From: Erythrobacteraceae bacterium
GTDB taxonomy: Bacteria > Pseudomonadota > Alphaproteobacteria > Sphingomonadales > Sphingomonadaceae
NCBI GenBank assembly: GCA_027489065.1
Contig: JAIYAM010000038.1
Location: 1-64,000 of the forward strand
Length of the DNA: 64,000 nt
Direction: 5' to 3'
Shown: positions 1-64,000 of the stretch, piece by piece
Layout of the letters: every line of letters begins with the position of its first letter
Numbering within the stretch: position 1 is the first letter of the stretch
The notes under the pieces: model-generated
Told to the model about the DNA's origin: nothing
The model's input: only the letters and a program-made list of their open reading frames with translations
Database searches by the model: none
Program-made: the position numbers and the translations under genes

Positions 1-393
1 CAGAAGCACTGCGCCGTGTTCCGCGACCAGAAGCTGATGGACGAAGGCGTCGCCAAGCTCGCCGAGCAGAACAAGCGGATGGAGGACATCCACGTCACCG
101 ACAAGTCGCTGATCTGGAATTCTGACCTGATCGAGACGCTCGAGCTCGACAACCTCATGGCGCAGGCCAACGTGACGATGGCATCGGCTGCCAACCGCAA
201 GGAAAGCCGCGGCGCCCACGCGCACGAGGATTACCCCGAGCGCAACGACAAGGAATGGATGAAGCACACCATCGCCTGGTTCGATGGCTGGGGCGGACGC
301 GGTAGCAACAGCCGCATCGATTACCGCCCGGTCCACGAGTACACGCTGACCGACGACATCAAGTATATCGAGCCCAAGGCGCGCGTGTACTGA
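1..393 (+). CDS. sdhA: Succinate dehydrogenase flavoprotein subunit, C-terminal part (5' end outside window)
   Basis: SdhA carries the covalently bound FAD of respiratory complex II and oxidises succinate to fumarate at the inner face of the cytoplasmic membrane. Only about the last 130 residues are present, open from base 1 in frame 1. They match the helical C-terminal domain of the family: the DEG.KL segment, '[19 protein letters not shown]', the arginine-rich '[18 protein letters not shown]' segment where the conserved Arg and His lie, and the C-terminal 'KARVY' typical of alphaproteobacterial SdhA. The FAD and catalytic domains lie upstream of the window. The stop overlaps the start of a mini-lipoprotein gene (TGATG). 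No sdhB follows on this side, which is unusual for the sdhCDAB order. The call is firm from the C-terminal sequence. Confidence 0.93.
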
Positions 394-509
394 TGCACTG
401 GCGGCGGGCGTGCCCGGTTATCGCACCGGCCCTGCTCGCCGCCGCCTGTTCCCCGCCGCAAGAGGCGGTGGTGCAAGCCAAGGGGCTCGAAAACTCCGGC
501 ACCGGATAG
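393..509 (+). CDS. Very small putative lipoprotein overlapping the sdhA stop
   Basis: A 38-residue reading frame starts at an ATG that shares its A with the sdhA TGA. The product has a short basic N-terminus, a hydrophobic stretch and a lipobox-like LAAAC at residues 15-19, then a polar tail of about 19 residues. It would be exported and lipidated on Cys19. The 1-base overlap indicates translational coupling to sdhA. A perfect hairpin begins at its stop codon, so it would be the last cistron of the sdh transcript. I do not recognise a family. Tiny lipoproteins of this kind are often missed by gene callers. It could also be a chance frame, although lipobox, overlap and terminator position agree. 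Confidence 0.55.
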   Translation: MHWRRACPVIAPALLAAACSPPQEAVVQAKGLENSGTG

Positions 510-539
510 CCGCGTCAGACAATCGCGCCTGACGCGGCT
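508..539 (+). terminator. Perfect 11-bp hairpin at the end of the sdhA-lipoprotein unit
   Basis: AGCCGCGTCAG (508-518) is exactly complementary to CTGACGCGGCT (529-539), with a 10-nt loop. The left arm begins inside the mini-lipoprotein stop codon. No T-tract follows, so it may stop transcription only partly or protect the 3' end. Confidence 0.55.
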
Positions 540-647
540 GCCGTGCATTGGCAGTTTTGGCCTTCTGCGGCAGCCCGCTCACACTGGCTCGCGTCGATCC
601 CGGGACACAGATCATCGCGGATCAGACACAACTCGCCGCTTGACCGC

Positions 648-666
648 GCTGCCGTATGTCGGCAGC
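648..666 (+). terminator. Short 7-bp hairpin in the 510-726 intergenic stretch
   Basis: GCTGCCG and CGGCAGC form a 7-bp stem with a 5-nt loop, followed by TTCT. It lies between the sdh unit and the next gene and could be a second weak terminator or a 5'-UTR structure. Nothing else was found in 540-726. Confidence 0.25.
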
Positions 667-726
667 TTCTGGCGCATGCAGCGGCAGACACGGGGATAGC
701 TGGCGCTCGCGAACAGGGGTGCGTTC

Positions 727-1476
727 ATGAGGGTCGTACGCGGCGACTGGTGGGGCTGGCCGAGCCTGCCCCTGATTGGCGGCCTGGGGACAGCCGTGTT
801 TCTCTCGGGCTATCTCTTCCCGGTCTATTCCGACCAGACGCTGGCGAGCGCGCTGAAGCTGGCCGCCTGCACCAACAGCGTGCTGCAACCGGGCTGGTTC
901 GACCAGCTCAGGCAGCTCGAAACCTTGCGCCACCCGCTGATGCAGGCCGGCCTCAGCATCGTGCTGGCCGCGCTCACCGTACTGGCGCTGCGGCGCAAAC
1001 TGCCGGGGCGTGGGCCGCTGGGTCTGCGCACGCCGATCAGTCGCCGGACGTTCTTCTTGCTCGGACTCTTGGCGCTGGGGGTCAGCTGGGGCGGACAGAT
1101 GGCGAGCGTTCTGATCCGCATGAACCGCGGCGATTTCCCGTGGTGCGCGGATTCGATCACGATCCCGGTGTTCAGCACGACGACCGGCTATGCGGTGCTG
1201 GCGGCGATCTGCCTCGCGGCGGGCGGCGTGGTCGCACTGCTGCTGCGCGATCTGCCGCAGGAACTGCTGGCATGGCAGCCCGCGCGTCCGGCGCTGAGCT
1301 TCGTGGTCAGCCTGCCCTTCGCGCTGCTCTGCGTGGGAATTGCGGGCTATGCAGTGGTCACCGCGCCGACGACGGGCTTCCTCTCCACGCCGGCTTCGAT
1401 CATGGCGCTCTACATCGTGGAGGCTACCCGCTCTGCCCTCGTCGCGCGGCTTACGCCTGCGCTCCAGCCCGCCTGA
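727..1476 (+). CDS. Unknown polytopic membrane protein
   Basis: A 249-residue hydrophobic protein of unknown function. About five or six membrane segments are visible: near residues 15-30, 75-90, 105-125, 150-175, 192-215 and a weaker one near 225. Two cysteines occur in the first periplasmic or cytoplasmic stretches (AACTNS near residue 48, PWCADS near residue 139). A short basic loop RRKLPGRG separates segments 2 and 3. The ATG at 727 has an AGGGG-type ribosome site about 8 bases upstream. The gene stands alone between the sdh hairpin and a second unrelated membrane protein on the same strand. I recognise no domain. A transporter fragment is unlikely because no family motif is visible. Confidence 0.7.
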   Translation: MRVVRGDWWGWPSLPLIGGLGTAVFLSGYLFPVYSDQTLASALKLAACTNSVLQPGWFDQLRQLETLRHPLMQAGLSIVLAALTVLALRRKLPGRGPLGLRTPISRRTFFLLGLLALGVSWGGQMASVLIRMNRGDFPWCADSITIPVFSTTTGYAVLAAICLAAGGVVALLLRDLPQELLAWQPARPALSFVVSLPFALLCVGIAGYAVVTAPTTGFLSTPASIMALYIVEATRSALVARLTPALQPA

Positions 1477-1625
1477 GATCTGACGCCTGACAGCTGACGG
1501 GGACGGCCCGTCGCGTCTCCGGCGCGCTTCCCCGCCTTACGCGTGACAGTTTTGTTCTTGTTATGTACTCATGGCGGGCCCGCCGAAGAGCGCGCGGGAC
1601 GGGTACGGAGCGACAGGAGGCGGTC

Positions 1626-2339
1626 ATGGCGAAGCAGCAGGTGCCTCCTCGCGATCCTGGGGCGATCGACTGGCGGCGCAAGGACGCCTACCGCAAGGAC
1701 TTCAGCCGCCACGCGAACCTTGCCTTCCTCATCAAGAGCTTTGGCATCGGTGTCATTGCGCTCGCCGTGCCGATCGTGTTGCCGCTGGTGGGCGGATATG
1801 CGGGCCACTATTCGATCAGCTACTTCTACCATGTCCCCGCCACGCGCGACCTGTTCGTCGGGCTGCTCTGGGCGCTGGGGCTGTTCCTCGTGCTGTTTCA
1901 GGGATTCGGCCGGGCGGAGAACCTGCTGCTGAGCGCGGCCGGCGTGCTGCTGATCCTCGTCGCCATGGTGCCGACCGGCATCGAACAATGCACCGACACC
2001 GCCGTCGACTGGCACGAGGGCTTCGCCTTCGCCTTCTTCGCCTGCCTGTTCGTGGTTGCGCTGGGTTTCTCCAAGCGGCGGCTGAAATACATCCTGTGGT
2101 CGCCGCTGCGCGAGCGGTTCGCGCGGGCGTACAACCTGGCCGGGTGCCTGATGATCGGGCTGCCCAGCGCCGCCTGGGGGATCAGCCAGTGGCAGGGGAG
2201 CGACTGCGGGCACGCGGTCTACTGGACCGAGGCCGCCGCGATCGGGGCCTTTGCTTTCTACTGGTTCGTCAAGACGATCGAATACAAGCGGCTGCTCGGG
2301 CTCAGCCTCAAGGCGATATGGCGGAGGCTGGTCGGCTGA
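1626..2339 (+). CDS. Unknown membrane protein with six to seven segments
   Basis: A 237-residue integral membrane protein. A polar N-terminus of about 30 residues (MAKQQVPPRDPG..) is followed by hydrophobic segments near 38-58, 72-92, 98-115, 128-148, 170-187 and 200-215. The motif HYSISYFYHVPATRD after the first segment places histidines and tyrosines at the membrane edge, and 'EQCTDTAVDWHEGFAF' in the middle adds another His/Glu/Cys-bearing loop, as in some DUF998-like proteins. This resemblance is by eye only. An excellent AGGAGG lies 5 bases before the ATG at 1626, so the upstream in-frame ATG at 1563 is rejected. A near-match to the alphaproteobacterial SOS box lies about 60 bases upstream. 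Confidence 0.72.
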   Translation: MAKQQVPPRDPGAIDWRRKDAYRKDFSRHANLAFLIKSFGIGVIALAVPIVLPLVGGYAGHYSISYFYHVPATRDLFVGLLWALGLFLVLFQGFGRAENLLLSAAGVLLILVAMVPTGIEQCTDTAVDWHEGFAFAFFACLFVVALGFSKRRLKYILWSPLRERFARAYNLAGCLMIGLPSAAWGISQWQGSDCGHAVYWTEAAAIGAFAFYWFVKTIEYKRLLGLSLKAIWRRLVG

Positions 2340-2396
2340 GCGCACTTGACGGGGCGGGGGCATCCGGTCAGCTTGGCCTCTGTTGAGAAGGGGCAG

Positions 2397-3389
2397 ATGA
2401 ACAGGGGCACGATCATCGGGGGATTTCGGGCAGGCTTGCTGGCGGCGCTCATCGCCCTGCCGGCCCTGTCGCGATCCGCACCCGCCGACCCCGTGCAGCC
2501 CCCCGCGCACACGCTCCCCTGGCCCGACCTTACCACCGGCAAGACCGAGGACGAGCGGCGCAGGAGCTACGAGCTCGGCCCCGAACTGCGCCGCGGCGTC
2601 TCGCCGGCGGCGATCGCTGCGCAAAGCCGCCGGCTCGATGCCGCGCTTGGCGCGCTGAAGCCCCAGCGGCCCGGCAAGCCCGATACCTATGTCCTCAGCA
2701 TCGCGCTCGACAGCGATCCAGTCTTCGCCCGCGAGGCGCGCGAGGCGGGGCGGGTGCTGTCCTCCCGCTACAGGGCGCAAGGTCGCGCATTGACGCTGGC
2801 GGGGCCGGACGGTGCGTCCGACGATTTGCCCCACGGCTCGATCTCGGCGCTGATGGAGGCGCTCGTCCATCTCGGCACGGTCATGGACGGCCGGGAGGAC
2901 GTGCTGGTGCTCTACACCACCAGCCACGGGGCGGACATCGGGCTCGCCTACCACTTCGGCGACAGCGGCTATGGCATCCTCTCGCCCAGCGCGCTCAAGA
3001 CCGCGTTCGAGGAGGCGGGCATTGCGCGGCGGGTGCTGATCCTCTCGGCCTGCTATTCGGGCGTGTTCGTGCCGGTGCTGGCGAGCCCAGACACCGCGAT
3101 TCTCACTGCGGCGGCGAGCACGCGCAGCTCGTTCGGCTGCGTGGCCGAGAACGACTGGACCTATTATGGCGACGCGCTGATCAACCGCGCGCTGCGCCAG
3201 CCGGTGGGGCTGGAGGAAGCGGCCGCAATGGCGGGACGATCGGTCGCGGAATGGGAGGCGAAGTCGAAATACTTCGCCTCGCTGCCGCAGGTCAGCATCG
3301 GGGCAGGGGCCAAGGTCTGGCTGCCGGTGATCGAGGCAGGGATGCCGCAGCAGCCCGGCAAGCCGGTGGGCCGACCGGCCGCCCAATAG
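2397..3389 (+). CDS. Secreted C13 (legumain-like) cysteine peptidase
   Basis: The protein is 330 residues long with an N-terminal signal peptide (MNRGTIIGGFRAGLLAALIALPALS). The second half matches peptidase family C13, the caspase-fold peptidases of clan CD. The catalytic His is in TTSHG (His177) and the catalytic Cys in LSACYSG (Cys219), each after a hydrophobic strand (VLVLYTT, RVLILSA). A following 'TAAASTRSSFGC..ENDWTYYGDAL' segment is typical of the family. Legumain relatives cleave after Asn or Asp; the substrate here is unknown and the enzyme should act in the periplasm. The start at 2397 was chosen because it has an AGAAGGGG site and gives a signal peptide; the frame is open upstream to 2346. 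The gene lies alone between a membrane protein and the thioesterase operon. Confidence 0.85.
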   Translation: MNRGTIIGGFRAGLLAALIALPALSRSAPADPVQPPAHTLPWPDLTTGKTEDERRRSYELGPELRRGVSPAAIAAQSRRLDAALGALKPQRPGKPDTYVLSIALDSDPVFAREAREAGRVLSSRYRAQGRALTLAGPDGASDDLPHGSISALMEALVHLGTVMDGREDVLVLYTTSHGADIGLAYHFGDSGYGILSPSALKTAFEEAGIARRVLILSACYSGVFVPVLASPDTAILTAAASTRSSFGCVAENDWTYYGDALINRALRQPVGLEEAAAMAGRSVAEWEAKSKYFASLPQVSIGAGAKVWLPVIEAGMPQQPGKPVGRPAAQ

Positions 3390-3448
3390 CATCGACCATC
3401 GTTCCAGACTGCGCGCCCGGCAGGGGGATTGCCTTGCCTGCGCCCTCA

Positions 3449-3467
3449 ATGTATCCAGTGGATACAT
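3449..3467. promoter_or_regulatory. Palindromic operator, probably for the TetR regulator at 3963
   Basis: ATGTATCCAGTGGATACAT is a perfect dyad (8-bp arms ATGTATCC and GGATACAT, 3-bp centre) 24 bases before the first gene of a three-gene unit that encodes its own TetR regulator. TTGCCT at 3429-3434 with a 17-bp spacer to TATCCA at 3452-3457 would be a promoter whose -10 lies inside the dyad, so binding would block RNA polymerase. Autorepression is inferred; the dyad is seen directly. Confidence 0.75.
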
Positions 3468-3490
3468 AGCCACCTGCCGAGGATTCTCCG

Positions 3491-3949
3491 ATGACCCCCT
3501 TCGACGCTCTCAAGGCCCAGCTCTCCGCGGTCGTTCCCTTTGCCTCCTACGTGGGCGTCGAGATCCGCGAGATCGGGGAGGGCACCGCAGCCGCCGCGCT
3601 CACGCAGTCGCAGAACACCAGCAACCACGTGGCCACGATGCACGCCGGCGCGCTGTTCACGCTCGCCGAAGCAGCCTCGGGCGCGGCGATGGCGGGGCTG
3701 TTCCTCGAGCGGCTCGCTGCCCTGCGGCCAGTCGCGGCAGGATCGACCATCGCCTATGCAAAGCCCGCCCGCGGGACGATCACCGCTCACGCCAAGGTCG
3801 ACGACACCAAGGCGGCGCTGTTCGCGGCGCTCGACGCGGCCGGCAAGGCCCGCTTTCCCGTCAGCATCCGCATGGAGGACGAGGAGGGCCGCGAGGTCGC
3901 CAGCATGACCGTCGACTGGCACGTTTCGGCCTTGGCCCGCGCGGCCTGA
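3491..3949 (+). CDS. DUF4442/PaaI-type hotdog thioesterase
   Basis: A 152-residue single-domain hotdog-fold protein, probably hydrolysing an acyl-CoA thioester in the cytoplasm. Family features are the N-terminal 'PFASYVGVEIREIGEG' strand, the central helix 'NHVATMHAGALFTLAEAASGAAM' in which the N..H.GA.F.LAE pattern supplies the catalytic Asn/His/Glu positions, and the following strands 'PVAAGSTIAYAKPARGTITAHA'. It is the first gene after the palindromic operator and is followed 13 bases later by the TetR gene and then by a second, different hotdog protein. The arrangement suggests that an acyl-CoA or aromatic-CoA induces the unit. Substrate cannot be told from sequence. Confidence 0.83.
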   Translation: MTPFDALKAQLSAVVPFASYVGVEIREIGEGTAAAALTQSQNTSNHVATMHAGALFTLAEAASGAAMAGLFLERLAALRPVAAGSTIAYAKPARGTITAHAKVDDTKAALFAALDAAGKARFPVSIRMEDEEGREVASMTVDWHVSALARAA

Positions 3950-3962
3950 TCGCCACCTGACG

Positions 3963-4529
3963 ATGCCGGGACGCGCCGCCTATCACCACGGCGATCTTGC
4001 CGCCGAGGCGGTGGACGAAGCCTTGCGCATGATCGCTGCCGATCCCTCGGCAAGCTTTTCGCTGCGGGCTCTGGCCGAACGGCTGGGGGTGGCGCACCGC
4101 GCTCTCTACAACCACTTCGCGACCCGTGAGGCGCTGCTGGCGAGCATCGCGGCGCGGGGGTTCGAAAGCCTCGCCGAGACCCTGCGGGCCGCACCGGACG
4201 CGCCCGCGTTCCTCGCCGCCTATGTCCGCTTCGCGCTCGCGAACCCGGGGCTTTATGACGTGATGACCCAGCGCGACCATGCGCAGATCAACGCGCACTT
4301 GGGCTTGCGCGCGGGCGTGGACCGGGTGATCGCGGTCGCCCTCGGGGTGCTCGCCTCGCCGGGCGCTGACGACGACACCCGCCGCCGCGAGGTGATGCGC
4401 GTGTGGATGGTCGCGCATGGCGGCATTGGCCTGCAGCGCGCCGGCATGCTCCGCCTGCGCAGCGACGACCAATTCGTCGAGGAAATCCTGCACATCGCGG
4501 GCCTCGCAACCAAGGGGGAGAAAGCCTGA
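3963..4529 (+). CDS. TetR/AcrR-family transcriptional regulator
   Basis: A 188-residue regulator. The N-terminal helix-turn-helix spans roughly residues 18-60: 'SFSLRALAERLGVAHRALYNHFATREALLASIA', with the family recognition helix ending in LYNHF and the R/K-E-AL-L segment after it. The C-terminal two thirds form the ligand and dimer domain; 'FLAAYVRFALANPGLYDVM' matches the WHG-type C-terminal domain. It is sandwiched between two hotdog thioesterase genes and its stop overlaps the start of the second (TGATG), so all three are co-transcribed. It most likely binds the dyad at 3449-3467 and represses its own operon until an acyl-CoA-like ligand binds. The ligand is unknown. Confidence 0.88.
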   Translation: MPGRAAYHHGDLAAEAVDEALRMIAADPSASFSLRALAERLGVAHRALYNHFATREALLASIAARGFESLAETLRAAPDAPAFLAAYVRFALANPGLYDVMTQRDHAQINAHLGLRAGVDRVIAVALGVLASPGADDDTRRREVMRVWMVAHGGIGLQRAGMLRLRSDDQFVEEILHIAGLATKGEKA

Positions 4530-4912
4530 TGAACCCTGCCGATGCCATGCCCTTTTCGAAGCTGATGGGGGTCCAGGTCACCGCCGCCAGTGCCGAGGCC
4601 GTCGAAGGCGAGATCACCGTGCGCGAGGACCTCTGCACGGCCGGCGGCATCATGCATGGCGGCGCGATCATGGCCTTTGCCGATGCCTTGGGAGCAGTCG
4701 GCGCCGTCGCCTGCCTGCCGCAAGGCGCCGCGGGCACCACCACCATCGAGAGCAAGACAAACTTTCTCGGCGCGGCCCCCGTCGGCGCGCTGGTGCGGGG
4801 CAGGGCGGTGCCGCTCAAGACCGGCCGGCGCATGTCGGTCTGGCAGACGATGATCGAGACCGCCGATGGCAAGCCGGTCGCCGTGGTGATCCAGACGCAG
4901 CTCGTCCTCTAA
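4529..4912 (+). CDS. PaaI-family hotdog thioesterase
   Basis: A 127-residue hotdog protein with the classic PaaI/YbdB helix: 'LCTAGGIMHGGAIMAFADALGAVGA', in which H.GG, the central A and the Asp act in catalysis and CoA binding. Strands 'TTTIESKTNFLGAAPVGALVRG' and 'GRRMSVWQTMIETADGKPVAVVIQTQ' complete the fold. It starts within the TetR stop codon and so is translationally coupled to the regulator. It shares only the fold with the first thioesterase of the operon, so the pair may work on different acyl-CoAs of one pathway or as a hetero-oligomer; that is inference. An intergenic stretch of 173 bp with the BlaI operators follows. Confidence 0.85.
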   Translation: MNPADAMPFSKLMGVQVTAASAEAVEGEITVREDLCTAGGIMHGGAIMAFADALGAVGAVACLPQGAAGTTTIESKTNFLGAAPVGALVRGRAVPLKTGRRMSVWQTMIETADGKPVAVVIQTQLVL

Positions 4913-5030
4913 AGCCGGAGCCTCGCTGCGCGACGGCGAGCGCAACGGCGCGCATGCCGTTCGTCCGCTCAGCATCGTCGTATATCGAATGACACCCCGG
5001 GGGAGCATCCGTTCAGCGGCGCGCAAGGTT

Positions 5031-5061
5031 TACATCTGTAATCGCCGTGACTACAGGTGTA
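5031..5061. promoter_or_regulatory. Two BlaI/MecI-type dyad operators
   Basis: Two TACAnnTGTA dyads, TACATCTGTA (5031-5040) and TACAGGTGTA (5052-5061), both followed by ATC, lie 21 bp apart centre to centre, that is two helical turns on one DNA face. This is the known BlaI/MecI recognition pattern. They sit 25-55 bases before the GTG chosen for the adjacent blaI, which fits autorepression. Confidence 0.85.
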
Positions 5062-5085
5062 ATCAGCAAGCGAGGGAGACGCCCC

Positions 5086-5475
5086 GTGACCCCGTCCAAC
5101 GACCCGTCAGGCGAACGCATCACCGAAGCGGAACACGCGGTCATGGAAGTTCTATGGGATCGGCCGCGCCAGACGGCAGCCGAAGTGTGCGAGGAAGTCT
5201 GCGCAGCCCGCGACTGGAGCCTCGCCACGGTCAAGACGCTGCTCTCGCGGCTCGTTCAGAAGGGCGTGATCGCCTCCGAACCTGACGGCCGCCGCTTCCT
5301 CTATACGCCGCTGGTCGCGCGCGAAGCCTATGTCGGGGGCGAGAGCCGCCGGTTGGTCGATCGCCTGTTCGGCGGCCGCGCCGCCTCGCTGGTCGCGCAC
5401 CTTGCCGAGACCGAGGCGCTCACCGACCGGGATCTCGACGAGATCGAGGCGCTGCTGAAGGAGTTGCGCCCATGA
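5086..5475 (+). CDS. blaI: BlaI/MecI/CopY-family repressor
   Basis: A 129-residue winged-helix repressor: 'ITEAEHAVMEVLWDRPRQTAAEVCEEV' followed by 'LATVKTLLSRLVQKGVIASEPDGRRFLYTPLV', the hallmark of the family, then a C-terminal dimerisation helix region that BlaR1-type proteases target. GTG at 5086 is chosen: GAGGGA lies about 9 bases upstream and the product starts as in other family members. The earlier in-frame GTG at 5047 lies inside the operator. The stop overlaps the ATG of blaR1 (ATGA), the standard coupling of sensor and repressor. No beta-lactamase gene is adjacent, so the controlled regulon lies elsewhere or is not resistance. Confidence 0.9.
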   Translation: MTPSNDPSGERITEAEHAVMEVLWDRPRQTAAEVCEEVCAARDWSLATVKTLLSRLVQKGVIASEPDGRRFLYTPLVAREAYVGGESRRLVDRLFGGRAASLVAHLAETEALTDRDLDEIEALLKELRP

Positions 5476-7235
5476 CCGGCATGCTGCTCCATACGCTGGT
5501 GTGGACCGGCGTGCTGATCGTCGCCGTGCTGGCGCTGCGCCGCCCGGTGTCCCGCCATTTCGGTCCGGAAGTCGCCTACGCGCTCTGGGCCCTGCCGCTG
5601 CTCCGGCTGATCCTGCCGCCGGTGACCCTGCCGGCGTGGATGGCGCCGCAAACGGCAGCGCCCGCCGCGCCGCTGCTCGCCGCCGCGGGCCCTGCCGATC
5701 CGGTGCTGATCAACGCCGCCGCCGAGGTGGGCTCACCCGCTGCGACGATCCCGGCGAGCTTGGCCGCTGCCGCTCCCGCGCCTGTTGTGCACGCCGCTCC
5801 GCAAGGGAGCTTCGATCTTCTCGCCTCGCTTGCCGCCCTCCCGTGGCTCGAGGCGCTGCTGCTCGTCTGGCTGGCGGGCGCGGGCGTGACCTTGTGGCTG
5901 CGCTTTGGCGCCTACTTCGCCTTGCGCGACGAACTGCTCGGTTCGGGCCGCGAGGTCGGACGCGCCAAGGGGCGTCTGGGCAAGGTGCGCCTCATCGAAA
6001 CGCCTGCGACCAGCGCGCCGCTCGCGATGGGCGTGCTCGATCCGGTGATTGCCCTGCCGCCCGGCTTCATGGCGCTGCACGACCGGTCCGCGCGCGATCT
6101 GGCGCTGGCCCATGAACTCGCCCACCACCGCGGCGGCGACCTGCTGGTCAATGTCCTCGTCCAGCCGCTCTTCGCGCTGCACTGGTGGAACCCGCTCGGC
6201 CGGTTCGGCTGGCTGGCGCTGCGCCGCGACCAGGAGGCGGCCTGCGACGCGCGGGTCATGGCCGACCGCGATACGGCCGAGCGCGCTGCCTATGCCGCGC
6301 TCATCGCCCGCTTTGCCGCCGCGCCCGGCGCCACCCACCACGCCGCCCTGACCGCGCCGATGGCCTGCCCCGTGCTCGGCGAGAAATCGATCATTCACCG
6401 CTTGAGGAGTCTGTCCATGTCCGATCTTTCCCCCCGCCGCCGCATGGCCGGCCGCGCGCTGCTCGGCGCGGGGCTTCTCGCCCTGCCGCTGACCGCCTCG
6501 ATCAGCTACGCCGCAAGCGAATCTGCCGTGGAAGCGCCCGAGCCGCCTGCGCCGCCGGCTCCGCCCGCACCCCCGTCCGCTCCTGACGCGCCCGACGCGC
6601 CTCCTCCTCCCCCGGGCGCCCCGCATGTGATCGTCGTCGACAGCCGCACCGGCGAGGTGAAGATGGACGGCGAAGACGGGGCCGAGGTGACCGAGCGCGT
6701 GTGGCGCGATGCCGACGGCAAGGAACGCCGGGTGAAGATCGTGATGCGCGGCGGCCCCGGTGGTCCTGACCGCGAGGCCATGGAGAAGCATTTCGAGGCG
6801 CTGCGCAGCGCCGACAAGGCCGAGCGCGAAGCCGCCATCGCCGCACTGCGCGCCGAGATGGAAGCGAGCAAGGCGCGCGGCAACATGGTGATGATGCGCC
6901 GCGAGCTCGGCGCGCCGGGCCGCCCCATTCCGCCGATTCCGCCGATCCCGCCGGTCATGGTCATGAGCGGCTGCAAGCCCGGCTCCTCCGAGATGGTCGA
7001 CACCACCGAGGACAAGGACGGGCGGACCAAGATCATGATCTGCCAGCAGCGCATTGCCGCGGCGGCCCAGTCTGGCATGGATGAAGCCCGCGCCGGTCTC
7101 GCCGAGGCCCGCTCCGGGCTCGAGGAAGCCCGCGCCGAGATCGCCGGGAGCGATGACATTCCCGAGGCGACCCGCAATCTGGTTCTCCAGACGCTCGACA
7201 GCCAGATCGCCCGCCTCAAGATGCAGGGCAAGTAG
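5472..7235 (+). CDS. blaR1: BlaR1-like M56 membrane metallopeptidase/antirepressor
   Basis: A 587-residue protein in three parts. Residues 1-150 have N-terminal membrane segments separated by an alanine/proline-rich loop. Next comes the M56 zinc peptidase domain with the HEXXH motif HELAHH and the later 'RRDQEAACDARV' that carries the third ligand. A further membrane segment follows (near 320, 'ALLGAGLLALPLTASISYA'). The C-terminal 240 residues are extracytoplasmic: a proline-rich hinge (repeated P-P-A-P), charged coiled-coil-like stretches (EKHFEALRSADKAEREAAIAAL), and repeats of A-R-A/E-G-L-A-E. No penicillin-binding sensor domain with SxxK is visible. It may therefore sense something other than beta-lactams and inactivate BlaI by proteolysis. 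Confidence 0.85.
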   Translation: MTGMLLHTLVWTGVLIVAVLALRRPVSRHFGPEVAYALWALPLLRLILPPVTLPAWMAPQTAAPAAPLLAAAGPADPVLINAAAEVGSPAATIPASLAAAAPAPVVHAAPQGSFDLLASLAALPWLEALLLVWLAGAGVTLWLRFGAYFALRDELLGSGREVGRAKGRLGKVRLIETPATSAPLAMGVLDPVIALPPGFMALHDRSARDLALAHELAHHRGGDLLVNVLVQPLFALHWWNPLGRFGWLALRRDQEAACDARVMADRDTAERAAYAALIARFAAAPGATHHAALTAPMACPVLGEKSIIHRLRSLSMSDLSPRRRMAGRALLGAGLLALPLTASISYAASESAVEAPEPPAPPAPPAPPSAPDAPDAPPPPPGAPHVIVVDSRTGEVKMDGEDGAEVTERVWRDADGKERRVKIVMRGGPGGPDREAMEKHFEALRSADKAEREAAIAALRAEMEASKARGNMVMMRRELGAPGRPIPPIPPIPPVMVMSGCKPGSSEMVDTTEDKDGRTKIMICQQRIAAAAQSGMDEARAGLAEARSGLEEARAEIAGSDDIPEATRNLVLQTLDSQIARLKMQGK

Positions 7236-7261
7236 TTCCGACCGGGAACCCGGAAGATGCG

Positions 7262-7290
7262 GCGGGCGGGGAGGTCTACTTCCCGCCCGC
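7262..7290. terminator. 12-bp hairpin between convergent genes
   Basis: Bases 7262-7273 pair with 7279-7290 (eleven Watson-Crick pairs and one G-T), loop GTCTA. It lies just past the blaR1 stop. Its loop carries the stop and its right arm the last codons of the opposing gene, so it could terminate blaR1. No T-tract follows. Confidence 0.45.
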
Positions 7291-7773
7291 TGCCGCTTTG
7301 GGGCGTGCCGGATAGGGGCAGCCGCGGCCCTGTCCCCAACCCTTGAGGTAGGCGCGCCGCACCATTCCCGCGGTATAGGCCGCGCGCAGGGCCCGGTCGT
7401 TCGCGGCAGCCCCCGTCACCTCGCGCAGGATCCCGCGGAACGGGATCACCGATCCCACGACGCTCTGCCCGATCCGCCCTTCGCTGAAGCGGTCGCCGTC
7501 ATTGGCCTCGGCGATGTCGTAATCCGCCCCCAGCACGCTGTCCAAGGCGGCGATCTCGCTGACGAGCGCGTTGCACTTGCCCATGCCTTTGGTGGCATAG
7601 GGATCGAGAGCGGCCTTTTGCAGCACCTCGGGGATATCGCGCGCGTCGATGTTGAGATCGCGCAAGGGGGTCTTGGCGACCTCCCTTGCATCGGGCTCGG
7701 GCACGACTTGGCCTTGCGCGGGGACCGCGAGGAGCAGGAACAGGGGAAGGGTGGGGGCAAGGGCACGGATCAT
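7276..7773 (-). CDS. Unknown secreted protein downstream of the zinc peptidase
   Basis: A 165-residue product with a signal peptide (MIRALAPTLPLFLLLAVPAQG) and a mature part of about 145 residues. Visible features are 'DLNIDARDIPEVLQKAALDPYA', 'KCNALVSEIAALDSVLGADYDI' and a C-terminal 'RAAYTAGMVRRAYLKGWGQGRGC' with a second cysteine, so a single disulphide is possible. The start at 7773 gives a clean signal peptide with an AAGGA site, 4 bases after the stop of the upstream peptidase; the longer start at 7815 is disfavoured. I do not recognise a named family, although this protein next to a KPN_02809-type peptidase suggests a shared envelope role. Its tail is encoded within the terminator hairpin. 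Confidence 0.72.
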   Translation of the reverse strand: MIRALAPTLPLFLLLAVPAQGQVVPEPDAREVAKTPLRDLNIDARDIPEVLQKAALDPYATKGMGKCNALVSEIAALDSVLGADYDIAEANDGDRFSEGRIGQSVVGSVIPFRGILREVTGAAANDRALRAAYTAGMVRRAYLKGWGQGRGCPYPARPKAAAGGK

Positions 7774-7777
7774 CGGG

Positions 7778-8650
7778 TCAGGTTCCTTCGAAAAAGACAT
7801 TGCAGGCGGCATCATCGGGGCTCTCCAGCCCGAGCTTCAGCGCCGCCATGCGCTGGCGGCTGGTGCCGTGGGTGAAGCTTTCGGGGCTGACCTGCTGCCC
7901 GGCGTTGCGCTGCAAGGTGTCGTCGCCGATGGCGCTCGCGGCCTGGAGGCCTTCCTCGAGATCGCCGGGTTCGATGGCATCGCGGTTCTTGCCCGCCCAC
8001 ATGCCGGCATAGCAATCGGCCTGCAGCTCCATCGCCACCTGCAAGCGGTTGGCCACGGCGGGATTGCGCTGCTGTTCGGAGCGGACCTGCGCGGCAAGGC
8101 CGGTGATGTTCTGGATGTGGTGGCCGTACTCATGGGCGATCACGTAAAGACGGGCGAAATCGCCCCCGGTGCCGCTCATCTGCGCGAGCTGATCGTAGAA
8201 GCTGGTGTCGATGTAGATGTGGCGGTCTGCGGGGCAATAGAAAGGTCCCGCGGCCGAAGTCGCACTACCGCAGCCGCCGGTCGTGACGCGACCGTCGCGG
8301 AACAGGTCGAGCCCCGGCTCCTCGAACGCCACGCGGGAATTCGCGAAGCTTGCCCGCCACGTGCGGTTGAGGTTGGCGAGCGCCGCGCAGGCCTCCTGAG
8401 CGTAAGCGCCGCTCGAACAGACCTGTTCCTCGGTAAGATCGTCCGCGCCCCTCGCGCCGCCCGCGGGGGCGGTCTGCTGCTGGACGCTTTCGACCATGCC
8501 GATGGTCTGGCGCGGGTCGATTCCGAACACCACCGCGCCGATCAGTGCGATCACCAGCGTGCCGCAACCGAGCCCCCCGGCGCGGCCCATTCCGCCTCCG
8601 CCGCTGGAGCGGACATTGATTTCCGAGGTGTCGAAGGGCCCCAAACGCAT
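7778..8650 (-). CDS. ypfJ: Neutral zinc metallopeptidase (KPN_02809/YpfJ family)
   Basis: A 290-residue membrane-anchored zinc peptidase of the 'putative neutral zinc metallopeptidase' family. The short N-terminus 'MRLGPFDTSEINVRSSGGGG' is the family signature, followed by one membrane segment (about residues 29-47). The C-terminal domain holds the zinc motif HEYGHH in 'ARLYVIAHEYGHHIQNITG' and the later 'QVAMELQADCYAGMWA', which supplies the third ligand. Two cysteine-bearing segments (EQVCSSG, EACAAL) may form a disulphide. The ATG at 8650 has an AAAGGAAAAG site. It is followed 4 bases later by the unknown secreted protein, so they form an operon. The physiological substrate is unknown. Confidence 0.92.
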   Translation of the reverse strand: MRLGPFDTSEINVRSSGGGGMGRAGGLGCGTLVIALIGAVVFGIDPRQTIGMVESVQQQTAPAGGARGADDLTEEQVCSSGAYAQEACAALANLNRTWRASFANSRVAFEEPGLDLFRDGRVTTGGCGSATSAAGPFYCPADRHIYIDTSFYDQLAQMSGTGGDFARLYVIAHEYGHHIQNITGLAAQVRSEQQRNPAVANRLQVAMELQADCYAGMWAGKNRDAIEPGDLEEGLQAASAIGDDTLQRNAGQQVSPESFTHGTSRQRMAALKLGLESPDDAACNVFFEGT

Positions 8651-8755
8651 CAGTCTTTTCCTTTTGTCCGGCCCGTTCAGCAATTTGCTGGACAGGCGCG
8701 ATTGCCGCGGCAAAAGCGATTGCCGAATAGGCGATGCGTGCAGGAGATGCGGCGA

Positions 8756-9508
8756 ATGCTCAAGGACAGGCGCGCTCTGGTCACCGGTTCGACCTCCGGG
8801 ATCGGTCTGGCCATCGCGCGCGCGCTCGCAGCCGAGGGCGCCGAGGTGATTCTCAACGGGCTGGGCGATCCTGCTGCGATCCGCCAGCTGTGCGAGGAAC
8901 TGGGCGCGACTCACAATGGCGCGAACCTGATGGACCCGGCGGCCATTGCAGGCATGATGGAGGAGGTCGGCCCCATCGACATTCTCGTCAACAATGCCGG
9001 GATGCAGCACGTGGCGCCGGTGGAGGATTTCCCGCCCGAAAAGTGGGACTCGATCATCGCTCTCAACCTGTCGGCCGCCTTCCACACCACGCGGGCAGCC
9101 GTGCCGGGGATGAAGGCCAAGGGCTGGGGACGGATCATCAACACCGCCAGCGCGCATTCGCTTGCCGCCTCGCCGTTCAAGAGCGCCTATGTCGCGGCCA
9201 AGCACGGGCTGGCGGGCTTCACCAAGACCATTGCGCTGGAACTGGCGACCCACGGCATCACCGCCAACTGCATTTCGCCGGGCTATGTCTGGACGCCGCT
9301 GGTCGAGAACCAGATCCCCGACACCATGGCGGCGCGCGGGCTGACCCGCGAGGCTGTCATCAACGACGTGCTGCTCGCCAAGCAGCCGACCAAGAGTTTC
9401 GTCCTGCCCGAGGATGTCGCTGCCATGGCGGTGTTCCTGTGCGGCGAGGCGGCGCGCAACATCACCGGCGCGAACTACACGATCGACGGAGGCTGGACGG
9501 CCGAATGA
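8756..9508 (+). CDS. bdhA: 3-hydroxybutyrate dehydrogenase (SDR family)
   Basis: A 250-residue short-chain dehydrogenase that oxidises D-3-hydroxybutyrate to acetoacetate with NAD+, linking PHB or ketone metabolism to acetyl-CoA. The N-terminal NAD motif is TGSTSGIG, with NNAG in the middle; the catalytic Ser lies in 'NTASAHSLAASPFKSAY' and the YxxxK is YVAAK. The segment 'SPGYVWTPLVENQIPDTMAARGL' and the C-terminal 'ANYTIDGGWTAE' are characteristic of BdhA rather than of general SDRs. The ATG at 8756 is chosen because CAGGAG lies 9 bases upstream; the ATG at 8747 directly abuts that site. The stop overlaps the next gene (ATGA). Confidence 0.9.
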   Translation: MLKDRRALVTGSTSGIGLAIARALAAEGAEVILNGLGDPAAIRQLCEELGATHNGANLMDPAAIAGMMEEVGPIDILVNNAGMQHVAPVEDFPPEKWDSIIALNLSAAFHTTRAAVPGMKAKGWGRIINTASAHSLAASPFKSAYVAAKHGLAGFTKTIALELATHGITANCISPGYVWTPLVENQIPDTMAARGLTREAVINDVLLAKQPTKSFVLPEDVAAMAVFLCGEAARNITGANYTIDGGWTAE

Positions 9509-11046
9509 TCCTCTTCGCGCGCGTCCCCCTGCTCGCAGCTTTGCTGGCGAGCCTCGTGCTCGCCGCCTGCTCTCCGGCGCCGGCTCTTCGCGTCACCCCG
9601 GTCGACCGCGCCGAGATCGCCGCCCGGATGCGCGACGATGTCGAGATCCTCGCTAGTGACGAGCGCATGGGCCGACGCCCCGGTACGCCCGGCGCGCGCG
9701 CCACCTTCCCGTGGATCGAGAAGCGCATGACCGAGATCGGCCTCGTCTCGGGCACGGGCGATCCCGGCTCCTACTGGCGCATGCCGGTCGATCTGCTCGC
9801 GACCGAGCCCGAAAGCTCGCAGCTCACCCTCGGGCAGGGGCGCAGCCGCGTGGTCGTGCCCGAGAGCGATGCGGCGGTTTACACGTCGCGCCGCCGTGCG
9901 CTGGCGATCGGCGGCCCCGGCACCGGCGCGCCGGTGGTGTTCGTGGGCTATGGCGACGGCTCGGTTCTCGGCGACGCGCTGGCGGGAGCGGTGGCGGTGA
10001 TGCTTGCCGATCCGGGCCGCGATGTTGCACGGCGCGAGGCGCTGTTCGCGCAGAACGTGACCGCAGTGCTGATCGTCGTGCCCGACCGCGGCGCATTGGA
10101 CGAGGTGCGGATCCGCGAAGGCCGCCCCAGGCTCATCCTCGCGAGCGACGAGCAGGACCATCTTGCCGCCTACATCACCGACAAGGTCTTCACGCAGGTG
10201 ATCGGTCCGAGGCGCTGGCAGAAGCTGCGCGCCGATGCCGAGGCCGCGGCCTCCGGTTTCGATCCCTTCGAGCTCAATCTGTCGGTCAGCATCGACGCGG
10301 CTTCCGACCGGCGCGAGTTCCAGAGCCAGAACGTGATCGGCCTGCTCCCCGGCACCGATCCCGATGCCGGCGCGCTGCTGGTGCTTGCCCACTGGGACCA
10401 CCTTGGCGAATGCGGCCAGCCGGAGGACGCCGACCGGATCTGCAACGGCGCGGTCGACAATGCGAGCGGGGTGGCGATGCTGCTCGAGCTGGCCCGGCGG
10501 CTGAAGGAAGGCCCGCCGCTGGCGCGCGACGTCTACTTCCTCGCCACCACAGCAGAGGAGCCGGGGCTGCTCGGGATCCGCGCCTTCGTGCGCAAACCGC
10601 CGATCCCGCTGACGCGCTACGTCGCGGCCTTCAACCTCGACATGTTGGCGCTCGCGCCTGCGGGGAGCCCGGTCGGCGTGATCGGGCGCGGGCAGGACCC
10701 GGCGCTGGATGCGGTGATCGCCGCAGCTGTGGCGAAGAGCGGGCGGAGCTTGGGCGATCAGGCGCTCGCCGACAGCTTCCTCCAGCGGCAGGATGGCTGG
10801 GCGCTGCTCCAGGCGGGCGTGCCGACCGTGCTGATGAGCAGCACCTACGGATCGCGGAGCATCCTCGATCCCTTCCTCGATACCCGTTACCATCAGGCCA
10901 CCGACGACGCCGACGGGGTCGAATATGGCGGCGCGGTCGAGGATCTGCTGCTCCACGAGGCGGTGATCCGCCAGATTGCCGATCCCGAGCGCTATCCCGG
11001 ACGCTATCCGACAGGCAATCCGGCAGGGGCAAACCCGCGCCCCTAG
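9505..11046 (+). CDS. M28-family zinc peptidase, lipoprotein
   Basis: A 513-residue exported peptidase. Signal peptide with lipobox L-A-A-C at about residue 18 (VLAACSPAP), so it is anchored to the envelope by a lipid. An inserted PA-like region (about 120-230) precedes the M28 co-catalytic zinc domain: LAHWDHLG (His and Asp), GAVDNASG (bridging Asp), TTAEEPGLLG (catalytic Glu and ligand), FNLDM (Asp) and RYHQATDD (His). All five zinc ligands are present, so it should be an active aminopeptidase. It overlaps bdhA by 4 bases; the functional link is not obvious. The start gives the signal peptide directly. An unrelated reading frame continuing upstream of the ATG is a shadow of bdhA. Confidence 0.88.
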   Translation: MILFARVPLLAALLASLVLAACSPAPALRVTPVDRAEIAARMRDDVEILASDERMGRRPGTPGARATFPWIEKRMTEIGLVSGTGDPGSYWRMPVDLLATEPESSQLTLGQGRSRVVVPESDAAVYTSRRRALAIGGPGTGAPVVFVGYGDGSVLGDALAGAVAVMLADPGRDVARREALFAQNVTAVLIVVPDRGALDEVRIREGRPRLILASDEQDHLAAYITDKVFTQVIGPRRWQKLRADAEAAASGFDPFELNLSVSIDAASDRREFQSQNVIGLLPGTDPDAGALLVLAHWDHLGECGQPEDADRICNGAVDNASGVAMLLELARRLKEGPPLARDVYFLATTAEEPGLLGIRAFVRKPPIPLTRYVAAFNLDMLALAPAGSPVGVIGRGQDPALDAVIAAAVAKSGRSLGDQALADSFLQRQDGWALLQAGVPTVLMSSTYGSRSILDPFLDTRYHQATDDADGVEYGGAVEDLLLHEAVIRQIADPERYPGRYPTGNPAGANPRP

Positions 11047-11073
11047 CCTAAGCGGGCCGGTGTCGTTACATGA

Positions 11074-12585
<1,512 letters not shown>

Positions 12586-12594
12586 GGCCGGATC

Positions 12595-13773
12595 ATGACC
12601 CCTTCAGCCCGGGTCGAGGCCGCCATCGAGCTGCTCGACAGCATCATTCCCGCCGCGCGCACCAAGGGCGCGCCTGCCGACCGGATCATCGCCGACTATT
12701 TCCGCGCCCGCCGCTATGCCGGATCGAAGGACCGGCGCGCGGTGCGCGATCTCGTTTATCAGGCGATCCGCCTTTGCGGGCCTGTCCCGGCGAGCGGGCG
12801 GGCGGCGATGCTCGCGGTGGCCGACATGGACGAGAATGTCGCCGCGCTTTTCGATGGTTCGCCCCACGGCCCCGCGCCGCGCGCAGAAGGCGAGGAGGCG
12901 GCCAACACCGGCCTCGCGCCCAAGTGGCTCGCCTCGGCCCTGCGCAACTCGGGCCTCGGCGGTCGCCAGATTGCCGCGCTGCTCGCGCGCGCGCCGCTCG
13001 ATGTTCGGGTCAATGCCCTCAAGGCCGACCGTGCGGGGATCGCGCTTCCCGAAGCGGGCGAGCCGCTCCCGACCGCACAAGGCCTGCGCTTCGAGTCCGG
13101 CACGCAGGTCGAACAATGGGATGCCTATGCCGAGGGCCTCATCGAGGTGCAGGACCTGGGTTCCCAGCTGATCGTCGAGGCACTGCCGATCGCACAGGGC
13201 GACACGATCATCGACCTGTGCGCAGGCGGCGGCGGCAAGACACTCGCGCTGGCGGCACGGCTGGGCAATGCAGCGAGCATCGTCGCGGCCGATACCGACA
13301 AGCGCCGCTTGGGCAACCTCGCGCCGCGCGCCGCGCGCGCCGGAGCGGCGGTGGACCATACGGTGCTGCTCGATCCGGGCCGCGAGATGCGCACGCTTCA
13401 CCCCTGGGTGAAGAAGGCCGATCACGTGCTGGTCGACGCGCCCTGTTCGGGCAGCGGCACCTGGCGTCGCAGCCCCGAGGGTCGCTGGCGACTCGACCCT
13501 GCGGAACTGGCGCGCCTCAATGCCCTTCAGGACCACGTGCTCGATATCGCCGCGCACCTCGTCCGCTCCGGCGGCTCGATCGCCTTCGTCACCTGTTCGG
13601 TGCTCGATGCGGAAGGACCGGACCGCATCACCGCCTTCCTCGCACGCCATCCCGGCTGGACGACCGAGGCGCTCACGCTCCCTGTGGGGAGCCCGCGCGG
13701 GGCAGGAATCCGCATGGATCCGCTCCATGACGGCACGGATGGATTTTTCGTCGCAGCCTTGCGTTCCCCGTGA
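12595..13773 (+). CDS. RsmB-family rRNA/tRNA cytosine-C5 methyltransferase
   Basis: A 392-residue SAM-dependent enzyme of the NOL1/NOP2/Sun family. The N-terminal NusB-like helical domain ('RVEAAIELLDSIIPAARTKGAPADRIIADYFRAR') is as in RsmB. The Rossmann domain begins with the PUA-side segment 'QDLGSQLIVEAL', then the SAM motif 'IIDLCAGGGGKTLALAA', the acidic 'VAADTDKRRL', the motif IV DAPCSGSGTWRR that carries one catalytic Cys, and motif VI 'VTCSVLDAEG' with the nucleophilic Cys. Position 967 of 16S rRNA is the usual RsmB target; target identity here is inferred. It follows guaB by 9 bases and is followed by a small TPR protein gene. Confidence 0.88.
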   Translation: MTPSARVEAAIELLDSIIPAARTKGAPADRIIADYFRARRYAGSKDRRAVRDLVYQAIRLCGPVPASGRAAMLAVADMDENVAALFDGSPHGPAPRAEGEEAANTGLAPKWLASALRNSGLGGRQIAALLARAPLDVRVNALKADRAGIALPEAGEPLPTAQGLRFESGTQVEQWDAYAEGLIEVQDLGSQLIVEALPIAQGDTIIDLCAGGGGKTLALAARLGNAASIVAADTDKRRLGNLAPRAARAGAAVDHTVLLDPGREMRTLHPWVKKADHVLVDAPCSGSGTWRRSPEGRWRLDPAELARLNALQDHVLDIAAHLVRSGGSIAFVTCSVLDAEGPDRITAFLARHPGWTTEALTLPVGSPRGAGIRMDPLHDGTDGFFVAALRSP

Positions 13774-13836
13774 TACGCTGCGCGTGATATGACCCAGCCG
13801 TCCGGTTCCCGGTCTCAAGCACTGAAGGAGCTTCTG

Positions 13837-14334
13837 ATGCGTTTCGCGCCTGCCGCCGCCGCTCTCTCGCTGTGTCTGGCCATGACGGCGAGCATCTCGC
13901 ACGCCGGCGCAGGGGCCGCGCCCGATCCGCGCGCGGCGGTCCTGATCGCGCAGGGCAGGGCGTCCTTGCAGGCGGGCGAGGCCCAGGCCGCCATCGACGC
14001 TTTCGAGGCCGCGCTGGCGGTCGATCCTGCCTACACCCCGATCTTCGTCGATCTCGCCGAGGCCGCACGCCAGCAGGGCCTGCAGGGCAAGGCGATCACC
14101 TATTATCGCGAGGCGCTGGAGCGCGATCCGGGCAACTTCGCCGCGATTTCGGGCGAGGGCACCGCGCTGGTGGAGAAGGGCGCGCTGGAGAAGGCGAGGA
14201 AGAACCTTGCCACGCTGCAATCGCTGTGCGGCGACAAGTGCCCCGAGACCGTGGCGCTCGAGACCAGCATCGCGCGCGGGCCATCGCCGCGGCTGGCGGT
14301 GGACAGCGACAAGGACGCGCCGGCGTCGAACTGA
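13837..14334 (+). CDS. Secreted TPR-repeat protein
   Basis: A 165-residue exported protein: signal peptide (MRFAPAAAALSLCLAMTASISHA) and then two clear tetratricopeptide units, 'AVLIAQGRASLQAGEAQAAIDAFEAALAVDPAYTPI' and 'IFVDLAEAARQQGLQGKAITYYREALERDP', plus a third degenerate one, 'ISGEGTALVEKGALEKARKNLATL'. Two cysteines (SLCGDKC) near residue 130 could form a disulphide. Such proteins act as periplasmic scaffolds; a partner is not visible. GAAGGAG sits 7 bases before the ATG at 13837, so the longer upstream start is rejected. It converges on rppH with only 4 bases between stops, which lie in a small perfect palindrome (CTGAGGCCTCAG). Confidence 0.82.
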   Translation: MRFAPAAAALSLCLAMTASISHAGAGAAPDPRAAVLIAQGRASLQAGEAQAAIDAFEAALAVDPAYTPIFVDLAEAARQQGLQGKAITYYREALERDPGNFAAISGEGTALVEKGALEKARKNLATLQSLCGDKCPETVALETSIARGPSPRLAVDSDKDAPASN

Positions 14335-14338
14335 GGCC

Positions 14339-14821
14339 TCAGATCAGGGCCCGGAATTCCGCCAGCACCGCCTCGTAAACCGCCCGCTTGAAGGGCACGA
14401 TTACGTCGGGCAGCAGGCCCGGATCGATCCAGCGCCATGCGTTGAATTCGGGCGGGTTGTGGGCTTCGAGGTTCACGTCGCTGTCCTGGCCAAGGAACCG
14501 GCCGAGGAACCAGTGCTGTTCCTGCCCGCGATACTTGCCCTTCCAGACCTTGCCGAGCAGCTCGGGCGGCAGATCATAGGCGATCGCGCGCGAGGCCGGG
14601 GCGATCACCTCGACCAGATGCGCGCCGATGCCGGTTTCCTCCTCCAGCTCGCGCAGGGCGGCGGTCTGCGTGTCCTCCCCCTTGTCGATCCCGCCTTGGG
14701 GCATCTGCCAGAAGCCGTGCGCCGAAGGGTCGATGCGCTGGCCGACGAAGACGAGGCCAGAGGCGTTCAGCAGCATGAAGCCCGCACACGGCCGGTAGGG
14801 GAGGCTTTCGGGATCGATCAC
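14339..14821 (-). CDS. rppH: RNA pyrophosphohydrolase (Nudix)
   Basis: RppH removes pyrophosphate from the 5' triphosphate end of mRNAs and so starts RNase E-dependent decay. The 160-residue protein has the Nudix box in G-x5-E-x7-REUxEE form, '[22 protein letters not shown]' taken in parts, preceded by '[12 protein letters not shown]', and the RppH-specific '[19 protein letters not shown]' and 'FNAWRWIDP' segments. The start is a GTG that overlaps the stop of the upstream lipase gene (GTGA), so the two are translationally coupled although unrelated in function. Length and motif order are normal for alphaproteobacterial RppH. Confidence 0.93.
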
Positions 14822-15768
14822 GCGGGGTTCTCCAGCATGAACTTCATTGCGGCGATGATGCGTTCGAGGTCCTTCTGCGTGCTGGGCACCGCGCCGCGCA
14901 GGTTGGTGAAGGAGTGGGTGACACCGCGCATCTCGAGAAACACCACGTCGCGCCCGGCATCGACCAGCGCCTTGGCATAGGCGCGCCCCGAATCGCGGAT
15001 CGGATCGAGGCTGGCGGTGACGACGATCGTTGGCGGGGAGTTATTGTGGTCGCCGAGGATCGGGAAGCCGCGCGGGTCAGAGCGGTCGGCGCCATAGGCG
15101 GCGTCGAAGAAGGCCATGGTCTCGGCGGTGAGCAGGAAGCCCTCGGAGAAGGCCGCCATGCTGCCTGAGCCATTCGCGTCGGCGACTAACGGGAAGATCG
15201 GCACTTGCAGCACCACGGGGACGGCCGCCGGGTTTGTGCCGAGCAATTGCCCGACCACCACGGTTGCATTGCCGCCCGCACTGTCGCCGATGGTGATGAT
15301 GCCGGAGGCTTGGCGGCCCAGTTCGGCGGGGCTGCCCGCCACCCAGCGCGTCGCCGCCTCGCAATCGAGGATCGCGGCGGGGAAGGGAGCCTCGGGCGCG
15401 CGGGCGTAGTGGACCGCGACCAGCGGCAGATCGATCAGCGCCGCGATCTCGGTGCAGAGCGCGTGGTGCGTGTCGAGGTCACCGATCACGAAGCCGCCGC
15501 CGTGATAGAACATGATCACAGGCGTCGGCCCCTCGCGGCTCTCGCGCGCGTCGTAGAGCCTCAGCGGGATGTCGTCGTTCGGGCCGGGGCAGACGAGGTC
15601 GCGGATCACCGGCAGCGTTCGGGCCGGGCGGTCGGCGATGCCGTGGAGCTTCACATAGGAATCGCGCGCCTCGGCCAGCGTCATGTCGGCCATCTTCGGG
15701 CCCTGCACCTGCGCCATCATGTCGAGGAAGGCCTTCATGTCGGGGCGGACGAACGGGGTATCTGTCAT
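14818..15768 (-). CDS. HSL-family alpha/beta-hydrolase (esterase/lipase)
   Basis: A 316-residue alpha/beta-hydrolase of the hormone-sensitive-lipase group (family IV). The oxyanion HGGG lies in '[18 protein letters not shown]', the nucleophile elbow is GDSAGG, and the catalytic acid lies in '[10 protein letters not shown]' with the His in 'RGVTHSF'. An N-terminal cap region (about 1-70) precedes the core. No signal peptide, so it is cytoplasmic. Such enzymes hydrolyse short-chain esters; the natural substrate is unknown. The ATG at 15768 gives the standard N-terminus; a much longer reading frame upstream is a shadow of the divergent gene. It is the first gene of a two-gene unit with rppH. Confidence 0.9.
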
Positions 15769-15859
15769 GGTCGGGCTTTCTCCTTGGCCGCTGCGATAGG
15801 CGAGGGCGAAGCGGTTTTCCACTCGCTTGATCGCACGGCCCGCGCTAGCCAGCGAAGTC

Positions 15860-16768
15860 ATGGACAATCTGACACATAGCCTCGTCGGCGCGGTGCTGGG
15901 GCAGGCGGGGCTGAAGAAGAAGACCGGCCTCGCCATGCCCGCGCTGATCATCGGCGCGAACCTGCCCGATGTGGACGCGGCGTGCTTCTTCTGGCTCCAC
16001 GGCACGGAGCACCTCGCCTTCCGCAGAGGCATCACCCACGGCCCGCCCGCGCTGGTGCTGCTGCCCTTGATGCTGGCGGGGCTGCTGTGGGCTTTCGACC
16101 GCTGGCAAACCAAGCGCGGCAAGCGGCCCGAGGGGCGGCTGCCGGTGCATTTCGGCTGGCTGTTTGCGCTCAGCTTCATCGGCTGCGTCACCCACCCGGC
16201 GATGGACTGGCTCAACGTCTACGGCATCCGGCTGCTGGAGCCGTTCTCCTCGCAATGGTTCTACGGCGACACGCTGTTCATCATCGACCCGTGGCTTTGG
16301 GCGATGCTGATCGCCGGCATCTGGGTCTCGCGGCGGCGGGAGAAGGCGGGGGCGGCCAAGTGGGCCCGGCCTGCCCAGGTGGGGCTGGCGGCGATGCTGG
16401 CGTATATCGGGGTGAACTGGCTGATCACGCAGGCAGTCGGGCTCCACGATCCGTCGCTCGATGACCCCATCATGAGCCCTCGGCCGGCTTGGTCATTGGA
16501 GCGGGAGATCATCGTCGACAATCGCGACGGGAGCTACCTGATCGACTACGATCGTGTTGGTGACTGCCGCCTGCCTGACCTCACCGAAGTGCGCCGCACC
16601 AACTCGCAAGCGGACGCCTTCCTGTTCTGGTCGCGCGCGCCCTTCCTGACCCGCGCGCCCGATGGCTCGGTGGTGCTGCGCGATGCGCGCTTCACCGATC
16701 CGCGGGTGGCGGACAGGTTCAGCCTTGCGCTGCCGGATGTGAAGTGCGTGGAACTTACCCCGCCCTAA
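15860..16768 (+). CDS. YdjM-like membrane-bound metal-dependent hydrolase
   Basis: A 302-residue protein of the YdjM/YfhO-like family (PF04307). Signature features are the N-terminal 'MDNLTHSLVGAVLGQAGL', which holds the first His, 'ANLPDVDAACFF' with its two Asp, 'HRGITHGP'-type (here RRGITHGPPAL) and 'HPAMDWLNVYG' with the last metal ligands. About four membrane segments follow or interleave (60-80, 105-120, 150-170, 190-205). The C-terminal soluble part of about 100 residues ends in 'KCVELTPP'. Function in the family is poorly known; a membrane-embedded hydrolase is inferred from the ligands. A REP-like palindrome begins 2 bases after its stop. Confidence 0.82.
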   Translation: MDNLTHSLVGAVLGQAGLKKKTGLAMPALIIGANLPDVDAACFFWLHGTEHLAFRRGITHGPPALVLLPLMLAGLLWAFDRWQTKRGKRPEGRLPVHFGWLFALSFIGCVTHPAMDWLNVYGIRLLEPFSSQWFYGDTLFIIDPWLWAMLIAGIWVSRRREKAGAAKWARPAQVGLAAMLAYIGVNWLITQAVGLHDPSLDDPIMSPRPAWSLEREIIVDNRDGSYLIDYDRVGDCRLPDLTEVRRTNSQADAFLFWSRAPFLTRAPDGSVVLRDARFTDPRVADRFSLALPDVKCVELTPP

Positions 16769-16770
16769 TT

Positions 16771-16854
16771 CGTCATTGCGAGCGAAGCGAAGCAATCCAT
16801 TGCCCCCCGTTCCGCCATGGATTGCCGCGGCGACTGCCTCGCCTCGCAATGACG
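16771..16854. repeat. REP-like palindromic element
   Basis: The outer arms CGTCATTGCGAG (16771-16782) and CTCGCAATGACG (16843-16854) are perfectly complementary, and an inner pair CAATCCAT (16793-16800) and ATGGATTG (16817-16824) is too. The element fills the gap between two genes. It is the familiar 'cgtcattgcgagc...gcaatcca' REP type seen in many bacterial genomes. Only one copy is in this window. Confidence 0.8.
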
Positions 16855-16872
16855 AGAGAAAACCGGACCGAA

Positions 16873-18264
16873 ATGCCCCAAACCCAACTCGTATGGCTCC
16901 GCCGAGACCTGCGCCTCGCCGACAATCCTGCGCTCTATCACGCCGCGCAATCCAACCCCGTTATCGCGGTCTATGTTCTCGACGACGAGAGCCCGAAGCA
17001 TCACGCCTATGGCGGGGCGTCGCGCTGGTGGCTGCATCACTCGCTGGCGAGCCTCGCCAAGAGCCTCGAAGCCAAGGGCAGCAAGCTCATCCTCCGGCGC
17101 GGCGATGCGGTGGAGGCGCTGACCAAGCTGGCGGCGGAGACCGGCGCCGCCACCATCCACGCCAATAATCACTATGAGCCGTGGTGGATCAACGCCGAGC
17201 GCAAGCTGGCCAAGACCATCGACCTGCAACTCCACCACGGCAACTACCTGATGCCGCCGGGATCCATCACGACCGGCACCGGCGGGCAGTACAAGATCTA
17301 CACGCCCTTCAGCCGGGCCCTGCGCGCCGCGCTCCCGCCGCGTGACGAGCTGCCCGTGCCCGAACGTCTGGAAGCGCCCGCGCAATGGCCTGCCTCCGAC
17401 GAGCTCGCCTCATGGAACCTGCTCCCCACCAAGCCCGATTGGGCGGGTGGAATGCGCGAGTTCTGGCAGGTCGGCGAGGCAGCGGCGCAGGCGCGGATGC
17501 ACTGGTGGGCCGATCACGTCGACGAATACGAGGACAAGCGCAATCTGCCGTCCGAGGACAGGGTCTCGCGCCTCTCGCCGCATCTGCACTTCGGCGAGAT
17601 TTCGCCCATTCAGGTGTGGCACGCCCACAAGGACCGCACCTCGGCCGGATGGTCGACCTATGAGGGCGAGCTGATCTGGCGGGATTTTGCCGAGAACGCG
17701 ATCCTCCAGTCCCCGGCGCTGGCCACGCAGAACACCCGCAAGGATTTCGACCGCTTCCCGTGGCGCGATCCGGCGACGGACGAAGCCGCCGCGCGTGATC
17801 TGAAAGCCTGGCAGCAGGGCCGCACCGGATACCCGATCGTCGATGCCGGGATGCGCCAGCTGTGGCAGACCGGGTGGATGCATAACCGCGTGCGGATGAT
17901 CACCGCGAGCTTCCTCATCAAGCACCTGCTGATCGACTGGCGCGAGGGCGAGACATGGTTCTGGGACACGCTGTGCGATGCCGACTACGCCTCCAATGCC
18001 CTCAACTGGCAATGGACCGCAGGCACCGGGGCGGACAGCAACATGTTCAGCCGGATCATGGCGCCGCTCAGCCAGTCCGAGAAGTTCGGCGCAGGCCGCT
18101 ATATCCGCGAATACGTGCCCGAACTGGCGCGCATGGAGGAGCCCTATATCCACGATCCCGAGGAGTTCGGGCGCAGGCCCGCAGGCTATCCGCGCAAGAT
18201 CGTCGGCCACAAGCAGGCGCGCGAGCGGGCGCTGGCGGCGCTCAAGACCATCAAGACCGGTTGA
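16873..18264 (+). CDS. phrB: Deoxyribodipyrimidine photo-lyase
   Basis: A class I CPD photolyase that repairs UV-induced pyrimidine dimers with blue light. The 463-residue protein has an N-terminal antenna (photolyase) domain, 'LVWLRRDLRLADNPALYHAA', and the C-terminal FAD-binding helical domain: 'LIWRDFAENAI', 'TGYPIVDAGMRQLWQTGWMHNRVRMI' and 'DADYASNALNWQWTAGTGAD..FSRI', which holds the FAD and dimer contacts and part of the Trp electron chain. The ATG at 16873 is preferred. A further in-frame ATG at 16849 lies inside the REP-like element and would add eight residues. Transcription may start at or near the repeat; no clear promoter is visible. Confidence 0.95.
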   Translation: MPQTQLVWLRRDLRLADNPALYHAAQSNPVIAVYVLDDESPKHHAYGGASRWWLHHSLASLAKSLEAKGSKLILRRGDAVEALTKLAAETGAATIHANNHYEPWWINAERKLAKTIDLQLHHGNYLMPPGSITTGTGGQYKIYTPFSRALRAALPPRDELPVPERLEAPAQWPASDELASWNLLPTKPDWAGGMREFWQVGEAAAQARMHWWADHVDEYEDKRNLPSEDRVSRLSPHLHFGEISPIQVWHAHKDRTSAGWSTYEGELIWRDFAENAILQSPALATQNTRKDFDRFPWRDPATDEAAARDLKAWQQGRTGYPIVDAGMRQLWQTGWMHNRVRMITASFLIKHLLIDWREGETWFWDTLCDADYASNALNWQWTAGTGADSNMFSRIMAPLSQSEKFGAGRYIREYVPELARMEEPYIHDPEEFGRRPAGYPRKIVGHKQARERALAALKTIKTG

Positions 18265-18328
18265 AGGGTCTTGCCCGCCGCGCCCCCGCGCGCCTAAGCC
18301 TGTGCCCGACAAGGACAGGGAGAGCGTC

Positions 18329-19534
18329 ATGGGGTTCAAGGGCATCGTTTCCGGGCTGGTTCTGACGGCCGCGTTGGCGGGGTGCGCGGGCGGCACAGAG
18401 GCGCCGCGGAGTTCCGAGGCGCTCGTCAAGGAGATGCATCTGGTCACCTCGACCGTGCCTCCGGCCCGCGATCCGCGCGAGCTCGAGGTGCTGTTCTGGT
18501 CCGACGCGCAGCGCGCCGAACGCTTCCGCGCGATGGAGCAATGGTTCGCAGGCCAGGAAGTCCCCGCCGCCCGCACCACGCGCGCGCTGCCCAAGGGGGC
18601 CGACCTCAGCCCCGCGCTGCAGGCCGATTTGAAGGCCCTCATGGCCGACACCAACGCGGCCGGGATCATGGTGCTGCAGGGCGGCAAGGTGCGCTACGAG
18701 GCCTATGGGCTGGGGCTCAGGGCCGAGGATCGCTGGACGAGCTTCTCGGTGGCCAAGAGCTTCACCTCCACGCTGCTCGGCGCGGCGCTGAAGGACGGCA
18801 AGATCGCGAGCCTCGACGATGCGGTGACGAAGTATATCCCCGAGCTTGCGGGCTCGGCCTATGACGGCGTGACCGTCCGCCAGCTCGCCACGATGACGAG
18901 CGGGGTGAAGTGGAACGAGGACTACACCGATCCCAAGAGCGACGTCGCGCAGATGAACCGCTTCGTGGTCGAGTATGGCGGGGACGCGATCGTCGAGCAG
19001 ATGAAGCGCCTCCCGCGCGAGGCGCCGGCGGGGAGCAAGTGGGTCTACAAGACGGGCGAGACCAACCTCATCGGCGTGCTGGTCGCGAATGCGGTGGGCA
19101 AGACGCTCGCCGACTATGCGCAGGAGAAGATCGTCGAGCCGGCGGGCTTTGCGGGCGGGATGTTCTGGATGACCGACCCGGGCGGCAACAACATTGGCGG
19201 GTGCTGTCTGTCGATCCGCCTTTCCGACTATGCGCGGATGGGGCTCTTCGCGCTCGAGGGCGGCAAGGGCGTTGTGCCCGAGGGCTGGTTCGCCGAGGCC
19301 GGCAAGGCGCAGGTCGAATTCGGCCCGTCGCGGCCCGGGTTCGGCTATGGCTACCAGTGGTGGGCTTACCCCGGCGGCTACGGGGCGCAGGGGATCTTCG
19401 GTCAGGCGATCAGCCTCGTGCCCTCGAAGCAGCTGGTGGTGGCGATCGTCAGCAACTGGCCCGCGGCGAGCTCGCCCGAAAACCGCGCCAAGGTGCTGGC
19501 CGTCGTCTCGAAGATCGCCGCTTCGGCCGAGTGA
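18329..19534 (+). CDS. Beta-lactamase-fold serine hydrolase, lipoprotein
   Basis: A 401-residue exported protein. Lipobox LAGC at about residue 19 (AALAGCAGG). The catalytic domain belongs to the class C beta-lactamase/esterase family (PF00144): SxxK in 'WTSFSVAKSFTSTL', the YxN-like 'YKTGETN', and a C-terminal 'GYGYQWWAYPGGYGAQGIFGQ' with the HxG-equivalent region 'FGQAIS'. Such proteins are more often D-amino-acid or ester hydrolases than true beta-lactamases. It is not close to the BlaI/BlaR1 pair (13 kb away). GACAGGGAG precedes the ATG. Convergent with the PilZ gene; the space between them carries the first repeat array and parS. Confidence 0.88.
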   Translation: MGFKGIVSGLVLTAALAGCAGGTEAPRSSEALVKEMHLVTSTVPPARDPRELEVLFWSDAQRAERFRAMEQWFAGQEVPAARTTRALPKGADLSPALQADLKALMADTNAAGIMVLQGGKVRYEAYGLGLRAEDRWTSFSVAKSFTSTLLGAALKDGKIASLDDAVTKYIPELAGSAYDGVTVRQLATMTSGVKWNEDYTDPKSDVAQMNRFVVEYGGDAIVEQMKRLPREAPAGSKWVYKTGETNLIGVLVANAVGKTLADYAQEKIVEPAGFAGGMFWMTDPGGNNIGGCCLSIRLSDYARMGLFALEGGKGVVPEGWFAEAGKAQVEFGPSRPGFGYGYQWWAYPGGYGAQGIFGQAISLVPSKQLVVAIVSNWPAASSPENRAKVLAVVSKIAASAE

Positions 19535-19574
19535 TAGCGGCGCGCCAGGGGTAGCCTTGCGCCGGGTTTGCAGG

Positions 19575-19629
19575 TGCCAGACCCGGCCTAGACCCCTGCC
19601 AGACCCCCGCTAGACCCCCTCCAGACCCC
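19575..19629 (-). repeat. Array of five 11-bp GGGGTCTRGNN repeats beside parS
   Basis: Read on the minus strand, five units of exactly 11 bp follow one another from 19629 down to 19575. All contain GGGTCT followed by R-G, and the fifth has C for the first G. The last two bases of the unit vary. The first unit begins 11 bp after the parS site at 19641-19656. The most distal unit also pairs with GCCGGGT at 19561-19567, so a small hairpin may end the upstream gene. Similar arrays lie beside the other two parS-like sites. Confidence 0.85.
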
Positions 19630-19640
19630 AGCTTGGTGCC

Positions 19641-19656
19641 TGTTTCACGTGAAACA
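19641..19656. other. parS centromere site 1 (perfect)
   Basis: TGTTTCACGTGAAACA is a perfect 16-bp palindrome identical to the widely conserved bacterial chromosomal parS, bound by ParB as the CTP-dependent clamp-loading site. It lies 10 bp beyond the stop of the PilZ gene in a convergent intergenic space. Its presence, with two more degenerate copies in the window, suggests an origin-proximal segment. Confidence 0.9.
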
Positions 19657-19665
19657 TCGGCTCCG

Positions 19666-20013
19666 TCAGATCACCTGACGGAAGGTCCCGATATTGCTGT
19701 AGCGTTGCAGGATATTGTCGTGGACGATCGGGCTCAGGAGCTCCGAAAAGGCGCAGCCGACGATGCAATTGTCCCACCACACGACCTCGGCCTGAAGGGC
19801 CTCGAGCCCCGGCAGCGTCAGCCAGCACATCTGGCCTTCGTGCATCCGGTTGATCGAGGCGGCGGAGAAGCCGGAGATGGAAAGATCGTGCACGACGCTC
19901 TGGAAGGCGCGGCCTCCCGAAGCGCGCAAGGTCGCCGGGATTGTCAGACGCGTGCGCGGCGAGCAGCGGTCTTCCTGCGCTGCAATGCGGTAGGGATCGG
20001 AACTGATCGGCAT
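19666..20013 (-). CDS. PilZ-domain protein (c-di-GMP binding)
   Basis: A 115-residue single PilZ domain. The c-di-GMP motif is present: the R-x3-R-type stretch 'EDRCSPRTRLTIPATLR' and D-x-S-x-x-G as DLSISG in 'VVHDLSISGFSA'. A C-terminal strand pair 'QAEVVWWDNCIVGCAFSELL' follows as usual. It probably binds cyclic di-GMP and acts on a partner protein, for example in motility or polysaccharide synthesis. The ATG at 20013 has AAGG about 9 bases upstream; the longer frame to 20067 has no such site. Its stop is 10 bp from parS site 1. Confidence 0.85.
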   Translation of the reverse strand: MPISSDPYRIAAQEDRCSPRTRLTIPATLRASGGRAFQSVVHDLSISGFSAASINRMHEGQMCWLTLPGLEALQAEVVWWDNCIVGCAFSELLSPIVHDNILQRYSNIGTFRQVI

Positions 20014-20153
20014 CGCTAATGACCTTGTTTCGAAGCCTGCGGTCTCGTGGGGCGAATTGGTCCACACGCAGGTTTGCCCCCGCGATCCCTTACGACAGGC
20101 TAGCGAAGAAGGTTAACGGCGCGCTAGGGAGACACCCCGAGGCGCGCGAGCGA

Positions 20154-20870
20154 TCAGCCGATGCGTTCGCGGTGCAGGGTGTCGAACCCCTCGGCGAGGA
20201 GGGCGACGAGACGATCCGCCACCACTTCGGGTGCCTTGACGCTCATCGGGTCCTCGCCCGGATAGGCGCGGGCGCGCATCTCGGTGCGGGTCGCGCCGGG
20301 ATCGACGATGGCGACGCGCAAGGGGCACAGGCGCTCGACTTCGGCGGCATAGGTTTCGAGCAGGTTCTCGAACGCGGCCTTGGTGGCACCGTATCCGCCC
20401 CAATAGGGCCGCGGCGCCGAGCCGACCGAACTGGTCAGGCCGACGATCCGGCCCGCCTTGGCGCGGCGCAGCATTTGGTCGAAGCCGGCGATCAGCGCCT
20501 GGGTCGCGACCACATTGGTGAGCAGCGCCTGGTTGAACTGCTTTGGCTCCATCTGCGAGGCCGGGGTGAGCTCGGGCAGGTAAGCTGCCGAGAGCACCAT
20601 GATGTCGAGCGTCTGCCAGCGTCCGGCAATGGCGGCCGCGAGCCGCGTCACCGCCTCGGGCTCGGTGAGGTCGACCGGCGCGATGGTCGAGGTGCCGCCG
20701 ATCGCGTGGATCGCATCCTCGACCTCCTCCAGCGCCTTCACCTTGCGGGCAACGAGAATGACGTGCGCGCCCGCTGCGGCAAGCGCCTTGGCGGTGGCGG
20801 CACCGATGCCGCGGCTGGCGCCGGTGACGAGCGCGGTCTGGCCGGCGAGCGGCTTGGCAGTATCGGTCAT
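20154..20870 (-). CDS. Short-chain dehydrogenase/reductase of unknown substrate
   Basis: A 238-residue NAD(P)-dependent SDR: TGASRGIG nucleotide motif at residues 16-23, 'LVARKVKALEEVEDAI' following the second strand (Arg-Lys suggests NADP preference), an NNAG-equivalent 'VLSAAYLPEL' that is divergent, and the active site 'GLTSSVGSAPRPYWGGYGATKAA' with Ser, Tyr and Lys. The C-terminus 'VDPGATRTEMRARAYPGEDP' fits the group often annotated as oxidoreductase of the FabG type. It follows purF by 6 bases on the same strand and is likely co-transcribed with it, although a link to purine synthesis is not apparent. Confidence 0.9.
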   Translation of the reverse strand: MTDTAKPLAGQTALVTGASRGIGAATAKALAAAGAHVILVARKVKALEEVEDAIHAIGGTSTIAPVDLTEPEAVTRLAAAIAGRWQTLDIMVLSAAYLPELTPASQMEPKQFNQALLTNVVATQALIAGFDQMLRRAKAGRIVGLTSSVGSAPRPYWGGYGATKAAFENLLETYAAEVERLCPLRVAIVDPGATRTEMRARAYPGEDPMSVKAPEVVADRLVALLAEGFDTLHRERIG

Positions 20871-20876
20871 GGGAGG

Positions 20877-22364
20877 TCAGGCTGCTTTCGGATCGGCGAA
20901 GGGAAGCTCGGCGGCCTTCTGTTCGGCCAGCGCGAGGTCGGTGAGCGAGGTGGGATACTCGCCGGTGAAACAGGCGTCGCAGAACTGCGGACAAGCCTTG
21001 TCGCGGCCCTGCTTGCCGACGGCGCGGTAGAGCCCGTCAATCGAGATGAAGGCGAGGGTGTCAGCCTTGATGAACTCGCGCATCGGCTCAAGCTCCATGC
21101 GCGCGGCAAGCAGCTTGGAGCGTTCGGGCGTGTCGACGCCGTAGAAGCAGGAATGCGCGGTCGGCGGGCTGGCGACGCGGAAGTGGACTTCGGCTGCACC
21201 GGCCTCGCGCATCATCTCGACGATCTTGAGGCTGGTGGTGCCGCGCACGATCGAATCGTCGATGAGCACGATGCGCTTGCCTTCCACGAGCGCGCGGTTG
21301 GCGTTGTGCTTGCGCTTCACGCTCGAATGGCGTGCGCCGTCGGAAGGCTGGATGAAGGTGCGCCCGACATAGTGCGAACGGATGATGCCGAGCTCGAAGG
21401 GCAGCCCCGATTGCTGGGCGAAGCCGATCGCCGCGGGCACGCCGCTGTCGGGCACGGGAACGACGAGGTCGGCCTCGCAAGGCGCCTCGATGGCGAGTTC
21501 CATGCCGATCGCCTTGCGCGCTTCGTAGACCGAACGCCCGGCGAAGACCGAGTCCGGCCGGCTGAAATAGACGTGCTCGAAGATGCAGGGGCGTGGGGCC
21601 GGGCTGCCGAAGGGGCGGACCGAGCGGATTTCGCCGGCGAAATCGACCAGCACCAGCTCGCCCGGTTCGACTTCGCGGATCACTTCCGCGCCGACCACGT
21701 CGAAGGCCACCGTTTCCGAAGCGAACATGATCGCGTCGCCCGAGCGGCCCATCACCAGCGGGCGGATGCCGAGCGGGTCGCGGCAGGCGATCATGCCCTC
21801 AGGGGTCATGACGATGAGGGCATAAGCGCCCTCGACCAGCCGCAGCGCATCGACCAGCCGGTCGGCGATGGTCGGATAGCGGCTGGTGGCGACGAGGTGG
21901 ATGATCACCTCGGTGTCTGAGGTCGACTGGAAGATCGAGCCCTTGTTCACGAGATCCGCGCGCAAGGTCATCGCGTTCGAGATATTGCCGTTGTGCGCGA
22001 CCGCGAAGCCGCCGCTGGCAAGGTCCGCATAGAGCGGCTGGACGTTTCTGAGGCCAGCGCCTCCGGTCGTCGAATAACGCACGTGGCCGGCCGCCATGTG
22101 GCCGGGCAGCGAGGCAATGGCTTCCGACGAGGTGAAGTTCTCCGCGACATGGCCAAGGCCGCGCCGCGCGTAGAATTCCGTGCCGTCAAAGCTGACGATG
22201 CCGGCTGCTTCCTGCCCGCGGTGCTGGAGCGCGTGGAGGCCCAGCGCGGTGGTGGCCGCGGCGTCGCTTGCGCGGATTGCGCCGAAGATGCCGCATTCCT
22301 CGCGCAACTTGTCGCCATCGGCATCGAGGAAAGGATGGGTCACATTGAGGGGTGTCATCGGCAT
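20877..22364 (-). CDS. purF: Amidophosphoribosyltransferase
   Basis: PurF makes 5-phosphoribosylamine from PRPP and glutamine, the first committed step of purine synthesis. The 495-residue protein has a short propeptide before the Ntn nucleophile Cys in 'REECGIFGAI', the glutaminase domain with 'HALQHRGQEAAGI' and 'GHVRYSTTG', and the phosphoribosyltransferase domain with the PRPP loop 'VLIDDSIVRGTT'. The C-terminal cysteines (KQGRDKACPQFCDACFTGEYP) resemble the Fe-S type of PurF. Two adjacent ATGs (22364 and 22358) are possible; the first is given. Transcription runs into the SDR gene. The 237-bp gap to lolC carries no gene. Confidence 0.95.
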   Translation of the reverse strand: MPMTPLNVTHPFLDADGDKLREECGIFGAIRASDAAATTALGLHALQHRGQEAAGIVSFDGTEFYARRGLGHVAENFTSSEAIASLPGHMAAGHVRYSTTGGAGLRNVQPLYADLASGGFAVAHNGNISNAMTLRADLVNKGSIFQSTSDTEVIIHLVATSRYPTIADRLVDALRLVEGAYALIVMTPEGMIACRDPLGIRPLVMGRSGDAIMFASETVAFDVVGAEVIREVEPGELVLVDFAGEIRSVRPFGSPAPRPCIFEHVYFSRPDSVFAGRSVYEARKAIGMELAIEAPCEADLVVPVPDSGVPAAIGFAQQSGLPFELGIIRSHYVGRTFIQPSDGARHSSVKRKHNANRALVEGKRIVLIDDSIVRGTTSLKIVEMMREAGAAEVHFRVASPPTAHSCFYGVDTPERSKLLAARMELEPMREFIKADTLAFISIDGLYRAVGKQGRDKACPQFCDACFTGEYPTSLTDLALAEQKAAELPFADPKAA

Positions 22365-22601
22365 CACCAGAGAGTCCGCGAGCGTCCCGCCGCCGGGCCA
22401 AGACCCAATGGCGATGTGACAGGCCAATTACAAGGAAAAGCGGGTCAGACCGAGCGGGTTTTTGCGGAACGCGGTGCGACGGCCGTGCGCGGCCCTCGAG
22501 GTGCGCAAGCGGCAGGACGAGAAGGGTGCCCGGGGATTGCCGGGGCAGGCAAGCCGCTCTACAGGCAGCGTTCAGCGAACAACGGGCACCCCTCACCACC
22601 C
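22365..22601. other. Intergenic stretch between divergent purF and lolC
   Basis: This stretch holds no convincing gene, RNA or repeat. Promoters for both flanking genes must lie here, but no strong -35/-10 pair or operator stands out. No purine-riboswitch-like fold was recognised. Confidence 0.5.
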
Positions 22602-23855
22602 ATGCTCTCCCCCTTCGAATGGATGATCGCCAAGCGCTACCTCTGGCCCGGCAAGGGGGAGGCGTTCATCGCGCTGGTCGCAGGCATTTCCGTGGGCGTG
22701 GTGATGCTCTCGGTCGCCATGCTGGTGATCGTGATGAGCGTGATGAACGGCTTTCGCGGCGAGCTGCTCGATAAGATCGTGGGCCTCAACGGCCATGCGG
22801 TGGTGCAGGCCTATGGCGGCCGGCTCGACAATTGGCGCAGCGTGCTCGCCAATGTCGAGCGCACGCCGGGCGTGACCAGTGCCTCGCCGATGATCGAGCA
22901 GCCGCTGCTGGTGCAGTATAACGGGCGTACCGAGGCGATCTTCCTGCGCGGGCAGAGCGACAGGGACCTGACGGCGCTCGCCGACAAGGTGCTCCTCGGC
23001 GACATGAAGAGCCTTTACGCACCCCCCGGCGAATCCGGCTATGGCCGGGTCGCGATCGGCAGCCAGCTTGCCCAGAACCTCGGCGTGCGGGTCGGCGATG
23101 TCATCACCATCATCAATCCCGCGGGGCGCACCACGCCCTTCGGCACCTCGATCCGCCAGGTCGGCTACGAGGTCGGCGCGATCTTCGAGGTGGGCATCTA
23201 CACCTTCGACGAGAAGTTCGTGATGATGCCGCTGAAGGAGGCGCAGACGCTGCTGCTGATGGGGGATTCGGTCGCGCAGATCGAGATCACCGTGACCGAC
23301 CCCGACAAGGTCGGCGAAACTCTCGAACCGGTTGCCAAGCGATTGTCCGGCCAGGCGGTGATCGCCGACTGGAAGACGATGAACTCGGCGCTGTTCGAGG
23401 CCTTGCAGGTCGAGCGGGTGGCGATGTTCTTCGCCCTGTCCTTCATGGTGCTGGTTGCGGCCTTCAACATCCTCTCCAGCCTCGTGATGCTGGTGCGCGC
23501 CAAGACCCGCGACATCGCCATCATGCGCACGATGGGCGCAACGCGGCGTTCGATGCTCAAGATCTTCGTGACGACGGGGACGACGGTGGGCGCGATCGGG
23601 ACGCTGGCAGGCCTTGCCCTCGGCGCGATCGTGCTGTTCTTCCGTGAACCGATCGTCGACTTCATCGCTTGGGCGACCGGCCAGGAAATCTGGGACCCGC
23701 AGGTTCGCTTCCTTACCACGCTGCCCTCGCGCACCGATCCCTGGGAAATTCTCGGGATCGTCACCCTCGCGCTGACGATGAGCTTCCTTGCGACGCTCTA
23801 TCCGGCATTGAAGGCCGCGAACACCGATCCGGTGCAGGTGCTGCGCTATGAATAA
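22602..23855 (+). CDS. lolC: Lipoprotein-releasing ABC transporter permease (LolC/LolE type)
   Basis: An inner-membrane permease of the Lol exporter that frees mature lipoproteins for the LolA chaperone. The 417-residue protein has the FtsX/MacB layout: a first membrane segment (about 22-48, '[35 protein letters not shown]' in pieces), a large periplasmic domain (49-265), then three segments near 268-292, 315-345 and 378-398. The conserved '[32 protein letters not shown]' coupling region contacts the ATPase, and the tail '[18 protein letters not shown]' is typical. Only this permease gene is present, so it may form a homodimer (LolF-like). The next gene, lolD, overlaps by 8 bases. Confidence 0.92.
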
Positions 23856-24528
23856 CTCCGCTCCCATCGTCGCCCTGCGCGGCCTCAGGCGCTCCTTCGA
23901 GCAGGGCGGGCAGCGCATCGACGTGCTGCGCGGGGTCGATCTCGACATCATGCCGGGCGAGATCGTCGCGCTGCTCGGGCCTTCGGGGTCGGGCAAGTCG
24001 ACCATGCTGCAGGCGGTCGGCCTGCTGGAAGGCGGGTTCGAGGGATCCATCGCCATCGCCGGTCAGAAGGCCGAGCACATGGCCGGGGACGAGCGCACCA
24101 GCTTGCGCCGGGAGCATCTCGGTTTCGTCTACCAGTTCCACCACCTGCTCCCCGACTTCGACGCACGCGAGAACGTGGTGATGCCGCAGATGATCCGCGC
24201 GGTCCCCCGCGCCGATGCCGAGGCGCGGGCCGACAGCCTGCTCACCAGCTTGGGCCTCGGCCAGCGTCTGACCCACCGCCCCAGCCAGCTTTCGGGCGGC
24301 GAACAGCAGCGCGTTGCGGTCGCCCGTGCGCTCGCCAACCGGCCCACTCTGGTGCTGGCCGACGAGCCGACCGGCAATCTCGACGAAGCCACCGCCGACA
24401 ACGTGCTCGCCGAATTCCTCGCGCTGGTGCGGGGCGAGGGCAGCGCGGCGCTCGTCGCCACGCATAACGAACGCCTCGCCGCGCGCATGGATCGCGTCGT
24501 CCGCCTGCGGGAAGGCGTGCTGATCTAG
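23848..24528 (+). CDS. lolD: Lipoprotein-releasing system ATP-binding protein
   Basis: The ATPase that drives LolC/E-type lipoprotein release from the inner membrane. The 226-residue protein has Walker A in GPSGSGKST, the Q-loop '[17 protein letters not shown]', the signature [15 protein letters not shown], Walker B '[13 protein letters not shown]' and the H-loop '[17 protein letters not shown]'. The 'FQFHHLLP'-like Q-loop is diagnostic of LolD. It starts 8 bases before the end of the permease gene, so translation is coupled. It is followed by a small hypothetical gene after 57 bp. Confidence 0.95.
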
Positions 24529-24585
24529 GATAGGCGGAAGCATCCTCCCGCCGCCCCACAATCGTCGGCTCAAGGAGGATCCCAC

Positions 24586-24873
24586 ATGACCGACCATCCC
24601 AGCACCTTTCAGGGCGGCACCAACACGTCGGGTGAGCAGGCGTGGGACGACCGCGCGACGCTCATGCCCGCGACCCAAGGCGATCAGCTCGCAGGCGGCG
24701 GCGTTCCGCTGCTGCGCGGCACCTTCGCCGCAATGATCCGCCACTTGGCGCAGCTCCCGGAGGAGGACCGGCACGGCTATGTCATCGCCAAGGCCGGGGA
24801 TCGAACCTACAGCGCCGAAGAAGCGATGGCCCTTGCCAGCGAGCCCGGTTTTCCCGCAGAAGGCTCCGGCTGA
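24586..24873 (+). CDS. Small hypothetical protein, 95 residues
   Basis: A soluble 95-residue protein. The first third is polar (THPSTFQGGTNTSGEQAWDD), followed by 'GGGVPLLRGTFAAMIRHLAQLPEEDRHGYVIAKAGDRTYSAEEAMALASEPGFP', which looks like a small alpha/beta domain. It has a strong AAGGAGG ribosome site 7 bases before the ATG, and the frame keeps normal codon use, so it is a real gene. I recognise no family. It lies between lolD and the glutathione peroxidase gene on the same strand, 57 and 21 bases away, and may share their transcript. Confidence 0.72.
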   Translation: MTDHPSTFQGGTNTSGEQAWDDRATLMPATQGDQLAGGGVPLLRGTFAAMIRHLAQLPEEDRHGYVIAKAGDRTYSAEEAMALASEPGFPAEGSG

Positions 24874-24894
24874 ACGAGAACAACCGGGGGCATC

Positions 24895-25374
24895 ATGACG
24901 ACCATCGCCGACTTCACCGTCACCACCAACCGGGGGCAGGACCTCGATCTCAAGGACAAGCTCGGCACGGTGCTGCTGGTGGTCAACACCGCCAGCAAGT
25001 GCGGCTTCACCCCGCAATATGACGGGCTCGAGAAGCTCTTCCAGCAGTACAAGGACCGCGGGTTCGAGGTGCTGGGCTTCCCCTGCAACCAGTTCGGCGG
25101 GCAGGAGCCGGGCAATGCCGAGGAGATCGAGCAGTTCTGCAAGGTCAATTTCGGCGTCACCTTCCCGCTGATGGCGAAGGTCGAGGTGAACGGCGCCGAT
25201 GCCTCGCCGCTGTTCGACTGGCTGAAGTCGGAAAAGAAGGGGCTGATGGGGACGAGTGCGATCAAGTGGAACTTCACCAAGTTCCTGATCGACCGGCAGG
25301 GCCATGTCGTGAAGCGCTACGCCCCGACCGACAAGCCCGAGGCGATCGCAAGGGACATCGAGAAGCTGCTTTAG
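24895..25374 (+). CDS. Glutathione peroxidase (Cys form)
   Basis: A 159-residue thiol peroxidase of the GPx family that reduces hydrogen peroxide or lipid peroxides with a thiol. The active site 'NTASKCGFTPQY' has Cys36 in place of selenocysteine; 'GFPCNQFGGQEPG' holds the conserved Gln and a resolving Cys, and 'IKWNFTKFLIDRQGHVVKRYAP' holds the active-site Trp and Asn. All four catalytic residues are present. No signal peptide, so it acts in the cytoplasm, probably with thioredoxin as donor. It ends 77 bases before dnaE. Confidence 0.93.
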   Translation: MTTIADFTVTTNRGQDLDLKDKLGTVLLVVNTASKCGFTPQYDGLEKLFQQYKDRGFEVLGFPCNQFGGQEPGNAEEIEQFCKVNFGVTFPLMAKVEVNGADASPLFDWLKSEKKGLMGTSAIKWNFTKFLIDRQGHVVKRYAPTDKPEAIARDIEKLL

Positions 25375-25451
25375 GCTTTTGCGCTGCCCTGTGCACAACA
25401 TAAGCGTTCGGGGTGCTTTGAGAATCGCCGCGACTTCCTAGATTGCGAGGG

Positions 25452-28400
25452 ATGCCCTTCGCCCCCTTCGTTCCCCTGCGCGTGCTGTCGTCCTACTCGA
25501 TGCTCGAAGGGGCGATCGATCCCAAGGACATTGCCAAGCTGGCAAAGGAGCGCGGCTTTCCCGCGATCGCGATCTGCGACCGCAACGGGCTTTACGGGAT
25601 CATGGCCTTCGCCGCAGCCTGTAAGAGCGAAGGCGTGCAGCCGATCATCGGCACCTTGCTGGGTGTGTCGCGCCAGAATTCGGGGGGCGATGATCGCGCC
25701 GCAGTCGATTACCTGGCGCTGTATGCCCAGGACGATGCGGGTTACGACAACCTGTGCCACCTCGTCTCGAGCGCGCACCTGGACCGCCCGCTGGAGCGCG
25801 ATCCGCATGTCACGCTCGCCGATCTGGAAGGGCGCACCGATGGGCTGATCGCGCTCACCGGCGCGGGTGAGGGTGGACTGGCGCGGCTGATGGCCGAGGG
25901 CCAGCACGAAGCCGCAGCCAAGCTCGCGGATCGCTTGCAGGCGCTGTTCCCGGGACGGCTGTACATCGAACTCGCCCGCGGTGGCTGTCCGGTCTGTGAG
26001 CGCGCCGAAGACGCGCTGATCGACCTTGCCTATGCCCGCGATCTCCCGCTGGTCGCGACCAACCCTGCGAATTTTGCCGAGCCGCATATGCACAAGGCGC
26101 ATGACGCCATGCTGTGCATCGCCCATTCGACCCAGGTCGAGGCCGAGGACCGCCCGCGATCGAACCCGCAGGCCTTCGTCAAGACGGCCGCCATGATGGA
26201 GGAGGCCTTCGCCGATCTCCCCGAGGCGACCGCCAACACCCTCGTCATCGCCCAGCGCTGCGCCTTTGCGCCGCCGTACCGCAAGCCGATCCTGCCGAGC
26301 CTCGCAGGCGACCTTGCGGGCGAAGCGCGGATGCTGGCCGAGGATTCGCGCGCGGGGCTCGAAGCGCGGCTCGCCGCCTATCCCGATCTCACCGAAGAGG
26401 AGCGCCGCGTCTATTTCGACCGGCTCGATTTCGAGATCGACGTGATCGTGAAGATGGGATTCCCCGGCTACTTCCTGATCGTTGCCGACTTCATCAAGTG
26501 GGCCAAGGAACAGGGCATTCCCGTGGGGCCGGGGCGCGGCTCGGGCGCGGGCTCGGCGGTGGCCTGGGCGCTGACCATCACCGATCTCGATCCGATCCGG
26601 CTGGGGCTGCTGTTCGAGCGCTTCCTCAACCCCGAACGCGTCTCGATGCCCGACTTCGATATCGACTTCTGCGAAACGCGGCGCGGCGAAGTGATCCGCT
26701 ATGTGCAGGCGAAGTACGGCTCCGATCACGTCGCGCAGATCATCACCTTCGGCAAGCTGAAGGCCCGCGCGGTCCTGCGCGACTGCGGACGCATTTTGCA
26801 GATGAGCTACGGGCAGGTCGACCGATTGTGCAAGATGGTGCCCAACCATCCGACCGACCCATGGCCGCTGCCGCGCGCGCTGAACGGCGCGGCCGACTTC
26901 CGGCGTGAATACGACAACGACAAGGAAGTGAAGCGCCTCGTCGATCTCGCGATGCAACTGGAGGGCCTGCCGCGCAATTCCTCGACCCACGCGGCGGGTG
27001 TGGTGATCGGCGACCGGCCGCTCGCCAAGCTGGTGCCGCTCTACCGCGACCCGCGTTCGGACATGCCGGTAACGCAGTTCGACATGAAATATGTCGAAAG
27101 CTCGGGTCTGGTGAAGTTCGACTTCCTCGGGCTGAAGACGCTGTCGGTGTTGAGGAAGGCGGTCGACCTGCTGGAAGCGCGCGGCATCGCCATCGACCTC
27201 GGCGCACTGCCCTTGGACGACGCGCAGGTCTACAACCTCATGCAGACGGGCAACACGGTCGGCGTGTTCCAGCTGGAATCTGAAGGCATGCGCCGCACGC
27301 TCAAGGCGGTGAAGCCCACCAATTTCGGCGACATCATCGCGCTCGTCTCGCTCTACCGTCCTGGCCCGATGGACAACATCCCGCTGTTCGGCCAGCGCAA
27401 GGCAGGCGTGGTGCCGATCGAGTACCCGCACGAGAAGCTTGAGGGCATCCTGTCGGAGACCTACGGGATCTTCGTCTATCAGGAACAGGTGATGCAGGCC
27501 GCGCAGGTGCTGGCGGGCTACTCGCTCGGCGACGCGGACCTCTTGCGCCGTGCGATGGGCAAGAAGGTGCAGGCCGAGATGGACGCTCAGCGCGGGCGCT
27601 TTGTCGAAGGCTGCAAGGCCAACTCCGGCATCGAGCCGAAGCGCGCAAACGAGCTGTTCGATTTGATCGACAAGTTCGCAGGCTACGGCTTCAACAAGTC
27701 GCACGCCGCCGCCTATGCGCTGCTCGCCTATCAGACCGCGTGGATGAAGGCGCATTACCCGGAAGAATTCTACGCCGCCTCGATGTGCTTCGACATGCAC
27801 CAGTCGGAGAAGCTGAACGTCTTCGTCGACGATGCGCGGCGCTATCCCAATGGCGCGGGCGGGGTGCAGGTCCTTGCACCCGATATCAACGCCAGCCACG
27901 CGGAATTCACCGTCGAGCAGACCGACACGGGGTACGCGGTGCGCTATGCGCTCGCGGGAATCCGCAATGTCGGCGAGAAGGCGATGGATGCGATCGTTGC
28001 CGAGCGCGAGGCGAACGGGGCGTTCACGAGCCTCAAGGACCTGTTCGAGCGGCTGCCGCAAGGCACGATGAACCGTCGGCAGCTCGAAGGCTTGATCTGC
28101 GCTGGCGCTTTCGATGCGCTGGAGCCCGACCGCGCGCTGCTCTTCGCCAATGCCGACATGCTGATGGCGGTTGCCGATGCCGCTATCCGCGAGCGTTCAT
28201 CGGGTCAGGTCGGGCTGTTCGGCGGCGATGCGGGGCCGGCAGAGGACCTGCGCCTCCAGCCCTGCGCTTCGTGGTCGCGGCCCGAACGGATGGCCAAGGA
28301 ACGCGAGAATTTCGGCTTCTACTTCTCCGCCCACCCGGTGCAGCAATTCCGCGACGTGGCGTCGGCCAATGGTGCGCGCACCTATCAGAGCCTGATGGAA

Positions 28401-28967
28401 GCGGGCGCGCCTCCGGGCGGGCGCGGGACGGCGGTGATGGCGGCGCTGGTCGAAGGCATCACCAAGGCGCGCACTCGCAAGGGCGGCACTTTCGTGCGCG
28501 CGGACTTCTCCGACGCCTCGGGCCAGTTCTCCGCCGCCTGTTTCGAAGAGGCGCTGGTGCCGGATTTCGAACGCTGGGCGCAGGCCGGCGAGTGCCTGCT
28601 GATCACCGTCGAGCTGGATGCTCCCAATCCCGATGAGCCCCCGCGTCTCACCGTGCGCGGGGCGCGGCCACTGGCTGCGGTGAGCGGCACGACCGCCATG
28701 GAACTGAGCTGCGAGATCGCGAGCGTCACCGCCTTGCGCGAACTCCAGATCGAGCTCGAGGCGGCGCGCGGCGAGCGGCGGGCCGGGGCGGGAGAGGTGC
28801 TGGTCAGCCTCGCGCTGGCGGACGGCGGGCAGGTGCGGCTGCGGCTCGGGCGCGATTTCGTCCTGACCGGCGACCTGGCCGAACGGCTCGGTGCGGTCGA
28901 GGGGATTGCGCGCGTCAATCTCGAGCCTCTCAGGAAGAAGCGCGGCAACCTCAAGCTGGTCGCCTGA
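25452..28967 (+). CDS. dnaE: DNA polymerase III alpha subunit
   Basis: The replicative polymerase subunit, 1171 residues. The N-terminal PHP domain is degenerate: the metal motif usually written HSxYSxxDG reads VLSSYSMLEGA here, DHG reads DRNG, and the Glu of IIGxExY is absent (IIGTLLGV). The polymerase palm carries Asp401 and Asp403 in MPDFDIDFCETRRGE, with 'GPGRGSGAGSAVAWAL' before it and 'YGFNKSHAAAYALLAYQTAWMKAHYPEEF' after it; the beta-clamp motif is in the 'SGQVGLFGG' region. The C-terminal OB fold and tau-binding part follow. ATG at 25452 is used because the family starts MPFAPFVPLRVL. It lies alone on the strand with a strong terminator beyond the stop. Confidence 0.97.
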   Translation: MPFAPFVPLRVLSSYSMLEGAIDPKDIAKLAKERGFPAIAICDRNGLYGIMAFAAACKSEGVQPIIGTLLGVSRQNSGGDDRAAVDYLALYAQDDAGYDNLCHLVSSAHLDRPLERDPHVTLADLEGRTDGLIALTGAGEGGLARLMAEGQHEAAAKLADRLQALFPGRLYIELARGGCPVCERAEDALIDLAYARDLPLVATNPANFAEPHMHKAHDAMLCIAHSTQVEAEDRPRSNPQAFVKTAAMMEEAFADLPEATANTLVIAQRCAFAPPYRKPILPSLAGDLAGEARMLAEDSRAGLEARLAAYPDLTEEERRVYFDRLDFEIDVIVKMGFPGYFLIVADFIKWAKEQGIPVGPGRGSGAGSAVAWALTITDLDPIRLGLLFERFLNPERVSMPDFDIDFCETRRGEVIRYVQAKYGSDHVAQIITFGKLKARAVLRDCGRILQMSYGQVDRLCKMVPNHPTDPWPLPRALNGAADFRREYDNDKEVKRLVDLAMQLEGLPRNSSTHAAGVVIGDRPLAKLVPLYRDPRSDMPVTQFDMKYVESSGLVKFDFLGLKTLSVLRKAVDLLEARGIAIDLGALPLDDAQVYNLMQTGNTVGVFQLESEGMRRTLKAVKPTNFGDIIALVSLYRPGPMDNIPLFGQRKAGVVPIEYPHEKLEGILSETYGIFVYQEQVMQAAQVLAGYSLGDADLLRRAMGKKVQAEMDAQRGRFVEGCKANSGIEPKRANELFDLIDKFAGYGFNKSHAAAYALLAYQTAWMKAHYPEEFYAASMCFDMHQSEKLNVFVDDARRYPNGAGGVQVLAPDINASHAEFTVEQTDTGYAVRYALAGIRNVGEKAMDAIVAEREANGAFTSLKDLFERLPQGTMNRRQLEGLICAGAFDALEPDRALLFANADMLMAVADAAIRERSSGQVGLFGGDAGPAEDLRLQPCASWSRPERMAKERENFGFYFSAHPVQQFRDVASANGARTYQSLMEAGAPPGGRGTAVMAALVEGITKARTRKGGTFVRADFSDASGQFSAACFEEALVPDFERWAQAGECLLITVELDAPNPDEPPRLTVRGARPLAAVSGTTAMELSCEIASVTALRELQIELEAARGERRAGAGEVLVSLALADGGQVRLRLGRDFVLTGDLAERLGAVEGIARVNLEPLRKKRGNLKLVA

Positions 28968-28981
28968 TCCTGACGCAAGAA

Positions 28982-29003
28982 GGGGCCGGATCGCTCCGGC
29001 CCC
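28982..29003. terminator. Strong hairpin between dnaE and ompA
   Basis: GGGGCCGGA (28982-28990) pairs perfectly with TCCGGCCCC (28995-29003) over a TCGC loop. On the minus strand the hairpin is followed by TTCTTGC. It separates two convergent genes and probably terminates both. Confidence 0.75.
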
Positions 29004-29029
29004 TCCCTGATCGTCTCGTCTCGAAAGAC

Positions 29030-30178
29030 TTACATGCCCGAGCCCGGGCCGTAGGTCACTTCGACGCGGCGGTTCTGCGCCTCGCGCACGCCGTCGGCAG
29101 TCGGCACACGCGGCTGGCTCTCGCCGAAGGCCTGGCTCATGATCTGGCCATCCGGCACCCCGCGCGATGCCATGAAGCTGCGCACCGCCTGGTTGCGGCG
29201 CTCGGCCAGCGACTGGTTGTACTGCGTGCTGCCCGCGCGGTCGGTATGCCCGGCAAGCATCACCCGCGCCGTGCCGCAATTGGCATAGGCGGTGGCGGCA
29301 TTGTTGAGGATGTTGCCGGCTTCGGGCGTGATGTCCGAACGGTCGAAGTCGAAGAACACGATGTACGGCCCGGTGTTGCAGGCGACCTGCGGCGGGGGCG
29401 GCGGTGCCTGGACAGGCGGCGGCGGCGGCGGGGGCGTGTAGGCGGGCGGGGGCGGCGGGGCGGCCTCGACCGGCTCGGGCTGCGCGCGGCCGCCAAAGTT
29501 GTAGATCAGGCTCGCCAGCACCGAGTGCACCGAATAGTTGGCCTGAAGGCCAGCGCCATTGGTGGCCTGCAGCTGGAAATCGTCGATGTTGAAGTAGCGG
29601 TACTTCACACCGAGATCGACGCGGTCCGTGACGGGCACGCGCACGCCGCCGATCAGCTGCCATGCAAAGTCGGTCTTCCTGTCGTCGATCACCGTGCCGA
29701 CGCCTGCGACCCGGACCGGAAGCTCGAACCGGGCAAGCCCGACACCGCCGCCGCCATAAATCTGGAAGCCGCCATCCTTGCCGATGTCGATGAGGCCGTT
29801 GATCATGCCGCTCCAGATTTCGAGATCGCGTTCGTTCTCGACGACAGTGCCCGCAGGAACCGTCACGCCGGTCGGCAGGATGGCCGGATTGAGCACGGTC
29901 AGATTGCGGTACTTGTTGTTCTTGTACCCGCCTTCGGCCTCGAGCCGGACCGGCCCGAAGTCGTAGCCGAGGATGACGTCGCCATCGACGCCCATCTTGG
30001 TGCGGGCCCGGGCGCCGTTGACGAAAACGCCGTCTGCAGGCGGCACGTCGACTTCGACCGTCACCTTGTCCTTGAGGCTGACGCCGCCCTCGATGCCGAT
30101 ATAGGGGCCGTCGGCCTGTGCCGGCGCCGCGATGATGATGGCGGCCGCGCCTGCCATCAGAAGACCTGTTTTTCTCAT
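29030..30178 (-). CDS. OmpA-family outer-membrane protein
   Basis: A 382-residue envelope protein. Signal peptide (MRKTGLLMAGAAAIIIAAPAQA), an N-terminal eight-stranded barrel like OmpA/Omp25 ('YIGIEGGVSLKDK', 'VILGYDFGPVRLEAEGGYKNNKY', 'QIYGGGGVGLARFEL', 'LGVKYRYFNIDDFQ'), a proline-rich hinge of about 35 residues, then the periplasmic OmpA domain that binds peptidoglycan: 'YIVFFDFDRSDITPEAGNIL' and 'VMLAGHTDRAGSTQYNQSLAERRNQAVRSF', with the diaminopimelate-binding Asp and Arg. It anchors the outer membrane to the wall. The ATG at 30178 is chosen for the signal peptide. Confidence 0.95.
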   Translation of the reverse strand: MRKTGLLMAGAAAIIIAAPAQADGPYIGIEGGVSLKDKVTVEVDVPPADGVFVNGARARTKMGVDGDVILGYDFGPVRLEAEGGYKNNKYRNLTVLNPAILPTGVTVPAGTVVENERDLEIWSGMINGLIDIGKDGGFQIYGGGGVGLARFELPVRVAGVGTVIDDRKTDFAWQLIGGVRVPVTDRVDLGVKYRYFNIDDFQLQATNGAGLQANYSVHSVLASLIYNFGGRAQPEPVEAAPPPPPAYTPPPPPPPVQAPPPPPQVACNTGPYIVFFDFDRSDITPEAGNILNNAATAYANCGTARVMLAGHTDRAGSTQYNQSLAERRNQAVRSFMASRGVPDGQIMSQAFGESQPRVPTADGVREAQNRRVEVTYGPGSGM

Positions 30179-30434
30179 TCGTCCGATTCCCTCGAAATTG
30201 GGTGGTCCGCCGGCCCGGAGAGGAGCCCCAGACCACGCCGTGCCGGCGCGGCCGTTTCCGGCGGGTGGAGGGCAAGCCTCGCAGCATAAGAAATGTTTCA
30301 TGGTGCCGCGACGGGGCGTGCAGCCGATTGGGCGAAGCGATTGCCAAGGTCTCCAGGCGAGGGCATTAAGCCTCCCGCACTGCCATCCGCGCATGGCAGA
30401 AGGGGACCACCAAAATCAGGAGAGAGACCGGCAC
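30179..30434. other. Intergenic stretch between divergent ompA and acyl-CoA ligase genes
   Basis: Open reading frames crossing this stretch lack ribosome sites and match no family. It should hold promoters for both genes; none stands out. No repeat or RNA fold was recognised. Confidence 0.45.
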
Positions 30435-32042
30435 ATGGCAAATCCACGGCTCGGGGCAATGCAGGACTGGACGATGCGGGTGACCGCGGTGATCGATCAC
30501 GCCGCGCGCGAGGCGCCGACCCGCGAGATCGTCAGCCGCTGGGCGGATGGCAGCGAGACGCGCACCGATTGGGCCGGGATCCGCCGCGACGCATTGAAGA
30601 TGGCGCAGGCGCTGCAGCGGCTCGGCCTGAAGCCGGGCGACAAGGTCGCGAGCCTCGCCATGAACCATTCGCGCCACCTGGTCAGCTGGTACGGCGTCGC
30701 CGGGATGGGCGGGGTGCTCCACACCGTGAACCCGCGCCTCTTCGACGATCAGCTCGAATACATCGTCAACCACGCCGAGGACCGCGTACTGTGCTACGAT
30801 GCGGCCTTCCAGCCGATCGTCGACCGCATGAAGAGCCGCTGGCCCACGGTCGAGCATTACGTCTGCTACGATAGCGGCGAGCACGCTCCTGCCTTCGAGG
30901 ACTGGATTGGCGCCGAGGACGGCGATTTCGAGTGGGTCACGGGCGCGGAAAACGATCCCTGCATGATCTGCTACACCTCCGGCACCACCGGCAATCCCAA
31001 GGGCGTGCAATACGAGCACCGCTCGACCGTGCTCCACGCCATGGCCGGGCTGCAACCTGCCGCCTTCAACTTCTCGAGCGCCTCGGTGATGCTGCCTGTC
31101 GTGCCGATGTTCCACGCGGCGAGCTGGGGGCTGCCCTATGCGGGCGCGATGGCGGGTATCAAGTTCGTGTTCTCGGCGGTCAACGATCCCAAGGTGCTGC
31201 ACGAGCTGATGCTGCGCGAAGGCGTGACCGATTCTGCGGGCGTGCCGACGGTGTGGCTCGCGCACTTCCAGTATTGCGACGCCAACGGCCTCGACCTGCC
31301 GCCGCTCAAGGCCGCGACCATCGGCGGTTCGGCCGCGCCCAAGTTCATGATCGAGCGGCTGCTGAAGAACGGCACCCGCGTCCAGCACGCCTGGGGCATG
31401 ACCGAGACCAGCCCGATCGGCACCGTCGGCGGGCCGACCTGGGACTGGGACACGCTCAGCCTCGAGGAGAAGGTCGACAAGGTCGCGATGCAGGGCCGCC
31501 CGATCTTCGGCGTGCAGCTGCGCACCGTCGACCTCTCCGACATGACCACCGAGCTGCCGCGCGACGGCAAGACCTCCGGCGCGCTCCAGATCCGCGGTCC
31601 GTGGGTGATCCGCCGCTACTTCAAGGCCGAGGCCGATGCCACCAACAATGATGGCTGGTTCGACACCGGCGATGTCGGCATCCTCCACCCGGACGGCACG
31701 CTGCAGCTCACCGACCGCACCAAGGACGTGATCAAGTCGGGTGGCGAGTGGATCAGCTCGGTCGAGCTCGAGAACGCTGCCTGCGGGCACCCGGCCGTCG
31801 CCGAGGCGGCCTGCATCGGCATCACTCACCCCAAGTGGGACGAGCGCCCGGTGCTGTTCGTGGTGAAGAAGGCGGGCGCCGAGGTGACGGCGGACGATAT
31901 CGTCGAGCACCTCAAGCCCCAGATCGCCAAGTGGTGGCTCCCGGACGCAGTCGAATTCGTCGACGACATTCCGCACACCGCCACGGGCAAGATCAGCAAG
32001 AAGGACCTGCGCGACCGCTTCGCGGACTACACGCTTGGCTGA
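30435..32042 (+). CDS. Long-chain fatty acid-CoA ligase (AMP-forming)
   Basis: A 535-residue ANL-superfamily enzyme that activates a fatty acid to acyl-CoA through an acyl-adenylate. Motif A3 is [12 protein letters not shown]5 '[12 protein letters not shown]', A7 '[17 protein letters not shown]', A8 '[21 protein letters not shown]', and the catalytic lysine is in '[13 protein letters not shown]'. The start '[26 protein letters not shown]' matches medium/long-chain ligases of alphaproteobacteria. AGGAGAGAG precedes the ATG. An acetyltransferase gene overlaps its end. It should feed beta-oxidation; the chain length preferred is unknown. Confidence 0.92.
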
Positions 32043-32565
32043 CCTGACCATCCGCCCTGCGTGCGAGAATGACGCGCAGGCCGTTTGCGACATCTACGCC
32101 TGGCACGTCGCCAACGGCACCGGCACCTTCGACACCGAAGCCCCTGATGCGCCGGCCTGGGCAGCGAAGCTCGCCGAGTTCTCCGCCCGCGGGCACCCCT
32201 TTCTCGTCGCGGAGCGGGCCAGTGCGACTGGGGTGCAGGTGGTCGGCTATGCCTATGCCGCGCGCTTCCGCGACCGCGCTGCCTATGCGCGCACCTGCGA
32301 GGACAGCATCTACATCGCCCCGGATGCGCGCGGGGGAGGGATCGGCACGGAGCTGCTTACCGCGCTGATTGCCGCCGCGCGCTCAGCAGGCTTTGCGCAG
32401 ATGATCGCGGTGGCGGGCGGCGGCGAACCCGCTTCGGTGGCGCTCCACGCCAAGTGCGGCTTCGTCCATGCCGGACGGCTGCGCAATGTCGGGTACAAGT
32501 TCGGCCGGGTGCTCGACACGGTCTACATGCAACGCGATCTCGCCGCACAGGAGACGAACCCATGA
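32035..32565 (+). CDS. GNAT acetyltransferase, phosphinothricin-acetyltransferase-like
   Basis: A 176-residue GNAT of the PAT/MddA/YncA group that acetylates amino groups of small molecules such as methionine sulphoximine. Features are 'AVCDIYAWHVANGTGTFDTEAPD', 'FRDRAAYARTCEDSIYIAPDARGGGIGTELLTALIAAAR' with the acetyl-CoA loop RGGGIG, and 'GGGEPASVALHAKCGFVHAGRLRNVGYKF'. The only usable start is a TTG at 32035, 8 bases inside the ligase gene, which implies translational coupling. The substrate is not determined. It overlaps the next gene by ATGA. Confidence 0.85.
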   Translation: MADLTIRPACENDAQAVCDIYAWHVANGTGTFDTEAPDAPAWAAKLAEFSARGHPFLVAERASATGVQVVGYAYAARFRDRAAYARTCEDSIYIAPDARGGGIGTELLTALIAAARSAGFAQMIAVAGGGEPASVALHAKCGFVHAGRLRNVGYKFGRVLDTVYMQRDLAAQETNP

Positions 32566-32999
32566 CCTGCGAAACCTATATCGATCCCAGCCCCGCGAAC
32601 TTCCAGGCCTTCAAGGACCTGCCGCGCGATAGGCCGATCAACATGCTCAACCTGCTGCTCTACCGCGATGCGGCCGAGTACCCCGAGGGCCACGAACACG
32701 CGGGCAAGGGCTGGAGCGGGCGGCGCGCCTATGAGGAATACGGCAAGACCAGCGGTCCGATCTTCCAGCGCGTGGGCGGACAGATCCTGTGGCGCGGACG
32801 CTTCGAGACCGTGGTGACCGGCCCCGAGGGCGAGCGCTGGCACGACGGCTTCATCGCGCAATATCCGAATGCCGGGGCGTTCTTCGAAATGATCAAGGAC
32901 CCGGAGTATCAGAAGGCGGTCGTGAACCGCACCGCGGCGCTGGTCGATAGCCGGCTTGTGCGCTTCGCCCCGGGCGAGGCCGGGGAAGGGTTCGGCTGA
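32562..32999 (+). CDS. DUF1330-domain protein
   Basis: A 145-residue small ferredoxin-fold protein. The hallmark 'INMLNLLLYRDAAEYPE' and 'GFIAQYPNAGAFFEMIKDPEYQKAVVNRTAALVDSRL' match DUF1330, whose members are dimeric alpha/beta-barrel proteins of unknown biochemical role. The N-terminal extension 'MTCETYIDPSPANFQAFKDLP' is common in the family. It overlaps the GNAT gene by 4 bases, so it is the third gene of a ligase-GNAT-DUF1330 unit. No catalytic residue can be named. Confidence 0.85.
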   Translation: MTCETYIDPSPANFQAFKDLPRDRPINMLNLLLYRDAAEYPEGHEHAGKGWSGRRAYEEYGKTSGPIFQRVGGQILWRGRFETVVTGPEGERWHDGFIAQYPNAGAFFEMIKDPEYQKAVVNRTAALVDSRLVRFAPGEAGEGFG

Positions 33000-33005
33000 A
33001 GCGGC

Positions 33006-33557
33006 TCAGACGCCCTTGACGGCGTCGCTCTCCGGCGCTGCGGGGGCTTCCGCCTCCTCGGGGTACAGATAGCCGAAGAAGTCGATCACCGAGTTGAACC
33101 ACTGCCCGATCTGCCGCGCATAGTTTTCGCGGGTGATGCCGCCGTCGGCGATGATGTACATCCTGACGGAGACCGTACCTTCCTCGTCGAGATAGGCGCG
33201 GCCGAAATTCTCGCGGTAATTGTAGGTGTTGATCGCTTCCTGGACCTGCTCGGGCGTCGCGCCGTCGGCGGGGATGAAGGTCGCGAGCAGCGAGGAGCCG
33301 AGGCACTTCTTCTTCTTCGCCTCGTCCTCGCAGGCGAGCAGCAGGCCGTCGGCGAGCACCCCGTCCGCGAAGTTGAATTCGATGTGCTCGCTCGGCTGGT
33401 CGGGCGGAGCGATGGTCGCCCCGGCCTCGCGCAGCGCACGTTCGAAATCGGCGCGGGTGAACTGCTCGAGAGTCTGGGTGCTCTGCGCCTGCGCGGGGGC
33501 GCTTGCGGTGAGCATCGCGATGGCAGCCGCAGCGGCGGCAAGAATGGTCGAGCGCAT
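33006..33557 (-). CDS. Secreted YbjN-domain protein
   Basis: A 183-residue exported protein: signal peptide (MRSTILAAAAAAIAMLTASAPAQA) and a YbjN-like alpha/beta domain. Visible in order: 'FTRADFERALREAGATIAPP', 'IEFNFADGVLADGLLLACEDEAKKKKCLGSSLLATF', 'INTYNYRENFGRAYLDEEGTVSVRMYIIADGGITRENYARQI' and an acidic, alanine/proline-rich tail. YbjN proteins resemble type III secretion chaperones and modulate stress or motility in other bacteria; function here is unknown. The ATG at 33557 gives the clean signal peptide. It lies downstream of the radical SAM gene, 36 bases apart. Confidence 0.8.
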   Translation of the reverse strand: MRSTILAAAAAAIAMLTASAPAQAQSTQTLEQFTRADFERALREAGATIAPPDQPSEHIEFNFADGVLADGLLLACEDEAKKKKCLGSSLLATFIPADGATPEQVQEAINTYNYRENFGRAYLDEEGTVSVRMYIIADGGITRENYARQIGQWFNSVIDFFGYLYPEEAEAPAAPESDAVKGV

Positions 33558-33593
33558 GAATCCCCCTCGGTGACGGTCTCTCACCGCCTCATA

Positions 33594-34691
33594 TCACAGC
33601 AGAGCGAGTTGGCCATCGCTTCGCGGCGCCCGGAAGCGCGAAGAATCGAGTTCGAACCGCGCCTTGCCAATCCCCGCCTTGCGGCACGCCACCTTGAAGC
33701 GGGCGCGGATCAGGTCGGCCCAGACGCCTTGCGGATTGAAGCGGCTGTGGAAGTTGGGATCATTGTCCCGCCCGCCGCGCATCTCGCGCACGATCCCCAT
33801 CACCTTGCCCGCGCGATCAGGGTAGTGGACGCCAAGCCATTCGCGAAACAGCGGGGCGACTTCGTGGGGGAGGCGCAGCGGGATCCCGCCGACGCTGGTG
33901 ACACCGAGTTCGCCTGCGCGGGCGACGATGCTCTCGAGGAACTCGTCGGTGATCGCCGGGATGATCGGGGAGATCGAGCAATGCGCCGGCACGCCCATCT
34001 CGACCAGTTTCCCCAGCGCTGCCAGACGCTTGGCAGGCGAGGTACAGCGCGGCTCGAGCTTGGCCGACAGCACCGGATCGAGGCTCGTCACCGAGATCGC
34101 CACCGCCACCAGGTTCTCGCGCGCCATTGCTTCGAGCAGGTCGGAATCGTCCAGCACCCGATCGGACTTGGTGGTGATGGTGACGGGGTGGCGCACCTCG
34201 AGGCACAGTTCGAGGATCGCCCGCGTGATCCGATAATCGCGCTCGATCGGCTGATAGGGATCGGTGTTGGTGCCGAGCGCTATGGGCTTGGGATCATAGC
34301 CCTTTTTCGCCAGCGTCGCGCGCAGCAGCGCCGCCGCATCGGGTTTGGCGAAGAGCTTCGTCTCGAAGTCCAATCCGGGGGAGAGGTCGTGATAGGCGTG
34401 GGTGGGCCGGGCGAAGCAGTAGATGCAGCCGTGCTCGCAGCCGCGATAGGCGTTGACCGAGCGGTCGAAGGGGACGTCGGGGGACTGGTTGAAGGTGAGA
34501 ATCGACTTCGGCCGCTCCTCGATCACGGTGGTGCGCAGCTTTACGGGCGGGCCCCCGTCTTCATTGGCCAAGGTCTCGACGTAATCGCGCCAGTCGCCGT
34601 CGACCTCCCGCTCTGCCAGTCCGAAGCGGGTGGGGACCGCCCCCGACTGCGCACCGCGACCTTTGACCGGAGAATGTTTCACATGGAACAT
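33594..34691 (-). CDS. PA0069-family radical SAM protein
   Basis: A 365-residue radical SAM protein related to spore photoproduct lyase (PA0069/Rv2578c group). The 4Fe-4S cluster motif CxxxCxxC is in 'AYRGCEHGCIYCFARP'; then 'IALGTNTDPYQPIERDYRITRAIL', 'TITTKSDRVLDDSDLL' and 'VGGIPLRLP' follow the usual barrel order. Its substrate is not known; a DNA or protein modification is guessed from relatives. The gene begins M-F-H-V-K-H because its first codons are the parS-like site 2 read in reverse. A conserved 'KGRGAQSGAVPTRFGL' immediately after supports this start. Confidence 0.9.
   Translation of the reverse strand: MFHVKHSPVKGRGAQSGAVPTRFGLAEREVDGDWRDYVETLANEDGGPPVKLRTTVIEERPKSILTFNQSPDVPFDRSVNAYRGCEHGCIYCFARPTHAYHDLSPGLDFETKLFAKPDAAALLRATLAKKGYDPKPIALGTNTDPYQPIERDYRITRAILELCLEVRHPVTITTKSDRVLDDSDLLEAMARENLVAVAISVTSLDPVLSAKLEPRCTSPAKRLAALGKLVEMGVPAHCSISPIIPAITDEFLESIVARAGELGVTSVGGIPLRLPHEVAPLFREWLGVHYPDRAGKVMGIVREMRGGRDNDPNFHSRFNPQGVWADLIRARFKVACRKAGIGKARFELDSSRFRAPRSDGQLALL
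34675..34690. other. parS-like site 2, inside the start of the radical SAM gene
   Basis: TGTTTCACATGGAACA on the plus strand (TGTTCCATGTGAAACA on the minus) matches parS at 14 of 16 positions, and at 15 of 16 when the tolerated fifth position is ignored. It supplies codons 1-6 of the minus-strand gene. Affinity for ParB would be lower than for site 1. Confidence 0.65.
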
Positions 34692-34760
34692 TTACGGAAC
34701 AAAACGCCGCATGCCAAGCCAATTCGCGCCGATCTGGAGGGCGTTTGTCGCAGGCTGGAA

Positions 34761-34793
34761 GGGGTCTGGTGTGGGTCTGGCGGGGGTCTGGAG
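34761..34793 (+). repeat. Array of three 11-bp GGGGTCTRGNN repeats beside parS site 2
   Basis: Three contiguous 11-bp units occupy 34761-34771, 34772-34782 (first base T) and 34783-34793, all with GGGTCTGG, and a partial unit GGGATC follows. A decayed copy (GATCTGGAG) lies upstream at 34731-34739. The order parS then GGGGTCT on the same strand is the same as at the other two loci, but the spacer is 70 bp. Confidence 0.75.
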
Positions 34794-34820
34794 GGGATCG
34801 AACAGCGCGCAAACGCCCGC

Positions 34821-35414
34821 TTACTTGTCGGCGGGCATTCGATATCCGCTTGCCGCGACGCAGGCCGGTGCGGAAGCCTCGCGATAGGGCTTGTCCCAGC
34901 AGCTCAGGAGGCCGGCGAGCACGCCTGCGTTGACCGCGTTGCTGCGACCGGGCTCGGCCTTGAGCGATTCGAAGGCGACCTCCAAAGCGCTCCTGTCGCG
35001 CACAAGGAAGGCATAGGTGCCCTGAACATAGAGGTTCCAGCGCATCTCGCCGATCTCGGTCTGGCGCCGCGCGGTGGCGATCAGCTGCGCCGCTTGCTCA
35101 TGGCGGCCCGCATTTGCCAGCGACTGACCGAGATGGAAGCGTGCCGTGGTCTGCCACCGCTCGCCCTCGGGAACCGGGCCGTAGGCGAGATAATCGGTAT
35201 AGGCGCGCACCGCTTCCTCGTCGCAGCCGCGCTCGACCAGAGCGCGCCAGCTCGTCGGAACCGACCCCGCCTGATCGAAGTCGCGCCATGCCAGCGCGCG
35301 ATTGGCGAGAAGATCGGCATCGTCCAGACGGCAGCTGTCCTCATCGGATGCCATGGCCGGAGCCGCCGCGCAAAGCACAGCCAGCAGCAGAGCGAGGCGG
35401 GGCGAGCGCCGCAT
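34821..35414 (-). CDS. Secreted TPR-like protein, unknown
   Basis: A 197-residue exported protein. Signal peptide (MRRSPRLALLLAVLCAAAPAMA), then a mainly helical mature part with tetratricopeptide-like helices: 'LLANRALAWRDFDQAGSVPTSWRAL', 'RWQTTARFHLGQSLANAGRHEQAAQLIATARRQ' and 'RSALEVAFESLKAEPGRSNAVNAGVLAGLLSCW'. Four cysteines (residues about 29, 64, 170 and 184) could make two disulphides. It is the last gene of an unbroken minus-strand run of UDG, Slt, MoaB and itself, joined to moaB by TGATG. No named family is recognised. Confidence 0.75.
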   Translation of the reverse strand: MRRSPRLALLLAVLCAAAPAMASDEDSCRLDDADLLANRALAWRDFDQAGSVPTSWRALVERGCDEEAVRAYTDYLAYGPVPEGERWQTTARFHLGQSLANAGRHEQAAQLIATARRQTEIGEMRWNLYVQGTYAFLVRDRSALEVAFESLKAEPGRSNAVNAGVLAGLLSCWDKPYREASAPACVAASGYRMPADK

Positions 35415-35944
35415 CACACTTCTTTCAGGCGCGGCATCAGTTCGACGAAATTGCAGGGCCGGTTGCGGGCATCGAGCTGCTCGGCGAGGATGCCGTCCCA
35501 GCCGTCTTTCACCGCCCCGTTCGATCCGGGCAGAGCGAAGATGTAGGTGCCCCGCGCCACGACCGCGCAGGCGCGCGACTGGACGGTGCTGGTGCCGATG
35601 CTCTTGAAGCTGAGCCAGCGGAACAGCTCGCCGAAGCCGGGGATCTCGCGCGCGCCATCGATCATCGCCAAAGCCTCGGGCGTCACGTCGCGTCCCGTCA
35701 GGCCCGTGCCACCGGTGCTGACCACCGCGTCGATGGCCGGATCGTCGATCCATGCCTCGAACTGCGCGGCGAGCAGCGCCGCATCGTCCTTGACGATCAT
35801 GCGCGCGGCGAGGTTGTGGCCGCCGCCCGTCACCCGCTCGGCAAGGATGTCGCCCGAGGTGTCGTTCTGCGCCGTGCGCGTGTCCGAGACGGTCAGGACG
35901 GCGATGTTGATCGGCTTGAAAGCCCGGCTCTCGTCGATGGCCAT
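35414..35944 (-). CDS. moaB: Molybdopterin biosynthesis protein MoaB
   Basis: A 176-residue MoaB/MogA-type protein that adenylylates molybdopterin before metal insertion. Features are 'INIAVLTVSDTRTAQNDTSGDILAERV', the conserved 'VVSTGGTGLTGRDVTPEAL' (substrate loop with TGG and the Asp), and 'IFALPGSNGAVKDGWDGILAEQLD', all typical. No other Moco genes are adjacent. The ATG shares bases with the stop of the upstream transglycosylase gene and its own stop overlaps the next start (both TGATG), so it is translated within a coupled minus-strand operon. The pairing with cell-wall genes looks incidental. Confidence 0.95.
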   Translation of the reverse strand: MAIDESRAFKPINIAVLTVSDTRTAQNDTSGDILAERVTGGGHNLAARMIVKDDAALLAAQFEAWIDDPAIDAVVSTGGTGLTGRDVTPEALAMIDGAREIPGFGELFRWLSFKSIGTSTVQSRACAVVARGTYIFALPGSNGAVKDGWDGILAEQLDARNRPCNFVELMPRLKEV

Positions 35945-37740
35945 CAGCGGTCGCGGCTCGCCGAGCGGGTCGCCTGAGCGCGCGGGAATTCGGGCCATTT
36001 GCCCTGCGCCAGCGCGCGGCGGCTGGGCGAGAAGACGCCCGCGGCACGTTCATACATCCAGTAATTGCGCATCACGATCGCGACATAGCCGCGCGTCTCC
36101 CAATAGGGGATGGACTCCATCCACAGCAGCGGATCGCCCTGATCGTTGATCTCGGAATTCCAGCGCCCGACCGGCACCAGTCCGGCATTGTAGGCGGCCA
36201 TGATCTTGGGGAGCGTCCCGCCGGTCGCAGGGGAATCGCGCAGCATGGCGAGGTGGCGCTGCCCGTATGCGAGGTTGACCTGCGGATCGTTGAGATCCTC
36301 GTAGCTCATCCCGAGGTTGAGGCGCCCGGAGTGGTCCTTCGCGGCCGCCGGCATGATCTGCATGAGGCCGCGCGCATTGGCGGGGCTCACCGCGGCGGCG
36401 CGGAAGTTCGATTCCTGAAGCGCATGGGCAAAGGCCAGCGCCGGATCGACCTGCCATCCGCCAACGGGCTGGAAATAGGCGACGGGGAAGCGCAGCGAGG
36501 GATCGCTCGACATGCCGTAGGGCGCGTTCTGCGCCATGAACAGCTGGGTCGAGGGCAGGCCGAGCTCGCGGGCGAGGCGGGCAAGGGCGCTGTATTGCGC
36601 GGCGGGGCCGATCCTGGCTTCCTGGCGCAGCACCTCGTCGGCCAGCATCGGCCGGCCGATCTCCATCAGCGCGACCGCGACGCGGACATTGCTGCGGCCC
36701 GCCAGCTGGTCCCAATCGGACTTGCCGAAAGGCTGGGGCTGGGCATGGGCGGGCAGGTCGATGCCGAGCTGGTCGGCGGCGAGCATTCCGTAGAGCGTCT
36801 CGTCATAGCGCGATGCGGCAGAGAGGTGCTGCTGCGCCTGTGCAGGTTCGCGGCACCGCACGGCGGCGCGGGCGGCCCAGTAATATCCGGCCGCCGCGAG
36901 TTCGACATTCGAGGCGTTGCCCGCGACCCGCGCGAAAGCCTCGCCCGCCAGCGAGCAATAGTTCATCCGCCACGCGGCGAGCCCTTCGACCCATGCGCCT
37001 TCGGCCACCCATTCGCCCGTGCCCTCGGCAGCGGTGCGGGCGAGTTCGAGCGCGGCGGCGTCGTTGTTCTCGATATAGTAGCTCCACGCAACGCGCTGGC
37101 GCCATTCGGCGCGGGCATCGCTGGACAGCAGCGGATCGATCTCCGCGAGCAGCCGCTGCGCCTCGGCAGGGTTGTCGGCCTTGATCGCGGCAAGGATCGC
37201 GGTCGCGGTGGCGGCGGGCATGGTGCCGTCGGTCACGGTGCGCGGCAGGATGCGCTTGGGCGCATAGGGCTGGCGGGCGAAGCCCTGCGCGGGCGGCAGC
37301 ATGGGCAGCGCGCTGAGACCGCGCTTGGCGCCCATCTTGGCGAGCTGTTCGGCCTGGGGCAGATCGACGCCATCGTTGAACCACTGCGCGATCCTCTCGG
37401 GCGCCACCTTGGGGCTATCGGCGTGGGTGTAATATTCGGCACGCGCGATCTGGGTCAGCACGCCGGCGGGCTTCTGCGCGAGCAGGCTTTCGACCACCTC
37501 CCACTGCTTGGCGTCGATCGCGGCGAAGAGCTGGCGGTAGAGCGTGCGGTCTTCGGCAGAAAGGACGGTGCCCAGCGTGCGCTCCCCCGGCACAGCCCCG
37601 TTCCAGCGCGCCACGAGGTCGCTCGATTGCGCGGCGGCAGGGGCGGCGGGCACACCGATCCCGGCAAGGACGATGCCTGCCAAAGCCAAGCGCGGACGCG
37701 CCATGCGTCGCTTCAAACCGTGGCCGACCATTCCATCCAT
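35944..37740 (-). CDS. slt: Soluble lytic murein transglycosylase (Slt family)
   Basis: A 598-residue periplasmic muramidase that cleaves the MurNAc-GlcNAc bond to 1,6-anhydro products. Signal peptide with a basic n-region (MDGMVGHGLKRRMARPRLALAGIVLAG...). The N-terminal 380 residues form the superhelical alpha-ring typical of Slt70. The catalytic domain has 'ALQESNFRAAAVSPANARGLMQIMPAAAKDH' with the catalytic Glu in QESNF, GLMQIMP and 'IMAAYNAGLVPVGRW'. The ATG at 37740, with GGAG 5-8 bases upstream, overlaps the preceding gene by 28 bases; an internal ATG at 37704 also gives a signal peptide and is a serious alternative. Confidence 0.92.
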   Translation of the reverse strand: MDGMVGHGLKRRMARPRLALAGIVLAGIGVPAAPAAAQSSDLVARWNGAVPGERTLGTVLSAEDRTLYRQLFAAIDAKQWEVVESLLAQKPAGVLTQIARAEYYTHADSPKVAPERIAQWFNDGVDLPQAEQLAKMGAKRGLSALPMLPPAQGFARQPYAPKRILPRTVTDGTMPAATATAILAAIKADNPAEAQRLLAEIDPLLSSDARAEWRQRVAWSYYIENNDAAALELARTAAEGTGEWVAEGAWVEGLAAWRMNYCSLAGEAFARVAGNASNVELAAAGYYWAARAAVRCREPAQAQQHLSAASRYDETLYGMLAADQLGIDLPAHAQPQPFGKSDWDQLAGRSNVRVAVALMEIGRPMLADEVLRQEARIGPAAQYSALARLARELGLPSTQLFMAQNAPYGMSSDPSLRFPVAYFQPVGGWQVDPALAFAHALQESNFRAAAVSPANARGLMQIMPAAAKDHSGRLNLGMSYEDLNDPQVNLAYGQRHLAMLRDSPATGGTLPKIMAAYNAGLVPVGRWNSEINDQGDPLLWMESIPYWETRGYVAIVMRNYWMYERAAGVFSPSRRALAQGKWPEFPRAQATRSASRDR

Positions 37741-38510
37741 CTCCGCCAGAACCGGCTCTTGAGCCGGGGCATGTCCATCATCGCGTCGAGCGTCTCGCTG
37801 ACCATTACCGGGGTCTTGCGCCCGAACTGGTTGATTTCGCGTAAAGCATGAACTTCAGGCGCGCCGAGCGTGGCGCCGAGCCCGGTTCCGAAGGCGACCA
37901 GCCGCCGGGGCTGGACGAGCCCGATGTGATGCGCCGTGACCGCGTCCATGCCGCCGGCGGCGAGCGCGGCGAGATCGGCCATCGGGGTGTGGCAGGGCAG
38001 GGCGGCGGCGACATAAATCTCGCTCTCGGCAAGGCCCATTGCAGAGAGGATGTTGGCGAGGAGCCGGCCCTGCGGCCCTGACAGGAGCCGCTCGCCATCC
38101 TCGGCCTCGGGCTGCGGCACCAGCACCATCAGCGCCGCGCCTGCTTCCCCGCGCGGCGGAACCCGCGCGAAGCCGCTCGCGGGGGCAAGGCCGGGCGTCT
38201 CCATCCACCACTGGCGGAACGCGGCAAGGTCAGTGGGGGGCGAATCGCCGAGAAGATCGGGGCGGGGCGGCGCGGCTGGCTCGGGCGCAGGAGCGGGCAA
38301 CGCGGCCACGCGGCGGGAACGCATTTCGTTCGCGTGGGGCGAGGCCGCGCCGGATCGGGCGCTGGCCGCTCCTGCGGAGGGAACGGGCAGGGGCGCGTCA
38401 GCCAACCACGCCGTAGCGTCATCGGTGAAATCGCAATCGACCCCCGCCGCCTGCCACCAGGCAAGTGCCGCCTCGAATTCGCGTGCGAGGGTGAGATCGG
38501 GGCGGCTCAT
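37713..38510 (-). CDS. Uracil-DNA glycosylase-fold protein
   Basis: A 265-residue protein whose C-terminal 170 residues resemble family-4/5 uracil-DNA glycosylases: 'ALMVLVPQPEAEDGERLLSGPQGRLLANILSAMGLAESEIYVAAALPCHTP' and 'LVQPRRLVAFGTGLGATLGAP' keep the fold pattern. The N-terminal 90 residues are low in complexity, rich in Ala, Pro and Arg. The four cysteines that bind the Fe-S cluster of true family 4 enzymes are mostly missing (only one Cys, near PCHTP), and the usual GE-P-G motif reads VPQPEAEDGERL, so catalytic activity is doubtful. It heads the minus-strand operon with slt, moaB and a TPR protein. Confidence 0.72.
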   Translation of the reverse strand: MSRPDLTLAREFEAALAWWQAAGVDCDFTDDATAWLADAPLPVPSAGAASARSGAASPHANEMRSRRVAALPAPAPEPAAPPRPDLLGDSPPTDLAAFRQWWMETPGLAPASGFARVPPRGEAGAALMVLVPQPEAEDGERLLSGPQGRLLANILSAMGLAESEIYVAAALPCHTPMADLAALAAGGMDAVTAHHIGLVQPRRLVAFGTGLGATLGAPEVHALREINQFGRKTPVMVSETLDAMMDMPRLKSRFWRRWMEWSATV

Positions 38511-38537
38511 AGCTGGGTCATGTATCCATAGCGGGTC

Positions 38538-38566
38538 TTGACTGTCCCCGCCCCCGTTAGCAAGTG
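38538..38566 (+). promoter_or_regulatory. Possible promoter of the ETF-QO gene
   Basis: TTGACT (38538-38543) followed after 12 bases by GTTAGCAA resembles the alphaproteobacterial TTGAC-N(10-14)-GCTANA pattern, 70 bases before the ETF-QO ATG. CTTGAC and GTCAAG (38537-38542, 38571-38576) also make a small dyad around it. The assignment rests on pattern alone. Confidence 0.35.
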
Positions 38567-38635
38567 AACGGTCAAGGCATATCGTCAGGCTGTGCAGGCC
38601 GAGCGGCAAAACCAACAAGGATCAGGAAAACCGCG

Positions 38636-40285
<1,650 letters not shown>

Positions 40286-40292
40286 TTTTTCG

Positions 40293-40703
40293 ATGACCGC
40301 CGTACCCGAACTGGTTCTAGACGGCAGTCGGATTTGGTCGCTTGAGTCTTTCTGGGACGAAGTCAGCCGCAGCCTCATTCCAGGAGCGGGGTGGGGCCGG
40401 AATCTGGATGCATTCAACGACATCTTGCGCGGGGGCTTTGGCACCCCGCCGGAAGGCTTCATTTTGCGGTGGAAAGATTCCGAGACTGCGAGAGCATTTC
40501 TCGGATACGAAGAGACGGCACGCCAGCTTGAGATCCGGCTGGACGAATGCCATCCTGAAAACATCTTCCACGTGAATGCTAAGCTCGAGAGAGCGAGGCG
40601 CGGCGAAGGTCCGACGGTTTTCGATTGGCTCGTGGAAATTATCAAAGAGCACGGCGAAGGGGGCGAAGAAGCTGATAGCAACGTGCGACTTGTTCTCGAG
40701 TGA
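40293..40703 (+). CDS. Orphan barstar-like ribonuclease inhibitor
   Basis: A 136-residue acidic protein with the barstar fold (PF01337): 'LVLDGSRIWSLESFWDEVSRSLI', the conserved 'GWGRNLDAFNDILRGGFGTP' loop whose Asp residues plug the barnase active site, and a C-terminal helix pair. Barstar relatives neutralise secreted or contact-delivered RNase toxins. No barnase-type toxin is adjacent. The gene is clearly more AT-rich than its neighbours (TTT, ATT and GAA codons are frequent) and sits neatly between ETF-QO and ispE, so it was probably acquired. It starts 7 bases after ETF-QO and would be read on the same transcript. Confidence 0.8.
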   Translation: MTAVPELVLDGSRIWSLESFWDEVSRSLIPGAGWGRNLDAFNDILRGGFGTPPEGFILRWKDSETARAFLGYEETARQLEIRLDECHPENIFHVNAKLERARRGEGPTVFDWLVEIIKEHGEGGEEADSNVRLVLE

Positions 40704-40717
40704 GATGGTTTAGCCTT

Positions 40718-41515
40718 ATGCGCGAAACCGCCTACGCCAAGATCAACCTCGCGCTGCATGTCCGCAGGCGGCGCGACGACGGGTATCACGAGCTTGAGAC
40801 CCTGTTCGCCTTCGTCGATGCGGGCGATGTGCTGACCGCGGCGCCGGCCGCAGCCGACAGCGTCACCACGCTGGGCGAGTTTGCGGGCGGGCTGGACAAT
40901 CCCTTCGACAACCTCGTCGCCAAAGCGCTCTCCGCGCTGCCGCGTCCGCCAGGCCTTGCGGTGACGCTGGAGAAGAACCTCCCCGTCGCGGCGGGCCTTG
41001 GCGGCGGATCGGCGGATGCGGGGGCGGTGTTCCGGATCGTCGAGGCGCTCCACGGTCTGCCGGGTGATTGGCAGGCGAGGGCGGCCAAGCTCGGCGCGGA
41101 TGTGCCCGCCTGCGTGCTCAGCCGCACCCATATCGGCCTTGGCACCGGCACCGAGCAGCTTAGCGTCGAGGATGACCTCGCCGGAACCCCCGTCCTGCTG
41201 GTCAACCCGCGCGTGCCGCTCTCGACCGGGCCGGTGTTCAAGGCTTGGGACGCCGAGGATCGCGGCGCACTTCCGCAAGGCCCCGCCAGCCGGATCGCAA
41301 GGGAAGGGCGCAACGATCTCGAAGCCCCCGCCATTTCGCTCTGCCCGCCAATTGCAGAGGTGCTCGCGGCGCTGACTGAAACGGATCCATGGCTCGCCCG
41401 CATGTCGGGTTCGGGCGCGACCTGCTTTGCACTTTACGACACCCCCGAGGCCCGTGACGCCGCAAAGGCCGCCATGCCAAAGGATTGGTGGACGATGGCG
41501 GGGCGGCTGCGGTGA
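40718..41515 (+). CDS. ispE: 4-diphosphocytidyl-2-C-methyl-D-erythritol kinase
   Basis: IspE phosphorylates CDP-methylerythritol in the non-mevalonate isoprenoid pathway. The 265-residue GHMP kinase begins 'MRETAYAKINLALHVRRRRDDGYHELETLF', the family signature with the catalytic Lys/Asp surroundings. The ATP loop is VAAGLGGGSADAGAVFRI and a third motif 'ARMSGSGATCFALYDTPEAR' closes the active site. The ATG at 40718 is preferred over a GTG at 40700 for the standard N-terminus. The stop overlaps the next start (GTGA), so it is coupled to the amidohydrolase gene. Confidence 0.95.
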   Translation: MRETAYAKINLALHVRRRRDDGYHELETLFAFVDAGDVLTAAPAAADSVTTLGEFAGGLDNPFDNLVAKALSALPRPPGLAVTLEKNLPVAAGLGGGSADAGAVFRIVEALHGLPGDWQARAAKLGADVPACVLSRTHIGLGTGTEQLSVEDDLAGTPVLLVNPRVPLSTGPVFKAWDAEDRGALPQGPASRIAREGRNDLEAPAISLCPPIAEVLAALTETDPWLARMSGSGATCFALYDTPEARDAAKAAMPKDWWTMAGRLR

Positions 41516-42228
41516 GCGAGGTCTTCCGCCAGATCGGCACGCCCACCGCCGGCGGCATCGTCTGCGTCGTCGACCACGCCTCCAACGCCGTGCCTGCCGA
41601 CATCAACTTGCGGATACCCGAGCGCCTGCTCCACGAGCACATCGCCCTCGACATCGGCACCGAGGCGATCGCGGAGTTGCTGGCAAAAGACCACGCCATC
41701 CCCGCCCATATCGCCGCCGTCAGCCGCCTCGTCTGCGACCTGAATCGCGAGGAGACCGCCCCCGGCCTTGTCCCCGAAGCCTCGGACGGCCACCCGATCC
41801 CGGGCAATGTCGGCGCGGACAGGGAAGGGCGGCTCGCCCGCTTCCACCGGCCCTACCACACCACGCTGGCAGAGTGGCTGGCGGCAACGGAGCCCGCGCT
41901 GATCCTCTCGCTCCACAGCTTCACGCCGCGCCTTGAAACCAGCGATGCCGCCCGGCCCTGGGAGGTGGGGGTGCTCTACAATGAGGACGACCGCGCCGCG
42001 CGCATCGCCATTCCGCTGCTCGCGGCGCAAGGACTGAATGTGGGCGACAACCTCCCCTATTCGGGCCGCGATCTCAACTACACCATGAACCGCCATGCCG
42101 AGGCGCACGCGCGCCCCTACCTCGGCATCGAGCTGCGGCAGGACCTTGTCCAGACCCCCGCCGATCACGCCCGCTGGTCCGCGATATTGGCAGGTATTGC
42201 GCAAAGGGTTGCGTCAGCGCTCGCCTGA
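41512..42228 (+). CDS. N-formylglutamate amidohydrolase family protein
   Basis: A 238-residue zinc-dependent amidohydrolase (PF05013) related to HutG-type enzymes that release formate from N-formylglutamate. Motifs are 'VVDHASNAVPADINLRI', which holds a metal His, 'HIALDIGTEAIAELLAKD', 'SRLVCDLNREETAPGLVPEASDGHPIPGN' and 'LSLHSFTPRLE', 'NRHAEAHARPYLGIELRQDLV'. The start is GTG at 41512 overlapping the ispE stop. No other histidine-degradation genes are near; the paralogue often travels with housekeeping genes, so the true substrate is open. ilvD follows 42 bases on. Confidence 0.88.
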   Translation: MSEVFRQIGTPTAGGIVCVVDHASNAVPADINLRIPERLLHEHIALDIGTEAIAELLAKDHAIPAHIAAVSRLVCDLNREETAPGLVPEASDGHPIPGNVGADREGRLARFHRPYHTTLAEWLAATEPALILSLHSFTPRLETSDAARPWEVGVLYNEDDRAARIAIPLLAAQGLNVGDNLPYSGRDLNYTMNRHAEAHARPYLGIELRQDLVQTPADHARWSAILAGIAQRVASALA

Positions 42229-42270
42229 AGGCAGGGGGCGTTTCGCGAAAACGCTTCATCGGGAAATCTT

Positions 42271-43992
42271 ATGTCGCACAAGTTTGACAAGTCGAAGCTC
42301 CCCAGCCGCCACGTTTCGGTCGGCCCGGAGCGCGCGCCGCACCGCTCCTACTACTACGCGATGGGCATGACCGAGGAGGAGATCGCCGCGCCCTTCGTCG
42401 GCGTGGTCAGCGCGGGCAATGATTCGGCACCGTGCAACACGACCCTCAACGCCCAGGCCGATATCTGCCGCGAAGGCGTGATCGCGGGCGGCGGCACGCC
42501 TCGCAGGTTCAACACCATCACTGTCACCGATGGCATCGCAATGGGCCACCAGGGCATGAAAAGCTCACTGATCAGCCGCGAGATCATCGCCGATTCTATC
42601 GAGGTTTCGGTCCGAGGCCATTGTTATGACGCGCTTGTCGGCTTTGCCGGCTGCGACAAGAGCCTGCCCGGCATGATGATGGCGATGCTGCGGCTGAACG
42701 TGCCCTCGATCTTCGTCTATGGCGGCTCGATCCTCCCCGGCACGCACCGCGGCAATGACGTGACGGTGGTCGACGTGTTCGAGGCGGTGGGGCAATATGC
42801 CGCCGGCAATTGCCCGCTGACCGAGCTGATCGCATTGGAAAAGGTAGCATGCCCCGGCCACGGTGCCTGCGGCGGCCAGTTCACCGCCAACACCATGGCC
42901 TGCGTCGGCGAGGCGATTGGTTTATCCTTGCCGAACAGCAACATGACGCCCGCTCCTTTCAGATCGCGTGACGATATTGCGGTCGCCGCGGGCAAGCAGG
43001 TGATGGAGCTTGTCGCCATGGACCTGCGCCCCCGCGACATCTGCACCCGTGAGGCCTTCATGAACGCCGCGCGGGTCGTCGCGGCCACCGGCGGATCGAC
43101 CAATGCTGCGCTCCACCTGCCTGCGATGGCCAGCGAGGCGGGCATCGAATTCGATCTGTTCGACGTCGCCGAAGTCTTCAAATCAACGCCTTATATCGCA
43201 GACTTGAAGCCCGGCGGGAAGTATGTCGCCAAGGACATGCACGAGGCGGGCGGGGTCTACATGGCGATGAAGACGCTGCTTGACGGCGGGTTCATCGATC
43301 CCAACCCGATCACCGTCACCGGCAAGACCATCGGCGAGAACCTCGAAGAGATCACCTGGAACCCCGACCAGAAGGTGTTCTACGACGTGAAGACCCCCAT
43401 TACGCCGACCGGCGGGGTCGTCGGCCTCAAGGGCAGCCTAGCCCCTGACGGCGCGATCGTGAAGGTCGCCGGCATGGCGCGCCTCAAGTTCTCCGGTCCG
43501 GCTCGCGTGTTCGACTGCGAAGAGGACGCCTTCGCCGCCGTCGAACAGCGCGACATCGCCGAAGGCTGCGTCGTCGTCATCCGCTATGAAGGCCCCAAGG
43601 GCGGTCCCGGCATGCGGGAGATGCTCTCGACCACCGCCGCGCTTTACGGACAGGGCATGGGCGAGAAGATCGCGCTGATCACCGACGGACGCTTCTCGGG
43701 GGCAACGCGCGGCTTCTGCATCGGCCATGTCGGCCCCGAGGCGGCGGACGGCGGCCCGATCGCGCTGGTCGAGAACGGCGACATCATCACCATCGATGCC
43801 GAGGCGGGCACCATCGACCTCGAGGTCGCCGAGGAGGTGCTGGCGGAGCGCCGCAAGGGCTGGCAGCCCCGCACCAACGACTATCAGTCGGGCGCGCTGT
43901 GGCGCTACAGCCAGGTCGTCGGCAAGGCGCGCTTCGGTGCGCTCACCCATCCCGGAGCCAAGGCGGAAACCCATGTTTTTGCGGACATCTAG
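42271..43992 (+). CDS. ilvD: Dihydroxy-acid dehydratase
   Basis: IlvD converts 2,3-dihydroxy-isovalerate and the methylvalerate homologue to the 2-oxo acids, the penultimate step in isoleucine and valine synthesis. The 573-residue protein has the Fe-S cysteines in '[11 protein letters not shown]', '[16 protein letters not shown]' and '[20 protein letters not shown]', and the conserved '[21 protein letters not shown]' substrate loop. Length and order are normal for the class binding a 2Fe-2S or 4Fe-4S cluster. A small TTTCGCGAAA palindrome lies just upstream. The next gene begins inside its last 20 bases. Confidence 0.96.
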
Positions 43993-44332
43993 CGCGGTCG
44001 CGGCCCTTGCCCTGCTGGCGGCTTGCGGCGATGTCAGCCCGGCGCCGTCCGGCGAGACCATCGAATGCGCGATCGGCGCGGGCACCGACTTTGCCTCCGT
44101 GTGCACGCTGGAGCGCGTCGCGGGCAAGCAGGAGATCATCCTCCATCATCCCGACGGTGGGTTCCGGCGCATGACCTACGTTCCTGCCACGGGGACACTC
44201 GCGCCCCTCGACGGGGCCGATCCGCTGGTGCTGGAGGAGGGCGAGGGCGTGGTGCAATTCGCACTTGGCGCCAACCGCTACCGCATCCCGCGCGGGGCCC
44301 AGCAAGATCCGGCGCCCACGCCGACGCCGTGA
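43973..44332 (+). CDS. Small lipoprotein of unknown function
   Basis: A 119-residue lipoprotein: signal peptide with lipobox LAAC at residues 16-19 ([20 protein letters not shown]). The mature part has two cysteines ([16 protein letters not shown]) that may pair and a beta-rich sequence '[55 protein letters not shown]' that ends in a proline/threonine tail. It overlaps the ilvD end by 20 bases and the nnrD start by 4 bases (GTGA). The function is unknown; similar small lipoproteins sit at this site in related genomes by my recollection, which is not verified here. Confidence 0.78.
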
Positions 44333-45720
44333 GCGCCGCCCAGGTCCTCACCGCCGCCCAGATGCGCGCCGCAGAGCAGGCGCTGTTCGATGCGGGGACG
44401 AGCGTTTCGGACCTGATGGAGATCGCCGCCGGTGGCGCGGCCGAGTGGATCCGGCGGATCGCCGCCGGTCGCGCCGTCACGGTGCTGTGCGGTCCCGGCA
44501 ACAATGGCGGCGATGGATACGTGATCGCCCGGCGCCTGCGGGCGGCCGGCAATGCCGTGACCGTCATCGCCCCGCTCGCTCCCGCGACCGACGCCGCCGA
44601 GGAGGCGTGCCGCCGCTGGGGCGGGCCGGTTGCGCAGGCCGCCGATGGGGCTCCCGGCGATGTCTTCGTCGACTGCCTGTTCGGCTCCGGCCTGGCCCGA
44701 CCCTTGTCCGAGGCCCACGCCGCGCTGCTGCGCGAACTTGCCACGCGGCACCGCTACCGGGTGGCAGTCGACCTGCCTTCCGGGGTAGCAACCGACACCG
44801 GCGCGGTGCTGAACGAAGGGCTTCCCGCCTTCGATCTCACGCTGGCGCTCGGCGCGTGGAAGCTCGCGCACTGGAGCCTCCCCGGCCGCGCATTGATGGG
44901 GCAGATGCGGCTCGTCCCGATCGGGATCGCGGAGGTTGCGGGGGCGGCGCAGCTGATCGGGCGCCCGCGCATCGCTGCGCCTGCCGCAGACAGCCACAAG
45001 TATCGCCGCGGTCTGCTCGCCATGGTCACGGGCGCCATGCCGGGCGCGAGCCTGCTCGCCGCTGCTTCTGCCCAGCACGCGGGGGCGGGCTATGTGAAGC
45101 TGCTGGCCGATCAGGCCGATCCGCGCACGCCGCCCGATGTGGTGACGGACACCGCCCCACTTGCAGAGGCGCTGGCGGACCGGCGCATCGCGGCGGTGCT
45201 GGCCGGACCGGGGCTTGGACGAGACGATGCGGCGCGGGCCAGGCTCTGCGCCGTTCTCGAGCACTCTCCGGCGCTGGTGCTCGATGCCGACGCGTTGATG
45301 CTCCTTGGCCCGGAGATGCTCGCGCGCAAGGTGCCGATCCTGGCGACCCCGCACGACGGCGAGCTCGACGCACTGTGCCGCAGCTTCGGCGTCGCGGGCG
45401 ACACCCGGCGGGATCGCGCCCTCGCTCTTGCCGCCACGAGCGGGATGGTGGTGCTGGCGAAGGGCCCCGACAGCATCGTCGCCGCGCCCGATGGCCGCCT
45501 CGTGCTCGGAACCCCTGCGCCGAGCTGGCTTTCGGTGGCGGGTACGGGCGACGTGCTTGCCGGGATCGCGGCGAGCCGCATGGCGACGGGCGCCGATCCT
45601 TTCACCGCCGCAGCGCAAGCCCTGTGGCTCCACGCAGAGGCGGCGCGGCGCGCGAGAGCCGCCTTCACGCCATCGCAGCTTGCCGAAAGGGTGCAGGAGG
45701 CGCTAGCGGCCTGCCTGTGA
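44329..45720 (+). CDS. nnrD: Bifunctional NAD(P)HX epimerase/dehydratase
   Basis: A 463-residue repair enzyme for hydrated NADH/NADPH. The N-terminal YjeF_N epimerase domain (about 1-205) has 'LTAAQMRAAEQALFDAGTSVSDLMEIAA', 'CGPGNNGGDGYVIARRL' and 'DCLFGSGLARPL'. The C-terminal ribokinase-fold dehydratase (about 215-463) has 'HKYRRGLLAMVTGAMPGASLLAA', 'VLAGPGLGRDD', 'VLDADALMLL', 'ILATPHDGEL' and 'SVAGTGDVLAGIAASRM', the ADP/ATP site. The GTG start overlaps the lipoprotein stop, and its own stop overlaps the next GTG (GTGA), so three genes are tightly coupled. Confidence 0.95.
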   Translation: MSAAQVLTAAQMRAAEQALFDAGTSVSDLMEIAAGGAAEWIRRIAAGRAVTVLCGPGNNGGDGYVIARRLRAAGNAVTVIAPLAPATDAAEEACRRWGGPVAQAADGAPGDVFVDCLFGSGLARPLSEAHAALLRELATRHRYRVAVDLPSGVATDTGAVLNEGLPAFDLTLALGAWKLAHWSLPGRALMGQMRLVPIGIAEVAGAAQLIGRPRIAAPAADSHKYRRGLLAMVTGAMPGASLLAAASAQHAGAGYVKLLADQADPRTPPDVVTDTAPLAEALADRRIAAVLAGPGLGRDDAARARLCAVLEHSPALVLDADALMLLGPEMLARKVPILATPHDGELDALCRSFGVAGDTRRDRALALAATSGMVVLAKGPDSIVAAPDGRLVLGTPAPSWLSVAGTGDVLAGIAASRMATGADPFTAAAQALWLHAEAARRARAAFTPSQLAERVQEALAACL

Positions 45721-46913
45721 CCTTGCCCGACCCCATCATCCGCCTCGCCGCCAAGGGCGACGGCGTGACCGCCTCCGGCCGCCATGTGTCCGGCGCGGTA
45801 CCGGGGGATGTGGTGGACGAGAGCGGCGAGGTCACTCCCGGTGAGCACCACCAGACACCGCCCTGTCGCCACTTCGGCGTGTGCGGCGGGTGCCAGCTGC
45901 AGCACGCCGACGACGCTGTGCTCGCCAACTTCGTGCAGGGCCGCGTCGTGTTTGCCGCGCGCTCGCAGGGGCTGGAGCCGGAGGAGCTGCTCCCCGTTCA
46001 CCTCTCCCCGCCGCACAGCCGCCGCCGCGCGGGCTTGCACGGCTTGCGCACGGCTCGGGGCGCGGTGCTGGGCTATCGCGAGGGCGGATCGCACCGCGTG
46101 GTCGATCTTGCCGAGTGCCCGGTGCTCCATCCCGCACTTGCCGCGCTGATCGCGCCCTTGCGGCGCTTCGTGGCGGCGCATGGCCCCAAGGCGATGGTCG
46201 GGATCGACCTGACCCTCGCCGATCAGGGCGTGGAGGCGAACCTCACTCACTTCCCGCTGGAAGGCTTGGGTCCGACCGAAGCGGCGCTCGATTTCGCGCG
46301 CGATCAAGGGCTTGCGCGGCTCACCATCGATCAGGGCTACGGTCCGGAGACGCTGTGGGAGCCCGAGCCGGTGACTGTGACCCTTTCGGGCGTGCCGGTC
46401 GGCCTGCCGCCGGGCGCTTTCCTTCAAGCGACGCATGATGCGGAGACCCGCATGGCCGCCGATGCCGCCGAATGGCTTGCCGGCGCGCGGGTCGTGGCCG
46501 ATCTGTTCGCCGGTCTCGGCACCTTCGCCTTTGCGCTCAGAGCGGACCGCAAGGTGCTCGCCGTCGAGGCGGAGCGCGCAGCGCATCTCGCCTGCAAGGC
46601 GGCGGGCGCGCGCACGGGTGGTCAGGTGCTGGCGCTCCATCGCGACCTGTTCCGATCGCCCCTCATGCCCGAGGAGCTGAACCGCTTCGATGCCGTGCTG
46701 CTCGATCCTCCCCGTGCCGGGGCCCGCGCGCAAGTCGCTGAAATCGCGGCGAGTACCTTGCAGCGCGTGGTCTATGTCAGCTGCAATCCGTCAAGCTGGG
46801 CGCGCGATGCGGCGACGCTGGCGCAAGGGGGCTTCCGGCTCACCAAGCTGCGCGGCGTGGGCCAGTTCCGCTGGTCGACCCATGTCGAGCTGGTCAGCCT
46901 CTTCGAGCGTTAG
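45717..46913 (+). CDS. RlmD/RumA-like 23S rRNA uracil-C5 methyltransferase
   Basis: A 398-residue SAM-dependent RNA m5U methyltransferase. Four cysteines that usually hold a 4Fe-4S cluster are seen in 'CRHFGVCGGCQLQHA' and 'AECPVLHP'. No full TRAM domain precedes them; the N-terminus is short ('ITIRLAAKGDGVTASGRHVSGAVPGD'-like). The Rossmann part has 'VVADLFAGLGTFAFALRA', 'FDAVLLDPPRAGARAQVAE' and the catalytic Cys in 'VYVSCNPSSWARDAA'. The start is a GTG overlapping nnrD. Its stop overlaps that of the opposing hydrolase gene by 3-4 bases (TTAG). Target nucleotide (U747 or U1939 types) cannot be told. Confidence 0.9.
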   Translation: MTLPDPIIRLAAKGDGVTASGRHVSGAVPGDVVDESGEVTPGEHHQTPPCRHFGVCGGCQLQHADDAVLANFVQGRVVFAARSQGLEPEELLPVHLSPPHSRRRAGLHGLRTARGAVLGYREGGSHRVVDLAECPVLHPALAALIAPLRRFVAAHGPKAMVGIDLTLADQGVEANLTHFPLEGLGPTEAALDFARDQGLARLTIDQGYGPETLWEPEPVTVTLSGVPVGLPPGAFLQATHDAETRMAADAAEWLAGARVVADLFAGLGTFAFALRADRKVLAVEAERAAHLACKAAGARTGGQVLALHRDLFRSPLMPEELNRFDAVLLDPPRAGARAQVAEIAASTLQRVVYVSCNPSSWARDAATLAQGGFRLTKLRGVGQFRWSTHVELVSLFER

Positions 46914-47689
46914 GCGCGCAAAGCTTCCAGCAGTTGCGCTTCGAGCCAGGCGCGGTGTTCGGGCTCGACATAGGCGTGGCCTGCACCCTCGCAGCGGCGG
47001 ATCCGGGGATCGCCTTTTTGCCACGCGACTTCAAACACTTGCGCGGTCCGGTCGGCGGCCGCGAGGAGGATGCGCACCTCGCCCGCAAAGTCCGCAAGGC
47101 CGGCGGCCATGTCCTGTGCGAGGCTCGAGGGGGGCGGGGGCGGGCGTAGCGCATGGGCTACGCCTCTCGCGAGCTTGCCGAGATTGACCCCGCCGCTCGC
47201 CAAACGCAGGACTTCACGCGGGTTTTTCAGCTTTTCGGCATAGCGCGCGCGGATCGCGGCAGGAGGAGCGGCCGCTCCGCCCGCGCCCTCTTCGATCGTC
47301 CACGGGTTGGAAAGCACCAGCGCGTCGACGCCAGCGCCGCTTGCCAACATCAGCGCCGAGGCCGCGTCGCAATTGCCGAAAGCGACCACCCGGCATACCT
47401 GCGGAGCCATCGCCCGGAAGGCGTCGAGCGCGCAGGCGATGTCTTTGGAAGCGCTGCGAAATCCCCGGTTCTCGCCTTCGCTGTCGCCGATCCCGCGGCG
47501 GTCGAAACGGAACACCGGGAAGCCTGCGCGGGCGATGCGGGCGGCCATGTCGGCTTGCCCGCCGAAGGCCCCGGCGCGGATTTCGTTGCCGCCGCTGACG
47601 ATCAGCAGCCCGGTGGTCCCCGGCGCTGTATCGAGCGTGCCCGCGAGCGTCAGGCTACCGCAGCCGAAGGTGTGCGAAAGGCGGCTCAT
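46910..47689 (-). CDS. Exosortase A system-associated hydrolase 1
   Basis: A 259-residue alpha/beta-hydrolase of the group that accompanies XrtA clusters (TIGR03100 type). 'GLLIVSGGNEIRAGAFGGQADMAARIARAGFPVFRFDRRGIGDSEGENRGF' is its hallmark; the nucleophile position of the fold, in 'VVAFGNCDAASAL', holds a Cys rather than Ser, and 'EGAGHAYVEPEHRAWLEAQLL' carries the His. A proline-rich loop (RPPPPPSS) is variable. Its role in polysaccharide or lipid-like group handling is not proved. It follows hydrolase 2 by an ATGA overlap and converges with the RNA methyltransferase. Confidence 0.9.
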   Translation of the reverse strand: MSRLSHTFGCGSLTLAGTLDTAPGTTGLLIVSGGNEIRAGAFGGQADMAARIARAGFPVFRFDRRGIGDSEGENRGFRSASKDIACALDAFRAMAPQVCRVVAFGNCDAASALMLASGAGVDALVLSNPWTIEEGAGGAAAPPAAIRARYAEKLKNPREVLRLASGGVNLGKLARGVAHALRPPPPPSSLAQDMAAGLADFAGEVRILLAAADRTAQVFEVAWQKGDPRIRRCEGAGHAYVEPEHRAWLEAQLLEALRA

Positions 47690-48375
47690 CGCACTGATTC
47701 CGCGAGGTTTTGAGCGATGACTGCGGCGAGGCGGTCGGCCTGTCCAGCATCGTCATCGGGCTCGGCGCGCAGCCACAATCCGGGTCCGCCGAGCGCTGTT
47801 TGGGGGATGTCCGACTGGGCGGGGCCAAGCGCAGGCTCGGCCGCTTCGAGGGCGCCGACGATCGCCGCGCCGAGGTGCCAGCCGCTCAAGGTCAGCCCTT
47901 CCGCCCGGCCCAACGCCACAAGTCCCTCGTACGTCTCGAATTTTCCCGCCTCGCGTGCAGCGATGGTCCGGGCGCGGATCATGGCGCGCAGGAGCTTGGG
48001 GCCGCTTTGGGCGGCATAGTGCCAGCCTGGCAGGCCCTGCGGCGCCACCAGCGCTCCGGCGCGGATCGCCAGCACATGGGTCGCACCCAGCGCCTCGGCA
48101 GCTGCGGCGGCGGCCACACGCCAGCTGTCAAGCGTTTGATCTGCCAAAGGAACGAGGCTCTCGTTGCACCCCGGCAAATCGGGTAGCAGGCTGTCGATCC
48201 CAGCCACATCGAGCCGCCGCATCACCTCCAGCGTGAAGCGGCGCAGCTTGTTCGCCTCGTCGAACCACGCCGGAAGGACAAGCACCCGCGCCGCACGGCC
48301 CCGGTCGAAGCCAACACAGGGCTCCTCACCCGAAAAACCGGGGGCCGAAGCCGGATTGTTCCACGTGAAAATCAC
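47686..48375 (-). CDS. Exosortase A system-associated hydrolase 2
   Basis: A 229-residue alpha/beta-hydrolase of the second XrtA-linked type (TIGR03101). Core pieces are 'RVLVLPAWFDEANKLRRFTLEVMRRLDVAGIDSLLPDLPGCNES', the 'FDEANKSRR' region being characteristic, and 'VLAIRAGALVAPQGLPGWHYAAQSGPKLLRAMIRAR'. The usual nucleophile Ser is replaced by Ala-Gly (IRAGAL), so it may be inactive or non-catalytic. Start is GTG at 48375; codons 2-6 overlap the parS-like site 3. The ACP gene ends 46 bases upstream with the repeat array between. Confidence 0.88.
   Translation of the reverse strand: MIFTWNNPASAPGFSGEEPCVGFDRGRAARVLVLPAWFDEANKLRRFTLEVMRRLDVAGIDSLLPDLPGCNESLVPLADQTLDSWRVAAAAAAEALGATHVLAIRAGALVAPQGLPGWHYAAQSGPKLLRAMIRARTIAAREAGKFETYEGLVALGRAEGLTLSGWHLGAAIVGALEAAEPALGPAQSDIPQTALGGPGLWLRAEPDDDAGQADRLAAVIAQNLAESVR
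48357..48372. other. parS-like site 3, inside the start of hydrolase 2
   Basis: TGTTCCACGTGAAAAT matches parS (TGTTNCACGTGAAACA) at 14 of 16 positions; only the last two differ. It lies in the first codons of the minus-strand hydrolase gene, within the XrtA cluster, and precedes the third 11-bp array. Confidence 0.6.
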
Positions 48376-48394
48376 CTCGAAGGCGCCCTTGCAG

Positions 48395-48438
48395 GGGGTC
48401 TAAGCGGGGTCTGGAGGGGGTCTAGCGGGGGTCTAGCT
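48395..48438 (+). repeat. Array of four 11-bp GGGGTCTRGNN repeats beside parS site 3
   Basis: Four contiguous 11-bp units run from 48395 to 48438. All begin GGGGTCT; the first has AA for RG. The first unit begins 22 bp after the parS-like site. The array covers the 46-bp space between two minus-strand genes and enters the end of the acyl carrier protein gene, whose TAG stop lies within unit 3. Polarity is the same as at the other parS loci. Confidence 0.8.
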
Positions 48439-48718
48439 TCGACTTTGCGAAGGCCAGCAGCGCGCCATAGGTCTCGAGCATCTCGCCATCGACGTCGTCG
48501 TCCTCGATCACGATGCCGAGCCGGTCCTCCATCTCGGTCAACAGCCCGGCGACCGCCATCGAATCCAGTTCGGGCAAGTGGCCGAACAGCCCCGAGTCCG
48601 GCCCGAAGGCTTCGGCCTGTGAAGGCGCAAGCCCCAGCACATCGGCGATCAAGCCCTTGAGTTCCCGGTCGAGCGCGGCCTCGCCGGCGGCGCTGTCCAC
48701 ATGCGGCAAGATGGTCAT
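48422..48718 (-). CDS. XrtA-cluster acyl carrier protein
   Basis: A 98-residue acyl carrier protein. The 4'-phosphopantetheine attachment Ser is Ser53 in 'HLPELDSMAVAGLLTEMEDRLGI', with the acidic flanks usual for ACPs ('EDDDVDGEML'). It presumably carries the acyl group activated by the cluster's own AMP ligase at 49794. The ATG at 48718 has a normal N-terminus 'MTILPHVDSAAGEAALDRELKGLIADVLG'; longer frames upstream lack support. Its last codons lie in the repeat array. Confidence 0.88.
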   Translation of the reverse strand: MTILPHVDSAAGEAALDRELKGLIADVLGLAPSQAEAFGPDSGLFGHLPELDSMAVAGLLTEMEDRLGIVIEDDDVDGEMLETYGALLAFAKSKLDPR

Positions 48719-48818
48719 CGGTCCTGCAAGTATCCCTGTTAGCGCCGTGGCGGCGGGGCTTAGCCATGCGCGGGGCCGCGTGCAAGTATTGCAAATGGGG
48801 CGGCGGCGCGGCCATGCC

Positions 48819-49784
48819 CTAACGGCGCAGCAGGCGCTTGGCGAGCGGCGCCCAGCTTTGGGGCTGGCCTGCATCAAGACAGTCGATCCGGTAGCGCGGG
48901 CGCACCGCCTCCATCCAGTCGGCCTTGTAGGCCTGACCCCCCGTGCCGAAGTCGACGAGGCTCACCCGGTCGATGTCGATCACGTGAGCGAACAGCGCGG
49001 CGCTCAGCGTGGTCCCGGCCGACAGGTTCCTGTGGCTCTCAAGATGGGCGAGCTTGTGGATATAGGCGATTGAATTCTCGACGGTCCAGCATTGTGCCGC
49101 AACCGCAATCCCCTCCGCCCGCGCGATCCCGAGCCGGAGGCGCCCGGCCGCCCCTTCGGCTTGCGCAAAGGCGCGCAGCATCGCGGGCTGGTCCTCGGCG
49201 GGCTTCCAGCTTGCGGCATAGATCGCCTCGTACTCGGCCCATGCTTTCGCATCGAAATGGGTGAGGATCTGCGTCTCGACCTTCTTGCCCTTGCGCTTGA
49301 GCGTCGTGCGCAAGGTTCCGGGGCGGGTTTCCCAGTATTCGGCAAAGCTGCGCCCGCCTACGGGGAGCACGTGATTGCTGTCGCAAGGCTCGACGCTCAC
49401 GCGCCAACCGGCGGCGGTGAAGGCGCGGGCGAGCCTGTCGGCCGAACCGTCCTCGCCCGGCACCGGCTCGAGCGTGACTCGCCAGCCGCGGGTCTTCAAT
49501 TGCCTCGCGATGGCTTCCAGCAGGCGGTCGCCCTGCGGCCCGGCGGGCGCGAGTTCGCGCCAGGTGAAGCTGTACCAGTTGCGCAAAGGCGTGATTCGCC
49601 CGTCGGACTCGGTGAGCGCGAGGGCGGCGGTCTCTTCCTCGTCCTCGGCAATCGCGATGAGGGGAACGAGGCCGGTGTCGGCGAGCAGGGCGAACCATTC
49701 CGCGCGGTCGAAGGGCGCGGAGGCTTGCGAGCCGGTGAGGGCTTGCAAGACGTTAACGCTGTCGTGATACCGCGCTTCGATCAC
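48819..49784 (-). CDS. GNAT/FemAB-like acyltransferase of the XrtA cluster
   Basis: A 321-residue protein with the double GNAT fold of PF13480: 'WFALLADTGLVPLIAIAEDEEETAALALTESDGRITPLRNWYSFTWREL', 'SFAEYWETRPGTLRTTLKRKGKKVETQILTHFDAKAWAEYEAIYAASWKPAED' and 'LRLGIARAEGIAVAAQCWTVENSIAYIHKLAHLESHRNLSAGTTLSAALFAHVIDIDRVSLVDFGTGGQAYKADW'. It probably transfers an acyl or aminoacyl group to a sugar or peptide during exopolysaccharide synthesis. The only usable start is GTG at 49784; the divergent ligase gene starts 9 bases away. Confidence 0.85.
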   Translation of the reverse strand: MIEARYHDSVNVLQALTGSQASAPFDRAEWFALLADTGLVPLIAIAEDEEETAALALTESDGRITPLRNWYSFTWRELAPAGPQGDRLLEAIARQLKTRGWRVTLEPVPGEDGSADRLARAFTAAGWRVSVEPCDSNHVLPVGGRSFAEYWETRPGTLRTTLKRKGKKVETQILTHFDAKAWAEYEAIYAASWKPAEDQPAMLRAFAQAEGAAGRLRLGIARAEGIAVAAQCWTVENSIAYIHKLAHLESHRNLSAGTTLSAALFAHVIDIDRVSLVDFGTGGQAYKADWMEAVRPRYRIDCLDAGQPQSWAPLAKRLLRR

Positions 49785-49793
49785 TGAAAGTCC

Positions 49794-51344
49794 ATGTCCT
49801 CTATGCCGCCACTGCCCGAAGCTACCCCGCGTCCGCTCGATCACCTTGCCGAACTGGCGGGGCCGGCGGGGCGTGGGGAGCGCCCGGCGCTGGTGTTGCG
49901 CGGGGCCACGCTTAACCACAATGCGTTAAGACAGCGTGTCGCGGCGCTGGCGGGGTGGCTGGCGGGGCGGGTGCCGGAGAAGGGCGCGCGGGTCGCAAGC
50001 TGGGCGGCGAAGGGCGAACTGACCTGTCTGATGCCGCTCGCCGCGGCGCGGGCGGGGCTGGTGCATGTGCCGATCAACCCTTTGCTCAAGCGCGCGCAGG
50101 CGGCGCATATCCTTGCCGATAGCGGCGCGCGGGCGCTGATCGGGACGGGCTCGCGGCTTTCCTCGCTGGAGGCGGGTGATCTGCCCGCGGCATGCGAGGC
50201 AATCGCGGAGGGCGAGGCGCTCGCGGCGGCCTGGGCGGCGGGGCGGGAACTGGGTCCTTCCGCAGCCGATCCGTCCGAGCTTGCCGCGATCCTCTACACC
50301 TCCGGTTCGACGGGGCGTCCGAAAGGCGTGATGCTCAGCCATGCCAACATGTGGCTGGGCGCGCTGAGCGTGGCGCATTACCTCGGAATGGCCGAGGACG
50401 ACGTGACGCTGGCGGTGCTCCCGCTGTCCTTCGACTACGGGCAGAACCAGTTGTTCTCCACGTGGCTGGCGGGCGGGAGCGTGGTGCCGCTCGATTTCCT
50501 CTTCCCCAAGGATGTGACCAAGGCTTGCGCCACGCATGGCGTGACCACGCTCGCCGCGGTGCCGCCGCTGTGGGTGCAGCTCACCGAGGTGGAGTGGCCA
50601 GCGGAAGCGCGTGCCTCCTTGCGGCGGCTGACCAATAGCGGGGGCGCGCTGACGGTGGATCTGGTGCGCTCCCTACGCGGGATCTTCCCCGAGGCACGGC
50701 TGTTTCCGATGTACGGGCTGACCGAGGCATTCCGCTCGACCTACCTCGATCCTGCTCTGGTGGATTCGCATCCGACTTCAATGGGTAAGGCAATACCTTT
50801 CGCAGAGATTCTCGTTATTGGCGATGCCGGCGAGGTGGCGGCGGATGGCGAGGAGGGCGAGCTTGTCCATTGCGGGCCGCTGGTTGCGCAGGGCTATTGG
50901 CAGGATCCGGAGCGCACCGCCGAGCGGTTCAAGCCCGCACCCGCCGCGTCCACCTATGGCGGCATGGCCGTGTGGTCGGGCGACCGGGTACGGCGCGAGG
51001 CTGATGGCCTGCTCTATTTCGCCGGGCGGCGCGATGCGATGATCAAGTCTGCGGGCAACCGCATCAGCCCGCAGGAAATCGAGGAAGCGGCGCTCGCCAC
51101 CGGGCTGGTGGCCGAGGCCGTTGCTCTGGGCGTTGCGCATCCCCGGCTTGGCCAGGCGGTGCATCTCGTGGTGCGCGGCGATGAGGCGGGGCGGGGGGAA
51201 TTGCCCGGCAGGCTCCAGCGCGATCTTCCCAATTTCATGCAGCCGCAGCATATCCACTGGCGCGCCGCGATGCCGCTGAACCCCAACGGCAAGATCGACC
51301 GCACCGCCCTGCAGGCGGAATTGAATGAGGAATTCAGGCCATGA
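49794..51344 (+). CDS. Acyl-CoA ligase (AMP-forming), exosortase A system-associated
   Basis: A 516-residue ANL enzyme of the XrtA-linked type (TIGR03098). A3 motif 'LYTSGSTGRPKGVMLSHANMWLGA', A5 'MYGLTEAFRSTYLDP', A7/A8 'YFAGRRDAMIKSAGNRISPQEIEEAAL' and the catalytic Lys in 'PLNPNGKIDRTALQ'. It probably adenylates an acyl or amino acid for the nearby ACP. ATG at 49794 is used; a second in-frame ATG lies at 49803. Its stop overlaps the decarboxylase start (ATGA). Confidence 0.92.
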   Translation: MSSMPPLPEATPRPLDHLAELAGPAGRGERPALVLRGATLNHNALRQRVAALAGWLAGRVPEKGARVASWAAKGELTCLMPLAAARAGLVHVPINPLLKRAQAAHILADSGARALIGTGSRLSSLEAGDLPAACEAIAEGEALAAAWAAGRELGPSAADPSELAAILYTSGSTGRPKGVMLSHANMWLGALSVAHYLGMAEDDVTLAVLPLSFDYGQNQLFSTWLAGGSVVPLDFLFPKDVTKACATHGVTTLAAVPPLWVQLTEVEWPAEARASLRRLTNSGGALTVDLVRSLRGIFPEARLFPMYGLTEAFRSTYLDPALVDSHPTSMGKAIPFAEILVIGDAGEVAADGEEGELVHCGPLVAQGYWQDPERTAERFKPAPAASTYGGMAVWSGDRVRREADGLLYFAGRRDAMIKSAGNRISPQEIEEAALATGLVAEAVALGVAHPRLGQAVHLVVRGDEAGRGELPGRLQRDLPNFMQPQHIHWRAAMPLNPNGKIDRTALQAELNEEFRP

Positions 51345-52567
51345 AGCCCGTCGGCCCGATCCCCGCCGGTTACGAAGCCCTTGGTGGCGAGCTTGCCATC
51401 GGCGGCAAGCGCGCGAGCGAGTGGGTCGCGGAGGCCGGGCGCACGCCGCTGTTCGTCTATTCGCGTGCGCTGCTCGATGCCCGCATGGCGAGCTTGCGCG
51501 CCGCCCTGCCGAGCCGCATCGGGGTCAACTACGCGGTGAAGGCCAACCCGCACCCCGCGGTGATCGCCCACATGGCACCCTTGGTGGACGGCTTCGACAT
51601 CGCCTCTTCAGGGGAACTGGCGATGTGCGCCGCGGCGGGCATCGACCCTGCGCGCATCTCCTTCGCCGGTCCGGGCAAGCGCGACGAGGAGTTGGAAGCC
51701 GCCATCGCCGCCGGGGTGACGCTCAATTGCGAGAGTGAGGGTGAAGGCGCGCGCGCGCTGGCGATCGGCCAGCGGCTCGGGAAGCCTCCGCGGATCGCGG
51801 TCAGGGTGAACCCCTCCTTCGTGATGACCGGATCGGGCATGAAGATGGGCGGCGGGGCCAAGCAGTTCGGCGTCGATGCCGAGCGGGTGCCCGCGCTCGC
51901 CAAGCACCTGATCGCCGAGGGTGCGGAGTGGCGGGGCTTGCACATCTTCACCGGCAGCCAGACCCTCGGCGCCGAGGCGATCATCGAAGCCCAGACCAAC
52001 GTGCTGACACTGGCCGCCGAGCTTGCCGAGGCGATTGGCGAGCCATTGCCGAAGCTCAACATGGGCGGCGGGCTGGGCATCCCCTACTTCCCCGGAGACA
52101 CCCCGGTCGATTTGCCCCGGGTCGGCGCAGCGCTGGCGGAGCGGGTGGTGGACCTCCCGGCGGTCCTGCAAGGCACCGAGTTGTGCATGGAGCTCGGCCG
52201 CTATCTCGTAGGCGAGGCGGGGGTGTACCTCGCTCGCATCATCGACCGCAAGGAAAGCCAAGGCACCACCTTCCTCGTCACCGACGGGGGCCTTCACCAC
52301 CAGCTGGCGGCATCGGGCAATTTCGGCACGGTGGTGCGGCGCAACTATCCTTCCGCGATTGCAACGCGATACACCGAGGAAGCGACAGAGGAAGTGAGCA
52401 TCGTGGGCTGTCTGTGCACCCCGCTCGACCGGATTGCCGACAATGCCATGATGCCGCGCGCCGAGGTCGGCGATCTCGTCGCGGTGTTCTGCGCCGGAGC
52501 CTACGGCGCAACCGCCAGCCCCAGTGCCTTCCTCGGCCACGGTCCGGCCGCCGAAATGCTCGTCTGA
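51341..52567 (+). CDS. PLP-dependent decarboxylase, exosortase A system-associated
   Basis: A 408-residue fold-type III decarboxylase (TIGR03099 type, DAP/ornithine decarboxylase relatives). The PLP Lys lies in 'GVNYAVKANPHPAVIAHM', 'LHIFTGSQTLGAEAIIEAQ' and 'LNMGGGLGIPYFPGDTPVDL' form the phosphate and substrate sites, and 'VGCLCTPLDRIADNAMMPRAEVGDLVAVFCAGAYGATASPSAFLGHG' holds the second-subunit active-site Cys. Together with the ligase and ACP it would make an amine or decarboxylated group for the polymer. The substrate is not known. Confidence 0.92.
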   Translation: MKPVGPIPAGYEALGGELAIGGKRASEWVAEAGRTPLFVYSRALLDARMASLRAALPSRIGVNYAVKANPHPAVIAHMAPLVDGFDIASSGELAMCAAAGIDPARISFAGPGKRDEELEAAIAAGVTLNCESEGEGARALAIGQRLGKPPRIAVRVNPSFVMTGSGMKMGGGAKQFGVDAERVPALAKHLIAEGAEWRGLHIFTGSQTLGAEAIIEAQTNVLTLAAELAEAIGEPLPKLNMGGGLGIPYFPGDTPVDLPRVGAALAERVVDLPAVLQGTELCMELGRYLVGEAGVYLARIIDRKESQGTTFLVTDGGLHHQLAASGNFGTVVRRNYPSAIATRYTEEATEEVSIVGCLCTPLDRIADNAMMPRAEVGDLVAVFCAGAYGATASPSAFLGHGPAAEMLV

Positions 52568-52586
52568 AGCGCCCAGCGGCGCGGCG

Positions 52587-52603
52587 TTAACCCCCCTCGT
52601 TAA
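52587..52603. promoter_or_regulatory. TTAAC-N7-GTTAA dyad before the export gene
   Basis: TTAAC (52587-52591) and GTTAA (52599-52603) form an inverted pair with a 7-bp centre in the 207-bp gap before the Wza-like gene. It could be an operator for the polysaccharide export unit. This is pattern only; no regulator is known. Confidence 0.3.
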
Positions 52604-52774
52604 GGGCCGCTCCGGCGCTGTCCCGATCCGGGATGGGACCGGATTCGCCGCTGTATCACTAACGCAATGTTCACCAATTCAGGCCACAAGAGACCCGATA
52701 TCCGGATGCTCTCGTGTCGCAGGTCGCTCCTGCGCGGTTACGGGGCTTCCCATCATGGCCAAGGACCTACACCG

Positions 52775-53416
52775 ATGATCCCATTCCTGCCCTCGATGCG
52801 CCTCGCGGCTCTCGGCCTGCTCGCGGCCCTGCTCGCGGCCTGTGCGGGCGGGGGATCGCAGCTTCCCCCGGCAAGCTACGGCGACGGTAGCGTCGGCCCG
52901 AGCGAGGAATACACCATCGGCCCGCTCGACGAGATCACCATCCACGTCTGGCGCAATCCCGAGCTGTCCGCCGACAAGGTCCGCGTGCGCCCCGATGGCC
53001 GCCTGACCATTCCGCTGGTGCAGGACATCCCGGCCGTGGGCAAGACCGCGACCCAGCTTCAGGACTACATCGCCGCCGAGCTCGCCAAGTATATCGAGCA
53101 GCCGATCGTCTCGGTGATCGTGAACACGCCCGAAGGCAACTTCACCCAGCAGGTGCGGATCATCGGCGCGACCCCGCAGCCGGCCTCGCTGCCCTACCGT
53201 GCCAACATGAGCGCACTGGATGCGATGATCGCGGTGGGCGGGCTCAACGAATTCGCGGCGGGCAATCGTGCCAAGCTGCTGCGGCTCGACCATGCCACGG
53301 GCACCCAGGTCGAATACCGCCTGCGGCTCTCCGACCTGATCCGCAAGGGCGATTCCACCGCCAACGTGATGCTCAAGCCAGGCGACACGATCATCATCCC
53401 CGAGAGCCGGTTCTGA
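52775..53416 (+). CDS. XrtA-linked polysaccharide export protein (Wza/BexD type), lipoprotein
   Basis: A 213-residue outer-membrane polysaccharide exporter. Lipobox LLAAC at about residue 23 (LGLLAALLAACAGGG). The mature part has the Poly_export domain 'YTIGPLDEITIHVWRNPELSADKVRVRPDGRLTIPLVQDIPAVGKTATQLQDYIAAELAKYIEQPIVSV' and a SLBB-like region 'VRIIGATPQPASLPYRANMSALDAMIAVGGLNEFAAGNRAKLLR'. It is shorter than Wza (one SLBB). AAGGA precedes the ATG at 52775. It begins the export and assembly gene run. Confidence 0.92.
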   Translation: MIPFLPSMRLAALGLLAALLAACAGGGSQLPPASYGDGSVGPSEEYTIGPLDEITIHVWRNPELSADKVRVRPDGRLTIPLVQDIPAVGKTATQLQDYIAAELAKYIEQPIVSVIVNTPEGNFTQQVRIIGATPQPASLPYRANMSALDAMIAVGGLNEFAAGNRAKLLRLDHATGTQVEYRLRLSDLIRKGDSTANVMLKPGDTIIIPESRF

Positions 53417-53435
53417 TCGGACGGGGGCGAGGGGA

Positions 53436-54956
53436 ATGAGCGAGATCTTCGACGAATTGCGCGCAGCGCTGTGGTCGGTCTGGCACCGCCGCTGGATCGC
53501 GATTGCGGTCGCGTGGGGCGTGTGCCTGCTCGGCTGGGTGGCGGTCAGCCTGATCCCCAACTCCTACGAATCCAAGGCGCGCGTCTATGTCGACGTCGAG
53601 GACGTGCTCTCCAAGCAGCTCGGCATTGCCGGAGACGGCAAGGAGGAGATCATGCGCGTGCGCCAGACCCTGTCGAGCGCCAAGAACCTCGAAAAGGTGA
53701 TCACCTCGACCCGGCTGGGCGAAGGCATCACCGAACGCGGCGCGCTCGATGCGGCGACCGCCGAGCTCGAGAAGAAGGTCAAGGTCACCAGCGAGCAGGA
53801 CAACCTGTTCGAGATCACCGCCAATATCGGCCGCAGTGACCTGAGCGATGCCCAGAACGCCGTGCTGGCGCGCGATGTCGTGCAGAAGCTGCTCGACATC
53901 CTGCGCGAGGAATACGTGATCGGCAGCCGCACCGGCATCAGCACCGCGATCGGCGATCTCGACCGCCAGCTCGAGGAGCGCAAGGCCGAGCTCGAACAGG
54001 CCGAACAGCGCCGTCTCGCCTTCGAGGCGCAATATCCCGATCTTGCCGGCGGCTCCGACAGCCTGTCGAACAAGGTGCAGGAAGCACGCGCCCAGCTTCG
54101 CGATGTCGATGCCGATCTCGCCGCGGCGCAGAGCGCGCTCGCCGCGATCTCGGGCCAGATCGCGAGCACGCCCAAGACCGTCACCGGCGGACGCGACGCC
54201 ACCGGTCCCAAGGCGGCCTTGTTCCAGGCGCAGACCCAGCTTGCCGAACTGCGTTCGCGCGGGCTCACCGACAAGCACCCCGACGTGATCGCGACCAGCA
54301 AGCAGGTCGTCGCGCTTTCGCGCCAGGCCGCGTCGGCGGGCGACGATGCGGGCGGCACGCCCAATCCCGCCTATGCCTCGCTGGTGGCGATCAAGAGCGA
54401 GCGGCAGGCCTCGGTCGAGGCGCTGCAGGCGCGCCGCGCCGCGCTCCAGAGCAATTTCGCCGCGCTGATGGCGAGCCAGGCCAGCGAGCCGGCCGCCGCT
54501 GCCGAGGCGAACCGCATCAGCCGCGACTACGACGTGCTGCGCAAGAACTACGAGAAGCTCCTCGAAGACCGCGAAGCGCTGCGCACGCGCGGCAAGGTCG
54601 AGGACAAGGCCAGCCAGTTCCGGTTCGACATCATCCAGCAGCCCGGCGTGCCGCGCAACGCGGCCTCGCCGAAGCGTCCGCTGCTGCTGTTCGGCGTGCT
54701 GATCGTCGGGCTCGGGGCGGGGGCGGCGGTCGCCTATGCGATGGGGCAGCTGAAATCGACCTTCGCCACGCCGCAGAAGCTGGAGCGCGCCTTCGACCTG
54801 CCGGTGATCGGCGCGATCTCGCTGACCGTTTCCGAGGCGGCGCGCGCCATCGAGCGCCAGCGGCTCAAGCAATTTGCCGGGGCCTGCGGGGGGCTGTTCG
54901 TCATGCTGGTCATCCTGCTCGCGATCGAGATGGTCTCGGTCGGGGCGATGGCGTGA
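53436..54956 (+). CDS. XrtA-linked polysaccharide chain-length determinant (Wzz-like)
   Basis: A 506-residue inner-membrane polysaccharide co-polymerase. Wzz-type membrane segment near 19-38 ('RWIAIAVAWGVCLLGWVAVSLI'), 'PNSYESKARVYVDVEDVLSKQLGI', a long alpha-helical coiled-coil middle (about 170-400, rich in E, K, A and Q), and a second membrane segment near 415-435 with a third near 480-500. It sets chain length and pairs with the kinase encoded next. It corresponds to the XrtA Wzz family (TIGR03007 type). Spacing to the export gene is 19 bases. Confidence 0.92.
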   Translation: MSEIFDELRAALWSVWHRRWIAIAVAWGVCLLGWVAVSLIPNSYESKARVYVDVEDVLSKQLGIAGDGKEEIMRVRQTLSSAKNLEKVITSTRLGEGITERGALDAATAELEKKVKVTSEQDNLFEITANIGRSDLSDAQNAVLARDVVQKLLDILREEYVIGSRTGISTAIGDLDRQLEERKAELEQAEQRRLAFEAQYPDLAGGSDSLSNKVQEARAQLRDVDADLAAAQSALAAISGQIASTPKTVTGGRDATGPKAALFQAQTQLAELRSRGLTDKHPDVIATSKQVVALSRQAASAGDDAGGTPNPAYASLVAIKSERQASVEALQARRAALQSNFAALMASQASEPAAAAEANRISRDYDVLRKNYEKLLEDREALRTRGKVEDKASQFRFDIIQQPGVPRNAASPKRPLLLFGVLIVGLGAGAAVAYAMGQLKSTFATPQKLERAFDLPVIGAISLTVSEAARAIERQRLKQFAGACGGLFVMLVILLAIEMVSVGAMA

Positions 54957-54970
54957 CGGGGGACGAGATC

Positions 54971-55975
54971 ATGACCGAACAGAGCAAGATCGATCCCAAG
55001 GGCGCCAAGCCCGCCTCGCTCTTCGAGCGCGCCGATGCGGTGTTCGGCCTGGGTCCGCGCACCGGGGGGGCGAGCCTTTCTCCGGGGATTCCCGATCTGC
55101 CGCCGGTGCCGCAGGCGCTGCGCCGTCCCGCGCCGCAAGCTGCCGCTCCGGCCGCTGCGCCAGCTGCCCCCGTTGCTGCCGAGGCCGCCGCTCCCGCTCC
55201 CACTCCCACTCCCACTCCCGAGCCGGAAGCGCCGCGCGCCGTGCCGTTCTGCGGGCCCTTCGCGGCGATCGACCGCGAGGACCTGCGTGATGCCGGGCTG
55301 ATCGTGCCCGAGGACCCGGTGACGGGGCTTCTGGAGGAGTTCCGGATCGTCAAGCGCGAGGTGCTCGCCGATGCCCGCACCGGGCGTTCGGCGCTGGCGC
55401 GGCGCATTCTCGTGTGCTCGCCCCATCCGGGCGAGGGCAAGACCTATTGCGCGACCAACCTCGCCATCGCGCTGGCAGCCGAGCGCAATCTCGAAGTGCT
55501 GCTGGTCGATGCCGACGTGGTCCGCCCGAGCGTCACCGAACGCCTCGGGATCGAAGCGGAGCGCGGGCTGATGGATGCGCTCGCCGATCCCTCGCTGGCG
55601 CCCGAAAGCCTCGTCATCCGCACCGACATCGCCGGATTGTTCGTCCTGCCTGCCGGCACCGCGAGCGTGCGCGATGCCGAATATCTCGCCAGCGCCCGCA
55701 CCGGCGAAGTGCTCGACCGCCTCACCGAAGGCGCGCCCGACCGGATCGTGATTTTCGACACGCCGCCCGCACTCGCCGCATCGCCTGCGGCAGAACTCGC
55801 GCAGCATGTGGGGCAGGCGCTGCTGGTGGTGCGCGCCGATGAAACCAGCCGCGCCGCGCTGGAGGATGCGCAGCAATTGCTGTCGGCCTGTGCCGATATC
55901 AAGCTGCTCCTCAACGCCGCGCGCTACAGCCCCTCGGGCCGCCGTTTCGGCTCCTACGGGGCGGGGGGGAAATGA
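54971..55975 (+). CDS. XrtA-linked tyrosine-kinase-like ATPase (BY-kinase type)
   Basis: A 334-residue P-loop kinase/ATPase related to CpsD/CapB. The N-terminal 90 residues are a disordered Ala/Pro region with in-frame PT repeats. The ATPase core has Walker A 'VCSPHPGEGKTYCATNLAIALA', Walker A' 'VLLVDADVVRPSV' and Walker B 'RIVIFDTPPALA'. The C-terminal tyrosine cluster of BY-kinases is reduced to isolated Tyr (YSPS, GSYG). ATG at 54971 is preferred (GGGACGAG upstream); a GTG at 54953 overlapping the chain-length stop is an alternative. The chain-length protein is the expected partner. Confidence 0.88.
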   Translation: MTEQSKIDPKGAKPASLFERADAVFGLGPRTGGASLSPGIPDLPPVPQALRRPAPQAAAPAAAPAAPVAAEAAAPAPTPTPTPEPEAPRAVPFCGPFAAIDREDLRDAGLIVPEDPVTGLLEEFRIVKREVLADARTGRSALARRILVCSPHPGEGKTYCATNLAIALAAERNLEVLLVDADVVRPSVTERLGIEAERGLMDALADPSLAPESLVIRTDIAGLFVLPAGTASVRDAEYLASARTGEVLDRLTEGAPDRIVIFDTPPALAASPAAELAQHVGQALLVVRADETSRAALEDAQQLLSACADIKLLLNAARYSPSGRRFGSYGAGGK

Positions 55976-57621
55976 CCATGCGCATGTCTTCGATCGCGGC
56001 TGCGCTGCTGGCGGGTTCGCTGCTCGCCGCGCCGGCTTTCGCGCAGGACCAGGGGCAGGGCCAAGGGCAGGGGGGCGATGCGCCCGCCCAGCGCCGCGGC
56101 CGTGTCGTCCAGCCCTATATCGAGGTTAGCCAGATCGTCTCTGCGGAACTGACCCCGGGCAGCGATGTGGTGACCTTCACCCAGATTGCGGCAGGGGTCG
56201 ATGTCAACGTGCAGGGCCGCAACAGCGGCGCTTCGGTGTCGGTCCGCTACGAACGCAACATCGCCTATGGCGATGACAGCGTCGACAACAACACGCTCAG
56301 CGGTGTCGCGCGCGGCACGCTTGCAGTGGTGCCGGGGGCGCTGAGCCTCGAGGCCGGCGCGCTCGCGGCACGCAGCCGCGTCGATCAGGGCGGAGGCACC
56401 ACGGTCAACCCGCTGGCGCGCGAGAACAACGAGAGCCGCTTCTACAGCGCCTATGCCGGGCCGAGCCTGCAGACGCAGCTCGGCGATGTCGGCGTCGAGG
56501 GCGTGGCCCGCGTGGGATACAACCGCTTCGAGGCGGACAATGCGCTGGTAACGCAGCAGGGACAGACGGTCGACGTGTTCGACGACAGCGTCACCTATCT
56601 CGGCCAGCTGCGCGCCGGTGTGCGCCCCGACACGGTGATCCCCGTGGTCGGCCTCGCGGTTACCGCCGGGGGCTTTCAGGAAGACATCTCCAACCTCGAC
56701 CAGCGCGTGCGCGACCTTTACGTGCGCGGCGACGTGACGATCCCGCTCACCTCGACCTTCGCGGTGGTCGGCGGCGCAGGGTACGAGAACGTCGAGATCT
56801 CAAGCCGCGATGCGGTGCGTGATGCGAACGGCGTGCCGGTGATTGGCGCTGACGGGCGCCTCGTCACCAACAAGAACGCGCCGCGCCAGATCGCCTTCGA
56901 TGTCGACGGGCTCTTGTGGGATGTCGGCGTGCTGTGGCGCCCGTCGTCGCGCACATCCTTGCAGGCCGCGGTCGGGCGGCGTTACGATTCGACGACCTAT
57001 TACGGCACCTTCACCTACGCCCCGAGCGAGCGCAGCAACTTCGCGCTGGCCGTCTATGACGGGGTGAGCGGGTTCGGCGGGGTGCTGAACAATGCGCTCG
57101 CCGGGCTCGGCACCGATTTCGAGGCGGTGCGCAATCCGGTTTCGGGCGATTTCGGCGGGCTGGTGAGCAACAGCCAGGGCCAGGCGCTGGTCGGCGCATT
57201 GGGTTCGGCACGCTCGGCAGCGTTCCGCGGGCGCGGCGCGCGGGCCTCCTACCAGCGCACCGTGGGCCGCACCACGGCGGCGATCGGCGCAGGCTACGAC
57301 CGCCGCACCTTTATCGCCGCGGCCGGCACAGTACTCGCGCCGGTCGACGGCCTTGTCGACGAGAGCTACTTCCTCGCCGGAGGCCTGTCCCGCCAGCTCG
57401 GGCAGAACTCCGCCATCGCCACCAATGCCTACGTCAACTGGTTCAACGGCGCCGGCAACAACGATGTCACCGCGGTCGGTGCGTCGGCGGCCTACAACCA
57501 GTCGTTCACGCAGCGCCTCGAAGGCCGGGCGGCGATCGGTGTCGACTATGTCGACAGCCAGTTCACCGCCCAGGATTTCGCCGTCGCAACTGCGCTCGTC
57601 GGCCTGCGTTACAATTTCTGA
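55972..57621 (+). CDS. XrtA-linked outer-membrane beta-barrel protein (TIGR03016 type)
   Basis: A 549-residue protein with a signal peptide (MTMRMSSIAAALLAGSLLAAPAFA), a low-complexity G/Q stretch (QDQGQGQGQGG) and many alternating amphipathic strands ending in '..ALVGLRYNF', the C-terminal Phe typical of outer-membrane barrels. The TIGR03016 family is a companion of XrtA clusters, probably part of the export machinery or a porin-like secretin. Starts ATGA-overlapped with the kinase. The ATPase gene follows after 18 bases. Confidence 0.88.
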   Translation: MTMRMSSIAAALLAGSLLAAPAFAQDQGQGQGQGGDAPAQRRGRVVQPYIEVSQIVSAELTPGSDVVTFTQIAAGVDVNVQGRNSGASVSVRYERNIAYGDDSVDNNTLSGVARGTLAVVPGALSLEAGALAARSRVDQGGGTTVNPLARENNESRFYSAYAGPSLQTQLGDVGVEGVARVGYNRFEADNALVTQQGQTVDVFDDSVTYLGQLRAGVRPDTVIPVVGLAVTAGGFQEDISNLDQRVRDLYVRGDVTIPLTSTFAVVGGAGYENVEISSRDAVRDANGVPVIGADGRLVTNKNAPRQIAFDVDGLLWDVGVLWRPSSRTSLQAAVGRRYDSTTYYGTFTYAPSERSNFALAVYDGVSGFGGVLNNALAGLGTDFEAVRNPVSGDFGGLVSNSQGQALVGALGSARSAAFRGRGARASYQRTVGRTTAAIGAGYDRRTFIAAAGTVLAPVDGLVDESYFLAGGLSRQLGQNSAIATNAYVNWFNGAGNNDVTAVGASAAYNQSFTQRLEGRAAIGVDYVDSQFTAQDFAVATALVGLRYNF

Positions 57622-57639
57622 AGGGGAGTGCACGCGCTC

Positions 57640-58863
57640 ATGTACGAACAGTTCTACGGCTTCAGCGGACGCCCCTTCCAGCTCACGCCCGATCCGCAAT
57701 TCTATTTCGAAAGCGTCAGCCACAAGAAGGCGATGAGCTATCTCGGCTATGGCCTCAGCCAGGGTGAGGGCTTCATCGTCATCACCGGCGAGGTCGGCGC
57801 GGGCAAGTCGACGCTGGTGGCGCATCTGATGGAGCGGATCGATCCTGCCGCGCTCACTGTCGCGCAGGTCGTCACCACCGCGCTGGACGGCGAGGAGCTG
57901 GTGCATGTCGTCGCGCAGGCCTTCGGCCTTTCGGTCGAGAGCCACGACAAGGCGAGCGCCCTTGGCGCGATCGAGCGTTTCCTGCAGGACGAGGCGCGTG
58001 CTGGGCGGCGCTGCCTGCTGGTCGTCGACGAGTGCCAGAACCTCGAGCTGACCGCGCTCGAGGAACTGCGCATGCTCTCCAACTTCCAGCTCGGCTCTCA
58101 CCCGCTGCTGCAGAGCCTGCTGCTCGGCCAGCCGGAGTTCCGCCGCACCGTGGCGCAGCACCCCGGGCTCGAACAGCTGCGCCAGCGGATCATCGCCTCG
58201 CATCATCTCGAAGCCTTGGACGAGGGCGAGGTCGGCCATTACGTGCGCCATCGCCTGTGCCATGTCGGGTGGAACGGGCGTCCGGCCTTCGAGGCGGGTC
58301 TACTCGAGGCGCTGTACAATCACACCGGCGGGATTCCGCGGCGGGTCAACCAGGTGATGAACCGCCTGCTGCTGCTCGCCGCGATCGAGGAGAGCGACCG
58401 GCTGTCCTTGCGCATGCTCGATGCGGTCGTTTCGGAGATGTCCGCCGACCAGACCCGCGGCACGCGCAGCGGCGGGGGCGACCTCCACGCCGCGCCCGAG
58501 CCTGTTGCCCATCACGAGCCTGCACCTGTAGCCGGACCTGTCGAGGCTCCGGCTCCCGCTCCAGCACCCTTCACGCAAGGCAGCGTGCCCGCGACCGAAG
58601 TCGCCGCGCTGCTGGCCGAGCGCGATGCTCGCACCGCCGAACTCGAGGCAGCACTGAGCGAATTGCAGGCCGCCGGCATGACCCGGCTGGGCGCCGCCGC
58701 GGAAGGCGGTTCGCCCGAAGACACGCAGCTTGCCGAAGCGCGCCTCGCCGCCGCGCTCGACCGGATCGAGGCACGGCTCGAGGAGCAGGAGCAATCCTTC
58801 CGCCACGTGCTGACCATGCTGATCGAATGGCTCGAGGAAGACCCGTCGCGCAGGGCCGCGTGA
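57640..58863 (+). CDS. XrtA/PEP-CTERM system-associated ATPase
   Basis: A 407-residue AAA-like ATPase of the XrtA cluster (TIGR03015 type), close to ExeA/GspA. 'MYEQFYGFSGRPFQLTPDPQFYFESVSHKKAMSYLGYGLSQGEGFIVITGEVGAGKSTL' holds Walker A, 'RRCLLVVDECQNLELTALEELRML' Walker B with sensor residues, and 'LGQPEFRRTVAQHPGLEQLRQRI' follows. After about residue 280 come an Ala/Pro linker and a C-terminal coiled coil (AALLAERDARTAELEAALSELQ). ATG at 57640 has AAGGGGAG upstream; a GTG at 57628 is not needed. Confidence 0.92.
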   Translation: MYEQFYGFSGRPFQLTPDPQFYFESVSHKKAMSYLGYGLSQGEGFIVITGEVGAGKSTLVAHLMERIDPAALTVAQVVTTALDGEELVHVVAQAFGLSVESHDKASALGAIERFLQDEARAGRRCLLVVDECQNLELTALEELRMLSNFQLGSHPLLQSLLLGQPEFRRTVAQHPGLEQLRQRIIASHHLEALDEGEVGHYVRHRLCHVGWNGRPAFEAGLLEALYNHTGGIPRRVNQVMNRLLLLAAIEESDRLSLRMLDAVVSEMSADQTRGTRSGGGDLHAAPEPVAHHEPAPVAGPVEAPAPAPAPFTQGSVPATEVAALLAERDARTAELEAALSELQAAGMTRLGAAAEGGSPEDTQLAEARLAAALDRIEARLEEQEQSFRHVLTMLIEWLEEDPSRRAA

Positions 58864-58865
58864 CG

Positions 58866-59789
58866 ATGAACGCACCATTCCCCGTTCCCTCACCCGGCGC
58901 TACGGCATCCGGAATCGTCAATGGCCTGTCGGTCGATGTCGAGGACTGGTTCCAGGTCGGCGCCTTCGAGAACGTGATCGACCGCGGCGAGTGGGACAGC
59001 ATCAAGACCCGCGTGGAGGACAATGTCTACCGCGTCATCGACCTCTTCGCCGAGGCCGACGTGCGGGCGACCTTCTTCACGCTGGGCTGGGTGGCCAGCC
59101 GCCACCCCAACATGATCCGCCGCATCGCGGACGCAGGGCACGAGCTCGCCAGCCATGGCTATGATCACGCACGGGTGTTCACCTTCACGCCACGCGAATT
59201 CGCCGAGGACATCCGCAAGGCGCGCGCGATCATCGAAGACTGCACGGGAGTCGCCGTCACCGGCTACCGCGCGCCGAGCTTCTCGATCGACCACCGCACG
59301 CCCTGGGCCTTTGAGGAACTCGCCGCGCAGGGCTACGCCTATTCCTCGAGCGTCGCGCCGGTGGTCCACGATCACTACGGCTGGCCCGCAGCACCGCGCT
59401 TCGCCTTTCGCCCGGTGACGGGCTCGTCGCTGGTGGAGCTGCCGGTGACCACCGCCATGCTCGGGCAAAGGCGCGTGGCGGCGGGCGGCGGGGGCTTCTT
59501 CCGGGTGCTGCCCTATGGCTTCTCGCGCTGGGCGATCCGGCAGGTGAACCGCGTCGAAGGCCGCCCAGCGATGTTCTATTTCCACCCGTGGGAGGTCGAT
59601 CCCAACCAGCCGCGTGTCGGCCACGCGCCGCTTCGCTCGCGCTTCCGGCATTATACCGGCCTTGCCAAGATGGCCGGCAAGCTGCGCGAGCTGGTGCATG
59701 AATTCCGCTGGGGCCGCATGGACCACGTCGCCGCGATCGAGGCGCTGCGCGCCGAAGACTTCGTCCTGCCCGAGGATGTCCCTGCATGA
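58866..59789 (+). CDS. XrtA-linked polysaccharide deacetylase (DUF3473)
   Basis: A 307-residue NodB-type deacetylase with DUF3473 tail (TIGR03006 type). The catalytic Asp pair is in 'LSVDVEDWFQVGAFE'; the metal His pair in 'HELASHGYDHARVF' (HxxxH), 'TGYRAPSFSIDHRTPWAFEELAAQGY' and 'GRPAMFYFHPWEVDP' complete the site; DUF3473 follows (PNQPRVGHAPLRSRFRHYTGL). It removes N-acetyl groups from polymer sugars. No signal peptide, so it acts in the cytoplasm or is not exported in the usual way. ATGA overlap with the FemAB gene. Confidence 0.93.
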   Translation: MNAPFPVPSPGATASGIVNGLSVDVEDWFQVGAFENVIDRGEWDSIKTRVEDNVYRVIDLFAEADVRATFFTLGWVASRHPNMIRRIADAGHELASHGYDHARVFTFTPREFAEDIRKARAIIEDCTGVAVTGYRAPSFSIDHRTPWAFEELAAQGYAYSSSVAPVVHDHYGWPAAPRFAFRPVTGSSLVELPVTTAMLGQRRVAAGGGGFFRVLPYGFSRWAIRQVNRVEGRPAMFYFHPWEVDPNQPRVGHAPLRSRFRHYTGLAKMAGKLRELVHEFRWGRMDHVAAIEALRAEDFVLPEDVPA

Positions 59790-60847
59790 ACGCCCCCGTG
59801 AAAGCGGGCACCGCCGTCCGGATCGCCGATTTCCGCGACGTGGCGGACCTGCGCCGTATCGAGAGCTTTTGCGCCGAAGCGGGCGCAAGCCTGTTCCACC
59901 GCCCCGCATGGCTGCGCGCCGTCGAGGCCGGGACCGGGCAGCGCGCCGCCGGGCTCATCGCCGAACGGCTCGGCACGGTGACCGGTTGGCTGCCGCTCAC
60001 CGAGGTGCGCTCTGCCCTGTTCGGCAAGGCGCTGGTATCGAGCGGGTTCGGGGTTGCGGGCGGCATTCTTGCGGACGGGGAGGCCGATGCGCTTGCTTTG
60101 GCCGAACGCGCGCAAGCTCACGCTCAGCGCGGCGGCTTTGCCGGCATAGAGCTGCGCGGCGGGCCGATCCCTGCGGGCTGGGACCAGTGGTCCGACAAGC
60201 ATTGCGGTTTCGAGCGCGCTCTGGCTGCCGACGACGAGGCCGAGCTGCTGGCGATCCCGCGCAAGGCCCGCGCCGAGGTGCGAAAAGGGCTGGGCTTCGG
60301 CCACCGCGTGACCATCGGACGAGGGGCAACCGATCTCGCCGCGCATTATGGCTGCTACTCCGAAAGCGTGCGCAATCTCGGCACGCCGGTCTTCCCGCGC
60401 GCGCTGTTCGCAAGCATGCTCGAGGCCTTTCCGGCGAGCAGCGACATTCTCACCGTCTGGCAAGGCGATGTCCCGCTGGCGAGCGTGCTCAGCTTCTACC
60501 ACGATGGCGCGGTGCTGCCGTTCTGGGGCGGCGGGGTGTTTGCCGCCCGCGCTGCGCGGGCCAACGAGGTGATGTACTACGAGCTGATGCTTCATGCCCG
60601 GAGGCAGGGGATGACCCGCTTTGACTTCGGGCGCTCCAAGACGGGCAGCGGGCCTTTTGCCTTCAAGAAGAACTGGGGGTTCGAGCCGCAGCCGCTCACT
60701 TACGGCGGCTGGACCGCGCCGGGGCAACCTGCGCGCAATATCGACCCGACCGACGCGAGCTACAGCCGCAAGATCGAACTGTGGAAGAAGCTCCCGCTCC
60801 CGATCGCCAATACTCTCGGGCCGTGGATCGCGCGCGGGCTCGCGTGA
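59786..60847 (+). CDS. XrtA/PEP-CTERM system-associated FemAB-family protein
   Basis: A 353-residue FemAB/GNAT-like protein of the XrtA cluster (TIGR03019 type). Pieces are 'LRRIESFCAEAGASLFHRPAWLRAVEAGTGQRAAGLIAERLGTVTGWLPLTEVRSALFGKALVSSGFGVAGGIL', 'AEVRKGLGFGHRVTIGRGATDLAAHYGCYSESVRNLGTPVFPRALFASML' and 'MTRFDFGRSKTGSGPFAFKKNWGFEPQPLTY', which is the family hallmark. It probably transfers an aminoacyl or acyl group to a sugar intermediate. TGATG overlap with the glycosyltransferase. Confidence 0.92.
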   Translation: MNAPVKAGTAVRIADFRDVADLRRIESFCAEAGASLFHRPAWLRAVEAGTGQRAAGLIAERLGTVTGWLPLTEVRSALFGKALVSSGFGVAGGILADGEADALALAERAQAHAQRGGFAGIELRGGPIPAGWDQWSDKHCGFERALAADDEAELLAIPRKARAEVRKGLGFGHRVTIGRGATDLAAHYGCYSESVRNLGTPVFPRALFASMLEAFPASSDILTVWQGDVPLASVLSFYHDGAVLPFWGGGVFAARAARANEVMYYELMLHARRQGMTRFDFGRSKTGSGPFAFKKNWGFEPQPLTYGGWTAPGQPARNIDPTDASYSRKIELWKKLPLPIANTLGPWIARGLA

Positions 60848-62079
60848 TGGGCGGCATCCTGTTCCTCGCCCACCGCGTTCCCTTTCCGCCCGATCGCGGC
60901 GACCGGATCCGCGCGCATCATCTGCTCAAGGCCTTGGCGCGGCTCGGCCCGGTGCATGTCGGCTGCTTCACCGATGGCGAGGGCGAGGAGGCGAGGGCGG
61001 CGCTGTGCGAAATCGCGGACAGCCATTGCATCGCATCGCGCACGAAGCCTCTGCCGCTGGCAGGGGTGGAAGCGGTCCTGACCGGCAAGCCGGTGAGCCT
61101 CACCGCCTTCCACAGCCGCAAGCTGGCCGCATGGGTGCAGGACACCATCGCGCGCCGCGACATCGAGGCAATCGTCGTCTTCTCGGGGCAGATGGGGCAA
61201 TACATCCCCGACAGCTTCGCAGGGCGCGTGGTGATCGACCTGTGCGATGTCGATAGCGCCAAGTTCGAAAGCTATGCCGCTGCTGGCGAGCGCGTCTGGC
61301 TCAACGCCCGCGAGGCGCGGTTGTTGGCGCGCGAGGAGGAACGGCTCGGCCGCCGCGCCGATGCGACGCTCCTGATCTCGGCGGCCGAGGCGGCGCTCTA
61401 TCGCGGGCGGCTTGCGGACCCGTCCGGCGTCAATGTCGCGGTGATCGGCAACGGTATCGACGCGCAGGCCTTCGACCCTTCCGCCAGCGCGCCTCATCCC
61501 GGGATGGCGGGCCGCAAGGGTCCGCATTTCGTCTTCACCGGTCAGATGGACTACCGGCCCAACGAGCAGGCCGCGCTGTGGGTGATCGAGGAGCTGCTGC
61601 CGATCCTGCGCGCCCGCCTGCCCGAAGCTACATTCCATATTGTCGGCCGCAATCCGACGCCCCAGCTGATGGCGCATGACGGCGCATCCGGCGTCAGGGT
61701 GTGGGGCGAGGTGCCCGACGTGCGACCCTTCATCGCCGCCGCCGACGCCGTGCTCGCCCCGCTGCTGATCGCGCGCGGAGTGCAGAACAAGGTGCTTGAG
61801 GCAATGGCGATGGCGCGGCCGGTGGTGCTGACGCTGGAGGCGGCGACGGGCATTGGCGCGGATGACGGCGCGCAGTGGCTGGTCTGCCCGCCCGATCCGG
61901 TGGTGATGGCGGCGCGCATCGAATTCCTGCTCGCCGACTACGAAGCTGCCGTGAGGATCGGTGCAAGCGCGCGGCGCTTCGTGCTCGAACACCACGATTG
62001 GGAGGCGATGCTCGCCCCGCTTGCCTCGCTCCTCGGCAAGGAAACGAAGGGCGCAGAGGCGGAGCGCCATGCAGCCTGA
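60847..62079 (+). CDS. XrtA-linked glycosyltransferase (TIGR03087 type)
   Basis: A 410-residue GT-B glycosyltransferase of the XrtA cluster. N-terminal 'MGGILFLAHRVPFPPDRGDRIRAHHLLKAL' (acceptor domain), then 'VVIDLCDVDSAKFESYA' and the nucleotide-sugar domain 'HFVFTGQMDYRPNEQAALWVIEELLPILRARLPEATFHIVGRNPTP', 'VWGEVPDVRPFIAAADAVLAPLLIARGVQNKVLEAMAMARPVV'. The donor sugar is unknown. TGATG start overlap; exosortase follows with an 11-base overlap. Confidence 0.93.
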   Translation: MGGILFLAHRVPFPPDRGDRIRAHHLLKALARLGPVHVGCFTDGEGEEARAALCEIADSHCIASRTKPLPLAGVEAVLTGKPVSLTAFHSRKLAAWVQDTIARRDIEAIVVFSGQMGQYIPDSFAGRVVIDLCDVDSAKFESYAAAGERVWLNAREARLLAREEERLGRRADATLLISAAEAALYRGRLADPSGVNVAVIGNGIDAQAFDPSASAPHPGMAGRKGPHFVFTGQMDYRPNEQAALWVIEELLPILRARLPEATFHIVGRNPTPQLMAHDGASGVRVWGEVPDVRPFIAAADAVLAPLLIARGVQNKVLEAMAMARPVVLTLEAATGIGADDGAQWLVCPPDPVVMAARIEFLLADYEAAVRIGASARRFVLEHHDWEAMLAPLASLLGKETKGAEAERHAA

Positions 62080-63070
62080 CGCCGCTCTTCTTCCCGCCCG
62101 CGAGGCCGCCCGCCTGCCCGCCGTCTGGCGCGCGCCGCTAATGGCACTCGGCCTGTCGGTGCTGGCGCTGGCGGGCGTCACGGCGCAGGCCTGGGGCGCG
62201 ATGCTGCACCAGTGGTGGAACATCGATACCTACAGCCACCTCCTGCTGGTGCCTTTCATCATCGGCTGGCTGGTGGCGCTCAAGGAGGAGACGCTCCCCC
62301 GGCTCAACCCGCAGCCATTCTGGCCGGGGCTTTTCGCCGTCGCCGCCGCGCTCGGCATGTGGCGGGCCGGCGAGGCGTGGGGCATCAATCTCGTCGCGCA
62401 GGCAGGCGCGGTCGGCGCCTTGCAGGCTGCTGTCGTCACCATGTTCGGCCTGCGCGCCAGCCTCGTGCTCGCCCTGCCGCTCGCCTTCGCGGTCTTCCTC
62501 GTGCCCTTCGGTGACGAGATCATCCCGCCGCTCCAGACCCTGACCGCCGAGATCGCCATCGCGCTCACCCATGCAAGCGGGGTCGCGGCGCGGATCGAGG
62601 GGATTCATATCCACACGCCCGCCGGCCTGTTCATCGTCGCCGAGGCGTGTTCGGGGGTGAAGTTCCTGATCGCGATGGTGACGCTGGGCGTGCTGGTCTG
62701 CGCGACCCGCTTCCGGCGCTGGACCACCCGCGCCGCCTTCATGGCCGCCTGCGTGGTCGTACCCATCCTCGCCAACGGGGTGCGGGCCTGGGCCACGATC
62801 TTTGTCGCGCAATATGTCGGCGCGGAGAAGGCGACCGGCTTCGATCACATCGTCTATGGCTGGGTGTTCTTCGCCATCGTCCTCGGCCTTCTGCTCGGCG
62901 CGGCGTGGCGCTTCGTCGAGCGCGAGCCCGAGACCTATGGCTGGTCGCTTGACGAGATCGACCGGTGGGGCTGGGTCGCCCGCGCCGAAACCTCGCGTCT
63001 TGCGCCGACCGGGGCGGGGCTCGCGATCATCGCCTTGGCGGGCGTTGCCGCGCTGACCGCGCTGTTCTAG
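62069..63070 (+). CDS. xrtA: Exosortase A
   Basis: A 333-residue polytopic membrane transpeptidase that processes C-terminal PEP-CTERM sorting signals. The catalytic triad is present: Cys194 in 'VAEACSGVKFLIAM', Arg239 in 'ILANGVRAWATIF' and His260 in 'KATGFDHIVYGWVFFAIV'. About eight membrane segments are visible. The length fits the core exosortase without a long C-terminal EpsI domain. No PEP-CTERM target is encoded in the window. The amidotransferase gene starts 11 bases beyond the stop. Confidence 0.95.
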   Translation: MQPDAALLPAREAARLPAVWRAPLMALGLSVLALAGVTAQAWGAMLHQWWNIDTYSHLLLVPFIIGWLVALKEETLPRLNPQPFWPGLFAVAAALGMWRAGEAWGINLVAQAGAVGALQAAVVTMFGLRASLVLALPLAFAVFLVPFGDEIIPPLQTLTAEIAIALTHASGVAARIEGIHIHTPAGLFIVAEACSGVKFLIAMVTLGVLVCATRFRRWTTRAAFMAACVVVPILANGVRAWATIFVAQYVGAEKATGFDHIVYGWVFFAIVLGLLLGAAWRFVEREPETYGWSLDEIDRWGWVARAETSRLAPTGAGLAIIALAGVAALTALF

Positions 63071-63081
63071 GCCCTTAGTCG

Positions 63082-64000
63082 ATGTGCGGGATTGCCGGGA
63101 TATTCCATGCCGAAACGCCCAAGCCGGTCGATCCGGCGCGGGTGGTGCGCATGTGCGACGCGCTGGCGCACCGCGGCCCTGACGGGTCGGGGGTGTGGAC
63201 CGACCACGGCGTCGGCCTCGGCCACCGCCGCCTTTCGATCATCGATGTCGCCGGTTCCCCGCAGCCGATGCACGCCGCCGATGGCCGCGCGGTGATCGTC
63301 TTCAACGGCGAGATCTACAATTTCCGCGAGCTGCGCCGCGAGCTGGAGCAATCGGGTTTCACCTTCCGCACCTCGGGCGACACCGAGGTGATCCTTGCCG
63401 CATGGCAGCGCTGGGGGCCGGATTGTCTTTCGCGGCTCGACGGGATGTTCGCCTTCGCGCTGTTCGACCTCGACAAGCGCCAGCTGTTTCTGGCTCGCGA
63501 CCGCTTCGGGGTGAAGCCGTTGTTCCTGGCACATCTTTCGGACGGCAGCATCGCCTTCGCCTCCGAGCTGAAGGGCCTCCTGGCGCATCCGCTGCTGCGC
63601 CGCCGGGTGAACCCCCAGGCGATCGAGGCCTATATGGCGTGGGGCTATGTGCCGGACACGCATTCCATTCTCGCCGGGGTGGAGAAGCTCCCCGCGGGTC
63701 ACTTCTGGCTGATGGAGCAGGGCAGGGCGCCCGGCCGTCCGCAGCGCTGGTGGGACATCGACTTCACCCAGCGCGAGCGCGGCAGCGAGGCCGATCTCTC
63801 GGCTCAGCTCGTCCACCTGCTACGCGAGGGCGTGCGGTCGCGCATGGTCGCCGATGTGCCTTTGGGCGCGTTCCTGTCGGGCGGGGTGGATAGTTCCGGC
63901 GTCGTCGCGCTGATGGCCGAGGCCAGCGCTTCGCCCGTGCAGACCTGCTCGATCGGCTTCGACGTCGCCGCCTATGACGAAACGTCGTATGCGAGGCAGG
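63082..64000 (+). CDS. XrtA/PEP-CTERM system amidotransferase, asparagine-synthase type (3' end outside window)
   Basis: The first 306 codons are present. The N-terminal Cys2 and the glutaminase domain ('MCGIAGIFHAETPKPVDPARVVRMCDALAHRGPDGSGVW', 'GLGHRRLSIID', 'VIVFNGEIYNFRELR', 'SGDTEVILAAWQRWG', 'ARDRFGVKPLF') are those of AsnB-type amidotransferases. The synthetase domain begins with the pyrophosphatase loop 'VPLGAFLSGGVDSSGVVAL'. Members in XrtA clusters (TIGR03108 type) probably amidate a uronic acid or peptide in the polymer. The gene is cut by the end of the window. Confidence 0.93.
   Translation, partial: MCGIAGIFHAETPKPVDPARVVRMCDALAHRGPDGSGVWTDHGVGLGHRRLSIIDVAGSPQPMHAADGRAVIVFNGEIYNFRELRRELEQSGFTFRTSGDTEVILAAWQRWGPDCLSRLDGMFAFALFDLDKRQLFLARDRFGVKPLFLAHLSDGSIAFASELKGLLAHPLLRRRVNPQAIEAYMAWGYVPDTHSILAGVEKLPAGHFWLMEQGRAPGRPQRWWDIDFTQRERGSEADLSAQLVHLLREGVRSRMVADVPLGAFLSGGVDSSGVVALMAEASASPVQTCSIGFDVAAYDETSYARQ

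What the first reader, a model, noticed from the sequence alone, without database searches (positions are those of the whole stretch)
19575..48438. Composite element: parS followed by an 11-bp GGGGTCTRGNN tandem array, three times with the same polarity
Each of the three parS-like sites in the window is followed on one strand by contiguous 11-bp repeats with core GGGGTCTRG: five units at 19575-19629 (minus strand), three at 34761-34793 and four at 48395-48438 (both plus). In each case the order is parS, then spacer (11, 70 and 22 bp), then the G-rich strand of the array. The period is exactly one helical turn, so a protein would meet each unit on the same face. Outside these loci I found no GGGGTCTRG arrays. 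Convergence of sequence, period, polarity and neighbour in three unrelated gene contexts argues against chance. It may be a binding array for a ParB partner, SMC loader or barrier to ParB sliding. Not described to my knowledge.
Basis: partly seen in the sequence, partly recalled or inferred. Interest (0 to 1): 0.93.

Follow-up and report, generated by a model that had tools for sequence, protein, structure and literature searches.

The report
Genome-wide parS sites with phased arrays
Some Erythrobacter-like bacteria carry dozens of copies of the chromosome-segregation site parS around the chromosome, most followed on one side by an 11-bp repeat array in step with parS, which points to an undescribed ParB-linked DNA element whose array-reading protein is still unknown.

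Summary
Of 68 exact parS in this genome, 8 form the usual gidAB-parAB cluster without arrays; of the other 60, 53 carry an array. The opposite polarity gave 0 matches. The first consensus unit starts a multiple of 11 bp (within 1 bp) from the parS edge in 65 of 67 elements. The periodicity spans about 95 bp on that side only. Of 54 exact two-unit arrays, 46 have parS upstream; 8 are orphans.

parS multiplication is confined to part of GTDB Erythrobacter: 48 of 114 genomes have 7-69 sites, 66 have 0-5; in sampled ParB and ParA trees it is one clade. Elements keep orthologous positions, but the unit differs between species. In three genomes compared, dispersed sites share the cluster's parS variant. 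Convergent gene ends dominate: 35 of 62.

This favours ParB plus an unidentified, fast-evolving array reader and disfavours mobile repeats. What the complex does (one-sided station or barrier, termination, topology) is inference.

The parts
19641..19656 (.). parS of element 1, perfect palindrome
   Evidence: 0 mismatches to TGTTYCACGTGRAACA
19575..19629 (-). array of element 1, five 11-bp units; first unit 11 bp from parS; lies between a convergent beta-lactamase-family gene (18302-19534 +) and a PilZ-domain gene (19666-20067 -)
34675..34690 (.). parS-like site of element 2; overlaps the called start of a radical-SAM gene (33594-34691 -), whose true start may lie further in
   Evidence: 1 mismatch
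34761..34793 (+). array of element 2, three units after a 70-bp spacer (out of 11-bp phase), at the 3' end of an unassigned gene (34821-35354 -)
48357..48372 (.). parS-like site of element 3
   Evidence: 2 mismatches
48395..48438 (+). array of element 3, four units, 22 bp after parS; overlaps the 3' end of a phosphopantetheine-binding (carrier protein) gene (48422-48718 -)

Best explanation
The element is a bipartite, vertically inherited nucleoprotein site. Shown from sequence: 60 exact parS outside the origin cluster in this genome, 53 of them joined on one side to a polar 11-bp array whose register is set by parS; placement mainly at convergent gene ends; conservation of position but not of unit sequence between species. 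Inferred: the chromosomal ParB loads at these parS as at the cluster; an unidentified, clade-specific, fast-evolving DNA-binding protein assembles head-to-tail on the array in register with ParB, one step per 11 bp; the complex is therefore one-sided and works as a local ParB (perhaps SMC) station whose array side stops or slows what comes from there, either sliding ParB clamps or RNA polymerase leaving the neighbouring gene. My odds for a selected ParB-plus-second-protein element are about 0.75; the number below is for the whole statement including the one-sided station role.
For: Phase lock between parS and array: 65 of 67 within 1 bp of a multiple of 11, Rayleigh R 0.91; G022 36 of 40. Periodic signal on one side only. 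Same parS variant in cluster and dispersed sites: G022 TGTTCCACGTGGAACA at 7 of 8 cluster and 45 of 47 dispersed exact sites; G081 0 of 8 and 2 of 26; this genome 0 of 8 and 1 of 74. A dedicated ParB paralogue is not needed: G003, G011, G081 and G156 (54, 54, 34, 38 parS) have one match each to the ParB model. Orthologous positions: 79 pairs of sites in five genomes with both flanks matching. Different units at the same places: GGGTCTRR twice or more at 65 of 74 sites here, 0 of 20 in G081, where a phased polar YRA signal is present instead (p=3e-4). Convergent setting 35 of 62 against 6 of 61 gene pairs in the window. SMC present in 10 of 10 genomes tested.
Against: No binder found; no binding data. 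7 of 60 non-cluster exact parS here and 9 of 49 non-cluster sites (<=1 mismatch) in G022 lack a GGGTCTRR unit, and 8 of 54 arrays lack parS, so each half can exist alone. YRA phasing is not significant in G035 (9 sites, p=0.10), and in this genome the away strand does not beat the toward strand for YRA (p=0.11). The 16:6 orientation bias is weak (p=0.052; pooled with G022 21:10, p=0.07). No replichore orientation in G022 (12:12 among the 24 of 47 dispersed sites scored). Only 30 ParB loci plus G022 were used for the trees.
Confidence: 0.35

Rival explanations
1. Transcription terminator or insulator of convergent genes: ParB at parS and the array protein act together as roadblocks that end transcripts from both sides; the chromosome-segregation role is secondary or absent.
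For: 35 of 62 elements between convergent genes; parS often 4-30 bp after one stop codon and the array ending near the other. Terminator-like hairpins were found at more gene ends with the element (28 of 68) than without (5 of 28), p=0.03.
Against: The controls are few (14) and far shorter (median 32 against 133.5 bp), so that test is inconclusive. A terminator needs no exact parS that follows the cluster's variant. At one locus six genomes of the same genus keep the convergent pair without the element.
Confidence: 0.2
2. Topological element: the phased array is a wrapping or bending track (for instance for a gyrase-type enzyme) set where positive supercoils gather between convergent genes, and ParB brings it to the segregation machinery.
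For: 11-bp phasing over about 95 bp, convergent setting; YR steps recur in units of different species.
Against: A mechanical code should not need one strand polarity or a species-wide consensus such as GGGGTCT; polarity is 65 to 0.
Confidence: 0.1
3. Noc- or MipZ-like system: ParB on dispersed parS marks the whole nucleoid to keep cell division off it; the array only tunes ParB.
For: Sites are spread around both complete chromosomes examined and in G022 slightly more even than random (P=0.02; G081 P=0.23).
Against: No thinning towards the terminus (KS p=0.67 and 0.62), which Noc sites are recalled to show; it does not explain the array.
Confidence: 0.12
4. Mobile or REP/MITE-like repeat that carries parS and an array.
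For: Tens of intergenic copies, often at 3' ends; a few G022 copies share the first 11 bp after parS (L167, L196, L212).
Against: Sites recur at orthologous positions in different species; outside parS and the phased columns the copies do not agree; units differ by species at the same place.
Confidence: 0.04

Closest known systems
Chromosomal ParABS centromere (parS bound by ParB)
   Same: Same 16-bp palindrome; an ordinary gidAB-parAB cluster exists in the same genomes
   Different: Dispersed around the chromosome, not confined to the origin as published surveys state (passages of PMC5815017 and PMC7333895), and joined to a polar array
Noc and its binding sites (NBS), Firmicutes
   Same: parS-like palindromes scattered around the chromosome for a ParB-family protein (abstract of PMC4331003 in listing; passages of PMC7333895)
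   Different: Here the site is parS itself, ParB needs no paralogue, a terminus gap is not seen, and an array is attached
parC of ParMRC plasmids (R1 type)
   Same: 11-bp direct repeats bound by a segregation adaptor that builds a higher-order helical complex (passages of PMC9426499)
   Different: A plasmid locus beside parM; here tens of chromosomal copies beside parS; no ParR or ParM is implied
Low-affinity DnaA-site arrays of E. coli oriC
   Same: Sites in one orientation separated by 2 bp (passages of PMC6727663), i.e. a 9+2 layout like the 9-bp core plus NN here (9-mer size recalled), guiding head-to-tail filling from an anchor
   Different: Unit sequence is not a DnaA box (TTATNCACA, recalled) and differs between closely related species; many loci, not one origin

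Membership tests
parS (chromosomal ParB site) | 16-bp palindrome matching the consensus | tested here: met
   68 exact sites in this genome
parS (chromosomal ParB site) | located near the origin / parAB | tested here: not met
   60 of 68 here lie outside the gidAB-parAB cluster; 47 of 55 in G022, 26 of 34 in G081
parS (chromosomal ParB site) | bound by ParB | not testable with these tools
   indirect only: shared parS variant between cluster and dispersed sites
Noc/NBS | ParB paralogue present | tested here: not met
   G003, G011, G081, G156 have a single ParB-model match
Noc/NBS | sites depleted near the terminus (recalled) | tested here: not met
   uniform distances in G022 and G081
R1-type parC | tandem 11-bp direct repeats | tested here: met
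R1-type parC | ParR/ParM genes beside the repeats | tested here: not met
   window loci flanked by beta-lactamase-family, PilZ, radical SAM, carrier-protein and unassigned genes; other loci not annotated
DnaA-site array | units resemble a DnaA box | tested here: not met
   units GGGGTCTRG, GCGCAAARCC-like and others, compared with a recalled consensus
REP/MITE repeat | copies share sequence and differ in position between relatives | tested here: not met
   positions recur (79 orthologous pairs); copies agree only in parS and phased columns
Replichore-oriented motif (KOPS-like) | orientation follows replication direction | tested here: not met
   12 with, 12 against among the 24 of 47 dispersed G022 sites scored

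The most novel reading that the evidence does not exclude
A new class of chromosomal element: dispersed ParB-loading stations made one-sided by a head-to-tail filament of an undescribed DNA-binding protein, built in register with ParB and with fast-evolving specificity, so that ParB clamps (and the SMC complexes they recruit) are confined or directed locally all around the chromosome and not only at the origin.
Probability: 0.3. Interest if true: 0.95.

Novelty: categorically new. Interest (0 to 1): 0.9.

Why it matters
Published surveys hold that parS lie near the origin and that extra sites elsewhere are disfavoured (passages). A clade whose chromosomes keep many extra parS at conserved places, most of them in the genomes examined coupled to a polar array with a species-specific unit, breaks that rule and gives a natural experiment on ParB sliding and SMC loading. 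The bimodal genus (66 genomes with 0-5 exact sites, 48 with 7-69) supplies matched species with and without the system. I found no description of it in the paper searches, which cover an open-access library only.

Tried and rejected
A fixed-position profile for orienting G022 arrays was too strict because first units are sometimes 10 or 12 bp; only 24 of 47 dispersed sites passed it. The Fisher test used mistyped G081 counts (3/23 where one search gives 2/24) and is not used. The terminator comparison is confounded by length. A ParB paralogue as reader was dropped. Accelerated ParB evolution at the base of the clade was dropped because ParA has a comparably long stem for its rate; the four ParB sequences printed (two high-, two low-parS) all keep GERRWR. 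G-quadruplexes from GGGG runs and Rho loading on the C-rich strand were dropped as general mechanisms because the G081 and G035 arrays read lack such runs by eye. A DnaA filament was dropped on unit sequence and drift. The codon score of array-side against parS-side genes gave p=0.07. Reader identification by gene-content comparison was not possible with stretches only.

Full report
What is there. The three window loci are as described. The window lies in a 3.38-Mb genome of 60 contigs. Titles of records that hold the composite (54 stretches, named Erythrobacter, Porphyrobacter, Erythrobacteraceae, Sphingomonadales or Alphaproteobacteria) point to GTDB Erythrobacter; the genome itself is unnamed. 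It has 68 exact parS and 90 sites at up to 2 mismatches. Eight exact sites form a cluster at gidAB-parAB and have no array. Of the other 60, 53 have an array, here meaning at least one GGGTCTR unit within 110 bp on one side, and 7 have none. Counting weaker sites, 74 non-cluster sites were examined, 67 with array; 8 of the 90 were not fetched.

Anatomy. In the 67 elements (53 exact, 13 with one and 1 with two mismatches) the letters carry an 11-bp periodic signal from the first base after parS to about +93, on one side only; upstream of parS only the last few bases deviate. Lag-11 identity is 0.51 on the array side, 0.27 on the other and 0.29 at control places; the array side is chosen by lag 11, and the control had the same choice. 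Units next to parS are weak (CAAG, CTRR), followed by consensus GGGGTCTRGNN. The first consensus unit begins within 1 bp of a multiple of 11 from parS in 65 of 67, and in 36 of 40 in G022. The pattern search gives 65 matches in one order and 0 in the other; two elements have one stray unit on the other side. Eight of 54 exact two-unit arrays have no parS within 150 bp.

Setting. With a simple codon-usage gene caller of mine, 35 of 62 elements with two called neighbours lie between convergent genes, 16 have the array at the 3' end of a co-directional neighbour, 6 the other way round, 5 lie between divergent genes; of the 67, 3 lie inside a called gene and 2 lacked a neighbour. Gene pairs in the window are convergent in 6 of 61. 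In G022, 15 of the 24 sites scored are convergent.

Distribution. Outside the genus 84 relatives have 0-4 exact parS; inside, 66 of 114 genomes have 0-5 and 48 have 7-69. The composite was found in 21 of 150 genomes, all in the genus. Exact GGGGTCTRG pairs occur in 27 of 114 genomes: 26 of the 48 high-parS ones and one (G026, a single match) of the 66 low ones. The other 22 high-parS genomes lack this unit; three genomes without strict composite matches (G035, G081, G172) were read, and arrays with other units were seen by eye at many of their sites. In trees of ParB (31 rows: the 30 best-scoring loci plus G022) and ParA (29 rows), all 21 high-parS rows form one side of a branch with support 100/100 and 100/99. 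One origin is the simplest reading; 27 high-parS genomes were not in the trees.

Complete chromosomes. G022 (2.98 Mb) has 8 exact parS within 5 kb and 47 elsewhere; G081 (3.61 Mb) has 8 and 26. The G022 cluster is at gidAB-parAB by its protein sequences. Distances from the cluster do not differ from uniform (KS p=0.67, 0.62). G022 uses TGTTCCACGTGGAACA at 7 of 8 cluster and 45 of 47 dispersed sites; G081 at 0 of 8 and 2 of 26; this genome at 0 of 8 and 1 of 74. Cluster and dispersed sites thus seem to answer to one reader, presumably ParB.

Evolution. Seventy-nine pairs of sites from five genomes are orthologous by tblastx on both flanks; they include naked sites. At such places arrays recur with other units, for example GGGGTCTRG here against CAAA/TAAA-type units in G081 (L231, L233, L217, L227, L232) and GCCAAAGCGC-like against GGGGTCAAAG-like units in G035 and G172 (L247, L239). 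GGGTCTRR occurs twice or more at 65 of 74 sites here, 37 of 57 in G022, 2 of 11 in G172, 0 of 20 in G081 and 0 of 9 in G035. Phased YRA exceeds shuffles in this genome (7e-7), G022 (3e-7), G081 (3e-4) and G172 (0.009) but not in G035 (0.10). The away strand exceeds the toward strand in G022 and G081 only. One locus was read in 30 genomes, nearly all high-parS: 27 had both flanks; 20 of these keep parS at <=2 mismatches, one has a decayed site, six have none and an intergenic region of 58-143 bases; units include CAATGA-type repeats in G048 and G058. Agreement of the unit within a genome, change between genomes and fixed positions are what a trans-acting, sequence-specific reader would produce. 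G172 shows two unit types, which may be an intermediate state.

Mechanism. Shown by sequence: bipartite, polar, register-locked, positionally conserved, convergent-biased. Inferred: ParB on the parS half, an unknown protein head-to-tail on the array, a one-sided local station. The weak bias in co-directional pairs (16 to 6, p=0.052; pooled 21 to 10, p=0.07) hints at shielding of ParB from incoming RNA polymerase, or at termination, more than at shielding of promoters. SMC is present in all 10 genomes tested, six high and four low, so an SMC role stays open.

Known systems. Passages of PMC5815017 and PMC7333895 say that parS lie almost exclusively near the origin, with up to 20-23 sites in a few species, and that ectopic sites are disfavoured. 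Passages of PMC6727663 and PMC9426499 give the nearest array layouts. For the Noc papers I saw the search listing and abstract starts and passages of a review. PMC6650430 and PMC8116508 were checked by passages and hold nothing of the kind.

Noticed in passing
G022 L192, own L032, G081 L234, G035 L253; also L193/L235, L211/L075/L218, L206/L243/L074: parS sites without array recur at the same places in several species, the first set apparently inside a coding gene (L193/L235 matched by eye only).
   Followed up: partly
L001, L017, L026, L028, L082, L087, L089, L104: Eight exact two-unit arrays have no parS within 150 bp on either side tested.
   Followed up: partly
own elements, e.g. L005, L011, L016, L063 and window 48439-48450: In at least eight elements the sequence ACTTTG follows the array, by eye in the listing; it may be an end mark.
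   Followed up: no
G172 loci L237-L246: Two unit types occur in one genome, GGGGTCAAAG-like and CACCYAACTG-like.
   Followed up: no
own and G022 parS flanks: Sites without a GGGTCTRR unit mostly carry AA before and TT after parS (19 of 24); sites with arrays vary more.
   Followed up: no
L257, L263, L266: At the locus three species have CGCGTG in place of CACGTG inside parS, so exact counts may understate element numbers there.
   Followed up: no
L316-L321: Six IMG/VR contigs hold the composite; whether these are phages or mislabelled host DNA was not examined.
   Followed up: no
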